Assembly (NCBI RefSeq): GCF_014647375.1
Contig: NZ_BMPB01000010.1
Span: forward strand, 211,535 to 275,534
Reading direction: 5' to 3'
Length of the DNA: 64,000 nucleotides
Origin: Parabacteroides faecis
GTDB taxonomy: Bacteria; Bacteroidota; Bacteroidia; Bacteroidales; Tannerellaceae
The notes beneath the pieces are model-generated. The model made no database searches. It was given only the letters and a program-made list of their open reading frames with translations, and was not told the DNA's origin. A program made the position numbers and the translations under genes. This document shows, one piece after another, positions 1-64,000 of this stretch. The number at the start of each line of letters is the position of its first letter. The stretch's first letter is position 1.

Positions 1-2615
1 CTGTTACTACTTTCTTCAGTTATTCCGGCGCTAACGGGCAGTCCGTTCGTTTGACCGGCTTACAAAGTGATCACCTTGAAACCCCGATAGGTATCGATAA
101 TCCGGCTCCCCGTCTTTCATGGAGGATGGATGACAGCAGGCAAGGAGCGAAACAGACTTCATATCGTGTGTTGGTGGATAAAGACTCGATGAAAGTTGTC
201 AATGGGAAAGCTGATATATGGGATACCGGAAAAATAAACTCCGGAGATATGTTGATCACTTATGCTGGTAAACAACTCGAACCTTTTGCTAAATATTACT
301 GGAAGGTGATAGGTGGCGATCTGGAAAATAAAGAAGTATCTTCGCCGGTCAGTTCTTTTGAAACAGGAATGATGAATATAAAGAATTGGCAAGGAGCGTG
401 GATCGGCGACGGAAAAGATATAAATTATGAGGCAGCCCCTTATTTTCGTAAGAAATTTGCAACCAACAAAACGATCAAATCGGCCCGTGCCTATATTGCT
501 GTTGCCGGTCTGTATGAATTGTATATCAATGGTGAGAAAATAGGCAATCATCGCTTGGATCCGATGTACACCCGTTTTGACAGACGCAACCTGTATGTCG
601 CTTATGACGTGACAGAACAACTTCGGAACGGACAGAATGCGATCGGTGTCCTTTTAGGAAATGGCTGGTATAACCACCAGTCGAAAGCAGTTTGGGACTT
701 CGACCGGGCTCCCTGGCGTAACCGTCCGACTTTCTGTATGGACCTTCGCATCACTTACAGCGACGGAACTGTAGAAACCATCCCGACCGACCTTAGTTGG
801 AAAACATCTTCAGGTGCATTGACCTTCAATAGTATTTATACCGGAGAACATTATGATGCCCGCCTAGAACAAAAGGGCTGGAATACTCCGGACTTCGATG
901 ATTCCAAATGGCATGGAGTCGGTTTCAGAGGTGTTCCTTCTCAAAATGTGACGGCACAACAGATCCGTCCGATCCATAATGTACTGACTCTTCCGGCGAA
1001 ATCTCTTAATAAGATAGATGATAAAACCTATGTATTCGATTTCGGTCAGAATATGTCGGGTGTGACCAATATAAAGCTGTCCGGACAGGAAGGTACGGAG
1101 GTTCGGATTAAGCATGGGGAACGGCTTTTTGATAATGGCCGTATCGATATGTCCAATATCGATGTTTATTACAGGGGAGATAAGGAAAAAGATCCTTTCC
1201 AGACGGATATTCTGATCCTGAGCGGTGGCGAAGATGAGTTTATGGCTAAGTTCAATTATAAAGGATTCCGTTATGTGGAAGTAACCAGCGATAAGCCGAT
1301 AGAATTGGATCAGAATAGTCTGACTGCCTATTTTATGCACAGCGATGTTCCGCCTGTTGGTACAATCAAAACATCGAGCGAACTTGTCAATAAATTATGG
1401 TGGGCAACCAATAATGCTTATCTCTCGAATTTGATGGGTTACCCGACCGACTGTCCGCAACGTGAAAAGAACGGTTGGACAGGAGACGGTCACTTTGCTA
1501 TAGAAACCGCCTTGTATAATTTTGACGGTATTACAGTATATGAGAAATGGCTGGCAGACCATCGGGATGAACAGCAGCCTAACGGTGTACTTCCTGATAT
1601 TATCCCTACAGGTGGCTGGGGATATGGTACGGACAACGGATTGGACTGGACGAGTACGATAGCTATTATCCCCTGGAACCTGTATATGTTTTATGGTGAC
1701 AGCAAACCTTTATCCGATTGTTACGAGAATATCAAACGTTATGTCGATTATGTGGATCGCACAAGTCCTAACCATCTGACAACGTGGGGACGTGGAGACT
1801 GGGTTCCGGTTAAATCGCGTTCAAATAAAGAATTTACATCGTCTGTTTATTTCTATGTCGATACCAGGATTCTGGCAAATGCAGCCAGGTTGTTTAATAA
1901 ACAAGCAGATTACGAACATTACACAGCTCTGGCTGAAAAGATCAAAAAGGCAGTAAATGACAAATATCTGAACAAGGAAACTGGAATATATGCAGAGGGT
2001 TCCCAGACAGAACTGAGTGTTCCTTTGCAATGGAAGATCGTTCCTGAAGAAATGATTGCCAAGGTGGCACAAAACCTGGCAAAGAAAGTGGAAGAAGCCG
2101 GATTCCATCTGGATGTCGGTGTCCTGGGTGCGAAAGCGATCCTGAATGCCCTGAGTGAAAACGGATATCCCGAAGTGGCCTATAAAGTAGCTGCGCAAGA
2201 TACTTATCCGTCATGGGGTTGGTGGATTGTCAATGGTGCAACGACTTTGCTGGAGAACTGGGATTTGAAGGCTGAGCGCGATATTTCGGATAATCATATG
2301 ATGTTCGGAGAGATCGGCGGCTGGTTCTATAAAGGACTGGGAGGTATTTTCCCCGATCCGGAACAACCTGGTTTCAAACATATCTTGTTACGTCCCAACT
2401 TTGTAAAAGAACTGAAGCATTTTGAAGCGCAACATAATTCTCCTTACGGGCAGATCATCTCCAAATGGGAGTGGAACAGGAAAAAGATCACGTATGAAGT
2501 GGTTGTTCCGGCAAATAGTACGGCGACCCTTTATTTACCTGATTATGTAAAAGGCGATAAAGTGATCAAGCTGGAAGCCGGTAAGCATAGTCTTGTCTTG
2601 AATGTGTCAAAATAG
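1..2615 (+). CDS. alpha-L-rhamnosidase, GH78 (5' end cut by window)
   Basis: Predicted exported enzyme removing terminal alpha-L-rhamnose from glycans. The frame is open from base 3 with no stop (upstream residues read VTTFFSYSGANGQS), so the true start and signal peptide lie left of the window; a TTG at 51 is not the likely start. The N-terminal part has the GH78 opening (IDNPAPRLSW), followed by beta-sandwich domains and an (alpha/alpha)6 barrel. The motif DCPQREKNGWTGD matches the spacing of the conserved acidic residues in GH78 enzymes (Asp, Glu +5, Asp +12), and a later NHMMFGEIGGW supplies the remaining conserved Glu. The C-terminal sandwich contains the usual FKHILLRP stretch. It ends 26 bp before a second rhamnosidase, suggesting one operon. 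The family call is strong; the exact substrate cannot be read. Confidence 0.92.
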   Translation, partial: VTTFFSYSGANGQSVRLTGLQSDHLETPIGIDNPAPRLSWRMDDSRQGAKQTSYRVLVDKDSMKVVNGKADIWDTGKINSGDMLITYAGKQLEPFAKYYWKVIGGDLENKEVSSPVSSFETGMMNIKNWQGAWIGDGKDINYEAAPYFRKKFATNKTIKSARAYIAVAGLYELYINGEKIGNHRLDPMYTRFDRRNLYVAYDVTEQLRNGQNAIGVLLGNGWYNHQSKAVWDFDRAPWRNRPTFCMDLRITYSDGTVETIPTDLSWKTSSGALTFNSIYTGEHYDARLEQKGWNTPDFDDSKWHGVGFRGVPSQNVTAQQIRPIHNVLTLPAKSLNKIDDKTYVFDFGQNMSGVTNIKLSGQEGTEVRIKHGERLFDNGRIDMSNIDVYYRGDKEKDPFQTDILILSGGEDEFMAKFNYKGFRYVEVTSDKPIELDQNSLTAYFMHSDVPPVGTIKTSSELVNKLWWATNNAYLSNLMGYPTDCPQREKNGWTGDGHFAIETALYNFDGITVYEKWLADHRDEQQPNGVLPDIIPTGGWGYGTDNGLDWTSTIAIIPWNLYMFYGDSKPLSDCYENIKRYVDYVDRTSPNHLTTWGRGDWVPVKSRSNKEFTSSVYFYVDTRILANAARLFNKQADYEHYTALAEKIKKAVNDKYLNKETGIYAEGSQTELSVPLQWKIVPEEMIAKVAQNLAKKVEEAGFHLDVGVLGAKAILNALSENGYPEVAYKVAAQDTYPSWGWWIVNGATTLLENWDLKAERDISDNHMMFGEIGGWFYKGLGGIFPDPEQPGFKHILLRPNFVKELKHFEAQHNSPYGQIISKWEWNRKKITYEVVVPANSTATLYLPDYVKGDKVIKLEAGKHSLVLNVSK

Positions 2616-2641
2616 TCAATAATAATACAATTTAAAATCGG

Positions 2642-5600
2642 ATGATAATGAGACGTTCTGTTTATATGTCAGTGGTAATAGCCGGGATTGTCAGCCTGAA
2701 CGCCTGTACATCGACGTTGCAGGAAGAGACAAATTTACCGGGTGTCCCGTCTTTAAAAGAATTGTACAAACCTTTCGGAGAAAATGATGTGAAGAACTTT
2801 CAGTTACCTCCGAAAATTTATCATCCGGAAACTTGGTTCCACCTGATTGGCGGGAATGTTTCCAAACCGGGTATCACAGCCGATTTGGAAGCACTCTCAG
2901 CTGCCGGGTTATCCGGTATCCAGTTGTTTCACGGACAGTTTGGCGGCCCCTGGCCGGGAGTAGAACCGCAAATAGCCTGCCTGAGCCCTTCGTGGGAAGA
3001 AACGATAAAACATGCTGCAGAAGAATGCCGCCGGTTGGGTTTGCGTTTTACGATGCAGAACTGTCCGGGCTGGTCGATGGCAGGCGGTCCGTGGATCAAA
3101 CCGGAAAATTCGATGCGTCATCTGGTATGGAGCCGGACGGATATAGACGGAGGTAAACAGGTCGCAATGGATTTGGCGGTTCCTCAACCGAGTAGTGAAG
3201 ACTGGCGGGATTATAAAGATATCACAGTCCTGGCTTTTCCTACTCCGCTGGATGATACAAACCAGCCACTTCGACCGCAATCTATCCGAAGTAATATCGA
3301 TTATCCTTGGAGTGATTTTTTGATTGAAAATAAAGATCAGGGACATTGGATCAACCAGGAGGAAGGGCAACCGCATTGGGTGGAAGTCTCTTTTTCCCAA
3401 CCGACGCCTCTTCGTACAATCGAATTGTCCGAAGTTCGTAACTATAATTATAACTGGTGCTACGAACCGGGAGTGAATATCAAGGTTCAGGCTATATTGC
3501 CGGATGGAACGGAGAAAGATATTCTGCAGACAGATGCCCCGCAAAGCAGCTGGCAGGATAATAAGTATTTTACATTAGCCTTGTCCGAAGTTCCTGGCGT
3601 AAAGACGTACCGTATCTCTTTTACCCATAAGCGTCCTTTGCTTCTTTCACATATGAGCCTGTATTCTGCTGCCCGGAAAAATAACTGGGAAGCTGAGGCG
3701 GGATGGACGTTGCGTGATTTTGTCCGTGCCGGAGAGGAGCCGCAACAGTCACCCGAAGCTTTCGTCTCTTTGGATCAGGTAAAGGACATCACCTCTTCGA
3801 TGGATGCGAACGGACATTTGAATTGGGAAGTTCCCGAAGGAAAATGGACGGTCTTGCGGGTTGGCCATGTTTGTACCGGAAAACAGAACGGACCGGCTCC
3901 AAAGGAAGGAACCGGATGGGAATGTAATAAATTGTCGGAAACCGGACCTGATATACATTATGCAAGTTATATCGGCCGACTGGCTAACGGACCGTTGGAG
4001 GGTGGTTTGTTAAATGGTATGTTGTTGGATAGCTGGGAGTGTGAGACACAAACCTGGACGGAGGAGATGGAGAATGAATTTAGTTTGAAATCGGGTTATC
4101 CTCTTCGTCAATGGTTGCCTGCCGTATTCGGTTACGTGGTGAATGACCATGAAACAACAGCCCGCTTCTTATTGGATTGGCGTAATACGATCGGTTCTCT
4201 TTTTGCAGATAAGTTCTACGGGCGTATGGTCCAGCTGGCACATCAGAATGGTCTGGCGGTTTCGTATGAAACGGCTGCCGGAGATATAGTCCCGGCTGAC
4301 TTACTGGAATATTTCAAATATGCGGATATACCGATGTGTGAATTCTGGCAACCGCTTTCCGAAAGTTTTGTCGGTTCAAACAACTTCAAACCGATTAAGC
4401 CGACGGCTTCTGCTGCCCGGATGTATGGTAAACCCCGTGTGGCTGCCGAAGCATTTACCTCTTTTGAACTGACCTGGGACGAACATCTGTCGATGCTGAA
4501 GGAGGTAATGAATGTCAATAGTGTCGAAGGAGTGACTCATCTCGTATTCCATACTTATACACATAATCCGCGTATAGACTTTTTACCGCCGGGCACCTCG
4601 TTCGGTTCAGGGATCGGAACACCTTTTCTGCGTCTGCAAACATGGTGGAAATATATGCCGGAGTTTGTTAATTATCTTTCCCGGTGTACTTATCTGCTGG
4701 AACGTGGACGTCCTGTTTCCGATGTGTTATGGTATCTGGGGGATGAAATCAGCCATAAACCGGATCAGAATTATCCTTTCCCGGAAGGTTTCAAATATGA
4801 TTATTGCAATCCGGATGTTCTGTTGAACCGTTTATCTGTGAAGAATGGTAAGATCGTTACTCCGGAAGGTATCGAATACAGCGTATTATGGTTGAACGAT
4901 AACAAGCGGATGCTGCCGGAAACCTTGGAGAAACTTCTGGCTTTGGTACGTGAAGGTGCTGTTGTTATCGGAGATGCTCCGGAAGGACTTGCCACGTTAT
5001 CCGGACAGGAGTCGGCTCAAAAGCGTTTCGATGCTGCGGTTCATGCACTTTGGGGAGAAGCGTCGAAAGGTTGTAACCGGATAGGAAAAGGAATGGTCGT
5101 AAGCGGCATGTCTCTCGATGAAGCATTACGTGAGCTGAAGATGTCTCCGGATGTAACGGCTACAGGGGATGCGTTATGGTCGCACAGGCAAACAAAGGGA
5201 GCTGACTGGTATTTTGTTACTGCACCTAAAGGTCAGGGCTTTAAGGGCGATTTGAGTTTCAGAAATTCAGGTTACGCGGAAATATGGGACCCTGTTACGG
5301 GAGAAATGGAACCGGCGGTTAACCGTAAGGATGGAGATCGGACTGTTGTTTCTTTAGATATGCCTCGGGCTGGAAGTTGTTTTGTTGTATTCCGGCATGA
5401 TCGCAAGGGTGAGTCAAAACCTGTTTTATTGGAAGAAGCCGGAACAATACCGGTAGGGAATGAATGGACATTGGCTTTCCCGGATGGATGGGGCGCTCCT
5501 GCTTCATTAAAGACGGATGAACTGAAGGCTTGGAAAGACCTGGATATTTCACCGGAAGGGAAAGCTTTTTCTGGTACAGTTACTTATACTACCTCTTTCG

Positions 5601-5923
5601 ATATAGAGAATGCGAAGGAGTATGCCGGTTATTCGCTGGATCTTGGTGCTGTAGAAATGATAGCCAGTGTTTCTCTGAACGGAAAACCGCTGCGTGTATT
5701 ATGGACTCCTCCTTATCGCCTGGATATTACGGATGCCGTTCAGACAGGCAAGAATATATTGACGGTAGAGGTTACGGGTACCTGGTTTAACCGATTGGTG
5801 TACGATGCCGGCCAACCGGAAGAAAATCGTAAGACTTGGACGATTTCCGGACCATCCAAAGACGCTCCGTTGAGGGATAGTGGCTTGTTGGGGCCAGTCG
5901 TTCTGAAGACGTTCAAAAAATGA
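2642..5923 (+). CDS. GH106-type alpha-L-rhamnosidase, lipoprotein
   Basis: Large (1093 aa) predicted surface or periplasmic glycoside hydrolase. The N-terminus is a lipoprotein signal with lipobox LNAC at about residues 19-22. Residues from about 45 onward (WFHLIGGNVSKPGITADLEA, then a TMQNCPGWS motif) are typical of the GH106 catalytic barrel. The C-terminal portion is beta-rich with a galactose-binding-like sandwich (the stretch with YTTSFDI and LTVEVTGTWFNRLV). Two start codons are possible (2642 and 2648, ATG ATA ATG); both give the same signal peptide. It follows the GH78 gene by 26 bp, and pairing GH78 with GH106 fits removal of rhamnose from a complex plant or bacterial glycan. Known GH106 enzymes are alpha-L-rhamnosidases; the linkage attacked here is unknown. 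Confidence 0.88.
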   Translation: MIMRRSVYMSVVIAGIVSLNACTSTLQEETNLPGVPSLKELYKPFGENDVKNFQLPPKIYHPETWFHLIGGNVSKPGITADLEALSAAGLSGIQLFHGQFGGPWPGVEPQIACLSPSWEETIKHAAEECRRLGLRFTMQNCPGWSMAGGPWIKPENSMRHLVWSRTDIDGGKQVAMDLAVPQPSSEDWRDYKDITVLAFPTPLDDTNQPLRPQSIRSNIDYPWSDFLIENKDQGHWINQEEGQPHWVEVSFSQPTPLRTIELSEVRNYNYNWCYEPGVNIKVQAILPDGTEKDILQTDAPQSSWQDNKYFTLALSEVPGVKTYRISFTHKRPLLLSHMSLYSAARKNNWEAEAGWTLRDFVRAGEEPQQSPEAFVSLDQVKDITSSMDANGHLNWEVPEGKWTVLRVGHVCTGKQNGPAPKEGTGWECNKLSETGPDIHYASYIGRLANGPLEGGLLNGMLLDSWECETQTWTEEMENEFSLKSGYPLRQWLPAVFGYVVNDHETTARFLLDWRNTIGSLFADKFYGRMVQLAHQNGLAVSYETAAGDIVPADLLEYFKYADIPMCEFWQPLSESFVGSNNFKPIKPTASAARMYGKPRVAAEAFTSFELTWDEHLSMLKEVMNVNSVEGVTHLVFHTYTHNPRIDFLPPGTSFGSGIGTPFLRLQTWWKYMPEFVNYLSRCTYLLERGRPVSDVLWYLGDEISHKPDQNYPFPEGFKYDYCNPDVLLNRLSVKNGKIVTPEGIEYSVLWLNDNKRMLPETLEKLLALVREGAVVIGDAPEGLATLSGQESAQKRFDAAVHALWGEASKGCNRIGKGMVVSGMSLDEALRELKMSPDVTATGDALWSHRQTKGADWYFVTAPKGQGFKGDLSFRNSGYAEIWDPVTGEMEPAVNRKDGDRTVVSLDMPRAGSCFVVFRHDRKGESKPVLLEEAGTIPVGNEWTLAFPDGWGAPASLKTDELKAWKDLDISPEGKAFSGTVTYTTSFDIENAKEYAGYSLDLGAVEMIASVSLNGKPLRVLWTPPYRLDITDAVQTGKNILTVEVTGTWFNRLVYDAGQPEENRKTWTISGPSKDAPLRDSGLLGPVVLKTFKK

Positions 5924-6451
5924 GATAAATGTTTTATGCCTATGGGGTAAATGTCAATTGTTACAGTTTGTTCTATGTATTATGCATGCGAATAATCAAG
6001 AGTAGGCTTTGATCAGTGTGAATATAAGTCAACGAGCTGTTTCTGCAAAGGTATTTAAGCTCAGAATCTTATGTTTTTGAACAGTTTCTGTCTCCAGAAT
6101 GATTCGGAAACTGTCAGTTGTTGAAGTGTTATTATTATCGATAATTATCCTTTATATCAGAAATAAGAATTAGATTTTTGTTTTGACCTTTCATTATGAT
6201 GTAATAATTTATTATTAAGATTAATCTGCTATTGGTGAACTCTTCGAGATTTGTATAAAATATAACTTCTATGCAGATGTATAAATAAACTCCTTCTTTG
6301 ACTACTTGATATAAAGTATTGATATTCGGATAGTCTGTAAATCTGTAATTTTTTCAGTTTGTTGATAAATACTTTTGTTAAGTCAAAACAGTTTCTAAAT
6401 CATATGAAAATAATATGTATGTTTGTAAAAACCTGAATATATATAATAGCC
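5924..6451. other. 528-bp AT-rich intergenic region
   Basis: No convincing gene. It marks the shift from ordinary base composition (rhamnosidases) to the AT-rich block that follows. An inverted repeat (ACAGTTTC near 6081, GAAACTGT near 6109) could form a weak hairpin without a following T-run. A TAnnTTTG box lies near the right end (separate entry). I looked for a copy of the tRNA-Asn 3' end or other attachment-site duplication and saw none. Confidence 0.5.
6370..6377 (+). promoter_or_regulatory. candidate -7 box TACTTTTG for glycosyltransferase operon
   Basis: Exact match to the Bacteroidota -7 consensus TAnnTTTG, about 75 bp before the first glycosyltransferase. No clear -33 element at the usual spacing, and such boxes arise by chance in AT-rich DNA. 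Confidence 0.4.
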
Positions 6452-7348
6452 ATGAGAAATATAAAAGTATCGGAAAAACCGGAAACAAGTGGGGGGAATA
6501 AGCCTTCAGTAACAGTATTAATGCCGGTATATAATGCAGATAAATATTTACGGGAGGCTATAGATAGCGTATTGTCTCAAACCTTTGAAGATTTTGAGTT
6601 TATTATATTGGATGATGGCTCTACGGATAGCAGTTGTGACATTGTCCAGGAATATGGGGATGATAGAATCCGGTACGAAATATTCCCACACGATTACCTG
6701 ACTACTTTAAATAATGGTATAGATTTATCCCGGGGGAAGTATATTGCAAGAATGGATGCCGATGATATAATGATGCCAAATAGGTTGCAGGTACAATTTG
6801 ATTTTATGGAAAAGCATACAACTATAGTTGCTAGCGGTAGTTTTTTTACATTTATAGGAAATGAGCAAAATATAATAAAACGGCCAGTATTGCCGGATGA
6901 AGTGTTGACATCACTTATGTTGTTTTGTGCTATAGCGAATCCTACATCCATGATTCGAAGAAAAGTAGTAATGGATCATCATATACGTTATGATCATAAT
7001 TATATTTTTGCAGAGGATTATAAATTCTGGACAGAGTTAGTAAAATACGGACCGTTGGCTAATATACCATTGGTTTTATTAAAATACCGTATATCCGAAA
7101 CGCAAGTCTCGTCTGTACATAAAAATCAACAAATAAGCATTTCACAGAAAATCAGTAGAGAGATGATATCCTATTTTTTATCTCATATTGATAAGAAAGA
7201 TAATATGCTTATGGAAAAAGTTACCAAGGAGCTTGTTCCTTATTTAGAAGAACAATTGAATGATTCCGTAATCTCTTTTGACATGTATTCACAATTTATG
7301 TTTTCGTTGATATGTGGACTTAGAAAACAAAAGTATATTAACATATAA
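6452..7348 (+). CDS. family 2 glycosyltransferase (paralogue of the 8350 gene)
   Basis: Predicted GT-A fold inverting glycosyltransferase, 298 aa, cytosolic or membrane-associated. The sugar-nucleotide binding region is clear: VTVLMPVYNADKYL near residue 20, then LDDGSTDSS, and the metal-binding segment GKYIARMDADD with its DxD-type acidic cluster. A later AEDYKFW resembles the ED-containing catalytic-base region of GT2 enzymes. It is closely similar in layout to the gene at 8350 (same DDGSTD and ARMDADD blocks), so the two probably arose by duplication. It is the first gene of an AT-rich run of four glycosyltransferases placed just upstream of a RiPP-like peptide locus, 8 bp before the next gene. 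Donor and acceptor are unknown; surface polysaccharide synthesis is the conservative alternative. Confidence 0.88.
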   Translation: MRNIKVSEKPETSGGNKPSVTVLMPVYNADKYLREAIDSVLSQTFEDFEFIILDDGSTDSSCDIVQEYGDDRIRYEIFPHDYLTTLNNGIDLSRGKYIARMDADDIMMPNRLQVQFDFMEKHTTIVASGSFFTFIGNEQNIIKRPVLPDEVLTSLMLFCAIANPTSMIRRKVVMDHHIRYDHNYIFAEDYKFWTELVKYGPLANIPLVLLKYRISETQVSSVHKNQQISISQKISREMISYFLSHIDKKDNMLMEKVTKELVPYLEEQLNDSVISFDMYSQFMFSLICGLRKQKYINI

Positions 7349-7356
7349 AATGTGTT

Positions 7357-8220
7357 ATGAAATTTGCATATCTCATATTATGCCATAAAAATCCATCTCA
7401 GTTAGCCGATCTGATAGATACACTGCAGGATGGCAGTAACTATTTTTTTGTACATGTAGATAATAAAGTAGATATAGTCCCTTTTGTGAAAAAAAAATAT
7501 TTCATTCCGGATCGTGTCTTTTTTTGTAATGAACGTGTAAAAGTATCCTGGGGAGGTTTTAGTCAAATTGAGGCTACAATGAGTTTGATTAAATTACTCG
7601 TAAAGACTGGAATAAAGGTCGATTATGTCCATTTGTTAAGTGGTCAGGATTTTCCATTAAAAAACAATAGCGTAATTAAAGATTTCTTTGAACGGCATAA
7701 TGGCTTGAATTTTATAAACTATTTTCCTATGCCCTATCAAAACTGGAGCGGTAATGGAGGTATGGACAGACTGACTTATAAATGGCTTATTGATGAATCG
7801 GGATATGAAAGAGCTTGTTTTCTTGTTGAAGCTCAAAAGCAACGGGGAATGACAAGAGTTTATCCTTCTGGTTTTGATCCGTATGGGGGATCGCAATGGT
7901 GGTCATTGACAGATGACTGTGTCCGGTTTATTGAGCAGAATTGTGTTTCGGGAGCTCCATTATATGACTTTTACAGAAATACTTACATACCCGATGAGAT
8001 GTTTTTTCAAACCGTGTTGGTGAATTCTTTTTTTAAGAAATCTTTATGTAATAATAATCTTAGATACATTGATTGGGAGAAAGGTCCGGAATACCCGCGT
8101 GTCTTACGATTTGACGATTTTCCTTTACTGGTATCTTCATTGTGTTTGTATGCACGTAAGTTCGATGATACAATTGATATGGAGGTAAGAACTGCTTTAA
8201 AAAACAAAATTCTGATTTGA
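7357..8220 (+). CDS. core-2/I-branching type glycosyltransferase (GT14-like)
   Basis: 287-aa protein resembling the GT14 'Branch' family of beta-1,6-N-acetylglucosaminyltransferases. Visible family features are the start KFAYLILCHKNPSQL, the FVHVDNK strand, SWGGFSQIEATMSLI, the YVHLLSGQDFPLK block and a SQWWSL segment followed by PDEMFFQTVL. In animals this family adds the beta-1,6-GlcNAc branch of core-2 mucin O-glycans; bacterial members have varied or unknown acceptors. It starts 8 bp after the preceding glycosyltransferase and so is likely co-transcribed. No membrane anchor is evident. Donor and acceptor specificity cannot be deduced. Confidence 0.85.
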   Translation: MKFAYLILCHKNPSQLADLIDTLQDGSNYFFVHVDNKVDIVPFVKKKYFIPDRVFFCNERVKVSWGGFSQIEATMSLIKLLVKTGIKVDYVHLLSGQDFPLKNNSVIKDFFERHNGLNFINYFPMPYQNWSGNGGMDRLTYKWLIDESGYERACFLVEAQKQRGMTRVYPSGFDPYGGSQWWSLTDDCVRFIEQNCVSGAPLYDFYRNTYIPDEMFFQTVLVNSFFKKSLCNNNLRYIDWEKGPEYPRVLRFDDFPLLVSSLCLYARKFDDTIDMEVRTALKNKILI

Positions 8221-8287
8221 TGTTAAGTAACATGTGCCAATATCTTGACTTTTCCTGAATAAAATGAGATACATAAATAATATTAAT

Positions 8288-8295
8288 TAGATTTG
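8288..8295 (+). promoter_or_regulatory. candidate -7 box TAGATTTG
   Basis: Exact TAnnTTTG match in the 129-bp gap before the third glycosyltransferase, 55 bp from its ATG. No clear -33 element. Confidence 0.35.
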
Positions 8296-8349
8296 TATCG
8301 TCTACTCGCGTTGATTTTATTGTTCTCGCTTAATTAAAAAAAGTGTTCT

Positions 8350-9165
8350 ATGAGAAAAGAACCGGCCATATCTGTTTGTATGCCTTTCTATAATGTAGAA
8401 CACTACATAGAAGAAGCCATAGAGAGTGTCTTAAATCAGTCTTTTCGAGATTTTGAATTGATTTTGATTAATGATGGTTCAACAGATAATAGTGTACAAA
8501 TTGCTCAAAAATATACCGATGAACGTATATTTCTGATTAATAATCCTCATGGTTTTATAGATTCCTTAAATGCCGGATTGGATCGTGCAAAGGGTAAATA
8601 TATCGCAAGGATGGATGCGGACGATAAGATGCATCCTGATAGATTATTGATTCAATATAATTATATGGAATATAATCCTGAGATAGCGGCTTGTGGAGCA
8701 GGTCTTAAACGCTTTGGCTCGAGTGAAGCAGCCTATATTCCAATGATTTTAGATTCTGACGAAATAGAATTAGCCTTTACTAAGGCTAATTGTTTTACCA
8801 TAGGAGTGATCAGGACAGATTTTTTGCGAACGCACAATATTCGTTATAATAAGCGATTTATATATGCTGAAGATTATAGGTTGTGGGCAGATATTGTCTT
8901 AGCAGGAGGTAAATTGTGTAATTTGCCGCAAATCTTATATTATTATCGGGTACATGATAGGCAAATCAGTGTAGTCTTTGATGATCAAATGCGTAATAAC
9001 TCATATATAATACGTAAAGACGTTATTAATTATTTATTGAATAGAGATAATATGAAATATATGAAAGTCTGTTCAATCAATAGTATATTGAAAGATCTTT
9101 ATATTCAACAAATAATAGAACTGAAGGATTATTGTGAGGTGATGTCTCATTTAATTGAAAACTAA
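8350..9165 (+). CDS. family 2 glycosyltransferase
   Basis: 271-aa GT-A type glycosyltransferase. Its N-terminal half carries ISVCMPFYNVEHYIEEAIESV, INDGSTDNS and GKYIARMDADDKM, the nucleotide-sugar and metal-binding elements of GT2, and its second half carries AEDYRLW. It parallels the 6452 gene block for block, so I treat them as paralogues. It is separated from the GT14-like gene by 129 bp that may hold its own promoter. The following glycosyltransferase begins 4 bp after its stop, so those two are translationally close. Acceptor unknown; see the neighbouring peptide precursor for a possible link. Confidence 0.87.
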   Translation: MRKEPAISVCMPFYNVEHYIEEAIESVLNQSFRDFELILINDGSTDNSVQIAQKYTDERIFLINNPHGFIDSLNAGLDRAKGKYIARMDADDKMHPDRLLIQYNYMEYNPEIAACGAGLKRFGSSEAAYIPMILDSDEIELAFTKANCFTIGVIRTDFLRTHNIRYNKRFIYAEDYRLWADIVLAGGKLCNLPQILYYYRVHDRQISVVFDDQMRNNSYIIRKDVINYLLNRDNMKYMKVCSINSILKDLYIQQIIELKDYCEVMSHLIEN

Positions 9166-9169
9166 TTAT

Positions 9170-10120
9170 ATGAATGAATTAACTGTAATTATTCCATTCT
9201 TAAATGAAGGAGAAGAAATATATAATACCGTAAAGAATTTGCGGGAAACAGCCGGTGATAAAATAAACATCATCTTGATTAATGATGCTTCTGAGGATGG
9301 TTTTGATTATGAGACTGTTGCGAATGAGTTTGCTACTACCTATATATATCACCCTGAAAGAAGAGGAGTAGCTGCATCAAGAGATGAAGGCATCGATCTC
9401 TCTCCGACTGAATTCTTTTTGTTGTTAGACGGACATATGCGTTTTTTTCAGACAGATTGGGGGGAGTTGATTGTTGCAGAACTTCATAAGGATAAGCGGG
9501 CATTATTTTGTTGCCAATCTATATCATTTAAAAAGGATGAGAATGGAAACGATGTAATTGAAACAAATAGGGCGACAACATACGGCGCTTACATTGATCT
9601 TTCCAGGGATGGGGATTTGCAGGCTAAATGGAACACGAAAGATCCTGATCCGGGAGAAAATGTAGTGGACATTGTTTGTCTATTAGGAGCGGCTTATGCC
9701 AGCAATAAATCTTATTGGAAATATTTGGGAGGATTGAAGGGGTTACGTGCCTATGGCTTGGATGAACAGTTTATTTCGATGAAGGTATGGATGGAAGGTG
9801 GAAGGTGCAGATTACTGAAACATGTTGAAGCAGGGCATTTATACCGAAACAGTTTTCCCTATAAGACGGAAGATATAGATCTTCTCTATAATAAATTTTT
9901 GGTGGCAGAGTTATTTTTGCCACGAGAGGAAAAATATCAAGTGTTTGAATTTTGGGAAAAACAGATTCCAGCTTTGTATAAACAGGCTATTGAAAAATTG
10001 GTAGAGGATAGGCTTTTTATCAGAGAACAATCATCCTATTATCTGACGATTTTTAATTGTTCTATTAATGATTATTTATCAATGAATAGAGATATTTTAA
10101 AATATATGTCAAATCAATAA
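9170..10120 (+). CDS. glycosyltransferase, GT2/GT27-like (polypeptide GalNAc-transferase-like pattern)
   Basis: 316 aa when started at the ATG at 9170; an in-frame TTG at 9155 overlaps the previous gene and is less likely. The N-terminus (ELTVIIPFLNEGEEI) and INDASEDG are GT2-like. LLLDGHMRF supplies the metal-binding Asp/His, a variant of the usual DxD or DxH. The later part (LLGAAYASNKSYW, LGGLKGLRAYGLDEQFISMKVW, GGRC) resembles the conserved GG...YG.DEE.S...W..GG region of polypeptide GalNAc transferases and their bacterial relatives. That makes it the best candidate in the window for putting a sugar onto a peptide Ser or Thr, and it sits 90 bp before a small peptide gene with a Pro/Thr/Ser-rich tail. 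The resemblance is judged by eye. Confidence 0.8.
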   Translation: MNELTVIIPFLNEGEEIYNTVKNLRETAGDKINIILINDASEDGFDYETVANEFATTYIYHPERRGVAASRDEGIDLSPTEFFLLLDGHMRFFQTDWGELIVAELHKDKRALFCCQSISFKKDENGNDVIETNRATTYGAYIDLSRDGDLQAKWNTKDPDPGENVVDIVCLLGAAYASNKSYWKYLGGLKGLRAYGLDEQFISMKVWMEGGRCRLLKHVEAGHLYRNSFPYKTEDIDLLYNKFLVAELFLPREEKYQVFEFWEKQIPALYKQAIEKLVEDRLFIREQSSYYLTIFNCSINDYLSMNRDILKYMSNQ

Positions 10121-10209
10121 AGAAAGGAGGTTGTATAGTGAGAGTGGATTCAAAATATATCAATAAGTAGAAGTGCTAGTTGAATGAAGTATAAATTTTA
10201 TTAAACTTA

Positions 10210-10518
10210 ATGATTATGGGTGAGAGTGATTTGAAAAACAAACAAAAGTTAGCTATTGAGTTGAATATGAAATTCGATGAAGCTTGTGATTTATTTAGTG
10301 AAGAAACACTTAATAGTATGAGAATGGAAAAGGTTCTTGGGGGAGATGATGATTGGGGTGTAAATATATTCTCATGCTCAAAAGGGAATTGTGGAAAATG
10401 TAATTGTGGTGTAATTTGTGGAGATATTGACGTTAATATAAATGGTATTATCTGTGTTAGTTTAGATTTACCAACAGTTCCTAAACCTACATTAACAAAG
10501 CCCTCTTTAGCTAATTAG
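10210..10518 (+). CDS. RiPP/bacteriocin-like precursor with GG leader and Cys-rich core
   Basis: 102-aa small peptide, the presumed substrate of the modifying and export genes that follow. Residues 1-45 form a charged leader ending in MEKVLGG, the double-glycine motif cut by C39 peptidase exporters. The predicted core (46-102) opens with DDDW, has six cysteines (56, 61, 64, 66, 70, 82) in a Gly-rich stretch and ends in a Pro/Thr/Ser-rich tail (PTVPKPTLTKPS). A seventh Cys (26) lies in the leader. Start at 10210 or 10216 (ATG ATT ATG). The downstream C39-ABC exporter, HlyD-type adaptor and radical SAM/SPASM protein give the context. It fits the general type of Bacteroidales GG-leader natural-product precursors with radical SAM maturases. 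The mature structure and activity are unknown. Confidence 0.8.
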   Translation: MIMGESDLKNKQKLAIELNMKFDEACDLFSEETLNSMRMEKVLGGDDDWGVNIFSCSKGNCGKCNCGVICGDIDVNINGIICVSLDLPTVPKPTLTKPSLAN

Positions 10519-10713
10519 CATAAGAGGATACTGCGAAGAATCAAATGACATGCAGATGATGCAAATCAGACAATGATCACATATTATATTCTTGCAAATA
10601 AAATATTATCTATGATTATCTGCTTAAATCTGTGTTATTTGCATGCCATTTTGAGCATATAAGATGTGCTCGTATATGATATGTCTGAAAACTAAGTTAT
10701 AAAAATAGCGTAA
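10519..10713. other. intergenic region with two inverted repeats after precursor gene
   Basis: 195 bp between the precursor and the first S41-like gene. It contains a perfect 8-bp inverted repeat (ATGCAAAT at 10559-10566, ATTTGCAT at 10637-10644) and a small GAGCA/TGCTC hairpin near 10653-10671. These could act as a processing or attenuation structure that keeps precursor mRNA above biosynthetic mRNA, but there is no T-run typical of a terminator. Confidence 0.35.
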
Positions 10714-12072
10714 ATGAGAACATTTTTTATATGTATATTTTGTTTGTTTTGTCAATTGTCTTTTTCTCAACAAATGACTTCTGAAAAAATGTACGGTGAT
10801 ATAGATTTCTATTTTAAGACCTTGGAATGTAACCATCCATATTTGTATAAAATAACTAATGAATCTAAATTTGATTCACTCAGAATTGATTTGAAGTCGA
10901 AATGTAAAGAGGATATGGAAGTTAAAGATTTTAATAGAATATTATTATCATTAAATCAATATACAGATGGACATACTCAAGTTTCAAAACAAAAAATATT
11001 TAATAGTGATCCCTCTGTATTTCTTAATTTGAAGGTTAATGATAATACATTTATGCTTAATAATGATCGTGTTTTATCTATTAATAATAAAGATATTACA
11101 GAAATAATAATAGAAGTTAAATCTTTTTCTTCTAAAGAGTATGGTATTCATATGAATGAATTAAATATCTGTAAGATAGTACCAGAATATTTGTCCGTAT
11201 TCCACGGTGTGAAATTACCATATATTATAAAATCAATAAATCAAAAGGGTGATACGACTACTCGTGTAATTTCTCAATTAGATTCTCTTAGGAGAGTAAC
11301 AAGAGAGAAATTGTTGTTTAATTTCTATCCAGAAGAATCTGTTGCTGTAATATTTTATAATTCCTGTGATTTTAATAAATATGAAAGAGAATTTGAAAAA
11401 TCATTATCTTTAGGTTTTGCGAAAATGAATGAATTGAAGATAAAAAATTTGTTTATTGATGTAAGATCAAATGGAGGTGGTTTTATACATTATAATAATA
11501 TTTTATTGCAATATCTGAAAAAAAACAATAATAAGACTGTAATGCATACGCTTGTGACTAAAATTGTAGTAGAAGAACAATTAAAGCGTAATTATGAAAG
11601 GTTAAACAAACGTTTTCCAGATAATTTATGGGGGAGGTTGAGAAAGCAAATGATTTTGTTGTCAAAAAGAAAAAAACTATTGAAATTTGAACACACAAGG
11701 GTTGTGTCGGAAAGAATGAAATCTAAAACACTAAAAAAATGTTACAAAGGCAATGTGTATTTAATTCAAGGAAGGGAGACCTATTCTGCTGCTATTATAT
11801 TAGCAGAGGAGTTTAAAAGAAAGCAAATAGGAGTTATTGTGGGAGAGGAAAATGGTAGCTCTATTCCTTTCCCATCCGGACCAGTTAATTATACATTACC
11901 AAACTCAAAGATTTCATTTACTTGCTCATTTCGTTATTCTTGGTATACTCCTCCTGTTGAAACCTGTAATGGTTTTATATTACCTGATATTGAATATGAT
12001 GTATTTAATAAGATACTTACAATAGAAGATTATAAGCGAATAATTGAATATAATAGAAACAATAAAAAATGA
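10714..12072 (+). CDS. S41-like protease, exported (RiPP locus)
   Basis: 452 aa with an N-terminal signal peptide (MRTFFICIFCLFCQLSFSQQ), so periplasmic or surface. It has a TDGHT motif at 84-88, a NGGG turn at 253-256 and TYSAA with Ser358, followed by VGEENGS. This order fits the S41 tail-specific protease superfamily, closer to the Ser/His/Glu (tricorn/IRBP) subgroup than to Ser/Lys CtpA enzymes, because the usual YGKG lysine is absent. I see no PDZ domain. It is a paralogue of the gene at 17061; the pair brackets the maturase and exporter. Possible roles are trimming of the exported peptide or self-protection. Base composition is very AT-rich. The next gene starts 4 bp after its stop. Confidence 0.78.
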   Translation: MRTFFICIFCLFCQLSFSQQMTSEKMYGDIDFYFKTLECNHPYLYKITNESKFDSLRIDLKSKCKEDMEVKDFNRILLSLNQYTDGHTQVSKQKIFNSDPSVFLNLKVNDNTFMLNNDRVLSINNKDITEIIIEVKSFSSKEYGIHMNELNICKIVPEYLSVFHGVKLPYIIKSINQKGDTTTRVISQLDSLRRVTREKLLFNFYPEESVAVIFYNSCDFNKYEREFEKSLSLGFAKMNELKIKNLFIDVRSNGGGFIHYNNILLQYLKKNNNKTVMHTLVTKIVVEEQLKRNYERLNKRFPDNLWGRLRKQMILLSKRKKLLKFEHTRVVSERMKSKTLKKCYKGNVYLIQGRETYSAAIILAEEFKRKQIGVIVGEENGSSIPFPSGPVNYTLPNSKISFTCSFRYSWYTPPVETCNGFILPDIEYDVFNKILTIEDYKRIIEYNRNNKK

Positions 12073-12076
12073 TCTT

Positions 12077-13423
12077 ATGTATAAAACAAGCAAATATAAT
12101 TATTTTATTGAAAATGATGGAAGTGTCATATACTCCAATGGATTGTCAAATCATTGTTTTTCAGTTAAGAAAATAGAACATGAGAGATTGCAATTGTTGT
12201 TAAATGACTTAATATCTTTTGAAATTAATTATAATTCCGTCTTTTTGAAATTTGTGGATTGGGGATTTATTATTAATGAGGATGTAGATGAAATAGATAT
12301 TATTAGATATAGAAATAGAAAAGCTACTATTGAATCAAGACATTATAATCTGGTAATAAATCCGACTCTTGAATGTAATTTTAATTGTTGGTACTGTTAT
12401 GAAAATCATCCTATAGGATATATGAGTAAGAATACAGTCGAACTTATAAAGAAACATATTGATTATATGGTTGAAAAGAGGCATATTGATTCATTACATT
12501 TATCTTGGTTTGGTGGTGAACCTTTATTGTATTTTGATGAGATCGTTTTTCCTATTTCATCTTATGCAAAAGAAGTTTGTGCATCTAGTAATATACCTTA
12601 TAGTTCTAGTGTTACAACGAATGCTTCTAAGATCAATATGGAAATGATTTATAAAATGATTTCTATCAATATGAATGATTTCCAAATTACTATTGATGGT
12701 TCTCCTGTCAGACATAATAAAATAAGAAATGAGAAAGGAATCCCCTCTTTTGATTTAATCATGAATAATATAAATAGAATTTGTGAATTAAACGAACATT
12801 CTCATATCACTTTGCGAATAAATTATGATGATAAAACGTTAAAAGATAATCTGTTAAAAGAAGTATTTGAAAATATACCTATTCAGTATAGGAGACGAAT
12901 ATCTCCTAATTTTCAACGAGTTTGGCAGACATTTGATAAGAAGGGGAAAGATAATTTAGAAAATGTAGAACGAAAAAAAATTATTCAAATATGTAATAAT
13001 TTGGGGTTTAAATTTGACAGTCCTTCAAATGCCTTTCAGCCAGGTAAATACTATAAGTGTTATGTTGATCGTTTTTATCATGCAGAAATAAATTATGATG
13101 GTAAGGTTTATTCATGTACAGCTCGTGATTATTCAGATGACTATGTCACCGGTGTATTGAAGGAAACCGGTGAGTTAGTTTGGAATGAAACAGAAAGAGT
13201 AAAACGTTATTCGAAAGCAACATTTGAAAATGCAATGTGTCTAAAATGTAAATATTTACCTTTATGTTTAGGACCTTGCTCACAAAAAATCAAAGAAACT
13301 TCTAAAGAGCATCTGAAAGACTTATGTTATCTGAATTATACAGAAGTTTCACCAGAAACAGTTATTATTGAATATTTCAATAGAAAAATGAGACTTTTAA
13401 GAGAACATGATGCTGGATATTAA
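12077..13423 (+). CDS. radical SAM/SPASM peptide maturase
   Basis: 448 aa from the ATG at 12077; an upstream in-frame TTG (12044) lies inside the previous gene. The radical SAM cluster motif CNFNCWYC (CX3CX2C, about residues 100-107) would hold the SAM-binding 4Fe-4S cluster, with a WFGGEP motif after it. The C-terminal third is Cys-rich (YKCYVDRFY, YSCTARD, CLKCKYLPLCLGPC, LCYLN), the layout of a SPASM domain holding auxiliary clusters. The first 95 residues could include a peptide-recognition region. SPASM maturases install thioether or carbon-carbon bonds in peptides, and the Cys-rich precursor at 10210 is the obvious substrate. Which bond is made cannot be told from sequence. It lies 41 bp before the exporter. 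Confidence 0.9.
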   Translation: MYKTSKYNYFIENDGSVIYSNGLSNHCFSVKKIEHERLQLLLNDLISFEINYNSVFLKFVDWGFIINEDVDEIDIIRYRNRKATIESRHYNLVINPTLECNFNCWYCYENHPIGYMSKNTVELIKKHIDYMVEKRHIDSLHLSWFGGEPLLYFDEIVFPISSYAKEVCASSNIPYSSSVTTNASKINMEMIYKMISINMNDFQITIDGSPVRHNKIRNEKGIPSFDLIMNNINRICELNEHSHITLRINYDDKTLKDNLLKEVFENIPIQYRRRISPNFQRVWQTFDKKGKDNLENVERKKIIQICNNLGFKFDSPSNAFQPGKYYKCYVDRFYHAEINYDGKVYSCTARDYSDDYVTGVLKETGELVWNETERVKRYSKATFENAMCLKCKYLPLCLGPCSQKIKETSKEHLKDLCYLNYTEVSPETVIIEYFNRKMRLLREHDAGY

Positions 13424-13464
13424 TATTATTTTATTCAAGCTAGATAGATTAAAATACAAATGTA

Positions 13465-15693
13465 ATGAATAAATTTCCCTTTTACCAACAACATGATTCT
13501 ATGGATTGTGGCCCAAGCTGTTTACGAATGGTTTCAGCTTACTATGGTAGGAGATTTGAATTATATAAATTACGTGATTTATGTTTCGCAAACAGAAACG
13601 GTGTTACGATGCTTGGTATTTCCGATGCTGCTGAAAAGATCGGGTTTCGGAGTATGGGACTTCGGACTAGTTTCGATAGATTGCGGAAAGAGGTCATTCT
13701 GCCTTGTATAATTCATTGGCGACAAGATCATTTTGTTGTAGTGTATAAAATCAAAGTCAAATTGAGAAAAGAAGGTTTTGAAGGGAAGGTATATGTTGCT
13801 GATCCAGCTTTTGGCTTAGTTACTTATTCGGTCGTTGAATTCTTAGATGGATGGATTAGTACGAAGGAGAATGAAAAAGATAAGGGAATGGTTCTGATGC
13901 TATCTCCTTCTTTATCTTTTTATGAATCAGACAGTGAGTCAGAAATAGATAAATCAAAAAAATATAGTTTACTACATTTTTTCTCCTATATAAAACCTCA
14001 TAAAAAACTTTTTTTTCAGGTGATTTTAGGAATGGTAATGGGGATGATTATTCAGTTACTTTTCCCTTTCATTACTCAATCGATGGTCGATTTTGGTGTC
14101 TTGAATAGTGATTTGAACTTTATTATTCTCGTATTAGTTGCACAATTTGTATTATCTTTCAGTCAATTAGCTGTGGGGTTTGTGCAAAGTTGGATATTTT
14201 TGCATGTAACAACCCGTATCAATATCTCTTTGATTTCCGATTTTATAACAAAAATGCTGAAACTTCCGATTAATTTTTTTGAGTCTAAAAAAACTGGAGA
14301 TATAATGCAGCGCATAGGTGATCATTCACGGATTCAGGAATTTTTTACAGGAACGTCGTTAAGTACACTATTTTCTTTTTTCAATTTTTTTATTTTTGCT
14401 ATTATTTTAGGATACTATAATATTTGGATGTTAGTTTGTTTCGTATTGGGACACGCTGTTTATGTAGGATGGGTAATGCTTTTTTTAGGAATACGTAGAG
14501 AACTGGATTTTAAACGCTTCGACAAATCTGCTCGCAATCAGTCTAGTATTATTCAATTGATTACGGGCGCAGAAGAAATAAAGTTGAATGGTTGTGAACG
14601 TAAAATCAGATGGAAATGGGAGACGATTCAGGCTGAATTATTTGAAGTAAGCATAAAAGGATTGACTGTTAGCCAGATACAAAGCATTGGTGCATTCTTT
14701 ATTTCTAATATTTTAAATATTGGACTATCTGTTTTTTCTGCTTATCTGGTTATACAAGGTCAGATTACATTGGGTATGATGATGGCTCTCTCTTATATTA
14801 TAGGGCAGTTAAAAGCTCCTGTTGAAAATTTTATAGGTTTCGTGCATTCTTATCAGGATGCTAAAATAAGTTTGGAAAGACTTGGTGAAGTGCATTTCCG
14901 GGCGGATGAAGATAAGATGAATGAAACCCGTCAGAAGAATCTATCACCCGGGAACAAGGATTTGGTACTAAAAGATCTTTCTTTTAGCTATTTAGGTCCT
15001 TCATCTACTCCTGTATTGGACAAGCTGAATCTTATTTTCCCTTATAATAAAGTGACAGCTATTGTAGGGGAAAGCGGTAGTGGAAAAACAACCATATTGA
15101 AAATGCTTCTTGGGTATTATGAACCACAATCCGGAGGGATAAATGTCGGTGTTACTAATCTTAAAAATATCGATACTAATTATTGGCGATCTGTTTGTGG
15201 TGTTGTTATGCAAGATGGTTTTCTCTTTTCCGATACAATTGCAGAAAATATAGCAATCGGTGACGAGAGAGTGGATACCACCAAGCTTTATTATGCGGCA
15301 AAAGTAGCCAATATTCATGAATTTATAGAAGAACTGCCAGCGGGTTACAATACAAAGATCGGGCAGGAAGGAAGCGGGATCAGTCAAGGGCAAAAACAAC
15401 GTATTCTTATAGCGCGGGCTGTTTACAAAAATCCGGAATATATTTTTTTAGACGAAGCAACTAATTCCCTGGATGCGAATAATGAGCGTATTATTATTGA
15501 TAATCTTCAGGATTTTTATCAGGGGCGTACTGTTGTGATTGTAGCCCATAGATTAAGCACTGTAAAAAAAGCTGATAAAATAGTTGTTCTGGATCATGGT
15601 AAAATCGTAGCCGAAGGTACTCATACGGAACTAGTTGAACAACATGGCTATTATTATGACTTAGTTAAAAACCAATTAGAACTGGCAAACTAA
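13465..15693 (+). CDS. C39 peptidase-containing ABC exporter (PCAT)
   Basis: 742-aa inner-membrane transporter that should cleave the precursor after its GG motif and export the core. Domains in order: C39 peptidase with catalytic Cys15 (HDSMDCGPSC), His89 (QDHFVVVY) and Asp113 (VADPAFG); a transmembrane domain from about 170 to 465 with several hydrophobic helices; and an ATPase with Walker A GESGSGKTT, signature SGISQGQKQR, Walker B YIFLDEATNSLD and switch His (VIVAHRLS). Length and arrangement are normal for the family. It is followed 1 bp later by a HlyD-type adaptor, the standard partner. An outer-membrane TolC-like channel is not encoded nearby and would be supplied elsewhere. Complete and probably functional. 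Confidence 0.95.
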   Translation: MNKFPFYQQHDSMDCGPSCLRMVSAYYGRRFELYKLRDLCFANRNGVTMLGISDAAEKIGFRSMGLRTSFDRLRKEVILPCIIHWRQDHFVVVYKIKVKLRKEGFEGKVYVADPAFGLVTYSVVEFLDGWISTKENEKDKGMVLMLSPSLSFYESDSESEIDKSKKYSLLHFFSYIKPHKKLFFQVILGMVMGMIIQLLFPFITQSMVDFGVLNSDLNFIILVLVAQFVLSFSQLAVGFVQSWIFLHVTTRINISLISDFITKMLKLPINFFESKKTGDIMQRIGDHSRIQEFFTGTSLSTLFSFFNFFIFAIILGYYNIWMLVCFVLGHAVYVGWVMLFLGIRRELDFKRFDKSARNQSSIIQLITGAEEIKLNGCERKIRWKWETIQAELFEVSIKGLTVSQIQSIGAFFISNILNIGLSVFSAYLVIQGQITLGMMMALSYIIGQLKAPVENFIGFVHSYQDAKISLERLGEVHFRADEDKMNETRQKNLSPGNKDLVLKDLSFSYLGPSSTPVLDKLNLIFPYNKVTAIVGESGSGKTTILKMLLGYYEPQSGGINVGVTNLKNIDTNYWRSVCGVVMQDGFLFSDTIAENIAIGDERVDTTKLYYAAKVANIHEFIEELPAGYNTKIGQEGSGISQGQKQRILIARAVYKNPEYIFLDEATNSLDANNERIIIDNLQDFYQGRTVVIVAHRLSTVKKADKIVVLDHGKIVAEGTHTELVEQHGYYYDLVKNQLELAN

Positions 15694-15694
15694 T

Positions 15695-17050
15695 ATGGAA
15701 TTGAAGGATAATTCAATAAAATTGAACGTAAGGAGTGACGAAATAGAGGCCATTTTGGGAAAAACGCCTAATTGGTTGATGAGAACAGGGATAATGGTTA
15801 TGTTTATCATCTTTTTGGTGTTGCTAATTGGTAGTTCCATGTTCAGATATCCGGATATTGTCAATGCAAAAATTGTTATTTCGACCGAATATCCATCGAT
15901 AGCTTTAGTCTCTAAAGTTGGAGGACGTTTAGTCAATCTGGACGTTAAAGATAAAGAGCTTGTTACGGTCAACCAATTATTGGCAGTACAGGAAAGTGCG
16001 TCTTCTGCAAAAGATATGTTACAGCTGAATGCCTGGATCAATAATAACAGTCAGCCGGAATTGATAAGTCCCGTCGATGCGATTTTTAGCAAAGAGCAGC
16101 AGTTAGGTGAAGTTATGCCTTATTTTCTCGATCTCAAAATGGCATTTGTGAATTACAGTAAATTTGTAGAACTAAATTATCATGCTCAAAACAAAAGGTT
16201 ATTGGAAGAACAAATTGAATATATGAATAATTATGTAATTCATGCTAAAAATCAAATTGATTTGTTCGATAATGAGATGAAGTTAGCCAGGAATGATTAT
16301 TTAAGGGATTCTTCTTTACATGAAAAACAAATAATTTCTCCAATGGAAATGGAGCAATCTAAAAGTGTATTACTTCAGAAAAGGATTTCTCAGGAAGGAA
16401 ATATGGCTTCTCTGGCAAATATAAAAACACAACTATCCCAATTAAAACAAAACTTGTTGGAGCTCGAATTGGATTATCGCAAACAGCAACAGGGTTATCT
16501 TGCCGATATACGCCAGAAATTGGAAGCATTACGTGATCGGATAGGACAATGGGATAAGATGTATGTGCTTCGTTCTCCTTATTCCGGACAAATATCATTT
16601 TCTACTTTTTGGACTGAAAATCAATATATTTCGCAAGGAGAAACTTTCGCAAATATAGTACCTTCTTCCGGAGGCCTTTTTATTGGCAAACTGGAGTTGC
16701 CTGTTCTCAAATCTGGAAAAGTGAAAACAGGTCAGTTAGTCAATATCAAACTTGATAATTATCCGTATATGGAATATGGCATATTAAAAGGTGCGATTCG
16801 TACTATATCTGCCGTACCGAGCAAAGAGACTTATAAGGTTGAGGTACAATTCCTGGATGGTATGAAAACAAGCTATGGCATAGATTTGCCCTTCTCACAG
16901 GAAATAACGGGAACTGCTGAAATTATTACAGAAGACTATAGTATATTGCAACGTATATTTTTCCCGATTAAATCATTGATTAAAAACAATGGTCCGACCT
17001 TTTTCAATAAAACGGATCATCTTGAGTCTTATTTCCATCATACAATATAA
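15695..17050 (+). CDS. HlyD-family membrane fusion protein for peptide export
   Basis: 451-aa periplasmic adaptor expected to link the C39-ABC exporter to an outer-membrane channel. A single transmembrane segment lies at about residues 29-47 (MRTGIMVMFIIFLVLLIGS). A beta-barrel/lipoyl-type region (VSKVGGRLVNLDVKD) comes next, then a long helical hairpin rich in Gln, Glu and Lys (about 145-275), then a return strand SPYSGQISF and a C-terminal barrel. Its ATG is 1 bp after the exporter stop, so the two are tightly co-translated. The next gene starts 10 bp later. Confidence 0.9.
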   Translation: MELKDNSIKLNVRSDEIEAILGKTPNWLMRTGIMVMFIIFLVLLIGSSMFRYPDIVNAKIVISTEYPSIALVSKVGGRLVNLDVKDKELVTVNQLLAVQESASSAKDMLQLNAWINNNSQPELISPVDAIFSKEQQLGEVMPYFLDLKMAFVNYSKFVELNYHAQNKRLLEEQIEYMNNYVIHAKNQIDLFDNEMKLARNDYLRDSSLHEKQIISPMEMEQSKSVLLQKRISQEGNMASLANIKTQLSQLKQNLLELELDYRKQQQGYLADIRQKLEALRDRIGQWDKMYVLRSPYSGQISFSTFWTENQYISQGETFANIVPSSGGLFIGKLELPVLKSGKVKTGQLVNIKLDNYPYMEYGILKGAIRTISAVPSKETYKVEVQFLDGMKTSYGIDLPFSQEITGTAEIITEDYSILQRIFFPIKSLIKNNGPTFFNKTDHLESYFHHTI

Positions 17051-17060
17051 TCTGATACAA

Positions 17061-18449
17061 ATGAAAATATCTTTTACATATGTACTTTGTTTGTTTTTTA
17101 CATTGAGTATTCAATTTTCTGATGCCCAAAAGCTATCTCGTCAAGAAATGATAACGGATATTGATTATTATTTTGATATACTGAGAAATAAGCACCCGAA
17201 TCTATATAAAAAATATACTCCAATGCAATTTGATTCATTGCAGCAAAGGTTGACCAAACAGGTCGTTGATTCAATGGACTGTAAAGATTTTAATCGGTTG
17301 TTATTGAGAATAAATGGGCTTACAGATGGTCATACTTTGATTTTAACAAATAAGGTTTGGGGAAGAACTCATGAAAAAGATAGCTTGCCTTATTTTTTAA
17401 TAAAGGATAGCTCTTTGTTTTTGCAAAATAATTTAATATTATCCATCAATAAAAAAGATGTCAGAGATGTAGTTCAAGAAATTTCTAATATGCTTAGTTG
17501 GGAGTATAGTTCTTTATTAAAGGAGGAATATATTAATTCTAATTTGCCATTTTTCTGCTCTTCTTTTTATGATATACATCCACCTTATTTGATTTGTTTA
17601 AAGAATCTTGAAACGGGTGTAGTAAAAATGGATACGGTAGAAACAAAAAAAATATTGTATACAGCAGATTATAAACAAACATTTAATTTTGAATTTTTTG
17701 AAAAAGATTCTATTGCAATATTTCATTATAATTCTTGTGATATTGGAGCTGATTTAAAGTTGTTTGAACGGGCATTATCGGCTGCATTTGAAATAATGGA
17801 TAAAGAACATGTTAAATATTTGTTTATTGATATTACTAAAAATGGTGGGGGAAATAGTGAATATAATAAATTGATTTTTAAATATCTGAATGTTGCAAAG
17901 GTTAAAGATGGTGTAAGTTATCATGTAAATAAATCAATGGCAAAGTCGAATGCAGAGAACATGATGAAAGGATGGAAAGAACAAATATCGAAAGAATTTT
18001 TTTTGAAGCGATGGTTGTTGAATTATAAAGTAAGGCGATTTAAAGGTGCTATGTTGAACTATGTGGAGACCGGAGTATTGAAAGACAAAGTGGTTTATCC
18101 TAAAAATAAAAAAGGATTCAAGGGGAAAGTCTTTCTCCTTCAGTCTCGAAAAACTTATTCTGCCGCAATTGATTTTGCTGCTGATTTCCGTCGAATGAAA
18201 GTCGGGATAGTTGTAGGAGAGAAAGCTGGTGCTCCAATTGATTTCTGTGGGAATTGTGAAAATTATATATTACCTAACTCCGGTATCAGTGTGGTATGTG
18301 CAATGTCTGAATATAAGTACGATTCTCCGGTAACGGGGATGGATGAAAATGGAATCCTGGTTCCTGATATACCTTATGAAGTATTTAATCGAAAACTTAG
18401 CTTAGAGGATTATTGGGAGATAATAGAATTAAATAATTGTTCAAGGTGA
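17061..18449 (+). CDS. S41-like protease, exported (paralogue of the 10714 gene)
   Basis: 462 aa from ATG 17061, which begins a clean signal peptide (MKISFTYVLCLFFTLSIQFS); an upstream in-frame ATG at 16989 sits inside the adaptor gene. It carries the same motif series as the 10714 protein: TDGHT (88-92), NGGG (261-264), TYSAA with Ser367, then VGEKAGAPIDF, and a matching C-terminal VPDIPYEVFNRKLSLEDYWEIIE. The Lys in the VGEKAG motif does not line up with the YGKG catalytic Lys of CtpA proteases, so a Ser/His/Glu mechanism is more likely. It is last in the RiPP operon and ends before a strong bidirectional terminator. Two different copies suggest distinct substrates (peptide processing, protection), an inference only. 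Confidence 0.78.
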   Translation: MKISFTYVLCLFFTLSIQFSDAQKLSRQEMITDIDYYFDILRNKHPNLYKKYTPMQFDSLQQRLTKQVVDSMDCKDFNRLLLRINGLTDGHTLILTNKVWGRTHEKDSLPYFLIKDSSLFLQNNLILSINKKDVRDVVQEISNMLSWEYSSLLKEEYINSNLPFFCSSFYDIHPPYLICLKNLETGVVKMDTVETKKILYTADYKQTFNFEFFEKDSIAIFHYNSCDIGADLKLFERALSAAFEIMDKEHVKYLFIDITKNGGGNSEYNKLIFKYLNVAKVKDGVSYHVNKSMAKSNAENMMKGWKEQISKEFFLKRWLLNYKVRRFKGAMLNYVETGVLKDKVVYPKNKKGFKGKVFLLQSRKTYSAAIDFAADFRRMKVGIVVGEKAGAPIDFCGNCENYILPNSGISVVCAMSEYKYDSPVTGMDENGILVPDIPYEVFNRKLSLEDYWEIIELNNCSR

Positions 18450-18560
18450 AAATATGCTCAAATAAAATTTGTACAAGCTATCTTATCTGTTTTTTATCTT
18501 TAGAATATGTTGTTTTCGGTCTTAGTTATGAGTGATTCCAATAGGAGATATATAAAAAAA

Positions 18561-18591
18561 GAGACACCTCATTGAAGTATCTCTTTTTTTG
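18561..18591. terminator. bidirectional rho-independent terminator
   Basis: Seven-bp stem (GAGACAC at 18561-18567 with GTATCTC at 18577-18583, one G-T pair) flanked by A7 on the left and T7 on the right. It can end the RiPP operon on the plus strand and the tRNA-Asn transcript on the minus strand. Confidence 0.85.
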
Positions 18592-18665
18592 CTCTTCCTC
18601 TTGGACTTGAACCAAGGACCCTCTGATTAACAGTCAGATGCTCTAACCAACTGAGCTAAGGAAGA
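18592..18665 (-). tRNA. tRNA-Asn (GTT), copy 3 in transcription order
   Basis: 74-nt cloverleaf on the minus strand: acceptor TCTTCCT/AGGAAGA, D-arm GCTC/GAGC, anticodon stem TCTGA/TCAGA with loop CTGTTAA (anticodon GTT, Asn), T-arm CTTGG-TTCAAGT-CCAAG and discriminator G. The 3' CCA is not encoded. Confidence 0.96.
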
Positions 18666-18699
18666 AAATATGTCTTTCAGTCTTTCCCGATGTCTTTTG

Positions 18700-18773
18700 C
18701 TCTTCCTCTTGGACTTGAACCAAGGACCCTCTGATTAACAGTCAGATGCTCTAACCAACTGAGCTAAGGAAGA
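18700..18773 (-). tRNA. tRNA-Asn (GTT), copy 2
   Basis: Identical in sequence to the neighbouring copies, with the same GTT anticodon and no encoded CCA. It is the middle of three tandem genes. Confidence 0.96.
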
Positions 18774-18806
18774 ATATGTCTTTCAGTCTTTCCCGATGTC
18801 TTTTTG

Positions 18807-18880
18807 CTCTTCCTCTTGGACTTGAACCAAGGACCCTCTGATTAACAGTCAGATGCTCTAACCAACTGAGCTAAGGAAGA
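18807..18880 (-). tRNA. tRNA-Asn (GTT), copy 1
   Basis: Identical to the other two copies and the promoter-proximal one on the minus strand. It is followed on the plus side by the promoter of the divergent kinase gene. Confidence 0.96.
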
Positions 18881-18960
18881 ATTTTCAACCTTCAGGGGAC
18901 ATCTTGCATCCCTTTCTGAAATTGCACTGCAAAAGTAGAGGTTCTTTTTGAAATATGCAA

Positions 18961-18968
18961 TATCTTTG
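18961..18968 (+). promoter_or_regulatory. -7 box TATCTTTG for the kinase gene
   Basis: Exact TAnnTTTG match 18 bp before the ATG at 18987. It lies inside the apparent 5' extension of the reading frame, which supports starting the gene at 18987 and not at the TTG at 18948. Confidence 0.7.
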
Positions 18969-18986
18969 CAGAAAAAATTTGAAAAA

Positions 18987-19964
18987 ATGAATACGATAGG
19001 CTTAGGAAACGCTTTAGTGGATGTTTTACTACAGTTAGATAGTGACGATGTGCTCACAGAAATAGGTATAAAGAAGGGTGCAATGGATATGATCGGTCAG
19101 GAACAGATGATCGCTATCCGTAAAACACAGGAACGTCTGGAGAGAAGCCAGGCTCCGGGAGGCTCCGTTTGTAATACGATGCGTGCAATGGCTTGCCTGG
19201 GGGCAAATACAGGCTTTATCGGAAAGATCGGAACGGATACTGTCGGCGAATACTATGAGAAAGCATTGAAAGACGCAAATGTAGCTCCTTACTTTATAAA
19301 AACCGACGGAATTTCCGGTAGTTGTACGGTGCTTATCTCTAAAGACGGCGAACGCTCGATGGGAACATTTCTGGGCCCGGCTCCGACAATTACCCCGGAT
19401 GAGATCGGGGAAGAGATCCTTAGCCGATATGATTGCATCTATATAGAAGGGTATTTGCTGGTAAATGAGGATTTGGTCCGTACGACCATGCAAAAAGCCA
19501 AAGCGTTGGGGCTGAAAGTAGCTCTCGATTTATCTAATTTTAATATCGTCAATGCCTTTAGAGGATTGTTGGATGATATTATTCCTAAATATGTAGATAT
19601 TCTTTTCTCCAACGAAAGTGAAGCGGAAGCATTTACCGGATTAAAAGCACAGGAGGCTGTAAAAGCCCTTTCCGGAATGGTTGAGGTCTCTCTGGTCACT
19701 TTGGGGAAAGAGGGGGCTTTGATTGGTAGCAACGGACAGATCATCGCAGTTCCGGCAGAAGGAGGTAAACCTGTCGATACGACAGGGGCAGGCGATCATT
19801 TCGCTGCCGGATTCCTGTACGGACAATCCGTCGGCGCTTCTTTAGAACAATCGGCCCGTATCGGCTCACTGCTGGCAGGCTATATTATAGATGTAATAGG
19901 AGCGCAGATACCGGATGATAAATGGGAACAAATAAAGTTAAAAGTAGATGCGATATTATCCTGA
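18987..19964 (+). CDS. PfkB-family sugar/nucleoside kinase, adenosine kinase-like
   Basis: 325-aa cytosolic kinase of the ribokinase/PfkB family. The family signatures are present: an N-terminal GLGNALVDVL, the substrate-binding PGGSVCNTMRAMACLG (PfkB signature 1 region) and the C-terminal TTGAGDHFAAGFLYG with the catalytic Asp of signature 2 and the anion hole. Overall layout resembles bacterial adenosine kinase-type proteins, phosphorylating adenosine or a sugar with ATP, but substrate cannot be fixed by eye. The start at 18987 is chosen because a TATCTTTG promoter box lies just upstream and an earlier TTG overlaps it. It is divergent from the tRNA array and 47 bp before the protease gene. 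Confidence 0.87.
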   Translation: MNTIGLGNALVDVLLQLDSDDVLTEIGIKKGAMDMIGQEQMIAIRKTQERLERSQAPGGSVCNTMRAMACLGANTGFIGKIGTDTVGEYYEKALKDANVAPYFIKTDGISGSCTVLISKDGERSMGTFLGPAPTITPDEIGEEILSRYDCIYIEGYLLVNEDLVRTTMQKAKALGLKVALDLSNFNIVNAFRGLLDDIIPKYVDILFSNESEAEAFTGLKAQEAVKALSGMVEVSLVTLGKEGALIGSNGQIIAVPAEGGKPVDTTGAGDHFAAGFLYGQSVGASLEQSARIGSLLAGYIIDVIGAQIPDDKWEQIKLKVDAILS

Positions 19965-20011
19965 AATAGGTTTTATGTATACATTTACATCGTTAATTAA
20001 CTAAATATTCT

Positions 20012-21769
20012 ATGTTTAAGAAGATACGACGAGAAAGATTGATAGGTTTGTTTTGTTTACTGCTCCTGGCTGGGAGTATTATACCCGCACAAGCTCAGAA
20101 AGATAATCGTTTTGAAGTGAGTAAGAACCTGGACATTTTCAATGCCCTGGTGAAAGAGGTTGAAATGTTTTATGTAGACTCGGTCGATGTAGAGAAAACA
20201 GTTCGCAGAGGGATCAATGCCATGTTGGGCGGTCTGGACCCTTATACCGTTTATTATCCTGAACAGGATATGGATGAACTGAAAATAATGACTACGGGTG
20301 AGTATGGCGGTATCGGTTCTTATATCCGGGAACGGAAAGACGGCGGTGTATATGTGACCGAACCTTTTGAAGGAATGCCTGCTGCTTTGGCGGGGCTGAA
20401 AGCGGGAGACCGTATTTTGGCTATCGACACGGTAGATACGAGCAATAAAACATCCAGCGAGGTAAGCGAGTTGCTGAAAGGTGTACCCAATACTAAAATG
20501 ATTCTGAAAATACAGCGTCCGAACGAAAAGAAACCGCGTGAAGTGGAGTTGATACGTAAGCAGATCCTGGTCGACCAGGTTACTTATTACGGTGTACGTG
20601 GCGATGGTGTCGGCTATATCTATCTGAAGGGATTTACCGATAAGAGTGCCCAGGAGGTGAAAGCTGCTTTGGAAGACTTGAAAAAGAATCATCAGATAAA
20701 ATCATTGATCCTCGATTTACGGAACAATGGCGGTGGTTTGCTGGAAAGTGCCACACAGATTGTCGGTATGTTCGTTCCCAAAGGAAAAGAGGTGGTATCT
20801 ACTAAAGGCAAGATCAGCCAGTGGGACCGTACCTATCGTACCTCTAACGAACCGATCGATACGGTTATGCCGATGGCGGTCCTGATCAACGGTAATTCGG
20901 CTTCAGCAGCAGAGATTGTTTCCGGCGCCTTGCAGGATATGGACCGTGCCGTATTGGTGGGACAGCGTTCTTATGGGAAAGGATTGGTACAATCTACCCG
21001 CGAACTGCCTTATGAAGGACGTCTGAAAGTCACTATGAGTAAATATTATATCCCCAGCGGACGTTGTATCCAGCAGATGGACTATACGCATAGAAAGGCG
21101 GATGGCAGTGTGGATGCCATACCGGATAGTCTGACCTCTGTGTTCTATACTTCCAAAGGCCGTCCGGTTCGTGACGGTGGTGGCGTACGTCCGGAATTTG
21201 AGATAGAAGAGGAAGAAATGCCGACCATGATGTATTATCTGGCAACCGATTTTGTCCTGATGGATTTTGTTACGGACTGGGCACAGAAACATAAAACGAT
21301 CCCTCCTGTCGAAGAGTTTATCGTTTCCGACGAAGATTTCGAAGCTTTCAAGAGCTATGCGAAAGAAAAGAACTTTACATACGACCGTCAGAGCGAAAAG
21401 GTTCTCAAGAATCTGAAAGAGGTCGCTAAGTTTGAAGGCTATATGGATAGCGATTCGACTATCTTCAATGCTTTGGAGGCACGTCTAACTCCTGATTTGG
21501 ACCGTGACTTCAACCATTATAAAGATCAGATCAAGAAGCTTATGGCATCGGAGATCGTGAAACGTTATTATTATCAGAAAGGGGAGTTGCTGGAAAGCCT
21601 GAAAGAGGATGAAGTGTTGGATAAAGCCATTGAAGTTTTAGGTGATCAGGAGCTTTATAATAAGACATTGAGTACACCGGAAGAAGGTGTTGCTCCGGCT
21701 GAAGAAAAAACGAAAGCTTCGACCGGAGGTGGTGATATTGCATATGTGTTCGACCAGACGATAGGATAA
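20012..21769 (+). CDS. C-terminal processing protease, S41A (CtpA/Prc-type)
   Basis: 585-aa exported serine protease acting on C-termini of envelope proteins. It has an N-terminal hydrophobic signal (LIGLFCLLLLAGSIIPAQA), a PDZ domain (about 90-170, with PAALAGLKAGDRILAI), then the S41 core: LDLRNNGGG, NSASAAEI with Ser298, and SYGKG with Lys323. The 25-residue Ser-Lys spacing is that of CtpA enzymes. A helical C-terminal extension of about 200 residues follows. In contrast to the two S41-like proteins of the RiPP locus, this one has the complete Ser/Lys dyad and PDZ. It probably shares transcription with the upstream kinase, and a terminator follows. Confidence 0.93.
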   Translation: MFKKIRRERLIGLFCLLLLAGSIIPAQAQKDNRFEVSKNLDIFNALVKEVEMFYVDSVDVEKTVRRGINAMLGGLDPYTVYYPEQDMDELKIMTTGEYGGIGSYIRERKDGGVYVTEPFEGMPAALAGLKAGDRILAIDTVDTSNKTSSEVSELLKGVPNTKMILKIQRPNEKKPREVELIRKQILVDQVTYYGVRGDGVGYIYLKGFTDKSAQEVKAALEDLKKNHQIKSLILDLRNNGGGLLESATQIVGMFVPKGKEVVSTKGKISQWDRTYRTSNEPIDTVMPMAVLINGNSASAAEIVSGALQDMDRAVLVGQRSYGKGLVQSTRELPYEGRLKVTMSKYYIPSGRCIQQMDYTHRKADGSVDAIPDSLTSVFYTSKGRPVRDGGGVRPEFEIEEEEMPTMMYYLATDFVLMDFVTDWAQKHKTIPPVEEFIVSDEDFEAFKSYAKEKNFTYDRQSEKVLKNLKEVAKFEGYMDSDSTIFNALEARLTPDLDRDFNHYKDQIKKLMASEIVKRYYYQKGELLESLKEDEVLDKAIEVLGDQELYNKTLSTPEEGVAPAEEKTKASTGGGDIAYVFDQTIG

Positions 21770-21789
21770 TACTTATAAGAGAATAACAG

Positions 21790-21822
21790 AAGGGAGTAAG
21801 CTGAACAGTTTACTCCCTTTTT
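21790..21822. terminator. rho-independent terminator between convergent genes
   Basis: Stem AAGGGAGTAA (21790-21799) with TTACTCCCTT (21810-21819), followed by a T-run. It serves the protease gene and, by symmetry, possibly the convergent metallophosphoesterase. Confidence 0.85.
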
Positions 21823-21840
21823 TATGATGTCGAAAGTGTT

Positions 21841-22965
21841 TTATTTGAATTTAATATGCAGGACAACCAACTCTGAGACGGTTCCCACCCGGTAAGGAGG
21901 CCCGGCTATACCGATACCCGAAGAGACATAGAACTGGGTAGGTCCTTTTTTATGATACCCGTAAGGACATTCATAGATCAGTTTCATTAACAGGGGATAA
22001 GGCCAGAGCTGCCCGTTGTGGGTATGACCATGAAGGCCGAGATCGACACCGTTCATTGCCATTTCGGCGAATGACCAGGGCTGATGATCCAATACGATGA
22101 TCGGTTTGGTTGTATCGATGTCTGCCATTAAAGTGTGTAAGGCTTTTCTCTTTTTATTGACATAATCGTCCCTTCCGATCAGGTAAAAAGATGAATCCGG
22201 TTGTACGACCGAGTCTATCAGGAGCGTTGTCCCGGTTTTTGCCAGCCAGCGGTATTTGGCGAAACGGTTGGCACGGTATTCATGGTTGCCATTGACGACA
22301 TATACGCCTAAAGGAGCCTTTAGCTGTTGCAGGTCATCCTCGATATGTTCCATTTCTGCAAAACGTGATTCGTAATCCATTATATCGCCTACTAATACGA
22401 CCATGTCCGGATGCTGTGCATTGCTCAAAGAGACATATCGCTGTACCATCTTTTTCCCTATCACTTCTCCGATATGCAGGTCGCTCATCATCACAACTGT
22501 AAGGCTGTCACGTTCGCTGCTACCTTTCGGAAGAGTCACATATACCTCTTTCACGATCGGATGGGCGACAGTCAGATAGGCTTTGATCATCAGTCCGGTA
22601 ACTCCGATGATGATCACAAAAAACAATGTCAGTTTGGTTTGTTTCCAGTGTCGGGTAAGCCACTGGGGGAACCAATGGAAAAGACGGTTCGACAATCTGA
22701 TCACTTCCAGCGTCAATAAGGAAAGCGTGATATAGACAGACGCTATATACCATGAATTACAGATATATTGAATAGGCGTCATGATATTATCCGGCAATTC
22801 TTTGCGGAAAATAAATCCGAAGAAATAGAGAGCCAGTTCAAGTACAAAGAATAACGTATAAGGAATACGCCAGCTCTTTTTTGCCGGTATTGCCTGATAA
22901 CCCCGCCAAAAGATGTAGGGATTCAACAACAGTTGTGCTACGATCGATTGAATAAAGACTTTCAT
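21841..22965 (-). CDS. membrane-anchored metallophosphoesterase
   Basis: 374 aa. The N-terminal third has several hydrophobic helices (for example LFFVLELALYFFGFIF and LFFVIIIGVTGLMI), so it is an inner-membrane protein with a C-terminal catalytic domain. That domain shows the calcineurin-like set MSDLHIG, VGDIMD, NGNHE and HGHTHNGQ, which bind two metals. The substrate is unknown; relatives with this topology include enzymes acting on lipid phosphates such as UDP-diacylglucosamine, but that cannot be assumed here. It lies 12 bp downstream of a clear paralogue on the same strand, so the two form one operon. A terminator follows. Confidence 0.88.
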   Translation of the reverse strand: MKVFIQSIVAQLLLNPYIFWRGYQAIPAKKSWRIPYTLFFVLELALYFFGFIFRKELPDNIMTPIQYICNSWYIASVYITLSLLTLEVIRLSNRLFHWFPQWLTRHWKQTKLTLFFVIIIGVTGLMIKAYLTVAHPIVKEVYVTLPKGSSERDSLTVVMMSDLHIGEVIGKKMVQRYVSLSNAQHPDMVVLVGDIMDYESRFAEMEHIEDDLQQLKAPLGVYVVNGNHEYRANRFAKYRWLAKTGTTLLIDSVVQPDSSFYLIGRDDYVNKKRKALHTLMADIDTTKPIIVLDHQPWSFAEMAMNGVDLGLHGHTHNGQLWPYPLLMKLIYECPYGYHKKGPTQFYVSSGIGIAGPPYRVGTVSELVVLHIKFK

Positions 22966-22977
22966 ATTTTGCTTGCC

Positions 22978-24069
22978 TTACTTGAATGCAATATTGAATA
23001 CCACCATTTCGCTGTTTGTCCCGATGCGGAAAGGCGGTCCCCAAAGTGATAAGCCTGAAGATACATAAATATGGCTGTTTCCCCATTGTTTGTATCCGTA
23101 ACTTTGCTGGAACAGGCGGTCGGTCAGTAAACTCATCGGCCAGATCTGTCCGCGGTGTGTATGCCCGCTGAACTGGAGGTCTATACTGGCCTTTTCCGTT
23201 TCCTGGAGGTCATACGGCTGATGATCCAAAAGAATAACAGGTTTGGCCGGGTCAATGTTTTGTGATAATGTCCGGAGAGACAAGCGCGACGGATTATGGC
23301 GGTCATCGCGTCCGGCAATCTGTAATCCGTTGGGAAGTGTGATCACGGTGTCGCGTAAAAGTTTGATCGGTGTCGACCGGATGAATTCGGCGCTTTTCTT
23401 TATTCCGCTGATATATTCATGATTTCCGGGAACCATATAGATACCTTGCGGAGCCTGTAGTTGCGATAACTCTTCCTGCATATTCTCTGCGTAAAGAGGC
23501 GTCACGCTGTTATCGATCAAATCGCCGCCGATCAGAATTAAATCCGGTTTTTCTGCATTGATCATGTTTACATATTTCTTCAACTGTGCCTTGTTCGTTC
23601 CATAACCCAGGTGAACGTCGCTGATAGCAACCACTTTTATCGGGGATGAATTGTTGTTGACAACCTTGTTGATAACTATGTTGAAAACTTCTGTCTTTGG
23701 GTGTTGATAATGATAATATCCGTAGCTTAACAGGCTTAAAGTCAGTAGTAAAGAGATATAGAACCCATATTTGAAACTCCCGTTGAAAAGTTTGAATATA
23801 TCGAATGCAACCAGGAACAGCACCATATATAAGGTAAATACCAGCCAGCCGGTACCCACTTCATGGATCGTATGCGCCAATACATCCGGATATTTTACAT
23901 TCCTGGCCAGCATACTGACGGCAAATGAAAGCGCACAACTCCAAAACAGAACTGTCAGAAGTACTTTCACACCAAAGGGTTGGGCCACGAGAGCTTGTGC
24001 CCCCCTCGTAAATATATAGATATTCCCTGCGAAATAAGCGCAAAAGAGGGCAATGAAAATTGTAGGCAT
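22978..24069 (-). CDS. membrane-anchored metallophosphoesterase (paralogue)
   Basis: 363 aa from the ATG at 24069. An in-frame ATG at 24108 is rejected because a perfect TACATTTG promoter box (24086-24093) falls between the two. N-terminal hydrophobic helices (for example IFIALFCAYFAGNIYIF) anchor the protein, followed by the catalytic motifs ISDVHLG, GGDLID, PGNHE and SGHTHRGQIWP. It parallels the downstream gene in topology and motif order, a likely tandem duplication. Hydrolysis of a phosphate ester or anhydride is expected; the substrate is unknown. Confidence 0.88.
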   Translation of the reverse strand: MPTIFIALFCAYFAGNIYIFTRGAQALVAQPFGVKVLLTVLFWSCALSFAVSMLARNVKYPDVLAHTIHEVGTGWLVFTLYMVLFLVAFDIFKLFNGSFKYGFYISLLLTLSLLSYGYYHYQHPKTEVFNIVINKVVNNNSSPIKVVAISDVHLGYGTNKAQLKKYVNMINAEKPDLILIGGDLIDNSVTPLYAENMQEELSQLQAPQGIYMVPGNHEYISGIKKSAEFIRSTPIKLLRDTVITLPNGLQIAGRDDRHNPSRLSLRTLSQNIDPAKPVILLDHQPYDLQETEKASIDLQFSGHTHRGQIWPMSLLTDRLFQQSYGYKQWGNSHIYVSSGLSLWGPPFRIGTNSEMVVFNIAFK

Positions 24070-24085
24070 TTTGTCAAATTTTCGG

Positions 24086-24093
24086 CAAATGTA
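24086..24093 (-). promoter_or_regulatory. -7 box TACATTTG for the metallophosphoesterase operon
   Basis: Exact TAnnTTTG match on the minus strand, 16 bp before the ATG at 24069. It decides the start of that gene. Confidence 0.65.
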
Positions 24094-24154
24094 CATAATA
24101 ATCTTCAATTCATTTGTGAAAAAAGGTTTTGGCTATTTTAGTCGGTGTCCGTTC

Positions 24155-24787
24155 TTATTTCGGGTATCCCACCGGATTGTTCATCATCAAAACCTGGCTG
24201 TCGGATAATTTAAGGATCTTTTTCAGGGCAGCCTGATCCATGGTCGCTCTGGGAACTGTCGATAACCCGATCCCGGCACAGCATAAATTGATATTCTGCG
24301 ATACAATCCCTGCATCCATGGCTGCCATTAGTTTTGTATGATCACCTACATTTCCGAAACGGGAAAGATCGGATACCAAAACAAGAGAAACCGGAGCCTC
24401 TTTCACAAAATCCTGTCCGGCACCTACAGCCCCGCGATGATCGCCTTTAGCAATCGGGTTTAGAGCATGTGCTTTAGCGTCATACAGATAAGCACCGTCT
24501 TTCATGATCACATAAACGTCGATATCTTGTTTGTTTAAAGCGGAAGGAGCCGTACGCTTTCCATCTGTCCGGTTAATGCCGTTGGCTGCCCATAACAAGT
24601 CTGAAAGGTCCTGGGCGCTTAATTCTTTGGATGCGAATTCGCGGTCGGAATGACGGTCGGAAAAAGCTTTCATGACTGCTGTTCCCCGTGTCTTGTCCGG
24701 AGCATTGAGTTTAATGACTTTAAGATCTTGTGCACTCATAACTGAAATGAATAATAAAGCGGTTAAAAGGAATGAAATCTTTCTCAT
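24155..24787 (-). CDS. exported nitroreductase-family protein (SagB/ThcOx-like)
   Basis: 210 aa with a signal peptide (MRKISFLLTALLFISVMSA), so periplasmic or lipid-facing, which is unusual for a flavin-dependent nitroreductase. Family features: the Arg-rich phosphate-binding start SDRHSDREF, LSDLLWAANGINR, the mid-region with TAPSALNKQDIDVYV, and GIVSQNINLCCAGIGLSTVPRA near the C-terminus. This spacing fits the FMN-binding SagB/ThcOx-type branch. An electron donor is not apparent from neighbours. Monocistronic, with its own promoter box at 24815-24822. Confidence 0.85.
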   Translation of the reverse strand: MRKISFLLTALLFISVMSAQDLKVIKLNAPDKTRGTAVMKAFSDRHSDREFASKELSAQDLSDLLWAANGINRTDGKRTAPSALNKQDIDVYVIMKDGAYLYDAKAHALNPIAKGDHRGAVGAGQDFVKEAPVSLVLVSDLSRFGNVGDHTKLMAAMDAGIVSQNINLCCAGIGLSTVPRATMDQAALKKILKLSDSQVLMMNNPVGYPK

Positions 24788-24814
24788 ATCTATATTTATT
24801 AATAGTAACTCTTA

Positions 24815-24822
24815 CAAATTTA
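24815..24822 (-). promoter_or_regulatory. -7 box TAAATTTG for the nitroreductase gene
   Basis: Exact TAnnTTTG match on the minus strand, 27 bp before the ATG at 24787. Confidence 0.55.
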
Positions 24823-24906
24823 AAAGAAATTCATCTAAACAAACAGCAAAATACATCTTTTACAAATCTTTAATCCTGTTAAATACGAACGTTTCGTAGA
24901 ATCTTC

Positions 24907-24914
24907 TACATTTG
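24907..24914 (+). promoter_or_regulatory. -7 box TACATTTG for the outer-membrane barrel gene
   Basis: Exact TAnnTTTG match, 75 bp before the ATG at 24990. The shared two-part operator found at other promoters of this window is absent here. Confidence 0.6.
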
Positions 24915-24989
24915 CATCGGGTTTACACTTAAATTAAATTGTTATTTGAATAATAAATCAATCGATAACCTCTAAATTCTTTAAATTTG

Positions 24990-27524
24990 ATGAAAGAAAA
25001 ACTGCTCTACTTAGTGTTGGTGTTGATGATGGTTGTGCCTTTCCGTGCACAAAGCCAAAATGCCGCTGACTACACGATCAAGGGACAGGTCGTTGATTCC
25101 CTGTCTAATGAAACAGTTCCTTATGCTACGTTAAACATCGCTTTGGCAAATGCCCCTCAGAAAGCGATTAAATTGTTGGCTTGTGATGATGACGGTAAGT
25201 TTACCACTACCCTGAAACAACCCGGAAAATACATCATATCCATGCAATCGCTGGGAAAAGTCCCTGCAGTAAAACATTTTACCTTGTCTGAAAACAAGAA
25301 AAGCCTGGATCTGGGAAAGTTGTATATGAATGACGATTCTCAGCAGTTGAATGAAGTAACTGTCGTTGCCCAGAAACCGTTGGTAACGGTGGAAGTGGAT
25401 AAAATCACGTATAGCCTGGAGGATGACCCGGAAGCTAAGACCAATAATGCATTGGAAATGTTCCGTAAAGTGCCGATGGTAACTGTTGACGGTGAAGACA
25501 AGATCCAGCTGAAGGGTTCTTCAAACTATAAGATTTATATGAATGGTAAACCTTCGAACCTGTTGAGCGGTGAAAATGCTTCAGACGTATTGAAGAGCAT
25601 GCCGGCAAGTTCGATCAAGAATATCGAAGTTATTACTGACCCGGGATCAAAATACGATGCAGAAGGTGTTGGTGGTATTATCAATATTATTACGGCCAAA
25701 AATGCCATGCAGGGATATACGGGTACGGTTCGTGCCAATGCCAGTTCTTTAGGTAGCTTTGGCGGCGGTGGTTATGTGTCTTTGAAGGTTGGTAATTTGG
25801 GACTTACGGCAAACTATGGATACAACAACCGTAACTCTCCCTGGAATGATTCATATAGTGAACGTACTACTGAAAAAGATTTATTGGCAGATGGTCAACC
25901 GACAAAATTGATAGAAAACGGACGTAGTAAATATAAAGGACCATTCCAATATGGTTATTTAGAAGCAAGTTATGAAATCGATACATTGAATCTGATAAGC
26001 GTCGGTGCTAATTTGTTCCGCGGAAAATCTAAAAACTTATCGGAGCTGGATGCTGTATTGAATCCTTTGGGAAACGAATTCAATTCATCTCCGGTTTATA
26101 AATTCCATCGTAACAGCGTTTCTGAAGGAACTTTCGGCTCTACCGATTTGAATGTGGATTATCAGCATTCAACCAGCAAAAAGGATGAGTTGTTGACTGT
26201 CTCTTATCGTTTCAGCCAATCACCCAATGACAATGAAAGTAATACGGAACTGTCTGATGTTGTTAACTATTATCTGTCTAATGAATATCCGAAATGGAAT
26301 ATTAACGATGCATCTACAATGGAGCATACAGGACAAGTCGATTATACAACTCCAATTTTTAATAAGCAAACATTAGAAGCCGGTGTGAAATATATCAATC
26401 GTCAGAATAAGAGTAATACGTTGGAACAGATTTATAATGATTCAACCAAAATTTGGGAGGATCATTCACGGGATAATAGTCAGTTCCGTCATACGCAACA
26501 TATTTATTCTGCCTATCTCGGTTATTTGATACGTTTAAATAAATTTGGAATCAAAGCAGGTGTACGTGCTGAGGGAACAAGCTTAAAGGCTGAGTTTGCA
26601 CGTAAACCGGATATGGATTTCAGTACCGATTATTTTGATGTAGTACCGAATGCTACCTTAACTTATCAGATAGACATGTCTACTCAAATCCGTTTGGGAT
26701 ATAATATGCGTATTCAACGACCGGGTATTTGGTATCTGAATCCGTATATCAACGATGTCAACCCACAAAATATTTCTCAGGGTAATCCAAACCTGGATTC
26801 GGAGAAGAGTAATAATGTGAATCTGAACTTTAGTAAGTTTACTCAAAAATTCAGTATTAATGCCAGTCTGAGCTATACATTTGTAAATAATCCGATTGAA
26901 CGTTATTCTTTTACAGCAGATTTTCCGACAGACGATCCTCGTTCGCAATATAATGGTGCTATGTGGAATACCTATGATAATATAGGAAAGAAACAGCAGG
27001 TGGGTATGTTCTTGTATGGAAACTGGTCACCTACAACTTGGTTCCGTATTTATATGAATGGTGGACTGGATTATACAGATCTGAAAGCTCCTACTTTGGA
27101 TTTGAAGAAAGACGGTGTTAGCGGACGTGTGTTTGCCGGTACCCAGTTTACGCTGCCGAAAGACTTCCGTATTAACCTGAATGGTGGTTATTTCAGTCCG
27201 TGGATCATGTTACAAGGTGAGCAGTCGCCTTTCTATTTTGCAGGTCTGAATGTTAGTAAAGATTTCTTGAAAAAGAAATTGTCTGTTTCTGTGGGTGCTA
27301 ACAATCCGTTCTGGAAGACGATGAAGATGGAAATGACTACTACTGGAAATGGTTTCCATGATGTATCGACTAACTGGCGCAGTGCCCGTGAATTCCGTTT
27401 CAGTATATCCTACCGTTTCGGTACGATGAAAGGACAGATCAAGAAAGTACGCCGTGGTATCAGCAATGACGACTCAAAAGGCGGTGGTGAAAATAATCAA
27501 GGCGGTGGAGAACAGTCGATGTAA
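24990..27524 (+). CDS. outer-membrane beta-barrel protein, TonB-dependent-receptor type
   Basis: 844 aa from the ATG at 24990; a TTG immediately before it is also in frame. Signal peptide (LLYLVLVLMMVVPFRAQS) is followed by a carboxypeptidase-regulatory-like domain (about 30-115: YTIKGQVVDSLSNETVPYAT), a plug-like segment (LNEVTVVAQKPLV, VDGEDKIQLKGSSNYKIYMNG, YDAEGVGGIINIITAK) and a long C-terminal beta-barrel ending in FRFSISYRFG plus a charged Gly-rich tail. It belongs to the general barrel family common in Bacteroidota without a SusD partner, and the cargo is unknown. It stands alone between its own promoter and a strong terminator. Confidence 0.88.
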   Translation: MKEKLLYLVLVLMMVVPFRAQSQNAADYTIKGQVVDSLSNETVPYATLNIALANAPQKAIKLLACDDDGKFTTTLKQPGKYIISMQSLGKVPAVKHFTLSENKKSLDLGKLYMNDDSQQLNEVTVVAQKPLVTVEVDKITYSLEDDPEAKTNNALEMFRKVPMVTVDGEDKIQLKGSSNYKIYMNGKPSNLLSGENASDVLKSMPASSIKNIEVITDPGSKYDAEGVGGIINIITAKNAMQGYTGTVRANASSLGSFGGGGYVSLKVGNLGLTANYGYNNRNSPWNDSYSERTTEKDLLADGQPTKLIENGRSKYKGPFQYGYLEASYEIDTLNLISVGANLFRGKSKNLSELDAVLNPLGNEFNSSPVYKFHRNSVSEGTFGSTDLNVDYQHSTSKKDELLTVSYRFSQSPNDNESNTELSDVVNYYLSNEYPKWNINDASTMEHTGQVDYTTPIFNKQTLEAGVKYINRQNKSNTLEQIYNDSTKIWEDHSRDNSQFRHTQHIYSAYLGYLIRLNKFGIKAGVRAEGTSLKAEFARKPDMDFSTDYFDVVPNATLTYQIDMSTQIRLGYNMRIQRPGIWYLNPYINDVNPQNISQGNPNLDSEKSNNVNLNFSKFTQKFSINASLSYTFVNNPIERYSFTADFPTDDPRSQYNGAMWNTYDNIGKKQQVGMFLYGNWSPTTWFRIYMNGGLDYTDLKAPTLDLKKDGVSGRVFAGTQFTLPKDFRINLNGGYFSPWIMLQGEQSPFYFAGLNVSKDFLKKKLSVSVGANNPFWKTMKMEMTTTGNGFHDVSTNWRSAREFRFSISYRFGTMKGQIKKVRRGISNDDSKGGGENNQGGGEQSM

Positions 27525-27546
27525 TTTTTAATTATAATATCTGAAA

Positions 27547-27576
27547 GGTCCGGATTTTTTGTCCGGGCCTTTTTTT
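27547..27576 (+). terminator. rho-independent terminator
   Basis: Eight-bp stem GGTCCGGA (27547-27554) with TCCGGGCC (27562-27569), one G-T pair, followed by T7. Confidence 0.88.
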
Positions 27577-27653
27577 GTTTCTATGCGATCTGTGTTCATT
27601 TACCTGCCTTACTAATTCAAATTACTACGGCTACTAATCAATGGTTGACAACC

Positions 27654-27727
27654 ATCAACCGAACGGCTCATAATTATCGGCCGATTGGCTCATAATCATC
27701 AACCGAACGGCTGACAATTATCGGCCG
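27654..27727. repeat. 22-bp imperfect tandem repeat
   Basis: Three consecutive 22-bp units from 27657 (beginning AACCGAACGG, GGCCGATTGG, AACCGAACGG, each ending in ATC), then the start of a fourth (GGCCG). Alternating units are more alike, giving a 44-bp period. It lies about 120-180 bp upstream of the GH2 promoter. It is not CRISPR (no spacers), and its function is unknown. Confidence 0.8.
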
Positions 27728-27847
27728 CTAAATAGATAGGTGGAAAAATCTTCTAACATCGTATAGATGAGCAATGAAGAACGATATGAAGATTCGGTAT
27801 AAAGCTACTGATTTTTTTCTCTCAGTTACTCATAAAAAGCCATACTT

Positions 27848-27913
27848 GGACAAAAAAGTACCTTTTCTTAGACAAAAAGTGCCTTTCTTCCTGAAAGGAT
27901 CGTTTTATCTTTG
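27848..27913 (+). promoter_or_regulatory. operator plus promoter of the GH2 gene (shared 22-bp direct repeat)
   Basis: Half-site GGACAAAAAAGTAC begins at 27848 and AGACAAAAAGTGCC at 27870 (22-bp period). The -7 box TATCTTTG begins at 27906, exactly 58 bp after the first half-site. The same geometry recurs at three SusC promoters and, 1 bp shorter, at the lyase promoter. Confidence 0.82.
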
Positions 27914-27938
27914 CTATCGGAATAAAGAAATAAATAAC

Positions 27939-29975
27939 ATGAAACACATTCTTATCGGTTTACTGCTGGTATTGTGCAGTACATTAACTTATGCCTCCCG
28001 CAAGGAGATACTTCTGAATAACGACTGGATGTTCCGTTTTTCTCACCAGGTGCAGAAAAACAGTGCAGAGAGAGTCAATTTGCCACATACCTGGAACAGT
28101 GGAGATGCCCTTTCCGGAAAACAGGATTATTATCGCGGAATGGGAAATTATGAAAAAAAACTTTTTGTAAAACCCGAGTGGAAAGGTAAACGACTTTTCC
28201 TTCGTTTTGAAGGTGTCAATACCGTTGCAACGGTATTTGTCAATTCTGTTTGTCTGGGTGAACACAGAGGTGGTTACGGTGCTTTTGTATTCGAAATAAC
28301 AGATAAGGTAAAATATGGGGCTGAAAATGAGATATTGGTAAAAGTCAATAATGCCTTACAGCTGGATATAATGCCATTGGTCGGCGATTTTAATTTCTAT
28401 GGTGGTATTTATCGGGATGTGAATCTGATCATTACCGATCCGGTTAATATTTCATTGACCGATTATGCTTCCCCCGGTGTCTATCTGATCCAAAACAAGG
28501 TGACAAAAGAACAGGCCGATGTAAAGGCAAAAGTACTTGTATCGAATAGTTCGTCTGAAAACGTGCCGGTACAGGTGAATGTAAAGATATGGGATGGAAA
28601 CAAGATTGTGCAGCAACAGGATCTGAATCTGACGGTGGATGCCGGTCAGGTACATACGGCAGGTTTGGAGTTTTCCATTAAGAACCCTCATTTGTGGAAT
28701 GGCCGGAAAGATCCGTTTATATATCGTACGGAAGTGACTTTGCTGGCAGACGGTAAAGAAATAGACAGAGTGGTTCAGCCGTTGGGGCTTCGTTTTTACC
28801 ATGTGGATGCAGAGCAAGGTTTTTTCCTGAACGGCGAACATCTGAAGTTACGTGGCGTATGCCGCCACCAGGATCGTGCGGAGAGGGGAAATGCCTTATA
28901 TAAAGAACACCATGAAGAAGATGCTGCCATTATCGCAGAGATGGGTACGAATGCCATCCGTCTGGCACATTATCCGCAAGCTACTTATTTTTATAATTTG
29001 ATGGACAAATATGGTATCGTGGCTTGGGCTGAGATCCCGTTTATCGGGCCGGGCGGTTATCTGGACAGAGGATTCAACGATCTGCCTTCTTTCCGTGAGA
29101 ATGGGAAAGAACAATTGAAAGAATTGATCCGCCAGCATTATAATCATCCGTCTATCTGTTTCTGGGGATTGTTCAACGAATTGAAAACACACGGGGATAA
29201 CCCGATAGAATATATTAAGGAACTGAATGAACTGGCTCATCAGGAAGATCCGACGCGCCCGACAACGGCTGCCAGCTTCCTGTCGTATGACAGCGATATC
29301 AGCAAAATTACCGATGTGATTGCCTGGAACCAGTATTTCGGCTGGTATGGAGGTTCTCCTTCTGATATGGGGAAATGGCTGGATGCCAATCATAAAGCCC
29401 ATCCGGACTATAAGATCGCTATCAGTGAATACGGTGCCGGAGCCAGTATTTATCATCAGCAGGATTCAATTAAGCCGGGCGTAGCTTCCGGTTGGTGGCA
29501 TCCGGAGAATTTCCAGACTTTCTATCATATGGGAAACTGGGAGGCAATAGCTGAACGTCCGTTCGTTTGGGGATCTTTTATCTGGAACCTGTTCGATTTC
29601 GGAGCTGCCCATCGTACGGAAGGCGACCGCCCGGGTATCAATGACAAAGGATTGGTTACATTCGATCGTAAAGTGAAGAAGGATGCTTTCTATTACTATA
29701 AAGCAAACTGGAATAAAGACGATAAATTCGTTTACATCGCTAACCGCCGCCATCGCGATCGCACTACACAAGTGGCGGATGTAATGGTTTTCTCAAATTT
29801 GCCGGAGGTAGAACTGTTTGTGAACGGCAAAAGCATGGGAAAACAGACACCGGATAATTATGCAACTTTTGTGTGGAAAGGAATAAATCTGGCGGATGGA
29901 GAAAATACGATAGAAGCTCGTGCCGTTCAAAAGAAAAACAGTATAACGGATAGCGTGAACTGGACTTGTAAGTAA
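27939..29975 (+). CDS. GH2 beta-glycosidase (beta-galactosidase/glucuronidase type)
   Basis: 678 aa from the ATG at 27939. A longer frame back to 27774 is rejected because the operator and TATCTTTG box lie within it. A signal peptide (MKHILIGLLLVLCSTLTYA) exports it. Domains: sugar-binding sandwich (LNNDWMFRF, NLPHTWN), Ig-like domain, then a TIM barrel with acid/base Glu in CFWGLFNE and nucleophile Glu in ISEYGAGA, and a C-terminal Ig-like tail. The GH2 family includes beta-galactosidases, beta-mannosidases and beta-glucuronidases; which one is not settled. The promoter carries the same operator as the SusC and lyase promoters, so it is probably co-regulated with them. Confidence 0.9.
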   Translation: MKHILIGLLLVLCSTLTYASRKEILLNNDWMFRFSHQVQKNSAERVNLPHTWNSGDALSGKQDYYRGMGNYEKKLFVKPEWKGKRLFLRFEGVNTVATVFVNSVCLGEHRGGYGAFVFEITDKVKYGAENEILVKVNNALQLDIMPLVGDFNFYGGIYRDVNLIITDPVNISLTDYASPGVYLIQNKVTKEQADVKAKVLVSNSSSENVPVQVNVKIWDGNKIVQQQDLNLTVDAGQVHTAGLEFSIKNPHLWNGRKDPFIYRTEVTLLADGKEIDRVVQPLGLRFYHVDAEQGFFLNGEHLKLRGVCRHQDRAERGNALYKEHHEEDAAIIAEMGTNAIRLAHYPQATYFYNLMDKYGIVAWAEIPFIGPGGYLDRGFNDLPSFRENGKEQLKELIRQHYNHPSICFWGLFNELKTHGDNPIEYIKELNELAHQEDPTRPTTAASFLSYDSDISKITDVIAWNQYFGWYGGSPSDMGKWLDANHKAHPDYKIAISEYGAGASIYHQQDSIKPGVASGWWHPENFQTFYHMGNWEAIAERPFVWGSFIWNLFDFGAAHRTEGDRPGINDKGLVTFDRKVKKDAFYYYKANWNKDDKFVYIANRRHRDRTTQVADVMVFSNLPEVELFVNGKSMGKQTPDNYATFVWKGINLADGENTIEARAVQKKNSITDSVNWTCK

Positions 29976-30076
29976 TATAATAGATGGTTTTTTTCTACTA
30001 AATTGTGGTTCTTGCAAAAAGAATGATAATTGGATAAAGGTTATTGGGAATAATTTTAGTAGGAAAGTCTTTAAGG

Positions 30077-30114
30077 GATAGGGTGTTAGTGATTAATGCC
30101 TTATCTCTTTTTTT
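30077..30114 (+). terminator. terminator just outside inverted-repeat segment 1
   Basis: Seven-bp stem GATAGGG (30077-30083) with CCTTATC (30099-30105), then a T-rich run. Nearly the same sequence precedes segment 2, so terminator and invertible segment appear to be one duplicated cassette. It would insulate the GH2 transcript from the downstream SusC operon. Confidence 0.75.
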
Positions 30115-30126
30115 ATGTTTTGAATG

Positions 30127-30604
30127 TAGTTCTTGATGGACTATGGAGATTTAAAAGGCAAACATTATGGGCGCAAATGTAATCGAATGTTTTGTTTGCG
30201 AACACATAAATTCGTCTGATTGAAGTGCACAAATTGTCCACAAAGAGAAAATTAACAATGGCTGTATGTCTTGATTACATGTAACTTAGTTCTTTTTTCG
30301 CATTTGCATTTTGTAATGCAGTTTCTATTCAGAGTCTTACCTTTTGATCTGTCAGAGAGCAATTGATATATAAGTGTTTTGTGTTATATTCCGTTTATTG
30401 TGGTAAAATATTTCCCTCTGATAGAAAAAGAGTCTTTTTATTTGAAAGTTTCCCCGGCAAATCCAAACAAAATACATGCCGGATGGCAACATTATTTAAT
30501 AAACAGGTAAATACCAAAACTTTAATGAACTCGATGAAATATACCAACTTGAAAGTAACTCCGGATTTTTTTAATAAATAATCTCCATAGTCCATCAAGA
30601 ACTA
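30127..30604. repeat. inverted-repeat pair 1: candidate invertible promoter segment
   Basis: Perfect 25-bp inverted repeats at 30127-30151 and 30580-30604 enclose 428 bp. The core has the plan AGTTC-TTGAT-GGACT, with ATCAA as the centre of the right copy. The only operator-linked promoter inside reads leftwards (minus), away from susC at 30711. Inverting the segment would place its -7 box at about 30550-30557 on the plus strand, some 150 bp before susC. No recombinase gene is in the window. Confidence 0.85.
30174..30239 (-). promoter_or_regulatory. operator plus promoter inside segment 1 (now facing away from susC)
   Basis: On the minus strand, half-site GGACAATTTGTGCA starts at 30239, AGACGAATTTATGT at 30217 and -7 box TACATTTG at 30181. 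The spacings are 22 and 58 bp, identical to the GH2 promoter. Confidence 0.82.
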
Positions 30605-30687
30605 TTGCATTTAAGTTAAGCGAACAAAACTAATTATCCTTTGTACTTCAAAAACAAAAGGTGTTTTGGCGTACATAATTATTAATT

Positions 30688-30710
30688 CATTAACTAAATC
30701 TGGTGTTATT
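30688..30710 (+). promoter_or_regulatory. conserved 23-nt leader before susC start (copy 1)
   Basis: The bases immediately before the ATG are identical at all three susC genes (ends ATCTGGTGTTATT). They probably form a shared translation-initiation region and fix the start codon at MTKDFN. Confidence 0.7.
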
Positions 30711-33700
30711 ATGACGAAGGATTTTAATTGTTTTTATTTACCCAGGGCGGTGTTTGTTGGAGCGACAATGTTCCTGGCATCGGTTGGAGTGGCATCTGCC
30801 AGTTCGTCTATTTATGGACCTGGTACTTCAGGTACCAATGTTTCGCTTGCATCTCCACAGCAAGCGCAGAAAACGGTGAGTGGAGTAGTGGAAGATCAAT
30901 TTGGCCCGGTTGCAGGAGCAAATGTTGTAGAAAAAGGAACCACTAACGGAACCATTACCGATATGGAAGGTAAATTTACGTTGAACGTTTCTCCTAATGC
31001 TATTCTGGTCGTTTCTTTTATCGGTTATACAGAGCAGCAAATTCCCGTAGGCAATCAAACTTCATTTACTATTCAGATGAAGGAAGATTCTCAGGCTTTG
31101 GATGAGGTGGTCGTTGTAGGTTACGGCACACAGAAAAAAGTGAATTTGACAGGTTCTGTTTCTTCCGTCGACTTTACGGAACAAGCCGCAAGTCGTCCTA
31201 TTACTAATGTTTCATCGGCTTTGGGTGGTTTGTCTGCCGGTTTGCAGGTTATGCAGAGTAAAGGTAATCCGACCGACGATGGCGCAACGATCCGTGTTCG
31301 TGGTACAGGTACATTGAATAATGCCAGTCCGCTGGTATTGGTCGACGGTATGGAGGCCTCGATGGATGCCGTTAATCCACAGGATATCGAGACTATTTCA
31401 GTATTGAAAGATGCTGCATCTGCTGCTATTTATGGTTCGCGTGCTGCTAACGGTGTCATTCTGATTACGACAAAGAAAGGTAACCGTGAAAAGATCCGCG
31501 TAACTTATTCGGGTACTTTCTCTATGGCTCAACCTTCCAATCTGCTGGATTTTGTAACGGATTATCCTACGCATATGCGTTTGATCAATGAAGCAAAATT
31601 CAATGAGGGTTACAATGATGTATTCTCGGCTGCAACGATCGAAGCCTGGGAAGCAGCCAACGCTGATCCGAACGGTTTGAATGCAAACGGTGTTCCTAAC
31701 TGGCTGGCTTATCCGAATACAGACTGGAACAAAGAAATGTATAAGAATAATCTGGTTCAGGATCATGTTGTTTCGGTGAACGGTGGTAGCGAAAAAGTTA
31801 CATTTTTATTGTCAGCCGGTTATATGGACAACCCGGGTCTGGTTGAAAATACAGGTTTAAAACGTTACACATTGCGTGCCAATGTTGAAGCAAATGTAAA
31901 CAAATGGCTGACCTTGGGAACCCGTACCTATGCTATTATGAACGATAAAGAGCAGGGTAATTACGCCGATACCGGTATGTTGAACTTTATCCGTCAGACT
32001 ACGCCGGGTTTGATCGGTATGTATGATGGTAAAATGGGGTATAAGGAAGCTGCCGAAGAAAGTTCTACAGCTAATAATATCTGGGCATATCTGAAACAGA
32101 CTGATGGGCAGAACCGTTCTTCCCGTTTTAATACGACGATGTACAGTAAGATCAAGTTCATGGAAGGTTTGAGCTGGGACTTCAATTTCAACTACGGACG
32201 TCGTTTCGACGAATATAACTCACATACAGTCCCGCAGGCTCGCTATACATTCAGTAATGGTGAGATTGCTTCTACGGCAACGACTCCTGACCAGATGACA
32301 ACAACCTGGAAGTCGTATGCAGAAGAAACATATACGCTGGAAAATATTTTGCGTTATGACAAGAGCTTCAAAGGCGGTCACGATTTGAATGTAATGGTGG
32401 GATACAACGAATATTTCTATAAACAATATGAGCATAAGCAACAGAAAAAAGGATTGATAGACCCGAGTATCAACGTCCCCGATGCTGCCACAGAAATGCA
32501 GACCAGTACTGGTACAGCAAAAGATGAAGCGCTTCGTTCTGTATTTGGCCGTTTAAACTATGCTTATCTGTCCAAATATCTGTTTGAGGCAAACTTCCGT
32601 TATGATGGTTCTTCCCGTTTCAATTCCGATTCGCGTTGGGGTATCTTCCCGTCATTCTCTGCAGCATGGCGTTTGTCGGAAGAAGAATTTATGAAGAATA
32701 TCGACTGGTTGTCTAATCTGAAGATCCGTGCTTCATGGGGACAGATCGGTAACAACCGTATTACAGATAAAGATGGCTATCAGGATTATTACGGTTATCA
32801 GGCTACCTATAAGACTTATAATTATTCTTTCGGAGGGGCTCAGGCCGCTGCCTTGGCGCAGAACAGGATAGGCAACTCCCGTCTGGAATGGGAAAGTACA
32901 ACCGTTACGAACTTTGGTGTGGATGCCGGTTTCCTCAATAATCGTTTGACAGCAGAGTTGGACGTATATAATAAGGTAACGGACGGTATCTTGACAACTC
33001 CGAACCTGCATCTGACAATGGGTATTAAGACTCCGCCGACTATGAATACAGCTGAGGTTACAAACCGTGGTTTCGAATTGACAGTAGGTTGGAAAGATCA
33101 TGTAGGCGACTTCAATTATGCTGTTTCTACCAATTTCTCTTATAATCATAATGAGGTAACAAAATACCTGGGTAAATATGAGGCCGGTTGGGTAGAGAAA
33201 GACGGAAAGAAAGTATGGCAGTCTAACATCGGTGATGTATCAGTCGATAAAGATAAAGGACGTATTGTTGAAGGGCATCCGATCAAAGAATACTACACCT
33301 TGAATACCTATTCCGGTAGTGGTTCTCACTTCAACAGCGATGGTTCCGTAGATATTAAAGGAGGTCCGAAAGATGGTATGATCCGTACGGAAGATGATAT
33401 GAAATGGTTGAATGCCATGATAGACGCTGGTTACAAATTTATGCCCAACCAGAGTGTGGGTAAGAATAATATCTATTACGGTGATTTGATTTATGCCGAT
33501 TTGAATGGCGACGGTATTTATGGCAGTTCTTATGACTATGATTTTCAGGGCTCCTCCGCTATGCCTAAATTCGGTTATGGTATAAATATCAGTGCCAGTT
33601 GGAAAAACTTTGATTTGAGTATGTTGTGGGCCGGTAACGGTGGCTACAAACTGTATTGGGAAGAAGATCCGTATAATAGTGTCGCTATTAGAAATGGTTT

Positions 33701-34061
33701 TGCTACATCTGAACGGGTTGCAAACGATCATTATTTCTATGATCCGGAAAATCCGACTGATTCGAGAACCAATCTGAATGGCTACATCCCTCGTTTGGTG
33801 GAAAATTCAAAACAGAGTCGGCAAACCAGCAACTATTATTTGTACAACGGTACTTATATGAAATTGAAGAATCTGACAATCGGTTATACATTGCCCGTCT
33901 CTTTGACAGAAAAAGTTTCTGCGGAAAGAGTTCGTGTATATCTGTCTGGTGAAAACTTGTTTACCATAACATCATTCCCCGGTCAGGATCCTGAAATGGG
34001 GGCAACTACAAATTATCCCTCTTTGCGCCAGTTTGCTGCGGGTATTAGTGTTACATTCTAA
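30711..34061 (+). CDS. SusC-like TonB-dependent glycan transporter 1
   Basis: 1116-aa outer-membrane transporter that, with its SusD partner, imports oligosaccharides using TonB energy. Start at 30711 (MTKDFNCFYLPR) because the conserved leader precedes it; a TTG-initiated extension is rejected. Order: long N-terminal signal region, carboxypeptidase-regulatory-like domain (VSGVVEDQFGPVAGANVVEK), TonB-box/plug region (DEVVVVGYGTQKKVNLTGS, then GSRAANGVILITTKKG) and a barrel ending in QFAAGISVTF. SusD begins 15 bp later. The promoter is in the invertible segment upstream and, as written, faces the wrong way. Glycan specificity is unknown. Confidence 0.95.
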   Translation: MTKDFNCFYLPRAVFVGATMFLASVGVASASSSIYGPGTSGTNVSLASPQQAQKTVSGVVEDQFGPVAGANVVEKGTTNGTITDMEGKFTLNVSPNAILVVSFIGYTEQQIPVGNQTSFTIQMKEDSQALDEVVVVGYGTQKKVNLTGSVSSVDFTEQAASRPITNVSSALGGLSAGLQVMQSKGNPTDDGATIRVRGTGTLNNASPLVLVDGMEASMDAVNPQDIETISVLKDAASAAIYGSRAANGVILITTKKGNREKIRVTYSGTFSMAQPSNLLDFVTDYPTHMRLINEAKFNEGYNDVFSAATIEAWEAANADPNGLNANGVPNWLAYPNTDWNKEMYKNNLVQDHVVSVNGGSEKVTFLLSAGYMDNPGLVENTGLKRYTLRANVEANVNKWLTLGTRTYAIMNDKEQGNYADTGMLNFIRQTTPGLIGMYDGKMGYKEAAEESSTANNIWAYLKQTDGQNRSSRFNTTMYSKIKFMEGLSWDFNFNYGRRFDEYNSHTVPQARYTFSNGEIASTATTPDQMTTTWKSYAEETYTLENILRYDKSFKGGHDLNVMVGYNEYFYKQYEHKQQKKGLIDPSINVPDAATEMQTSTGTAKDEALRSVFGRLNYAYLSKYLFEANFRYDGSSRFNSDSRWGIFPSFSAAWRLSEEEFMKNIDWLSNLKIRASWGQIGNNRITDKDGYQDYYGYQATYKTYNYSFGGAQAAALAQNRIGNSRLEWESTTVTNFGVDAGFLNNRLTAELDVYNKVTDGILTTPNLHLTMGIKTPPTMNTAEVTNRGFELTVGWKDHVGDFNYAVSTNFSYNHNEVTKYLGKYEAGWVEKDGKKVWQSNIGDVSVDKDKGRIVEGHPIKEYYTLNTYSGSGSHFNSDGSVDIKGGPKDGMIRTEDDMKWLNAMIDAGYKFMPNQSVGKNNIYYGDLIYADLNGDGIYGSSYDYDFQGSSAMPKFGYGINISASWKNFDLSMLWAGNGGYKLYWEEDPYNSVAIRNGFATSERVANDHYFYDPENPTDSRTNLNGYIPRLVENSKQSRQTSNYYLYNGTYMKLKNLTIGYTLPVSLTEKVSAERVRVYLSGENLFTITSFPGQDPEMGATTNYPSLRQFAAGISVTF

Positions 34062-34076
34062 AAAAGAGAAAAGACA

Positions 34077-35870
34077 ATGAAATTAGTAAATAAAATATTA
34101 GTTGTTACAGCTGTTGCTTCGGTTATGACAGCTTGTAAACCTGATTTGTTGGATACGAATCCATACGATAAGGTAGGTTCCGGAGCCATGTGGGGAAATG
34201 AAACGATGTGTGATATGGGTGTGAATGGTATCTATGCCACATTGCGCGAGGCAAAGGTTGCACATGAAATGTTTACACAAGACGCTATGGGATTTGCCGG
34301 TCAGGCCCGTGATCCTCAGGATTTGTTGAATGGAACAATTACTGCCGGCAATAGTTTGTTCTCTGATACCTGGAAACAGTTGTATGAAGGAATTCACCGT
34401 GCAAATGATGCCATAGCCCATTTACCGGAAGCTCCATTGGATGATGCAAAGAAAGATCGTTTGATCGCTGAATCCAAATTCTTGCGTGCTTACTATTATT
34501 TCCGTTTGAACCGTGTATTCCAGGGTGTTCCTGTTTATCTGGAACCGGTGGAAGACAGCGAGTGTACCAATGGACGTGAAACGGCTGACAAAGTATGGGA
34601 AGTTATTATCTCCGACTTGAACGACTGCATCAACAGTGCTAATTTGCCGAATAAGTATGCGAAAGGTGATGCCAATTATGGTCGTGCAACGAAAGGTGCG
34701 GCATATGCTTTGCTGGGACAGACATATATGTGGATGAAAGATTATGCAAAAGCGGAAGCTGCTTTGCGTAAAGTCGGAGATGTCGGTTTTGCATTGTTTC
34801 AGGGGGATTACAAACAACTCTTCAAAACAGATAATGAACAATGTGATGAGATGATTTTCTCGGAACAGAATATTGGTATCAAAGATTATGGTTCCAAAAC
34901 ACAATTCTGGTTAGGTTCACGTGTTTCTTTTGGTTCTTGCTGGAATAGTTATCTGCCGAGTGTAAACTGGGTGGAATCATTTGAATGTGCAGACGGTAAG
35001 CCGTTTAACTGGAATGACTTCCTACCGGGATATAATGAGATGACTCCTAAAGAACGTGTGGTTTTCTTCCTCCGCGATACTGTCGGTGAGTGGGATACTT
35101 ATTCGGAAGATATAAAATCAAAACTGCGTGCAGGTTTTGAACTGGCCGTGAAAAATGGAGCTGATATGTCTAAATATCTACCTTCCGGAAATGAAGCCCG
35201 TTTGCGTAAAGCCTACGAAAATCGCGATCCTCGTCTGGAAGCGACTGTCATTACTCCGTATGCTGAATATAACGGGGCAATCGGTTCAAAAGAATATACT
35301 TATACCTTGCGTTGGCCGGCAACCAACTCGGATGAAGTCGAACCGTATGACCTGAGAACGGATAGCCAGACTTTGTTCTACTATCTGTATCGCAAATTTG
35401 TTGCGGAAGGATCGTCTGAAACTCCTAATCGTGAATATTGCCCCTGGGATTATCCGTTGATCCGTTATGCAGACGTAGTCTTAATGTTGGCAGAAGCTAT
35501 CAATGAACAAGGCTTTAAGCAGGAAGCTGTTGATTTGGTAAACTCTGTACGTGAGAGAGCCGGTGCTGCATTATTGCAGACAACAGATGCCGGTAAACCT
35601 ACTTATGTAAGTGGCCAGGAAAATATGCGTACCCGTATCCGTAACGAACGTCGTTGGGAATTATCTTTGGAAGGTGTTAACCTGTATGACGAAATTCGTT
35701 GGAGAACGATCGGTGACTGGTGTAAAACTGGTGATGGTTCCAAAGAAATCTGGGGTACTGTCGTAAATCCGTTCTCATGGGGTGGAGATTATCTTTATAC
35801 CTGGGCTATTCCAAGCACGGAATGTGAAAGAAATAGCAATCTGGTTCAGAATGATGGTTGGATAAACTAA
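34077..35870 (+). CDS. SusD-like glycan-binding lipoprotein 1
   Basis: 597-aa surface lipoprotein that caps the SusC barrel and binds glycan. Lipobox VMTAC at about residues 16-20, followed by the SusD N-terminal block (LLDTNPYDKVGSGAMW), TPR-like helices (RAYYYFRLNRVFQGVPVYLEP) and the C-terminal SusD/RagB region (PLIRYADVVLMLAEAINEQG, RRWELSLEGVNLYDEIRW) ending NSNLVQNDGWIN. It pairs with the SusC gene 15 bp upstream. A terminator follows at 35966. Confidence 0.95.
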   Translation: MKLVNKILVVTAVASVMTACKPDLLDTNPYDKVGSGAMWGNETMCDMGVNGIYATLREAKVAHEMFTQDAMGFAGQARDPQDLLNGTITAGNSLFSDTWKQLYEGIHRANDAIAHLPEAPLDDAKKDRLIAESKFLRAYYYFRLNRVFQGVPVYLEPVEDSECTNGRETADKVWEVIISDLNDCINSANLPNKYAKGDANYGRATKGAAYALLGQTYMWMKDYAKAEAALRKVGDVGFALFQGDYKQLFKTDNEQCDEMIFSEQNIGIKDYGSKTQFWLGSRVSFGSCWNSYLPSVNWVESFECADGKPFNWNDFLPGYNEMTPKERVVFFLRDTVGEWDTYSEDIKSKLRAGFELAVKNGADMSKYLPSGNEARLRKAYENRDPRLEATVITPYAEYNGAIGSKEYTYTLRWPATNSDEVEPYDLRTDSQTLFYYLYRKFVAEGSSETPNREYCPWDYPLIRYADVVLMLAEAINEQGFKQEAVDLVNSVRERAGAALLQTTDAGKPTYVSGQENMRTRIRNERRWELSLEGVNLYDEIRWRTIGDWCKTGDGSKEIWGTVVNPFSWGGDYLYTWAIPSTECERNSNLVQNDGWIN

Positions 35871-35965
35871 TTATCGAGATCTGTTCTACCGAATAGTTAC
35901 TCTGTTAAAAGAATAATCCTTAAACAGGAATTGTAAGAAGTTCTTTTGATGAGGAAATGTTTATG

Positions 35966-36004
35966 GGATAAGGTGTTATTGATTAATGCCTTATCCTTTT
36001 TTTT
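35966..36004 (+). terminator. terminator after SusC/SusD pair 1
   Basis: Eight-bp stem GGATAAGG (35966-35973) with CCTTATCC (35989-35996), then T8. The loop sequence is shared with the terminator at 30077. Confidence 0.88.
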
Positions 36005-36014
36005 GTGGAGAGTG

Positions 36015-36453
36015 TAGTTCTAGCTGGACTGTGTCCATATCATGAAACAAAACTGTACGGCACAAAAGTAACACATCGTATGATCTGTTAACATACATTT
36101 TTGTCTAATATTGGTGCATTTATTGTCCAAAAATAAAAAATTAACACAATAGTAATGGGCTGTATATGAATATAGTGCATAGATTATGGTCAATTTGCAC
36201 TAACTATTGAAGTTCTGACAGGTAGAAATAGAACATTCATTTCTCAAAATTAGGTTATATCAATTACTGTTTTTCTGTTAATATTAAATAATAGAATTCT
36301 AACGACTTTTCTAAACTACTTTTGTTCTGCTATTGAAAAACAAAAAGAGACAGAGCTTTATTCTCAGTTGTTTTCTTATTTGTAAAAAATTACTGATGAG
36401 CCAAAATCTAATGATTAGTTAATGAATAAATGGACACAGTCCAGCTAGGACTA
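36015..36453. repeat. inverted-repeat pair 2: candidate invertible promoter segment
   Basis: 24-bp inverted repeats (36015-36038 and 36430-36453, one mismatch) enclose 391 bp. The left core is AGTTC-TAGCT-GGACT and the right is AGTCC-AGCTA-GGACT. The arms match pair 1, while the 5-bp centre is specific to this locus. The operator-linked promoter inside reads leftwards; inversion would put its -7 box near 36398-36405 facing susC. Confidence 0.83.
36063..36128 (-). promoter_or_regulatory. operator plus promoter inside segment 2 (facing away from susC)
   Basis: On the minus strand, half-site GGACAATAAATGCA starts at 36128, AGACAAAAATGTAT at 36106 and -7 box TACTTTTG at 36070. Spacings are 22 and 58 bp, as in segment 1. 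Confidence 0.82.
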
Positions 36454-36535
36454 TTTCCTTTTTATGTGAAACGAACGGGCTAAAATTCTTGCACAACAAG
36501 TTGTAGTGATTTGGTGTGCGCAAACACAATTTATT

Positions 36536-36558
36536 CATTAACTAAATCTGGTGTTATT
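36536..36558 (+). promoter_or_regulatory. conserved 23-nt leader before susC start (copy 2)
   Basis: Identical to the 23 bases preceding the other two susC start codons. Confidence 0.7.
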
Positions 36559-39500
36559 ATGACGAAGGATTTTAATCGTTTTTATTTATCAAAACGGATG
36601 TTTTTAGGAGTAACTATGCTTTTGACATCTGTGGGGTTGGCTTCAGCCAATCCGGGAATAGAGATTCCCGTTTCCGATGCGCTTGTTGCTTCTCCTCAAC
36701 AAGCGAAGAAAAAAGTAACAGGAACAGTTGAGGACGCTTTAGGACCGATTGCCGGAGCCAATGTTGTCGAAAAGGGCACAACTAACGGAACGATCACCGA
36801 TATGGACGGTAAATTCAATCTGGAAGTTTCTCCTAATGCTGTTTTGGTTATAACTTTTATCGGCTATACGGAACAGCAAGTTTCCGTAGGTAGTCAAACG
36901 TCATTTACTATTAAACTAAAGGAAGACTCACAGGCGTTAGACGAAGTTGTTGTGGTGGGGTATGGTACACAGAAAAAAGTGAACCTGACAGGTTCGGTAG
37001 CATCCGTTAGTGCGGAAAAAATAGCCAACCGCCCGGTGATGAACCTCGGACAGGCTTTGGTGGGCGCGGCTCCAGGTGTACGCGTTACTCAAGGAAGTGG
37101 TAACCCTGGTGACGAAAGTATCGGTATCCAGGTGCGTGGCCAAGGTTCATTCAACAATAGTAGCCCATTGGTATTGGTCGATGGTGTTGCTGCTGATATG
37201 GCTCCGCTGAATACGGATGACGTTGAAAGCATCTCAATCTTGAAAGATGCCAGTGCGGCGGCAATCTATGGTTCACGTGCAGCCAACGGTGTTATTTTGG
37301 TAACAACCAAAAAAGGGAAAAAAGACGAAAGCCCAAGAGTGACTTTCAATGCTATGTTTGCACAGGAAAAGCCGATTACCGATTTTAAATTGATGTCAAG
37401 TACGGCCGATTTCATGGAGTTGCACAATATTGCTAAGCTGAATGCCAACCCGACTGCCAATACACCAGACTATAGCCTTGAAAGTATTGAAGAATGGCGT
37501 CAAGCTGATTTGAATCCGAACGGAATCTATACGAATCCTGTTACAGGGCAACAGATTCCAAACTGGTTGGCATACCCGAATACAGACTGGGCACAAATTT
37601 TGTTTGAACCCGCCTTTTATCAGAAATATGGTGTCAATGTGTCGGGAGGTAGCAAGAATACCACTTATCTGCTTTCGCTGGGTTATCAGAATAATCCGGG
37701 TACATTGGATAATACAAGCATGGAACGTTTCAATATCCGTGCCAATATAGAAACAAAAATAGCAGATATCATTACTTTCGGAACACAAACCTATGGAACC
37801 AAAGAGTTCAAGGATCCGGGAAGTACGTCTATGACTTATTTGCTTCAGGCATGGCCCGGGCAGACTCCTATCTATGATGGCAAGTATGGATGTAGCGAAC
37901 ATCCGGAAGTAACCCAGAAGGATAATATTTTGCAAGGAGTGGCAGCCAATGGAGGACAGAATACATATACACGCCTCAATACGACATGGTATGCCAACGT
38001 CGAGTTACCTTTGAAAGGTTTGGTAGCCGAAGCCAAATTCAACTGGAGCCAGTACAGCCGCCAAGACGAACATTACTCTCAAAACCTGCCTCGTTATAGT
38101 TTTCGCGAGAGTTTTGAAACACCGAAAGAAGGATTGGGTGTCTTGGACCAGGCTACGACTTATCGTTATTCGTATGAATCGACCAGTTATACGGCTGACT
38201 TGATGTTACGCTATAACAATACATTCGGGAAACACGATGTGGCAGGTTTGTTCGGTTATGAGCAGTATCGTGGTGAAACTACAGGATTCAGTGCAACAAA
38301 GAAAGGTTTGATAGATTGGAGTATTACTGATATAACATCTGGTGCGGAAATGCAATCCATTGGTGGTAGTGCCAAGTCGGTGAATGCTATATTATCTTAT
38401 TTCGGACGTGCAAACTATGCTTATGATAACCGTTATTTGTTTGAATTCAGTTTCCGGTCAGATGCTTCTTCCAAGTTTGCTCCCGGACATCGTAGCAGTT
38501 TTTTCCCATCCGGGTCTGCTGCTTGGCGTATCAGTGAAGAATCTTTCTTCGAACCCGTCAAAAATGCAGTTAACAATTTGAAACTTCGTGCTTCTTATGG
38601 TTCGTTGGGTAACACCGTAGGGGGTAATTATGACTGGCAAGCTTTGTATAAGAAAGTGAACAATGTGTTTGACGAAAGAGTACAAAATGGTTTGATACAA
38701 TCTTCTATTCAAAACCTGGCACTTTCTTGGGAAAAAGTGACCACTTATAACATCGGTTTGGATGCCTCTTTCCTTAACCAACGTTTAAGTTTGGAAGCTG
38801 ATTTCTATTTGCGAAAGACTTCGGATATTCTTACTAATTCCATTATGTATAAAACAATGGGTAGTATCAGTGCTCCTATGTCAAACACAGCCAGTTTGTC
38901 TAACCGTGGTCTTGAACTGAACTTGGGTTGGAACGATCAGATTAAAGATTTCCGTTATGGCGTAGGGATCAACTTGGCTTTCAATAAGAATAAAGTAACC
39001 GATTTTAAAGGCGAATTGCGGTATGAGTTGGATGAAGATGTCAAAGATATCTGGGGTAATCCGACAATGCGTTATACTAATTTGGCAGATGTTTCTACCG
39101 GAGGTGATACCCGTCGTGTAGAAGGACACATGATAGATGAGTTTTTCTTGCGTCGTCCTTATTCCGGTGACGGTTCTTATAAGTTGGCCGACGGTAGTGT
39201 TAATCCGAATGGAGGACCTCGTGACGGTATGATTCGTACGAAGGCCGATTTGGATTGGGTGGCTGCGATGTTGGCTGCCGGATATACTTTCAATAATAAT
39301 TTGAAACAAATTAATTCGAATGGTTCCAATTTATGGTATGGCGACTTGATCATGGCCGACTTGAATGGTGATGGTAAATATGGAAATGATGATGACCGCG
39401 AATTTACCGGTAAGAGCTCGACTCCGAAGGTTACTTTGGGCTTTAATATCAATGCCTCTTGGCGTGGTTTTGATTTGAATATGATGTGGTCAGGACGCTT

Positions 39501-39990
39501 TGGAGGTTATCATTACATTAATTCAAAAGGAGCAAATGGATCTATGATTACTAATACCGGTGATGCTTTGCCTGGCGATGCTTGGAACAGATATTATTTC
39601 TACGATTCGGAAGCTTCACATGCTGGCATCATTAAAAATGAGCAGGGCGTTGTCATCGGTTCTTCCTACGATCCTGCAGCTGACCCGAATGCCCGAATCT
39701 CTAACGAGTATCCTCGTCTGCTTACTTCCGGTGGTACTACCCCTTCAAATACATTCTATTTGTATAATACGTCGTTTGTTAAGCTGAAATCATTACAAAT
39801 CGGATATACATTGCCTAAGAAGTGGGTTGCACCTGCAAAGATCAATAATTTGAGAGTATTTGTATCCGGTGAAAATTTGTTGACTTTCAAATCCGATAGA
39901 TTCCCAGGCGTAGACCCTGAATTGGGTGGCTCGCTTGCCGCATACCCGATTGCACGTATGTTCTCAGGAGGTCTGTCTGTAACCTTTTAA
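36559..39990 (+). CDS. SusC-like TonB-dependent glycan transporter 2
   Basis: 1143-aa outer-membrane transporter, start at 36559 (MTKDFNRFYLSKRMFLG) by the conserved leader. It has a signal region, regulatory-like domain (VTGTVEDALGPIAGANVVEK), TonB-box/plug (DEVVVVGYGTQKKVNLTGS; GSRAANGVILVTTKKG) and a barrel ending MFSGGLSVTF. The first ~150 residues are very similar to SusC 1, while the barrel diverges, suggesting duplication followed by change of cargo. SusD 2 starts 16 bp later. The upstream segment looks invertible with its promoter facing away. Confidence 0.95.
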   Translation: MTKDFNRFYLSKRMFLGVTMLLTSVGLASANPGIEIPVSDALVASPQQAKKKVTGTVEDALGPIAGANVVEKGTTNGTITDMDGKFNLEVSPNAVLVITFIGYTEQQVSVGSQTSFTIKLKEDSQALDEVVVVGYGTQKKVNLTGSVASVSAEKIANRPVMNLGQALVGAAPGVRVTQGSGNPGDESIGIQVRGQGSFNNSSPLVLVDGVAADMAPLNTDDVESISILKDASAAAIYGSRAANGVILVTTKKGKKDESPRVTFNAMFAQEKPITDFKLMSSTADFMELHNIAKLNANPTANTPDYSLESIEEWRQADLNPNGIYTNPVTGQQIPNWLAYPNTDWAQILFEPAFYQKYGVNVSGGSKNTTYLLSLGYQNNPGTLDNTSMERFNIRANIETKIADIITFGTQTYGTKEFKDPGSTSMTYLLQAWPGQTPIYDGKYGCSEHPEVTQKDNILQGVAANGGQNTYTRLNTTWYANVELPLKGLVAEAKFNWSQYSRQDEHYSQNLPRYSFRESFETPKEGLGVLDQATTYRYSYESTSYTADLMLRYNNTFGKHDVAGLFGYEQYRGETTGFSATKKGLIDWSITDITSGAEMQSIGGSAKSVNAILSYFGRANYAYDNRYLFEFSFRSDASSKFAPGHRSSFFPSGSAAWRISEESFFEPVKNAVNNLKLRASYGSLGNTVGGNYDWQALYKKVNNVFDERVQNGLIQSSIQNLALSWEKVTTYNIGLDASFLNQRLSLEADFYLRKTSDILTNSIMYKTMGSISAPMSNTASLSNRGLELNLGWNDQIKDFRYGVGINLAFNKNKVTDFKGELRYELDEDVKDIWGNPTMRYTNLADVSTGGDTRRVEGHMIDEFFLRRPYSGDGSYKLADGSVNPNGGPRDGMIRTKADLDWVAAMLAAGYTFNNNLKQINSNGSNLWYGDLIMADLNGDGKYGNDDDREFTGKSSTPKVTLGFNINASWRGFDLNMMWSGRFGGYHYINSKGANGSMITNTGDALPGDAWNRYYFYDSEASHAGIIKNEQGVVIGSSYDPAADPNARISNEYPRLLTSGGTTPSNTFYLYNTSFVKLKSLQIGYTLPKKWVAPAKINNLRVFVSGENLLTFKSDRFPGVDPELGGSLAAYPIARMFSGGLSVTF

Positions 39991-40006
39991 TTAAAAGCAC
40001 ATAAAG

Positions 40007-41911
40007 ATGAAAAAGATATTTAATTTGTTAACATTGGCGGCTGTTTTCGGAGTCGCAACATCCTGTACGGATATTTTGGATACGGCACCTAATGATAAGC
40101 TTTCCAGTGGTACTATGTGGACTACCGAAGAAAGCGTTGACCAGGGCGTTATTGGCGTGTATTACTCCTTGCAGAGACCTTTCCATGGAAATCAAATTAT
40201 TGGTGCCGATGCCATGATTGGTTATTATGGGTATGATGCGTTTGGTATGACCGGACAGGGAGAGTATGGCATGCAAAACTTGTTTACTAAATCGGTCAAT
40301 CCCAGTAACGGGTTTTTCTTAAAAACATGGCAATGGATGTATGACGGTGTGCATCGGGCTAATGCCGCTATAGCTGGTATTGAAAATGCTCCTATCAATG
40401 AAGCTAAAAAAGCTCGTTTGATTGCTGAGTGTAAAGTACTTCGTGCATTCTTTTACGATCGTTTGAACATTCTTTTCGGTAATGGCGGAATAGGGGTACC
40501 TTTGTATACGGAACCGGTGAACCCGTCTGAATGTGACAAGCCTCAAAGTTCGGAACAGGAGATATGGGCTCAAGTTATTAAGGATTTAAGCGATGCTATA
40601 GCTGAGCCTAATTTACCTGACAATCAAATCCAAGGAGAAGGACGAGTAAGTAAAGGGGCTGCTTATGCTTTGCGTGGTAAGGCATATCTGTTGACAAAGG
40701 AGTATGATAAAGCAATAGCAGACTTTGCTAAGGTAGGTGAGTGTGGTTACAAATTGTTCCCCGACTACAAACAACTGTTCAAGGTTGCTAACGAGCGTTG
40801 TGAAGAGATTATTTTGGCAGTGCAGTATATAGAAGATCCTACGGGATATGGTACGGGAATACAAAAGTATTGTGCGGCATTTACCCAGGGAGCTAAAGAT
40901 AGCCGTGGCTGTTGGGGTGACTTGCAGGTGACTCCTGCGTTGGTAAACCTTTATGAAGAGGTGAATGGGCAGACTGTTAAAAAGTTTGCTTGGGAGGACT
41001 ATTTGTCTGATTGGAAGAAAGTGACTGACATGGAGACAGCCAAAGGACACACGAAATATCGCAAAGTATTCTTTATTCGCGATAAGTTCGTGAATGGAAA
41101 GGAAATCCATTCTACGGTTACGAAGGCAGTTGATACGGAACTGGCCAAATTGCCCGCAGAAATTCAGGCTATTTATTTGCCGGAAGGTAATGAGGCTCGT
41201 TTAAAAACAGCATATGCCAATCGTGACCCGCGCTTGGCTTACAATGTTGTGACACCTTATGCCAATTATTTGGGGGTAAATAGTAATTCTACGGCAGAAG
41301 CGTGGTACACGTTTCGTTGGCCTGTTGCTGGTAAATATTATGCAGATCAGGCAAATGCCGAACCGAATGCCAATCCGGAGTTACCGAACGATTATTATGC
41401 TTCCGGTTTTATGAATGCACAGGCTGAATTTAAATATATTCATCGTAAATTTATCGGTGAGGGGTTGGAATACCTGCGTCGTGAGCAGAATCCGGTAGAT
41501 GAACCTATCATTCGTTATGCAGATGTACTGTTGATGTGGGCCGAAGCACTTGTTGAAAAGAATGACTTGGCAGGTGCTATGGCCAAGGTGAAAGAGGTCC
41601 GTGACCGTGCCGGTATACCGACTATGGCTTCTAGCTTCTCAGATCAGACAACTGCACGTAACTATGTGCGTGACGAACGTCGTCGTGAGTTTGTGAACGA
41701 AGGTATAAACTTTTTTGATGAAATGCGTTGGCGTACGTTGAAAGAAACAAAATTCAGTGAAAAGGTTGCCCAGCATGCATGGGGCGGAACAGAGAGTACC
41801 GGAGGTACTGTTTATGATTGGATTGGTGACCAGTGGTATACTTGGCCTGTTCCCAAAAGTGAAACAGAGCTTAATCCGAATTTGATACCTACACCGGGTT
41901 GGGAATACTAA
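40007..41911 (+). CDS. SusD-like glycan-binding lipoprotein 2
   Basis: 634-aa surface lipoprotein partner of SusC 2. Lipobox VATSC at about residues 17-21, then DILDTAPNDKLSSGTMW, helical repeats (ECKVLRAFFYDRLNILFGNGGIG), and the C-terminal region with PIIRYADVLLMWAEALVEKN, RRREFVNEGINFFDEMRWR and NPNLIPTPGWEY. It is longer than SusD 1 and 3 through extra segments around residues 300-450. It ends before a hairpin at 41956. Confidence 0.95.
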   Translation: MKKIFNLLTLAAVFGVATSCTDILDTAPNDKLSSGTMWTTEESVDQGVIGVYYSLQRPFHGNQIIGADAMIGYYGYDAFGMTGQGEYGMQNLFTKSVNPSNGFFLKTWQWMYDGVHRANAAIAGIENAPINEAKKARLIAECKVLRAFFYDRLNILFGNGGIGVPLYTEPVNPSECDKPQSSEQEIWAQVIKDLSDAIAEPNLPDNQIQGEGRVSKGAAYALRGKAYLLTKEYDKAIADFAKVGECGYKLFPDYKQLFKVANERCEEIILAVQYIEDPTGYGTGIQKYCAAFTQGAKDSRGCWGDLQVTPALVNLYEEVNGQTVKKFAWEDYLSDWKKVTDMETAKGHTKYRKVFFIRDKFVNGKEIHSTVTKAVDTELAKLPAEIQAIYLPEGNEARLKTAYANRDPRLAYNVVTPYANYLGVNSNSTAEAWYTFRWPVAGKYYADQANAEPNANPELPNDYYASGFMNAQAEFKYIHRKFIGEGLEYLRREQNPVDEPIIRYADVLLMWAEALVEKNDLAGAMAKVKEVRDRAGIPTMASSFSDQTTARNYVRDERRREFVNEGINFFDEMRWRTLKETKFSEKVAQHAWGGTESTGGTVYDWIGDQWYTWPVPKSETELNPNLIPTPGWEY

Positions 41912-41955
41912 TCGATACGAGCACGCACTTTGTTGATTGTATAGAATAATAGAAA

Positions 41956-41983
41956 GAGGGTGTCAAAGTAATCTGACACCCTC
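41956..41983. terminator. hairpin after SusC/SusD pair 2
   Basis: Perfect 10-bp stem GAGGGTGTCA (41956-41965) with TGACACCCTC (41974-41983). A T-run is better formed on the minus strand (TTTCT), so it may also end the minus-strand susD remnant. Confidence 0.65.
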
Positions 41984-42009
41984 ATGAAATAGAAATTTAT
42001 AAGAATGGA

Positions 42010-42264
42010 TTAGTCTATCCAACCCTCATTTTGTTTTAGGTTTTCATTCATCAGAATTTCAGACCTAGGAATAACCCAGTTGTATAAATGGTTACCTCCC
42101 CAAGTATAAGAATATTGAGGTTCACCCCAAATCTGTTTTTCCCTGTTCATTCAAACATTCAGCTAAAGAAAGGACTATATCCGCATAACGAATTAATGGT
42201 ATATCAATTGGCGAATAACTTCTGTTTGGTATTTCATTTGCACCTTTAAACCCATAATTTGCTC
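42010..42264 (-). pseudogene. C-terminal remnant of a susD-like gene
   Basis: Conceptual translation on the minus strand gives two SusD C-terminal blocks. The first, ANEIPNRSYSPIDIPLIRYA followed by DIVLSLAECLNEQG, ends at an in-frame stop. The second, YTWGGNHLYNWVIPRSEI then NLKQNEGWID, runs to a stop at 42010-42012. The intact SusD proteins nearby have about 50 residues between these blocks (arginine-rich RRWELSLEG region), which are missing here. It is therefore an internally deleted, 5'-truncated relic of a fourth SusD. No susC remnant was recognised beside it. Confidence 0.82.
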
Positions 42265-42286
42265 AAATCTTGAGACTGCCTCTTTC

Positions 42287-43048
42287 TTAATTAAGGTCGC
42301 TACACGTAACCCCAGAGTATATATGATTATTGTAAGCTTCTAAAATGCCACTAGCTATCCTAGTATAAGGATTGCTATAAATAAGTCCTGTCGTCTTGTT
42401 GTTTACTGCCCCGTAAAGACTCCAGCATATAATACTGAAACTAGAGGTGGAGGGATATGCTTTAATATAAACAAAAGGCAGAAACTCATCGTCTTTTTGC
42501 TTATCCATTCGAGCCATAATAGCTGCAGCTTGTGCATAAGTAAAAGAAGATCCTGGAGGACAATTGTTCTCTTCTATAAATGCTGCTCCTTCATACCTAT
42601 CCTTAAGCTTCTCCCACGCAGTCTTTTCTTCCTTTTTAGAGCCATCAGATTCTGTGTTAGAATCATCAGGTGGACCAGGAAAAGATATAATATTATAACG
42701 CATATTATAAGAATATAGCCAGTTTGAAATATCCGTAAGACCTAAAATATTATATCCTACACATCCTCCAAATTGTGCTATTGTTTCTTCGATTGTTAGA
42801 GGTCCGGTCAAGAATGTAGTTTTCCCTTTACTCTCATAATCCGACCAATATGGACCCATATCAAAGCCATGATACATAATAGCCCCAATAACCTCTATTC
42901 TCCAATCATGTAAATTAAAGGGGCCGTTATCGTTAATGCTTTTTGTAACGACATCTATGGTAGAATCATCCTTTTCATCAAATACTGTTTCGTTGCTACA
43001 CGCAAAAAACAACATAAAAGCCACTGATGCAAATAATAGATTTTTCAT
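42287..43048 (-). CDS. hypothetical lipoprotein
   Basis: 253 aa, function not recognised. The N-terminus is a lipoprotein signal with lipobox FFAC at about residues 14-17, so it is probably an outer-membrane or surface lipoprotein. The rest has many aromatic residues, a Lys/Glu-rich stretch (SDGSKKEEKTAWEKLKDRYE) and three further Cys. No enzymatic motif is apparent. It sits alone between the susD remnant and a broken IS element, in DNA of lower GC than the SusC/SusD genes, so it may be a survivor of a lost or transferred cluster. A TAGCTTTG box is about 90 bp upstream. Confidence 0.65.
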   Translation of the reverse strand: MKNLLFASVAFMLFFACSNETVFDEKDDSTIDVVTKSINDNGPFNLHDWRIEVIGAIMYHGFDMGPYWSDYESKGKTTFLTGPLTIEETIAQFGGCVGYNILGLTDISNWLYSYNMRYNIISFPGPPDDSNTESDGSKKEEKTAWEKLKDRYEGAAFIEENNCPPGSSFTYAQAAAIMARMDKQKDDEFLPFVYIKAYPSTSSFSIICWSLYGAVNNKTTGLIYSNPYTRIASGILEAYNNHIYSGVTCSDLN

Positions 43049-43136
43049 AATAATAATTTAATAAGTTAAACAAATGGATTATAGAACTACAAAGAGTTAA
43101 TAAATGCTTTAAATTTATTATTTTATCTACATACCA

Positions 43137-43144
43137 CAAAGCTA
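43137..43144 (-). promoter_or_regulatory. candidate -7 box TAGCTTTG for the lipoprotein gene
   Basis: Exact TAnnTTTG match on the minus strand, about 90 bp before the ATG at 43048. No -33 element was assigned. Confidence 0.45.
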
Positions 43145-43223
43145 AATATTATGTTATTAAACACAAAAAACACCCTACTCTCACAAGCAAGACGGCTAAC
43201 TTTAGTATTAATATCAAATCAAA

Positions 43224-43465
43224 TTACCAAATCCTGTAATACACCCCCACTTCGACATATGGCGACAGTCCGGATCGTCCTGCCTCATAACCGACAGACA
43301 GCCCAATCCCCAAAGGCGGGCAGGTATTTTCTTTGTTATATAGACGGTCTTCGGAAAAATATCTATACTATCCAGGGCGACATTATATCTGCTCACCCAC
43401 GCCCTGTAATTTTGTGTGACGTACTCTTTCCTGACTTCATCACTTTTCTGCGCTACCACGGCGTG
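43224..43465 (-). pseudogene. frameshifted fragment of a small hypothetical protein
   Basis: On the minus strand one frame begins VVAQKSDEVRKEYVTQNYRA then WVSRYNVALDS, and a second frame continues RYFSEDRLYNKENTCPPLGI then GLSVGYEAGRSGLSPYVEVG and VYYRIW before a stop at 43224. The two join naturally if one frameshift is assumed around the ALDS codons. The C-terminus, alternating Tyr, Val and Gly, reads like a short beta-rich tail. The family was not identified with confidence. The adjacent broken IS supports a decayed region. Confidence 0.45.
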
Positions 43466-43530
43466 AATTGATTATCAACGAGTTATCTTTTGTTTTAGGT
43501 GGCGCAAGCTAAAAAACGTAATTTTGCGGC

Positions 43531-44111
43531 ATGTATGTGCGCAAGAAAAAGAACCGCTCTGGCACTATCAGTGTCGTTGTAGTAAGCAAATCCTCCGGTA
43601 AGTATGAGGAAATAAAGAGCTTTGGCACCGCGGACTCAATAGAAGACACGGAAAATTTGTGTGATGCCGCCTAAAGATGGATTAACAGCTATGCAGGTCA
43701 GCGAGAACTCGAAGAGACCAAGCGAGTAGTCGGCAATATGGATGCTGTATTGATCAACGGAACTCAGTTGCTGCTTGATTGTATCTATGATAATATTGGC
43801 TTCAATCGCATACCGGACGAGATCTTGCGACATCTTGTGATCGCACGTGTATCTCAGCCTGCGCGAAGAATAGAAGCACACATGTTTGCATTTGCTTTGT
43901 CGCCTATAAAATATATAAGGAATTGGAGCGAATTATCAAAGAAAAGAACATTGACCTGAGCGTAGGAAAGGTACTTGATGCCGTCAAAACTATTACTACC
44001 ATCAGAGTGAAGATGCCTGAAAATGAAGAAATTTATACTAAGACCCTATTCCTGACTGATAAACATCGGGCGATACGCTCACTATTTGACTTCGCCGATG
44101 AACCGAAATGA
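43531..44111 (+). pseudogene. broken IS1634-like transposase
   Basis: The start reads MYVRKKKNRSGTISVVVVSK then SSGKYEEIKSFG, the opening typical of IS1634-family transposases. After an in-frame TAA it continues RWINSYAGQREL and INGTQLLLDCIYDNIGFNRI then PDEILRHLVIARVSQP. Then the frame shifts near 43880 to HVCICFVAYKIYKELERIIK and IDLSVGKVLDAVKTITTIRV, a transposase C-terminus, ending at 44111. About 300 internal residues, including the DDE core, are absent. The element therefore carries a nonsense mutation, a frameshift and a large internal deletion, and is dead. The bases GGTGGCGCA occur near both ends (about 43498 and 44116). Confidence 0.78.
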
Positions 44112-44142
44112 TTTGGGTGGCGCATTGACGAAGTCAGGAAAA

Positions 44143-44250
44143 AGAGGAGGGTGTGCCAAAACTCTCTTTTCAACAAAATCCCCCCTGTCACACATAGCTG
44201 TAGCAGGGGGGATTTTTATATTTTGGATGTTTTGACACACCTCCTCTTTT
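44143..44250. terminator. nested double hairpin terminator
   Basis: An outer stem (AGAGGAGGGTGTG region at 44143 with CACACCTCCTCT at 44236-44247, plus CAAAAC/GTTTTG) encloses an inner stem (AAATCCCCCCTG at 44176-44187 with CAGGGGGGATTT at 44204-44215). T-runs follow on the plus strand. It lies just after the stop of minus-strand susD 3 and can close that operon as well as the IS relic side. Confidence 0.75.
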
Positions 44251-44268
44251 TTTGAAATAGATGGGTTA

Positions 44269-45984
44269 TTACCAGTTCGGATTCTGTGTCAAATCCGGAT
44301 TGATTTCGATTTCTGTAGCGGGTATTGGCCACAGGTAATCGCGGTTTTCGCGGAATACACGGGTTAGCATACGTTTTCCTGTGATGCCGAATTCATCTCC
44401 GTTCAATAGAGTATGGGATAATTTCCAGCGACGCAGGTCACTGTCGCGGATACCTTCGCCAGCCAACTCGAATGCTCTCTCACGGAAAATACGCTGGAAT
44501 ACTTCATCCTTTGTATTGGCGGCCAGATAAGAAGGACCGCTGTTCAGCAGGGCGATTCCGGCACGGGCACGAACTTTGTTGATGTATTCGACAGCCTTTG
44601 ACTGGTTGCCCGTTTCATTATAACATTCTGCCAACATCAGATAAACATCTGCCAGACGAAGAATCGGGAAGTTAACAGGGGTATGGGCACGGTCGGTAAT
44701 TTGTCCGTTCCAGTCGCCTTCCGGTACAAATTTTCTCCAGAAATAGGTTTCCCATCCCCCCTTATTGTTTCGCATGAAACCGTTATTTTCGTTTACGGCA
44801 ACAACGTCACCTTTTTCGTTTTTCGCGAAGATGAAAGTCATCAGACGTTCTTGGTTACGGTTCCATCCCAGATAAGTTGTGTAAGGAGCGATAACGGTGG
44901 CCGATAAACGCGGGTCACGCTGTTCGTACATCTCTTTTACTTTTTCCGATTCAGCCGGGATATCCAGTACTTCCGAACCGTCGCTGTTGACCGTGCATCT
45001 GAATACACGTTCCTTAACCTGGTTGTCGGAGTTGAAGCCGGGGAATACTTCGTCCCAGTCGAACGGGCGTCCGTCCTTGTATTCATACATGTCGACCAGG
45101 TTGGTGGAAGGTACCGTATTGTTCCAGCAACTGCCATAGGAGTTACGGGTTCCGGCATAGAAACATAAAGGCATACCGTAGCTGTTTCCTGTTCCTCCCA
45201 GGTTGATGATGGAGAAAATCATTTCGGAACTGGTATGGCCCGTCGGAGTGAATAACTCAGCGAAGTCATCATGTAATGCATGTCCAGCTTGGGATTTTTC
45301 CAGGTTTTCGATGGCTTTGTCGTATTGTTTGTCGTACAAGTAAACCTTACCCAACAGGGCCTGGGCTGCTGACAATGTAACACGTCCGTAGTTTGCATCG
45401 TTCCATTGGTCGGGAAGTCCGGCGCCCAATGCCTTTTCCAGGTCGGCAAGGATAAAAGCACGTGTTTCTTCTGCAGAACTTCTGGGTTTCAGTAGGTTGT
45501 TGAACTCTTTTTCCAGATCGGTCGTTTCGTCGTATATGGGAAGTCCTCCGAAATAGTCCAGCAGGTGGAAATAGATTAATGCACGGAGAAAACGAGCTTC
45601 ACCCAACATCTGGTTTTTAGGTACTTCGTCGATAGGAGCTTCGCCAATGCTGCGGATAGCCAGATTGGCACGCTGAATGGCGTTGTATCCGTTTTGCCAT
45701 TTGCCGTTCAGGAATCCGGTACGCGGGGTACAGGTTCCCAGCTGAAGGGCTTCATACTGGTCATATCCGGCTGCGACATCGGAGTTGACGTCTATCATAA
45801 ACATTTTACCGTACAGGTCGGTGTTTTTCAGGGAGGCGTAAACTCCCATCAGACCTTGCTTACACTGGTCTTCCGTCTGCCAGAAAGTACTGGAACTCAA
45901 CTGGTCGTATGGAGCCCTGTCCAGGTCGTAACAGCCTGTCAATGTAAATAAGGCTGCTAAAAAAGACATGATATATTTTTTCAT
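44269..45984 (-). CDS. SusD-like glycan-binding lipoprotein 3
   Basis: 571-aa surface lipoprotein. Lipobox LTGC at about residues 15-18, then DLDRAPYDQLSSSTFW, helical repeats (EARFLRALIYFHLLDYFGGL), and the C-terminal region (FPILRLADVYLMLAECYNE, RERAFELAGEGIRDSDLRRW) ending INPDLTQNPNW. It is downstream of SusC 3 on the minus strand with a 33-bp gap. Same architecture as the other two SusD proteins but clearly divergent, so probably a different glycan or fragment. Confidence 0.95.
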   Translation of the reverse strand: MKKYIMSFLAALFTLTGCYDLDRAPYDQLSSSTFWQTEDQCKQGLMGVYASLKNTDLYGKMFMIDVNSDVAAGYDQYEALQLGTCTPRTGFLNGKWQNGYNAIQRANLAIRSIGEAPIDEVPKNQMLGEARFLRALIYFHLLDYFGGLPIYDETTDLEKEFNNLLKPRSSAEETRAFILADLEKALGAGLPDQWNDANYGRVTLSAAQALLGKVYLYDKQYDKAIENLEKSQAGHALHDDFAELFTPTGHTSSEMIFSIINLGGTGNSYGMPLCFYAGTRNSYGSCWNNTVPSTNLVDMYEYKDGRPFDWDEVFPGFNSDNQVKERVFRCTVNSDGSEVLDIPAESEKVKEMYEQRDPRLSATVIAPYTTYLGWNRNQERLMTFIFAKNEKGDVVAVNENNGFMRNNKGGWETYFWRKFVPEGDWNGQITDRAHTPVNFPILRLADVYLMLAECYNETGNQSKAVEYINKVRARAGIALLNSGPSYLAANTKDEVFQRIFRERAFELAGEGIRDSDLRRWKLSHTLLNGDEFGITGKRMLTRVFRENRDYLWPIPATEIEINPDLTQNPNW

Positions 45985-46017
45985 TTTATAATTCTGTTTA
46001 TTAGTTAGACATTCTGA

Positions 46018-49000
46018 TTAGAAAGTAACATTAATACCGATTACAGCTTGACGCATGGTCGGATAGGTAACGCCGCTCACTTCAGGGTCGTATCCTTTCC
46101 ACTTCGAGAAAGTGAAGAAGTTTTCCAAACTGCCGTATACTCTGACTCTGTCCATATAGGCAACCTTGGTCCATTGACTGGGCAGGGTATAACCTAATGT
46201 GATGTTACGAATTTTCAGGTACGCCTTGCTGGCAACCCAGAAGTCGGAATACTGTTCGTTACGGGTATCGCTATAGTCCAGCAGACGTGGATAACTGGCA
46301 TCCGTACGGCCTTCGTACCAACGTCCGTCGATAACTTCCTGGTTCATCTGGTAACCCTGGCGGACACCACTTTTATACAGGTTGCTCAGATATACGTCTT
46401 TAATGCCGGCTACACCCTGAATCAATGTAGAGAAGTCAATGCCTTTCCAGTTGAATCCCAGGTTCACTCCATACGTGAAGGTCGGGTTCTTGCCATTTCC
46501 GATAACGGTACGGTCATCATCGTTTACCAGTCCGTCGCCATTCAGGTCTTTGTACAGGATATCACCTTTTTGAGGAACTCCGTAAGGGAATACGACCTTA
46601 CCTTCTACTTCCGGGTTATTCAACATCGTTTCAACCAGTGCCAGGTCTGCATCTGTCTGGATGATACGGTCAATTTCGCGGACATACAAAGACCAGATAG
46701 GAAGTCCTTCCTTCAACATTCTGGCTCCGTCGTACGAAGGTTCGTCTCCTTTAAATTTATCGACATTGTTTTTGATGTAAGTGAAGTTGAAGCCTACATT
46801 ATAGTCGAAATCCTTACCGACTCTGTCGGACCAGTTCACAGAGAACTCAACCCCCTTATTGGTTACCTGGGCGGCATTCTGCTTAGGAATTGTCGCGTTA
46901 CCGTGAACCATAGGAGCCGGAAGGTCAATCAAAATGCCGTCTGTTTTCTTATTGAAGAATTCGAGACTACCGCTCAAGCGATTGCTAAACATATTATAGT
47001 CAACCCCCAGGTTGGTGATATAGGTCGTTTCCCAAGACAGATTGGCATTGGCGATGGCAGTTTGAGAAAGTCCCATTGCCACGGTACGGCCTAATACGTA
47101 GTTGGTCTGTGCATACAGCGATTGCGAGAGGTAGTTGCCGTCGTTATCTCTGTTGCTTCCCAGGGTGTTGTTACCCAGCGAACCGTAAGAACCGCGTATC
47201 TTCAGGTTGTCCAGCCAGGTGAAGTCTTTCATGAAGTTTTCTTCCGAAATACGCCAGGCAGCAGAGAACGATGGGAAATAACCCCAGCGGTTATCTTTCT
47301 GGAAACGGGAAGAACCGTCGGCACGAAGGTTGGCTTCCAATAAGTATTTGTCATCCCAACCCAGGTTGATACGTCCGAAGAAAGAGCGCATCGCCCATTC
47401 CGTAACATTACCGGTTGAGGAAGATTCACCGATAGCTCCTCCGATTACACCCAGTGACGGGTCGAGCAAATCCTTACGGGTGGCACTGAAGTAAGAACGT
47501 TTGTATTGTTCCTGGCTGGCACCAATCATGATATTTGTGCTCAGGCGGTTATTCAGATAGTTACGTTCGTAGCGGGCGATGGCATCCATGAAATTCCTGT
47601 AGGTCTTTTCATTGTAATTATAGATGCTTGTCTGGCCCACACCATCCGTATATAACGTATTTGTTTGGAAATTATACATCGGGACGAAGTTCGGTTTCGA
47701 ATCCTTTTGTTTGTCATAATAATCATAGGTATAAGAACCCTGGATAGTCAGACCTTTTAACGGAGTCAAAATCGCATACATACGGGTTTTCAGCGTGTTT
47801 ATTCCGATGTTACCGCTCACATTCCTTAAACGATTATATGGATTGTTTGTAGCGTTCTGAGGGTCATCTTCATTATTGGCATTGATACCCAACCGGTTCT
47901 GGTCGTCCAGATAGGCGATACCCGGGTTTCCACCGGTTAAGCCGTAGGTATAGATATCGTTGATGTTCTCGCTGACCGGAGTTGTATTGGCTGTATATCC
48001 GCTCAGGTTTACACCGATTTTCAACCAGTCTTTTACCTGCGAATCGATATTGGCACGGAGGCTGAAACGTTCGTATCCGCAATTTTCCAGGATACCCGGG
48101 TTATTCAGATAATTGAAAGATGTATAATAAGTCACTTTTTCGGAACCTCCGGTTGCTGACAGGCTGTGTTGATGGGAAACACCGGTTTCATACACATCGA
48201 AGATGTCGCTGTTAGGATATGCCAGATAGTTCGGAATACCATGCTCATTCAGACCGTTCGGGTCTTTCGACTTCTCACGCCACAAATTTATCACGTTCTG
48301 GGAGAAAGGCTCGGGTTTATTGCTGTTGCGCATCCCTTCATTCATATACTCCATGTAGCTGGCATAGTCGGTGACTACGTCGTATGGCTTGTTCAGGCTC
48401 TGGAAAGAAACATAACCGGTATAGTCGATTTTCATCCTGCCGGCCTTACCTGACTTGGTGGTAATCAGGATAACACCGTTTGCTGCACGTGAACCGTAGA
48501 TGGCCGATGAGGCAGCATCCTTCAATACGCTGACTGTTTCCACATCCTGCGGGCTGACGCTGTTCAAATTACCTTCCACACCATCAATAATAACCAGGGG
48601 AGAGGAGTTGTTCAATGTTCCCTGTCCGCGTACCTTAATATCCGCATCTCCGTTGTTGGAGGGGATATTGTTGCTGGATGTGATCTGTACCCCCGGTGCA
48701 GTTCCGGCCAAAGCCGTAGAGATGTTAGTTAACGGGCGGCTTTCGGCCATCTCGCTGACATTTACGGAGGTAACGGAGCCGGACAGGTTCACCTTCTTCT
48801 GCGTACCGTAACCTACTACAACGACTTCGTCCAGTGCCTGGGAGTCTTCCGATAATTTAATCCGTAATGATTTCTGGTTATTCACCGGAATCTGTTGTTC
48901 CTTGAATCCGATAAATGAAACGACCAGTACGGAATTAGGTGATACTTCCAGGGTAAAGTTACCGTCCATATCGGTAATTGTCCCGTTTGTGGTTCCCTTC

Positions 49001-49221
49001 TCAACTACATTGGCGCCTGCTATCGGACCGAACTGATCTTCGACTACTCCATTAATAATGTATTTGGCTTGTTGAGGAGAAGCAGCAACAGGGTTCGGTA
49101 AGGCTGTACCCGTAGTTCCTGTTGCCGGACTGGCCGTTGCCAATCCTACAGATGCTAGAAGCAGGGTTGCTCCCAGGAACATCTGTTTTGATAAGTAAAA
49201 ACGATTAAAATCCTTTGTCAT
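46018..49221 (-). CDS. SusC-like TonB-dependent glycan transporter 3
   Basis: 1067-aa outer-membrane transporter starting MTKDFNRFYLSKQMFLG directly after the conserved 23-nt leader. Regulatory-like domain (INGVVEDQFGPIAGANVVEK), TonB-box/plug (DEVVVVGYGTQKKVNLSGS; GSRAANGVILITTKSG) and barrel ending QAVIGINVTF. The N-terminal 150 residues closely match SusC 1 and 2. It is oriented toward them, with SusD 3 after it. Its promoter segment upstream (49319-49719) is also flanked by inverted repeats, with the operator-linked promoter now pointing the opposite way, toward the lyase gene. Confidence 0.95.
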   Translation of the reverse strand: MTKDFNRFYLSKQMFLGATLLLASVGLATASPATGTTGTALPNPVAASPQQAKYIINGVVEDQFGPIAGANVVEKGTTNGTITDMDGNFTLEVSPNSVLVVSFIGFKEQQIPVNNQKSLRIKLSEDSQALDEVVVVGYGTQKKVNLSGSVTSVNVSEMAESRPLTNISTALAGTAPGVQITSSNNIPSNNGDADIKVRGQGTLNNSSPLVIIDGVEGNLNSVSPQDVETVSVLKDAASSAIYGSRAANGVILITTKSGKAGRMKIDYTGYVSFQSLNKPYDVVTDYASYMEYMNEGMRNSNKPEPFSQNVINLWREKSKDPNGLNEHGIPNYLAYPNSDIFDVYETGVSHQHSLSATGGSEKVTYYTSFNYLNNPGILENCGYERFSLRANIDSQVKDWLKIGVNLSGYTANTTPVSENINDIYTYGLTGGNPGIAYLDDQNRLGINANNEDDPQNATNNPYNRLRNVSGNIGINTLKTRMYAILTPLKGLTIQGSYTYDYYDKQKDSKPNFVPMYNFQTNTLYTDGVGQTSIYNYNEKTYRNFMDAIARYERNYLNNRLSTNIMIGASQEQYKRSYFSATRKDLLDPSLGVIGGAIGESSSTGNVTEWAMRSFFGRINLGWDDKYLLEANLRADGSSRFQKDNRWGYFPSFSAAWRISEENFMKDFTWLDNLKIRGSYGSLGNNTLGSNRDNDGNYLSQSLYAQTNYVLGRTVAMGLSQTAIANANLSWETTYITNLGVDYNMFSNRLSGSLEFFNKKTDGILIDLPAPMVHGNATIPKQNAAQVTNKGVEFSVNWSDRVGKDFDYNVGFNFTYIKNNVDKFKGDEPSYDGARMLKEGLPIWSLYVREIDRIIQTDADLALVETMLNNPEVEGKVVFPYGVPQKGDILYKDLNGDGLVNDDDRTVIGNGKNPTFTYGVNLGFNWKGIDFSTLIQGVAGIKDVYLSNLYKSGVRQGYQMNQEVIDGRWYEGRTDASYPRLLDYSDTRNEQYSDFWVASKAYLKIRNITLGYTLPSQWTKVAYMDRVRVYGSLENFFTFSKWKGYDPEVSGVTYPTMRQAVIGINVTF

Positions 49222-49244
49222 AATAACACCAGATTTAGTTAATG
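49222..49244 (-). promoter_or_regulatory. conserved 23-nt leader before susC start (copy 3)
   Basis: Reverse-strand copy, identical to the 23 bases before the other two susC start codons. Confidence 0.7.
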
Positions 49245-49318
49245 ATTAATTAATTGTTTACCCGGTTTACTGATTCTTTTTCCGTGAGTTTCAGCCTGGG
49301 TATTTGGCAAAAACCACA

Positions 49319-49719
49319 TAGTTCTAATGGAACTACGCTGTTTTTTTGATTTGGATGGCGAAAGGATTGAAGATCAATTAGTATATAATGACTGTTGAAA
49401 ACGGTGTGGATTTTAGGGTAACTTTAGGTAAGGCACTGATAAATAAATGGAGAGCGGAGAAAGACAAATCATTGGTATTTGCGTTGCAGATACTGAAAAG
49501 ATGTTTGGAATGATTAAATCATCACTGTTATTATTATTGAATATCGTTAACATTCTTATCCGGAGGCTAAATATACAAAGGCTTTAAAATAGGGAGATTA
49601 TCGTTTTTTATAAATAAGCGCTGGACTATTAGTGCATATTAAATGGATAAATTAATACACTCGTTAACATTAATAACATATATATTTGCATCGGTATGAT
49701 TGGAGTTCCATTAGGACTA
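49319..49719. repeat. inverted-repeat pair 3: candidate invertible promoter segment
   Basis: 16-bp inverted repeats (49319-49334 and 49704-49719, one mismatch). The left core is AGTTC-TAATG-GAACT and the right is AGTTC-CATTA-GGACT. The arms are as in pairs 1 and 2, and the 5-bp centre differs from both but is matched within the pair. The operator-linked promoter inside (49623-49688) faces right, away from susC 3. After inversion its -7 box would lie near 49350-49357 on the minus strand, about 130 bp from the susC 3 ATG. Confidence 0.8.
49623..49688 (+). promoter_or_regulatory. operator plus promoter inside segment 3 (facing the lyase gene)
   Basis: Half-site GGACTATTAGTGCA begins at 49623, GGATAAATTAATAC at 49645 and -7 box TATATTTG at 49681. 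Spacings are 22 and 58 bp. In the orientation shown, transcription would run toward the lyase gene at 49938. Confidence 0.8.
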
Positions 49720-49848
49720 AGTTATATTTTAATATATGTGAAAACAGCTTGCTTCAAAGGTGGTATCAAATACCTTAACAGACTAAGACATACCTTTATT
49801 TACAATGAAATAAAAAGAACCTTTTGACTTATTTTTATCCATGCCTTT

Positions 49849-49913
49849 GGACGATAAGTGCATATGAAATGGATAAATAGACGCCTCTGTTATAGACAAT
49901 CTTTCTACTTTTG
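49849..49913 (+). promoter_or_regulatory. operator plus promoter of the lyase-GH88 operon
   Basis: Half-site GGACGATAAGTGCA begins at 49849, GGATAAATAGACGC at 49871 (22-bp period) and -7 box TACTTTTG at 49906 (57 bp, one shorter than the other four). It is outside the inverted repeats and so has fixed orientation. The ATG is 24 bp after the box. Confidence 0.82.
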
Positions 49914-49937
49914 TGATCAAAGCAAAAAAGTAGTACC

Positions 49938-51878
49938 ATGAGAACACAGAAATGTTTAACCTTATTTTGTTTGCTATTCGGAATAATAGCATCAGCAAAT
50001 GCTTATGTCGAACGTGATCTGCTGCAAAAGGCGGCAGATATACCTGAATTGAAATCCGTTTTATTGATGGACCGGCAATGGGTTCCTTATCCGGATTATA
50101 CCGATCGCACTGCCTGGGAGCAATTTCTGGGAGATTACAGGAATGATTACATCAAACAAGGAGAAAAACGTTTGGATTATGAATGGAAAGTTGTTAAAGC
50201 AACCGACTATATCGAATACGAACGTAGCGGAAACCGGCGGATCATGGAAGATCCTTTCGGCAGTAACAACGGAGCCATAGCCGACCTGGTAATGGCCGAA
50301 CTGGCAGAAGGAAAGGGCCGCTTTATCAATCAGCTGATCAATGGTGTTTTTCAGTCCTGTGAGATGACTTCCTGGGTATTGTCGGCACATTTGAGCGCAC
50401 AACATTCAAAACGTTCTTTACCCGATTATAAAGAAGATGTGATCGACCTGACTGCCGGCGACCTGGGTTCCTTATTGTCCTGGACTTATTATTTCTTCCA
50501 TACCGAATTTGATAAAGTAAATCCTGTTATTTCCGAACGCCTGCGCCATGAGTTACAGAAAAGAATACTGGATACTTATATGAAGGAAGACCGTTTCTGG
50601 TGGATGGCCTTCAATTACAAACCCGGGACTTTGGTCAACAACTGGAATCCGTGGTGTAACTTTAATGTACTGCAATGTTTCCTACTGTTGGAAAACGATA
50701 AAGAGAAACTGGCGGAAGCCGTTCATCGTACAATGGTCTCGGTCGATAAATTCATCAACTATACTCATTCGGACGGTGCCTGCGAAGAAGGTCCTTCTTA
50801 TTGGGGACATGCTGCGGGAAAGATGTATGATTATCTGCAATTATTGTACGACGGGACCGGTGGAAAGATCAGTCTGTTCGATCAGCCGATTATCAAAAAT
50901 ATGGGTGAATATATTGCCCGCTCCTATGTAGGGAATGGCTGGGTGGTTAACTTCGCGGATGCCTCGGCGAAAGGTGGCGGAGATGCCCCGATTATTTTCC
51001 GCTACGGAAAGGCGGTAGGCAGTGATGTGATGATGCAGTATGCCGCTTATCTGAACAGCCTGTCAACCAGAAAATCACTTTCTTCCGGGAGAGATATGTT
51101 CCGCACCTTACAAAGTCTCCTGTATGCAAAGGAGATGGGAGAGGTGGAACCTTCTTATCAGTCTCCGGCTTATACCTGGTATCCGGAAACGGAATTTTGT
51201 TATATGACGAATAAAGCAGGTTTCTTCCTGGCTGCGAAAGGTGGATATAACAATGAAAGCCATAATCATAATGATGCCGGTACTTTCTCTTTGTATTCAA
51301 ATACGACTCCGGTATTTATCGATGCAGGTGTCGGCACTTATACCCGCCAGACATTCAGTAACGAACGGTATACGATCTGGACAATGCAGAGCAACTACCA
51401 TAATCTGCCGATGATAAACGGAGTGCCCCAGTCGTTTGGTTCCCGATATAAAGCGACTGCGACTTCTTTCGACCCGAAGCGGATGACTTTTACCGCTAAT
51501 ATTGCTACCGCTTATCCTGAAGAAGCCGGGGTGGACAAATGGGTTCGTTCGTATACATTAAATAAGAATAAGGGCGAAGTGAAGATTCAGGATTCATTTA
51601 CCCTGAAAGAGTTGAAAGAACCGAATCAAGTCAATTTCCTGACCTGGGGTAAGATCGATGTCTCTTCGGAAGGAATCGTCCGGATAGATGTAAACGGAGA
51701 AAAGGTAGAATTGCTGTATGATAAAAATACTTTCACCCCGTCTGTAGAGACAGTCGCGTTGGATGACCCGCGTTTATCCAACGTATGGGGAAAAGAAATC
51801 TATCGTCTCTCTTTGAATGCCGGAAAAATGGTAAAATCCGGTACTTACACATTTACAATTAAACAAAACAATAAATAA
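49938..51878 (+). CDS. heparinase II/III-family polysaccharide lyase
   Basis: 646 aa with a signal peptide (LTLFCLLFGIIASANA). It has an N-terminal alpha-toroid region (NNWNPWCNFNVLQCFLL; HSDGACEEGPSYWGHAAGKMY) and a C-terminal beta-sandwich domain with the heparinase-like motif ESHNHNDAGTFSLY and DAGVGTYTR. Enzymes of this fold cleave uronic-acid glycans by beta-elimination, leaving an unsaturated uronic acid. The next gene, 7 bp on, is a GH88 that would remove that residue, which strongly supports the lyase call. Which PL family it belongs to and its polymer (glycosaminoglycan, glucuronan, arabinogalactan side chain or other) cannot be fixed. It shares the two-part operator with GH2 and the SusC promoters. 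Confidence 0.85.
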   Translation: MRTQKCLTLFCLLFGIIASANAYVERDLLQKAADIPELKSVLLMDRQWVPYPDYTDRTAWEQFLGDYRNDYIKQGEKRLDYEWKVVKATDYIEYERSGNRRIMEDPFGSNNGAIADLVMAELAEGKGRFINQLINGVFQSCEMTSWVLSAHLSAQHSKRSLPDYKEDVIDLTAGDLGSLLSWTYYFFHTEFDKVNPVISERLRHELQKRILDTYMKEDRFWWMAFNYKPGTLVNNWNPWCNFNVLQCFLLLENDKEKLAEAVHRTMVSVDKFINYTHSDGACEEGPSYWGHAAGKMYDYLQLLYDGTGGKISLFDQPIIKNMGEYIARSYVGNGWVVNFADASAKGGGDAPIIFRYGKAVGSDVMMQYAAYLNSLSTRKSLSSGRDMFRTLQSLLYAKEMGEVEPSYQSPAYTWYPETEFCYMTNKAGFFLAAKGGYNNESHNHNDAGTFSLYSNTTPVFIDAGVGTYTRQTFSNERYTIWTMQSNYHNLPMINGVPQSFGSRYKATATSFDPKRMTFTANIATAYPEEAGVDKWVRSYTLNKNKGEVKIQDSFTLKELKEPNQVNFLTWGKIDVSSEGIVRIDVNGEKVELLYDKNTFTPSVETVALDDPRLSNVWGKEIYRLSLNAGKMVKSGTYTFTIKQNNK

Positions 51879-51885
51879 AAGAAGA

Positions 51886-53091
51886 ATGAAAAATTGGATC
51901 GCTTTAGCTTTCTCCGCATTCCTGATCTCTTGCGGGGGAACACCTAAAACATTAGAAAAGAGTTTTATTGACGAGAATATCGATTTCGCCCGTGCACAGC
52001 TCGGTAACGAGATAGAAGTCATTGAAGCCAGTGGCAAATGCCTGAATCCTGTGACTTTGAAAAAGGATAGCTCAGTTTATTATTGCGGCTATGGAGACTG
52101 GCGCAGTGGGTTCTTCCCTGGCTCGGTGTGGTATCTGTATGAATTGACGGGCGATACGGCCTTGCTTCCACTCGCTCAGAAATATACATGGGCCATAGAA
52201 GAAGCCAAGAACCTGACCTGGCATCATGACATCGGGTTCATTGTTAATTGCAGCTTCGGTAACGGTTTGCGTCTGACGGCCGATCCGTCTTATAAAGATG
52301 TGATGGTACAGGCTGCCAAGTCATTATCAACCCGTTTTCGTGAGGCTCCCCAGGTAATCCAGTCATGGAATGTAGATAAAGGATGGCAGTCGGAACGCGG
52401 TTGGGAATGTCCGGTGATTATCGACAATATGATGAACCTGGAGCTGATGTTCGAAGCGACCCGTCTATCCGGTGATTCCTCTTTTTATAACATAGCGATT
52501 GCTCATGCAGACCGTACGTTGCAGGAACATTTCCGTCCGGACGGCAGCTGTTACCATGTCATCGATTATAGTCTGAAAGATGGTTCCGTTCGTAACCGTC
52601 ATACGGCACAGGGATATGCACATGAGTCGGCCTGGAGTCGTGGACAGGCGTGGGCTATTTACGGATTCGTTGTTTGCTACCGTGAAACTGGCGACCGTAA
52701 GTATCTGGATCAGGCTTTGAAAACATTCAATTTCATGAAAAATCATAAAGCAATGCCGACAGATCTTATTCCTTATTGGGATATGGATGCTCCGAATATA
52801 CCGAATGAACCTCGGGATGCTTCTGCTGCTTCCTGTATCGCTTCCGCTTTGTATGAGATCAGTACGATGGATGTTGAAAATGCCTCAGAGTATAAAGCCT
52901 ATGCCGACAGCATAATGACGTCGTTGGCTTCCCCGGCTTATCGTGCTGCGTTAGGCACGAACGGAAACTTTATCCTGATGCATTCAGTCGGCAGTATTCC
53001 TCATAATTCGGAGATCGATGTACCGTTGAACTATGCCGATTACTATTTCATCGAAGCATTGAAACGTAAAAAGGACATCGAAAAGATGTAA
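51886..53091 (+). CDS. GH88 unsaturated glucuronyl hydrolase, lipoprotein
   Basis: 401 aa. Lipoprotein signal with lipobox LISC near residues 13-16, so it is anchored in the envelope. It is an (alpha/alpha)6-barrel protein with the conserved Asp-containing motifs YGDWRSGFFPGSVW and CPVIIDNMMNLE, and HESAWSRGQAWAIYG later. These match GH88, which hydrates the double bond of 4,5-unsaturated uronic acids made by lyases. It follows the lyase by 7 bp, one operon and consecutive steps of the same pathway. A convergent terminator lies after it. Confidence 0.92.
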   Translation: MKNWIALAFSAFLISCGGTPKTLEKSFIDENIDFARAQLGNEIEVIEASGKCLNPVTLKKDSSVYYCGYGDWRSGFFPGSVWYLYELTGDTALLPLAQKYTWAIEEAKNLTWHHDIGFIVNCSFGNGLRLTADPSYKDVMVQAAKSLSTRFREAPQVIQSWNVDKGWQSERGWECPVIIDNMMNLELMFEATRLSGDSSFYNIAIAHADRTLQEHFRPDGSCYHVIDYSLKDGSVRNRHTAQGYAHESAWSRGQAWAIYGFVVCYRETGDRKYLDQALKTFNFMKNHKAMPTDLIPYWDMDAPNIPNEPRDASAASCIASALYEISTMDVENASEYKAYADSIMTSLASPAYRAALGTNGNFILMHSVGSIPHNSEIDVPLNYADYYFIEALKRKKDIEKM

Positions 53092-53110
53092 ATGTGAAGA
53101 TAATTACAAA

Positions 53111-53149
53111 CAGGGAAGATGGATTTACTCCATTTTCCCTGTTTTTTTT
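53111..53149. terminator. convergent terminator overlapping the HTCS stop codon
   Basis: Twelve-bp stem (CAGGGAAGATGG from 53111 to 53122 with its partner 53130-53141, one G-T pair), 7-nt loop, then T8 on the plus strand. The stop of the minus-strand HTCS gene lies in the loop. Confidence 0.88.
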
Positions 53150-56100
53150 CTGTATTCAGCCGGTGTTGTATCGAATTGTGCTTTGAAGCAACGGGTGAAA
53201 TAACGGGGAGAACCGAAGCCTAACATATCCGATATCTCTGCGATTTGCAGGTCTGGCCGTCCGGTCAATAAGGTAGCAGCCCGTTTTAGTTTACAATTCA
53301 GCACGAAATCATTCGGAGTCATTCCTGTCAACGCCTTGAATTTGGCATACAGGGAACTGCGGCTTAATCCCAGTTCTTTAGCCAGTGTATTCATATCGAA
53401 CTCCATATTGTTCAGATTCTCTTCGATGATCTTGTTTATGGTATCCATAAACTTCTGGTCGATCGGATTGCTGGCAAGCGATTGCGTATCGAAATCCTTT
53501 TGTTCGTTGAATTTCTTTTGCAGGATAATGCGGTTGCGAACCAGGTTGTTGCAGCGTGCAAGCAGCACTTTGGCATTGAACGGCTTGCTGATATAATCGT
53601 CAGCCCCGCGCTGCAAACCTTCTATGCTCTGTTCCGTTGAACTGAGTGCTGTAAGAAGAATGACCGGAATATGACAGATGTCAAAATCATTCTTGATTTT
53701 CAGGCACATTTCCGTGCCGGACATTTCAGGCATCATAATATCGCTTATGATAATATCCGGTCTTTCGTTGCGTGCGATTTCGAGTCCTTCCTTTCCGTTG
53801 TGTGCCAGTAAAACTTTGTACACCGGTGAAAATAAGGAGTTGAGGATCTGAAGTAACTCTTCGTTATCATCGACCAGTAAGACGGTGTATGTCGTGTCTG
53901 TATCTGCAAATGATAATTCGGAAGTGCTTTCGGGTAGTTCTTTGATGATACTTTCCGGAAGGATCTCGTTGCGTATGGTTTCATTGTCAGGTTCGACAAA
54001 CTGGCATTCTTCTTCTTTGAAATGCGTCCGGTCTTTAGGCAGGAGGACGATGAAAATACTGCCGTATCCGGGTGTGCTCTCTACTTGTATTTTACCATGA
54101 TGCAATTCGATAATGCTCTTCGTGAGCGACAGGCCGATGCCGGTACTGGGTTGTGCCGTATCCGATGTCTGGTTACCTGCCTGGTAAAAGCGGTCGAATA
54201 TCTTGTTGATATCTTCTTTGTTGATACCGATGCCGTTATCTATTATTTTAATGATGATCGTGTTCTCATTCTCTTCGATCACCATCTCGATACTCGCTCT
54301 TGGTTTGGTGTATTTGAATGCGTTTGAAAGCAGATTGTAAAATACTTTCTGCATCTGTTTAGGGTCGAACCAGCAGTTGATATTTTCCTTTTCAGAGGTA
54401 AAAAGATAGGTTATCGACCGGCTGGAAGCATACTCATAAAAAGAAAGATAAATTTCTTTCAGGAACGGGACAATATTTTGTTCATACACTTTTAGTTTGA
54501 CATGTCCCTGCTCCAGTTTGCGGAAGTCCAGTAACTCACTGATCAAAGCCCTCATACTGTGGGTGTTCCTGTATATCTTCAATAACTTATTATAGGTAGA
54601 AGGCGCCAGCGAACTACTTTGAAGCAATAGCTCGATCTGTGAAATGATCAGCGTCAGCGGTGTGCGGAACTCATGTGAGATGTTGGAGAAGAACTGGAGC
54701 TTTGCCTGGTTCAGTTCCTCGATCCGCTCTTTCTCTTTTCGTTCATATTGTAATGAGGTCCTTAAAAGCAACTGTGATTGTTTGAAACGGAAGAAGCCAT
54801 AAATCAGTCCTCCGCCTACCAATACATACAACAGGTAGAATAACGGTGTCGCATAGAAAGGAGAATGAATAGTTATTCCCATCCGGATCGTCTGCGGTTC
54901 GATTTTGGTATCGTACTGTTTTTCCCGTACGATCAGTGTGTATTCGCCGGGGTTAAGGTTGGTATATTGAATGCTGTTGTCGCTGTTACTGATCCATTTG
55001 GTATCGAAACCTTCCAGCTTGTATTCATAGGCCGTTTCCTTTAACGTATTGATATAGTTATTCGAATTAAAATTCAGAATGAGATTGTTCTGGTTATGGT
55101 TCAAATGGATTTCCTGCGTATAAGGAAGTGCTTCGGATAATATGCGGGATTGATCCTTAGGGTAAACCGGCTCGTTGTTAATATACAGATCTGAGAAATA
55201 TAACTGATAGTCTTTGGAAGGACGGAACAGGTCCTGTTCGAAAAAGGCACTTAAACCGTCTATTCCTCCGACAAAGATCTCGCCGTTTTTACAGACAAGC
55301 AGTCCGCATCCTTTATTGATACCCGATACGGGAAGAGCGGTACCCAGTTCCACCACTTTGAACATCGACTGTTCCGGATCGAAGAATGAGAGTCCCTTAT
55401 CACCCGAAATGATCAGGTAGCCTTGCAGGGATTCTTCAATTTCATAACAATAGTTACTGAGGATCATGCTGTTTTCGGTTGTGTATCCTTTGAAAGAGTT
55501 ATTCTTTTTGTCATAGAGGTATAATCCGGCACCGGAGGTACCGAAAAAGAGCCGTCCTTTCTTGTCTTCATAGATCGTGGTAACGGTTTGATCCCCGAGG
55601 CCGTTCTCGCCACAACGGAAGATTGTCTTGTCTTCCTCATCCTCCATGTTGATCTTATAAATCACTCTTCCGCTGGTTATCCAGATATAATCGTTCGAAT
55701 CGATGGCGAAGCAATGATTCCCATATTGTTTCCCGCTGGGGAAAACCGGGCTGATATGTTCCGTGTCGAGATCCATTTTGACACTTCCCCATTGGGTCAG
55801 GAATACCAGATATTTGTCTTTCCAGATTGTCATTTGGTTGATACGGTCGCCGGCTTTGACCGCATACGAAGGATCTTCAAAATAAGGATTTCGGAATTGC
55901 TTCCGGGGAATATCGAAGATAGATAATCCGCCGGTATGGGTTCCTATGTAAAGCTTGTTGCGCTTGGCGCTGTAGGCTATGTCTTTCAGATTGTCATGGG
56001 CTATGGAGTTTTTGTCGGGATCCGCCATGAAATAGGTAAATGTTTTCTTTTGCCGGTCGAATAGGTTCAAGCCTCCTCCCTCGGTGCAAATCCAGATATT

Positions 56101-57147
56101 CTCGTCCTTATCTTCTGCCATGTGGCCGACAAAGGGGAAACTGACGCAATCGTTTCTGGACTTATCCGCCGTGTAGAAGGTGAAAAGGTCCATTTCGGGA
56201 TTGAAATAATGAACACCTCCGTAATAAGTCCCCAGCCAGATACTTCCCTGACGGTCTTTATAAACCGGGAAAACGGAGGAGTGGGCGAGACTGCCCGGAA
56301 GGTTATCCCGGGTATAGACCTGGAAATGATCGTTATGCGGATTATATTTATTCAGTCCGGTAAAAGTCCCTATCCAGAGATTTCCGAAGTTGTCTTCCAC
56401 GATGCCTCTGACCTGGTTGCTGGATATATTGTCGGCTTTTTGCGGATCATAACGGAAGCGTTTAAAGTTGCCGGACGTTTCTCTTTTATAAAGTCCGTTC
56501 ATTCTGGCTGAAATCCAAAGATTTGCGTGGGAGTCTTCAAACAGACCGTAAATATCTTCGTTCAGAATGATGGAGGCCAACGGTTTATTCTCTTCCTTCA
56601 TGTATAATCCGGCATTCGTGCCGATCCAGCATTGTTTTTGGGAATCGACAAAGATGCAGGTGGCATGTTGGTAAGTGTATTCCAGTTTAAAACAAAACTG
56701 CAATTCTTTTATTTGCGGGTCCCAGATAAAAACAGAATCAGCGACTCCGACCCAAAGCCGGTCGTTACCGAAAGCGACAGCTGTGACTCCCGATTGTTTC
56801 AGGCAGCTGAATTGTTGTGTATGCAAATTGTATCGTACGAGGGAATTATCAGAATTGAAATAGATATTCCCCTGATTATCTCCTGTTATGAAATCAATAC
56901 TGTTGCCGACTGTAGTCTCTTTATTTGTTTCGTTTTTCAGAGTCGGTTTATGTGTCGTTACATGAACGCCATCGAAAACGCTTAATCCTTCCTCCGTCCC
57001 GAACCACATACGCCCTAGCTCGTCCTGATAGATAGACATAACGGAAAGTTGAGAAAGCCCTTCTTTCATCCCGATATGTTTAAAATAGATAGGGAAGGCG
57101 TAAGAAAGGACATGCAGGAAGATGAAAAGGATGATTGTTTTTCTCAT
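53125..57147 (-). CDS. hybrid two-component system sensor/regulator (HTCS)
   Basis: 1340-aa single-chain regulator of polysaccharide use. Signal peptide, then repeated two-component-regulator propeller blades (motifs such as MWFGTEEGLSVFD, NLWIGTFTGLNKYN), a Y_Y_Y domain (about 700-775), a transmembrane helix (about 787-807), histidine kinase with FFSNISHEFRTPLT, ATPase (NLLSNAFKYT, DNGIGI), receiver domain (DDNEE, IIISDIMMPEMSG, KPF) and a C-terminal AraC-type DNA-binding domain (LAKELGLSRSSLYAKFKALT). All catalytic residues seen are intact. It lies beside the lyase-GH88 and SusC genes and is the only DNA-binding regulator in the window, so it is the prime candidate for the repeated 22-bp-period operator. 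Its ligand is expected to be an oligosaccharide of the target glycan. Confidence 0.95.
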   Translation of the reverse strand: MRKTIILFIFLHVLSYAFPIYFKHIGMKEGLSQLSVMSIYQDELGRMWFGTEEGLSVFDGVHVTTHKPTLKNETNKETTVGNSIDFITGDNQGNIYFNSDNSLVRYNLHTQQFSCLKQSGVTAVAFGNDRLWVGVADSVFIWDPQIKELQFCFKLEYTYQHATCIFVDSQKQCWIGTNAGLYMKEENKPLASIILNEDIYGLFEDSHANLWISARMNGLYKRETSGNFKRFRYDPQKADNISSNQVRGIVEDNFGNLWIGTFTGLNKYNPHNDHFQVYTRDNLPGSLAHSSVFPVYKDRQGSIWLGTYYGGVHYFNPEMDLFTFYTADKSRNDCVSFPFVGHMAEDKDENIWICTEGGGLNLFDRQKKTFTYFMADPDKNSIAHDNLKDIAYSAKRNKLYIGTHTGGLSIFDIPRKQFRNPYFEDPSYAVKAGDRINQMTIWKDKYLVFLTQWGSVKMDLDTEHISPVFPSGKQYGNHCFAIDSNDYIWITSGRVIYKINMEDEEDKTIFRCGENGLGDQTVTTIYEDKKGRLFFGTSGAGLYLYDKKNNSFKGYTTENSMILSNYCYEIEESLQGYLIISGDKGLSFFDPEQSMFKVVELGTALPVSGINKGCGLLVCKNGEIFVGGIDGLSAFFEQDLFRPSKDYQLYFSDLYINNEPVYPKDQSRILSEALPYTQEIHLNHNQNNLILNFNSNNYINTLKETAYEYKLEGFDTKWISNSDNSIQYTNLNPGEYTLIVREKQYDTKIEPQTIRMGITIHSPFYATPLFYLLYVLVGGGLIYGFFRFKQSQLLLRTSLQYERKEKERIEELNQAKLQFFSNISHEFRTPLTLIISQIELLLQSSSLAPSTYNKLLKIYRNTHSMRALISELLDFRKLEQGHVKLKVYEQNIVPFLKEIYLSFYEYASSRSITYLFTSEKENINCWFDPKQMQKVFYNLLSNAFKYTKPRASIEMVIEENENTIIIKIIDNGIGINKEDINKIFDRFYQAGNQTSDTAQPSTGIGLSLTKSIIELHHGKIQVESTPGYGSIFIVLLPKDRTHFKEEECQFVEPDNETIRNEILPESIIKELPESTSELSFADTDTTYTVLLVDDNEELLQILNSLFSPVYKVLLAHNGKEGLEIARNERPDIIISDIMMPEMSGTEMCLKIKNDFDICHIPVILLTALSSTEQSIEGLQRGADDYISKPFNAKVLLARCNNLVRNRIILQKKFNEQKDFDTQSLASNPIDQKFMDTINKIIEENLNNMEFDMNTLAKELGLSRSSLYAKFKALTGMTPNDFVLNCKLKRAATLLTGRPDLQIAEISDMLGFGSPRYFTRCFKAQFDTTPAEYRKKTGKME

Positions 57148-57498
57148 GGCTTTATCACTATTTGCCTACGAAGATACAGATAAAATCCGAAACAATTTTA
57201 CACTGAGAGTTATATAAAACGGTCTCTTTGTAAATCATGTGAACAATAAGCTACTGGATATAATGAAACCGGGGCTGTACTAGAGGTAGTTTGGGGTGAC
57301 ATTTCTACTCTTTTTCTTCATTTATAACGGTTGTCGCTAAAAAATAGACTTTTTTCTCTTCGGGAAACTAATAATATAAATGTACGCACATGTACATTAT
57401 TTATAGGAAGTCTCATTCTTACCTAAGAAGAAAAGAATAATAACCATTGTTTATATGTTGATAATTAATACTTTGGGTAAGAAAAATGACTGACTAAA

Positions 57499-57687
57499 TT
57501 AAAGGTTCCTTTTTTCTAGTCACAAAATTACAACAATCTTTTTAACCACCATTCTTTTTAGCAATATTTTTTTCTTTCTCTATATCCTTTCTTATCAACA
57601 GAATAACAATGTTAGTACAAAATTAGTCCTTTTCAGTATAAACTCAAAACATACACAAAAGAATGACTAGAAAAAAGGAACATTTAA
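57499..57687. repeat. inverted-repeat pair 4: candidate invertible promoter segment
   Basis: Perfect 18-bp inverted repeats at 57505-57522 and 57664-57681, extending outward to 24 positions (57499-57522 and 57664-57687) with one mismatch. They enclose 141 bp. The sequence (containing TTCCTTTTTTCTAG) does not match the AGTYC-N5-GRACT plan of pairs 1-3, so a different recombinase would be needed. The enclosed promoter faces left. Confidence 0.7.
57618..57648 (-). promoter_or_regulatory. promoter inside inverted-repeat segment 4
   Basis: On the minus strand a -33 element TTTG (57648-57645), 19-bp spacer and -7 box TAATTTTG (57625-57618) form a complete Bacteroidota-type promoter. It points toward the HTCS gene. 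Inversion would place the -7 box at about 57561-57568, facing the 57775 gene. Confidence 0.68.
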
Positions 57688-57774
57688 ACTCGTCATTTAA
57701 CATTTAAGAGCAAGCGAACGAGTTGTGTAAACAGGTTTTAGATAACACTATTATTAATATTAAATTTATTGATT

Positions 57775-60700
57775 ATGAACAAAAAGTTTTCTACTTTGAT
57801 GGCTGGCTTCATGCTAGCCGCAGTAGGGGTCACTGCTCAACAAAATCATGCTGGAAACGGGGAAATTCCTTATCGTACTGACATGGTTAGAAGTGCAGTC
57901 ACTTCTGTGCATTGTGACGGAGTAAACAAAATTGACTCTACAAAATGGTACCAGTTGGTAATAGAACACGGTACAGATGAACAGGCAAAAGCTCCATTAG
58001 GCTCTGCCACTACTGTTCTGACTATGGAACGTGATTATTCTACCGGAGCATTACATCTGGAAGCAAAAAAAATTGAAGATGCTGCTTTGACTCACTCTCT
58101 TTGGAAAATCAAATTTGATGAAGATGCCGTAAGCGGTCATAACTATACCTTTATTAATAAGGAAACAGGTTATGCACTGACTTTCGATCATACCAGAGCT
58201 GTAAACTTAACTGCTGCAGATGCAGCAGCTGCTGTTCTTAATGCAGAGGCAACTATCTTGGATGGCTGCAATGATATGTGGACCTGGTATTCTAATGATG
58301 ATAACGGTGATACTCGTTTTGATAATCACTTGGTTTATTCTTACTATCATAAAACTAAAAAAGTCATGGCAATGGCTTTGAATGCAAACAATGAAGTCGT
58401 TTTAGTAAGTGCTCCTCAGAGCCTGGCTAAAGTCGATGCTAGTGGTTTGCAGAATATTATCTCTTTCCAGCCGGTAATTGCCGGAGCAAAGGTATTGAGC
58501 GCTGCTGAAATCAATTCTATGATTGATGCGGACGATTCTTATAAAACATTCCCTCCTGCTGCTGGAAATAATGCATCAAACCTTGCCGGAAAGTTAGCGA
58601 AGTTCTTATTCAACGTTAACATGACAAGCAATCCGTTGGATGCTTCTGATTATGTTGCAGAAGATACTCAGGTTGCCGCTTTAAGCCGTGATAATTATAG
58701 TAATGCTGAAGGTAGTAATATTATTACTGCAGGTCAGCCTTCTGTATATGCAGGTTATGGCATTCTGTTCAGAAAAGATCAGACTACAGACAAGTATTTA
58801 CGCGTTTCTACGACTTATCATGAAGGTGCAACTACCAGCAATTACAATGGCTTGAAGCTGGAAGATGCTACTTTCGTAAACACAGCAAAGATTGATGCTA
58901 CAAGTGCTCGTTTCCACTTCAAAGTAACTTACTATCCGACAAACGATAGTTTGGTTATCGAACCGTTGAATGCTTCTATGCCGAACAAGAGCCTTCTTCC
59001 TGCTGATGTTACTGCTAACCTGGCTGCTTTGGCTGCATTGACTCCGGCTCAATATCTGAACACAATCAATGCTGGTGTCGCTTATGGAACTGCTGGTTCT
59101 GATTTTGCAAACTGTCTGTCTAATAAGGCTGCAGGCGTTCCGGTTGCTTTGGCTGCAATAAACTTTGCTACTCCGGGTAACCAATCTCAGGTGTTGACGG
59201 TTAGCGTTCCTTACGGAATCAATGCTGATGAAGCTAAATTCATGGCTATTTCTAAAGAAGGTTATAAATGTTCTGCCAGCAGCCATGCATTGGGAATAGT
59301 TGGATATCCTGGTAACCCTGCTTATGTAACATTCAATTGCGACAATCATAATGGTGACGGTACAGGCGCTGTTGAGTATAATGCAGATATGAAGATGAAG
59401 GTTACTTTCGATAATACTTACAAAGCATTAGTTCGCACTACAGTTGATAATGGCGTATATCTGGTTCGTCTGTCTACAGCTAATCCGAATGCAAACGATG
59501 TAACGCTGACTCAAAAACGTGCTGACGGTTCTTATATCGTTGCCGATATGGGTGGTCACCTGGTATATGATGTATTGGAAGCTGATCAGGATTTCAAACG
59601 TATGCCTGCAACTCAATGGGTTATTGAACAGTTAGGTTGTGATGTTGTTAAAAAGGAAAATGCAGATCCTACTTATAACAAAACTCCGAGAGTTAAAATT
59701 ACAAACCGTGAATATGGTGTAGTTGGCTTCGAAGGACAACTTTATGATGCTGGAAATGGTAAATATTATATTATCAACCATGAATATGCAAAAGGTATGA
59801 CTACCAGCGGTACAGTTCATGCAACAGCTGAAAATAACTTCTTCTCTTGTGGTGATACTATTTATTTTGAAAAGATTGAAACTCCAAATACAGCCGGTTA
59901 TTCTGTAATTGCCAGCGATGTATTGGCTGAAAATGTATATGCATTGCAGCATTATAATGCTAACGTAAATAATTTGTTCCTGGGCATCAGTGCAACAGAT
60001 AATTATATCAAGGGTATTCCGGGTGATCCGACTTACTATGAATTGCATCTGATCAAGGGTGCTCAGGCTTATGGTTATACTAGCGCTAAAGCCGGTGCAA
60101 CTCAGTTGAGCCGTGATGTATATGCAGTGAAAGTAAAGGATGCAAACAAGATCGACAATGACCATAAATATATTGCTCTTGACCATATGCATCGTTATAT
60201 CGTTGCTGACGAAGCTGATATTCAGGCAGGAAAGAATGGTCTGACATGGGCTATCTTCTATCTGAAAGAAAATAACAATGTAGACAGTACTCCTTATTAT
60301 GCATTGGTAAATGAAACTAGCGAATGGTCAAAGATCGGAGCTGATAAAAAGGAAATCGTTCTGAACAATAACCAGACAGCCGGTAAGATGGCTATCAAAC
60401 AAGGTACTAACGAAAGTTATATCGATCAGTTATGTGGAACAACTTCTGATGTATTTGCTTTGACTGTTGATCCTCGTCCTTTGTATAAATCTTTGAGCGC
60501 AGATGCAGCTACAGCTGAATATGTAAATAACCTGGCGAAGTCTGTTACATTGTCTTCTCTCTCTGGAAACGAATTTTTGTATGAAGATTCAAGATCTGGT
60601 ATCCTGAACTATCTGGCTGTTGAAAACAAGTCAGTTCAGACAAAACATGAAGGTCTGTACGTTGATTACGTTGCTAAATCAAAAGATCGTATGCCTCAGT

Positions 60701-61608
60701 ATCTGTTTGCTGTAGCAGCCGATAGCGTAAAGGCATACTACTATTGTGGTGAAAATGCTCATGGTGCAACTCACGGATTGAATCCTGGCTGTGATCATAA
60801 AGTATCGTATCCGGGTTATGTAAGCGGCCGCTTCCTGGTTAACCTGAACGACTCTATCCAGAACTCTATCAACAAGGTAGAAGCTGCAAGCAAATTCCAG
60901 TATGACAATTACACTCGTCTTGCTTTTGTTGAAGCAGTACACCGTGGTGATTCACTGTTTGTATTGAAAGCTCCTTATACATTGAAAGGCGAAAATGCTA
61001 TTACAGGTGCGGATGCTGACGGAAATATCCTGATTATCCCTGACTATCTGGCTAAAGATCAGGAAGGTATTGTTTATGACGCAGTTGTATTGGATGGAAC
61101 TCATAACAATGTTGCTTTCTCTTTGCGTTATGTAGGTGATACAGAAGAAGAAGGTTTCTTACTGGAATCAAACGACGGTCAATTCTCATCGGTTGGTTCA
61201 TTCGAAGGTGCTTGGTTACGCTTTGTAAATGGTACACCTGTACTTGCTAAGTTCTTCAACACTAACGGGAACCATAATACAGGTGATATCATTGACGGTA
61301 ATGGTTCGACTGGTGTTACTGACTTTGGTCAGGTATTGAACCAGGCTGCTATTCTGACTTTAGGCACTGTTGACAAAGTAGCAACGGATAATGAATCTAT
61401 CTCTACTTCTACAGTAGAAGTTTCGACTATCAACGGTTCTGTAGTAGTTAAGGGTGCTGATGGTAAGAAGGTTGTTATCAGCAATGTTCTTGGTCAGATA
61501 TTGGTAAACACAGTGATTACTTCAAGTGAAGCTACTATCGCAGTTCCTGCCGGTGTAGTTTATGTAAAGGTTGAAGGTGAAGCTGCAGTACCTGCAATCG
61601 TAAAATAA
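57775..61608 (+). CDS. large exported protein of unknown function (DUF6383-like C-terminus)
   Basis: 1277 aa from ATG 57775 (an earlier TTG at 57769 is in frame). Signal peptide MNKKFSTLMAGFMLAAVGVTAQ. The body is rich in Ala, Asn, Thr and Tyr, with few Cys and no recognised enzymatic motif. The last ~75 residues (KKVVISNVLGQILVNTVITS then ATIAVPAGVVYVKVEGEAAV) resemble secretion/sorting tails of Bacteroidota surface proteins and the DUF6383 type seen in Parabacteroides, which I name from memory. Regular codon usage and size suggest an abundant surface-layer or matrix-like protein, an inference only. The upstream segment looks invertible with its promoter turned away, and no other plus-strand TAnnTTTG box is seen before the gene. 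Confidence 0.75.
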   Translation: MNKKFSTLMAGFMLAAVGVTAQQNHAGNGEIPYRTDMVRSAVTSVHCDGVNKIDSTKWYQLVIEHGTDEQAKAPLGSATTVLTMERDYSTGALHLEAKKIEDAALTHSLWKIKFDEDAVSGHNYTFINKETGYALTFDHTRAVNLTAADAAAAVLNAEATILDGCNDMWTWYSNDDNGDTRFDNHLVYSYYHKTKKVMAMALNANNEVVLVSAPQSLAKVDASGLQNIISFQPVIAGAKVLSAAEINSMIDADDSYKTFPPAAGNNASNLAGKLAKFLFNVNMTSNPLDASDYVAEDTQVAALSRDNYSNAEGSNIITAGQPSVYAGYGILFRKDQTTDKYLRVSTTYHEGATTSNYNGLKLEDATFVNTAKIDATSARFHFKVTYYPTNDSLVIEPLNASMPNKSLLPADVTANLAALAALTPAQYLNTINAGVAYGTAGSDFANCLSNKAAGVPVALAAINFATPGNQSQVLTVSVPYGINADEAKFMAISKEGYKCSASSHALGIVGYPGNPAYVTFNCDNHNGDGTGAVEYNADMKMKVTFDNTYKALVRTTVDNGVYLVRLSTANPNANDVTLTQKRADGSYIVADMGGHLVYDVLEADQDFKRMPATQWVIEQLGCDVVKKENADPTYNKTPRVKITNREYGVVGFEGQLYDAGNGKYYIINHEYAKGMTTSGTVHATAENNFFSCGDTIYFEKIETPNTAGYSVIASDVLAENVYALQHYNANVNNLFLGISATDNYIKGIPGDPTYYELHLIKGAQAYGYTSAKAGATQLSRDVYAVKVKDANKIDNDHKYIALDHMHRYIVADEADIQAGKNGLTWAIFYLKENNNVDSTPYYALVNETSEWSKIGADKKEIVLNNNQTAGKMAIKQGTNESYIDQLCGTTSDVFALTVDPRPLYKSLSADAATAEYVNNLAKSVTLSSLSGNEFLYEDSRSGILNYLAVENKSVQTKHEGLYVDYVAKSKDRMPQYLFAVAADSVKAYYYCGENAHGATHGLNPGCDHKVSYPGYVSGRFLVNLNDSIQNSINKVEAASKFQYDNYTRLAFVEAVHRGDSLFVLKAPYTLKGENAITGADADGNILIIPDYLAKDQEGIVYDAVVLDGTHNNVAFSLRYVGDTEEEGFLLESNDGQFSSVGSFEGAWLRFVNGTPVLAKFFNTNGNHNTGDIIDGNGSTGVTDFGQVLNQAAILTLGTVDKVATDNESISTSTVEVSTINGSVVVKGADGKKVVISNVLGQILVNTVITSSEATIAVPAGVVYVKVEGEAAVPAIVK

Positions 61609-61766
61609 AAATTATTTGTAATCAAATAATTCTGATAGAGTATCACGCAGCGCAACGGCGTTAATTATCCTGTGACAGGTGAACAAGTGATATTTATTAA
61701 TACTAAAGTAATGAAAATAAAGTTCTTCTGTTCTACCTCTGTGAAGAGTGAAGACAGACAAAAAAC

Positions 61767-61797
61767 AAGCCCCGGAAGATCTCTCTTTCGGGGCTTT
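61767..61797. terminator. GC-rich hairpin terminator
   Basis: Stem AAGCCCCGGAA (61767-61777) with its partner ending CGGGGCTT (61789-61796). The T-run is weak on the plus strand and better on the minus strand. Confidence 0.75.
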
Positions 61798-61885
61798 GTA
61801 TTTAAATGATTCGTAACTATCGATTTTTATTTTCCGGGTGGTGCCTAATAATAGGATTGGGATAGCTTGTCTGCTTGTATTTGTT

Positions 61886-61893
61886 TATCTTTG
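61886..61893 (+). promoter_or_regulatory. -7 box TATCTTTG for fbp
   Basis: Exact TAnnTTTG match 24 bp before the ATG at 61918. Confidence 0.65.
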
Positions 61894-61917
61894 CACGGAA
61901 AAAGTTTGTAAACATTT

Positions 61918-63918
61918 ATGACGAAAGATATAACACCCGAATATGTGTTTGGTGATCTGCGTTATCTGCAATTGCTGGCACGTAGTTTTCCTACCATTGC
62001 AGATGCAAGTACAGAGATCATCAATCTGGAGGCGATCCTGAACTTGCCGAAAGGGACGGAACATTTTATGTCCGATATTCATGGTGAGCACCAGGCCTTT
62101 AACCATGTCCTGAAAAATGCTTCCGGGGCGATCAAGCGTAAAGTGAATGAGATATTCAGCAATACGCTGCGCGATTATGAAAAGAAAGAATTGTGTACAC
62201 TGATCTATTATCCGGAGCAAAAGCTGGAGTTGGTCAAATGTAAGGAACAGGATCTGGATGACTGGTTCCTGATCACACTGAACCAACTGGTACGGGTATG
62301 CCGGAATGTATCATCCAAATATACCCGTTCGAAAGTGCGTAAGGCGCTTCCGAAGGAGTTCTCTTATATCATTCAGGAGTTATTGCATGAGTCGTCGGAC
62401 GAGCCTAATAAATCAGCTTATGTAGACCAGATCATCAAAACGATCATATCGACCGGACGGGCGAATGATTTCATCATTGCTATGTGTAATCTGATACAGC
62501 GGTTGACGATCGACCTGTTACATGTGATCGGTGATATTTACGATCGCGGTCCGGGTGCCCATATCATAATGGATACGCTTTGCGACTACCACCATTTCGA
62601 TATCCAGTGGGGGAACCACGATGTCTTATGGATGGGGGCTGCTTCGGGGAATCTGGGTAGTATTGCCAATGTGATCCGTATGTGCCTGCGTTTCGGTAAC
62701 CTGGCAACCCTGGAAGACGGTTACGGCATCAATCTGTTACCGCTCGCTACCTTTGCGATGGATGTATATGGAGACGATCCCTGCGAACTGTTCATGCCGA
62801 AGACCAATGCATCTGATTCGACTTTCGATGAGAAGACAATCCGCCTGATTTCGCAGATGCATAAGGCTATTACCATTATCCAGTTCAAGCTGGAAGGGGA
62901 GATTATCCGCCGTCGTCCGGAGTTCGAGATGGACGACCGCCTGTTGCTTCACCATATCGACCTGAAGCGTGGGATCATCAATCTGGACGGAAAGGAATAC
63001 GAGTTGAAAGACAAGAACTGGCCTACGCTCAATCCGAAAGATCCCTATGCCTTGTCGATCGAAGAGGAAGATCTGATCCGCCGGATACAACACTCGTTCG
63101 AATACAGTGAGAAGTTGAAGAAACATATGCGTTGCCTTTTCCGTCATGGAAGTATGTATCAGGTTTGTAATTCAAACCTTTTGTTTCATGCCTCTGTGCC
63201 GATGAACGCTGACGGTTCGCTGAAAAGCGTCAGCATCGAAGGACAGGAATATAAGGGAAAGGCTTTGCTGGATAAGGTAGATCAGCTGATCCGTACGGCC
63301 TATTTCGATTCGGAGGATTCTCCGGAGAAAGATTTTGCGCTGGATTATATCTGGTATCTCTGGGGAGGAAAAGACTCTCCGTTATTCGATAAGAGCAAGA
63401 TGGCTACCTTCGAGCGCTGTTTTATCGACGATAAAGGGGTGCAGAAGGAGGAAAAAGGCGCTTATTATACGTTACGTGAAGAAGAGAAGATATGTGACAG
63501 GCTGCTGGATGAGTTCGGAGTGACGGGTGTACATCGCCACATCATCAATGGTCATGTGCCGGTACGTTCCATCCAGGGAGAGAATCCGATTAAGGCGAAC
63601 GGGAAATTGTTGGTCATCGACGGCGGCTTTTCCAAGGCTTATCACCCGGAAACAGGTATTGCCGGTTATACGTTGGTGTACCATTCCCGCGGGTTTCAGC
63701 TGGTACAGCACGAACCGTTCCTGTCTACCGACCAAGCCATCAAAGAAGGCCGTGATATCCGTTCCACGACTATTGTGGTTGAGCTGAGTTCCCACCGTCA
63801 GATGGTAAAAGATACCGACAAGGGAGCCGACCTGCAACGTCAGATCCATGATCTGGAAAAGCTATTATATGCTTACCGCAATGGCTTCATCAAAGAGAAG
63901 GAACGCAGTGAGTATTAG
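61918..63918 (+). CDS. fbp: fructose-1,6-bisphosphatase, class III
   Basis: 666-aa cytosolic enzyme converting fructose 1,6-bisphosphate to fructose 6-phosphate in gluconeogenesis. Length and sequence fit the class III type of Firmicutes and Bacteroidota: start YVFGDLRYLQLLARSFPTIA, then the metallophosphoesterase motifs SDIHGEHQAF, GDIYDRGPGAHIIMD and WGNHD, and a late NGHVPV and VIDGGFSKAYH. Single gene with its own TATCTTTG promoter box and no partner genes. It is convergent with the partial gene at the right edge. Confidence 0.95.
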   Translation: MTKDITPEYVFGDLRYLQLLARSFPTIADASTEIINLEAILNLPKGTEHFMSDIHGEHQAFNHVLKNASGAIKRKVNEIFSNTLRDYEKKELCTLIYYPEQKLELVKCKEQDLDDWFLITLNQLVRVCRNVSSKYTRSKVRKALPKEFSYIIQELLHESSDEPNKSAYVDQIIKTIISTGRANDFIIAMCNLIQRLTIDLLHVIGDIYDRGPGAHIIMDTLCDYHHFDIQWGNHDVLWMGAASGNLGSIANVIRMCLRFGNLATLEDGYGINLLPLATFAMDVYGDDPCELFMPKTNASDSTFDEKTIRLISQMHKAITIIQFKLEGEIIRRRPEFEMDDRLLLHHIDLKRGIINLDGKEYELKDKNWPTLNPKDPYALSIEEEDLIRRIQHSFEYSEKLKKHMRCLFRHGSMYQVCNSNLLFHASVPMNADGSLKSVSIEGQEYKGKALLDKVDQLIRTAYFDSEDSPEKDFALDYIWYLWGGKDSPLFDKSKMATFERCFIDDKGVQKEEKGAYYTLREEEKICDRLLDEFGVTGVHRHIINGHVPVRSIQGENPIKANGKLLVIDGGFSKAYHPETGIAGYTLVYHSRGFQLVQHEPFLSTDQAIKEGRDIRSTTIVVELSSHRQMVKDTDKGADLQRQIHDLEKLLYAYRNGFIKEKERSEY

Positions 63919-63947
63919 AAAGATTTGAACTATTCATCTATAAACCA

Positions 63948-64000
63948 TCAGTCATCAATAGGGCTGGTATAGTTACAGGTCCATTTGCCGTCGGTTTTAA
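63948..64000 (-). CDS. C-terminal end of an unidentified minus-strand gene (cut by window)
   Basis: The minus strand from 64000 reads KTDGKWTCNYTSPIDD and stops at 63948-63950 (TGA). No other frame there reads as well. Too short to identify; most of the gene lies right of the window. Confidence 0.4.
   Translation of the reverse strand, partial: KTDGKWTCNYTSPIDD

Follow-up and report, generated by a model that had tools for sequence, protein, structure and literature searches.

Gene content of the locus

The window, that is, the whole 64,000-nucleotide stretch of the Parabacteroides faecis genome analysed here, carries three susC and three susD genes, a GH2 gene, a lyase gene followed by a GH88 gene, and the gene for an HTCS regulator (Table 1). 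This gene content is that of a polysaccharide utilization locus (PUL), presumably one for a uronic-acid glycan, with heparosan and hyaluronan as the first candidates suggested by the PL33 assignment. The regulator is a PUL-encoded hybrid sensor kinase with a receiver and an AraC-type HTH, and its receiver-AraC region is a relative of 12aw. It had been described as the only such regulator in view, which holds among the 27 of 69 listed open reading frames scanned against Pfam and is limited to those.

Table 1. Genes, putative promoters and candidate invertons of the locus (window coordinates)
Feature	Position	Strand	Details
GH2, beta-glucuronidase LacZ4 type	ORF 27774..29975	+	NF050095, 1196.9 bits (cut-off 950); likely in-frame start 27939
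Putative fixed GH2 promoter	27848..27913	+	half-sites 27848-27859, 27870-27881; -7 box 27906-27913; likely ATG 27939
Candidate inverton 1, left arm	30127..30151		core 30128-30142, spacer TTGAT
Putative promoter 1, OFF for susC1	30174..30239	-	half-sites 30239-30228, 30217-30206; -7 box 30181-30174
Candidate inverton 1, right arm	30580..30604		core 30589-30603, spacer ATCAA; 25 bp, 100% complementary to left arm
susC1	30666..34061	+	likely ATG 30711
susD1	34077..35870	+	Pfam
Candidate inverton 2, left arm	36015..36038		core 36016-36030, spacer TAGCT
Putative promoter 2, OFF for susC2	36063..36128	-	half-sites 36128-36117, 36106-36095; -7 box 36070-36063
Candidate inverton 2, right arm	36430..36453		core 36438-36452, spacer AGCTA
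susC2	36511..39990	+	likely ATG 36559
susD2	40007..41911	+	Pfam
susD3	44269..45984	-	Pfam
susC3	46018..49221	-	Pfam
Candidate inverton 3, susC3-side core	49320..49334		spacer TAATG
Putative promoter 3, OFF for susC3, aimed at lyase gene	49623..49688	+	half-sites 49623-49634, 49645-49656; -7 box 49681-49688
Candidate inverton 3, lyase-side core	49704..49718		spacer CATTA
Putative fixed lyase-GH88 promoter	49849..49913	+	half-sites 49849-49860, 49871-49882; -7 box 49906-49913
Polysaccharide lyase, PL33-like	49938..51878	+	8r73_A, E 7.4e-289
GH88	51886..53091	+	Pfam
HTCS, 1340 aa	53125..57147	-	Pfam: Reg_prop propeller, Y_Y_Y, HisKA, HATPase_c, receiver, AraC-type HTH; proposed activator

A shared two-part operator

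The original prediction held that five promoters of the locus share a two-part direct repeat at a set distance from the -7 box, and its geometry is borne out by the sequence. First half-sites begin at 27848(+), 30239(-), 36128(-), 49623(+) and 49849(+), and the second begins 22 bp after the first in 5/5, which places a repeat of the 21-22 bp kind upstream of the PUL operons. The TAnnTTTG -7 box starts 58 bp from the start of the first half-site in four sites and 57 bp in one, or 35-36 bp beyond the start of the second; as claimed, four of the five first half-sites end in TGCA. A conserved TAA(A), absent from the prediction, precedes the first half-site by 15 bp. The position of the operator just upstream of -35 would fit the class II geometry of AraC-type activators.

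The term direct repeat holds for the 22-bp step, but the two halves of any single site share little beyond RGAY-N-A. Indeed, the self-similarity of a site was reached by 81 of 300 shuffles of that same site at 30239, 30 at 36128, 133 at 49623, 2 at 27848 and 196 at 49849. Half-site likeness is thus weak inside single sites, and the evidence for the motif lies in alignment across promoters and species. The site at the GH2 promoter, 27848, is the most divergent of the five.

The full pattern, GGAC-N-A-N16-RGAY-N-A-N28..32-TAnnTTTG, matches five times in the window against 0.00 expected (none in 100 shuffles). The whole genome (6.66 Mb) holds six matches, the same five and one on contig C23, and a control scan of the genome with the reversed pattern gave none. 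Since the pattern was derived from these five sites, its rarity elsewhere and its occurrence in relatives are what is informative.

Conservation of the operator and its regulator

Across 39 Parabacteroides genomes, the present one included, 23 of 26 operator matches fall inside the orthologous locus, and relatives keep the sites at the corresponding promoters; closer examination covered the genus matches other than those in G002 and G003. Weights built from 23 relatives' sites rank the five window sites 1 to 5 of 127,920, and under weights from susC sites the GH2 site ranks 166th. The alignment comprises 28 sites, leaving out the GH2 site of G001, which was nonetheless found and placed in the locus; these sites were picked by the pattern, so the picking columns are conserved by construction. 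At 80 lyase loci, a relaxed search gave 22 operator hits whose box offset was only 57 or 58 bp with 54-62 allowed, and the reversed control gave no hits. On the shuffles and the genome, genus and lyase-locus scans, chance was rejected as the source of the pattern, and these three scans did not reveal a motif strewn over random genome positions unlinked to promoters.

Operator matches occur in all nine genomes that carry an ortholog of the HTCS and in 2 of the 30 that lack one, and the sites are conserved upstream of orthologous genes where the orthologous regulator is present. These comparisons lend good support to an HTCS operator that the promoters have in common and that belongs to the direct-repeat kind already known. 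Even granting the invertons described below, the regulator acting on the operator might be a different one, for instance an HTCS paralog, with HTCS 53125 not the master; the genome does contain HTCS relatives at 48% and 36%, and binding by HTCS 53125 is a prediction. We judge this distinctly unlikely, given how closely the sites follow the ortholog. Moreover, the search for the 48% paralog, at the cut-off used, came up empty in four of the nine ortholog genomes (G009, G013, G015 and G038), and the HTCS gene lies within the locus in the relatives compared.

Inverted repeats around the susC promoters

The grouping of the five promoters into one regulon under HTCS 53125 draws good support from this conservation and co-occurrence. 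The sequence does not support the notion that GH2, SusC/SusD and lyase-GH88 are served by five promoters in working order. In the assembly, two promoters, those of GH2 and the lyase, are directed at their own genes, and the remaining 3/5 (30239-, 36128- and 49623+) point away from the susC genes assigned to them.

Each of the three away-facing promoters is enclosed by inverted repeats with the core AGTYC-N5-GRACT, which occurs seven times in the window against 0.08 expected, and at all three susC loci the promoter sits between these repeats near the gene start. All three candidate invertons have intact cores and spacers, and the spacers match within each repeat pair (10/10). Between the two arms of inverton 3, complementarity is 81% over 26 bp, and their best 17-mer was reached by 1 of 60 shuffles. 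Flanking inverted repeats did not rise above shuffles at the GH2 promoter (reached by 41 of 60) or at the lyase-GH88 promoter. A role for the arms as terminators only was rejected: a scan gave 5-pair hairpins at one arm of inverton 2, the right one, and these would leave the matched spacers in both arms unexplained. By these features the three susC promoters resemble invertible promoters, each of them in the OFF position for its susC gene in the assembly.

The cores resemble the class II repeats of Bacteroides fragilis, which have the consensus AGTYYYN4GDACT. Elsewhere in the genome the same core forms at least 16 other repeat pairs; these come from 20 stretches picked among the matches listed, so that 16/20 is not a rate, and four of the stretches (L133, L144, L147 and L149) gave no pair by the rule used. 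Single cores are uninformative, since the 17-bp core with one mismatch allowed, at 111 matches per strand of the genome, is no more frequent than its reversed control, at 116. When 14 further invertons elsewhere in the genome were searched for direct repeats ahead of the -7 box, only L141 stood out (reached by 6 of 300 shuffles). PF00589 has 23 matches in the genome, a list that singles out no invertase candidate.

It has to be asked whether these repeats are relics, with inversion having occurred between species and the switches now locked OFF in this strain. The uniformly away-facing promoters of the assembly and the imperfect arms of inverton 3 would be in keeping with such a history, but the intact cores and spacers and the further pairs elsewhere in the genome speak against it, and an OFF assembly would also fit growth without substrate, or chance. 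We consider locked switches unlikely.

Orientation in relatives

Orientation was compared using one genome per species. Both orientations were seen across species for the susC3-type segment only, which faces toward susC in two relatives (G014, G021) and away from it in a third (G015); between G015 and G021 the flanks are both forward and the interior is reversed. Segments 1 and 2 appear in one orientation: the four type 1 segments seen (G000, G013, G009 and G038) all face away from susC, and the stretches fetched from relatives include no ortholog of segment 2. In G001, the contigs on either side end exactly at the repeat, perhaps an indirect sign of both orientations within one isolate.

Small RNAs near susC are known in Bacteroides, and the away-facing promoters could be dedicated antisense or small-RNA promoters that regulate GH2, susD1 and susC. 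Promoters 30239- and 36128- would transcribe toward the 3' ends of GH2 and susD1, and the constant orientation of the type 1 segments would suit such a role. That said, it would give the repeat arms with their matched spacers nothing to do, and it is hard to square with the two orientations of the susC3-type segment or with the finding that the same operator faces susC outside the inverton-bearing genomes. This reading is highly improbable.

Eight such outside loci, in which the operator directly faces susC, have no such core nearby. A tolerant repeat test was used for them, because an exact-repeat test would have missed inverton 3; at seven of the eight (the upstream sequence of L040 is too short for the test), the best match was reached by 5 to 60 of 60 shuffles. 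Operators that face susC without repeats suggest that fixed promoters were captured into invertons within Parabacteroides, which would seem to be an evolutionary step.

A probable two-layer gate on importers

Taken at the level of sequence, the locus very probably places its three importers under a double gate, HTCS glycan signal and DNA orientation, with the two enzyme promoters fixed. The HTCS would bind the two-part operator GGAC-N-A ... RGAY-N-A, with its 22-bp period and upstream TAA(A), ending just before the -35 region and with its first base 57 or 58 bp from the start of the -7 box. Two operators would serve the fixed promoters of the GH2 beta-glucuronidase and lyase-GH88, where the sensor alone is needed. 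The other three, with their promoters, would lie in short segments inverted by a site-specific recombinase at AGTYC-N5-GRACT, so that an importer is made only if glycan activates the HTCS and the segment is turned toward susC; as sequenced, the three segments would all be OFF. The operators and their conservation, the repeats, and the opposite orientations of the susC3-type segment in relatives can be read from the sequences themselves; HTCS binding and activation, the action of a recombinase, expression and the substrate are what we infer from these arrangements.

PUL induction is usually viewed as deterministic: the glycan is present and the importer is switched on. The sequence suggests instead two layers, sensor and orientation, for the importers of one regulon, while its enzymes need only the sensor. 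If so, inducing a mixed culture would report the mean of its ON and OFF cells, and any regulon prediction that demands a gene-facing operator would miss the OFF copies.

The switches may do more than silence. In G012 and G014, an inverton carrying the HTCS operator lies between two divergent susC genes, an arrangement in which either importer, but not both, would respond to one and the same signal. In G000, G013 and G015, the inverton lies beside the lyase gene and, when OFF, is aimed at the lyase-GH88 operon, so that a flip would shift signal-driven transcription between import and depolymerisation. That the switches allocate the output of one regulator between genes is a tentative idea, somewhat short of an even bet. 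Were it true, cells of a single clone would differ in the mix of importers and enzymes with which they meet a given glycan, a division of labour that DNA orientation makes heritable and the sensor gates.

Relation to known systems

Each of the two elements, the HTCS operator and the SusC/SusD inverton, is already known, and B. fragilis SusC/SusD phase variation by Tsr0667 is reportedly the subject of a 2009 study by Nakayama-Imaohji. The two in combination were not found in the open-access literature, a scope that leaves supplements, preprints and most subscription papers to one side. In particular, the portions available of PMC3878776, PMC4747536, PMC12632263, PMC10994844, PMC10939037, PMC10333322, PMC11852207, PMC11848413, PMC12125979, PMC6927303, PMC12118408, PMC13114119 and PMC10881964 do not describe an HTCS operator inside an inverton.

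In Bacteroides HTCS regulons, as far as the accessible text describes them, a PUL-encoded HTCS is paired with a predicted direct-repeat operator of mean 21 bp (Ravcheev et al. 2013, PMC3878776). The present locus is similar in having a repeat about two helical turns apart at several operons of one PUL. Unlike those regulons, for which the accessible part of that paper describes no operator as invertible, it has three of its five operators in repeat-bounded, away-facing segments.

Phase variation of SusC/SusD by the invertase Tsr0667 in B. fragilis, on the available parts of two accounts (PMC4747536, PMC11852207), offers a second parallel: inversion changes which SusC/SusD is expressed, and many regions share a repeat type. 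There, however, shufflon-type multiple inversions take place at three clusters, whereas here single promoter segments carry an HTCS operator. The invertible capsule promoters of Bacteroidales, in the descriptions to hand, likewise go ON and OFF by inversion of a promoter with a TAnnTTTG -7 box. They differ in their repeats and targets and have UpxY/UpxZ as a second layer, in contrast to the putative sensor-activated operator of the locus described here.

A shared operator at five promoters

The original prediction held that five promoters in this stretch share a direct repeat with a 22-bp step at a fixed distance from the -7 box, forming a single regulon of the hybrid sensor regulator (HTCS). 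All five sites are present where they were placed, and the joint pattern GGAC-N-A-N16-RGAY-N-A-N28..32-TAnnTTTG matches five times in the window, while 100 shuffles gave no match. The proposed genome scan with the two-part motif and fixed spacing bears this out, returning six matches in 6.66 Mb, five of them the window sites, and none in the reversed control. The sixth, on contig C23, is crossed by open frames of at most 170 codons. Half-sites alone are unspecific and the box is required at its fixed place, since a looser pattern without it gave 25 genome matches versus 14 reversed. Since the pattern was shaped on the window sites, it is properly tested only on independent data, in relatives and outside loci.

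Features of the window (positions in the window)
Feature	Position	Remark
Operator, GH2	27848 (+)	fixed promoter
Operator, susC1	30239 (-)	reads leftwards
Operator, susC2	36128 (-)	reads leftwards
Operator, susC3	49623 (+)	reads rightwards
Operator, lyase-GH88	49849 (+)	fixed promoter
susC1	likely ATG 30711	to the right of its operator, rightward-reading
susC2	likely ATG 36559	to the right of its operator, rightward-reading
susC3	start 49221	leftward-reading
Inverton 1 repeats	30127-30151/30580-30604	25 bp, 100% inverted match
Inverton 2 repeats	36015-36038/36430-36453	24 bp, 96% inverted match
Inverton 3 repeats	cores at 49320/49704	81% over 26 bp
Seventh core	46833-46847	inside susC3, without a partner in the window
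Terminator-like hairpin	30073-30109 (+)	T run; after GH2, just outside inverton 1
Terminator-like hairpin	35965-35997 (+)	T run; after susD1, just outside inverton 2; similar to the first
susC2/susD2	36511-41911	
253-aa ORF	42287-43048 (-)	between susD2 and susD3; no Pfam or NCBIfam match
HTCS	53125-57147 (-)	proposed reader of the operators
tRNA-Asn(gtt)	18591-18880 (-)	three consecutive genes

Conservation of the operator

Orthologs of the HTCS (68-85% identity) occur in 8 of the 38 other Parabacteroides genomes, and relatives at 39-46% in 3 further genomes of the 38. The strict pattern is found in all nine genomes with the ortholog (own included) versus 2 of the 30 without it, and 23 of its 26 matches across the 39 genus genomes, own included, fall within the orthologous locus; its reversed form matches in none of the 39.

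An alignment of 28 sites from nine genomes brings out conservation in columns outside the pattern used for picking: T-A-A at -15 to -13 (26, 25 and 24 of 28, the following A in 19), T at -1 (26 of 28), and G-C-A at positions 11-13 (20, 23 and 18 of 28). With half-site weights taken from 23 relatives' sites, the window sites rank 1-5 of 127,920 positions at 22.7-29.6 bits, the next position scoring 12.9 bits. Weights from the relatives' GH2 and lyase sites only (15) rank the three window susC sites 2, 3 and 5. Other subsets speak against a uniform motif: susC sites only (8) place the GH2 site just 166th, GH2 sites only (7) place the lyase site 103rd, 49623 376th and 30239 54th, and lyase sites only (8) place the GH2 site 11th. 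The operator at GH2 represents a divergent subtype.

The nearest relatives of the window lyase in the named collection are those of P. goldsteinii (83%) and P. gordonii (82%). A wider scan covered 1,454,122 bases in 80 loci that carry a related lyase, using a looser score with box offsets of 54-62 allowed. It yielded 22 hits in 17 of the loci, with the box at offset 57 in 7 and 58 in 15, and no hits in the reversed sequence of the same 80 loci. Four loci (L030, L102, L036 and L041), on contigs equal in length to those of genomes G013, G009, G001 and G021, were taken to be identical with them; setting these four aside leaves 13 hits, in 13 loci, four at offset 57 and nine at 58. The operator faces a susC-like gene in eight of these 13 outside loci (L032, L034, L037, L040, L047, L050, L051 and L066), the susC-like match starting 123-346 bases beyond the site.

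Putative invertons at the susC promoters

The three window susC promoters look invertible from their orientation and flanking repeats, a feature that the original prediction missed. The core AGTYC-N5-GRACT occurs seven times in the window against 0.08 expected, and six of these are inverton arms. Within a pair, the N5 spacers are complementary in all ten tabulated invertons (seven genomes), which use seven different spacers, one common to G012, G014 and G015; G021 was left out, one of its arms not fitting the core. A tyrosine recombinase exchanging strands at a short overlap would need matched spacers, and such matching would insulate the three window switches from one another.

A flanking inverted 17-mer was reached by no shuffle in 10 of 11 invertons; for window inverton 3 the best was reached by 1 of 60 shuffles, and in G012 and G014 the best represents two susC starts rather than arms. 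None of the eight outside susC-facing loci has the core, searched from -1000 to +400, and in the seven with enough sequence no flanking inverted 17-mer stands out, 5 to 60 of 60 shuffles doing as well.

Elsewhere in the genome, 20 stretches were sampled among the matches listed, 19 at further cores and one at an HTCS paralog on contig C14. An inverted core pair, 147-405 bp apart, is present in 16 of these sampled 20, and in eight of the 16 a susC-like match starts within 500 bp. The HTCS-operator segments of the window span 384-461 bp; among the sampled others only L146 (405) is not shorter. One sampled inverton (L132, G000:C1:258000-266000, at 3825-4003) contains a half-site look-alike, GGACAAT...GGATAAT at 21 bp, with no TAnnTTTG box.

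Opposite orientations across species

Orientation was compared using one genome per species. In both G015 and G021 the segment lies between the lyase and the susC3 ortholog. Aligned in the same direction, their lyase-side flank (109 columns, 83.5%) and the susC side from the repeat onward (175 columns, 88.6%) match forward, and the interior is reversed (200 columns, 80.0%); in G021 the promoter points towards susC3, in G015 away from it. Against G014, the susC side of G015 is 88.1% identical forward and the interior 75.9% reversed. The comparison with G012 (96.6% forward; a 595-column reversed match, 80.8%) is less clean, because the reversed match overruns the far repeat by some 77 bases, those flanks also being alike when inverted, and because the faced gene is a different susC (54% to susC3).

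In the divergent susC pair of G012 and G001, the left gene is only 54-55% identical to susC3 (L124 and L160 versus L123), and the G012 leader is nonetheless 96.6% identical to the G015 susC3 leader. This mismatch suggests that genes or leaders have been swapped at the repeats.

Eleven invertons in eight genomes have a located operator. Eight face away from the adjoining susC (three in P. faecis itself, two in G013, and those of G009, G038 and G015) and three face one (G012, G014 and G021); the G012 and G014 segments are each flanked by two divergent susC genes, and facing either of these means facing away from the other. In G001, contigs C125 and C100, one on each side, end in the same 18 bases, the core plus three, an indirect sign that the sequenced culture held both orientations, as such a break would be expected then. 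G001 also has a second lyase gene, 37% identical, between GH2 and susD3 (C125; L160 8384-10294). For segments 1 and 2 we infer inversion from their repeats and the sibling segment.

Substrate and gene content

The window lyase is PL33-like (match to 8r73, E 7.4e-289), and the GH2 passes the cut-off set for the beta-glucuronidase LacZ4 model. 8R73 was deposited with PMC11848413, which describes hyaluronan or heparosan as substrates of PL33_1 enzymes and chondroitin sulfate or gellan as those of PL33_2. Given a PL33-like lyase, a GH88 and a LacZ4-type GH2, a glucuronate-containing glycan is the likely substrate by homology.

SusC2 and SusD2 share 76% and 79% identity with a pair from L066, an uncultured Bacteroides locus with a lyase of only 62% identity; no best match to susC2 turned up in the stretches compared from the eight relatives. 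Horizontal gain of this pair is possible.

Proposed working and relation to known systems

Proteins of the HTCS type detect fragments of glycans and activate PULs in response. With the signal present, this HTCS would activate both fixed promoters, those of GH2 and of lyase-GH88, whereas an importer would be activated only where its segment is turned towards susC in the cell. In the OFF state, inverton 3 is directed at the lyase gene, which might receive extra transcription from it, and transcripts from 30239 and 36128 would be antisense and head for GH2 and susD1. At the level of sequence, the operator, its conserved spacing, the repeats and both orientations of the susC3-type segment across species can be read directly.

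Predicted HTCS operators have been described as direct repeats with a mean distance of 21 bp (PMC3878776), TAnnTTTG as the Bacteroides -7 element (PMC4747536), and Tsr0667 as inverting SusC/SusD regions in B. fragilis (PMC4747536; PMC11852207). The open-access literature searched yielded no description of an HTCS operator inside an inverton. Both layers are of known kinds; an HTCS operator that travels inside the inverton would be a novel variation on them.
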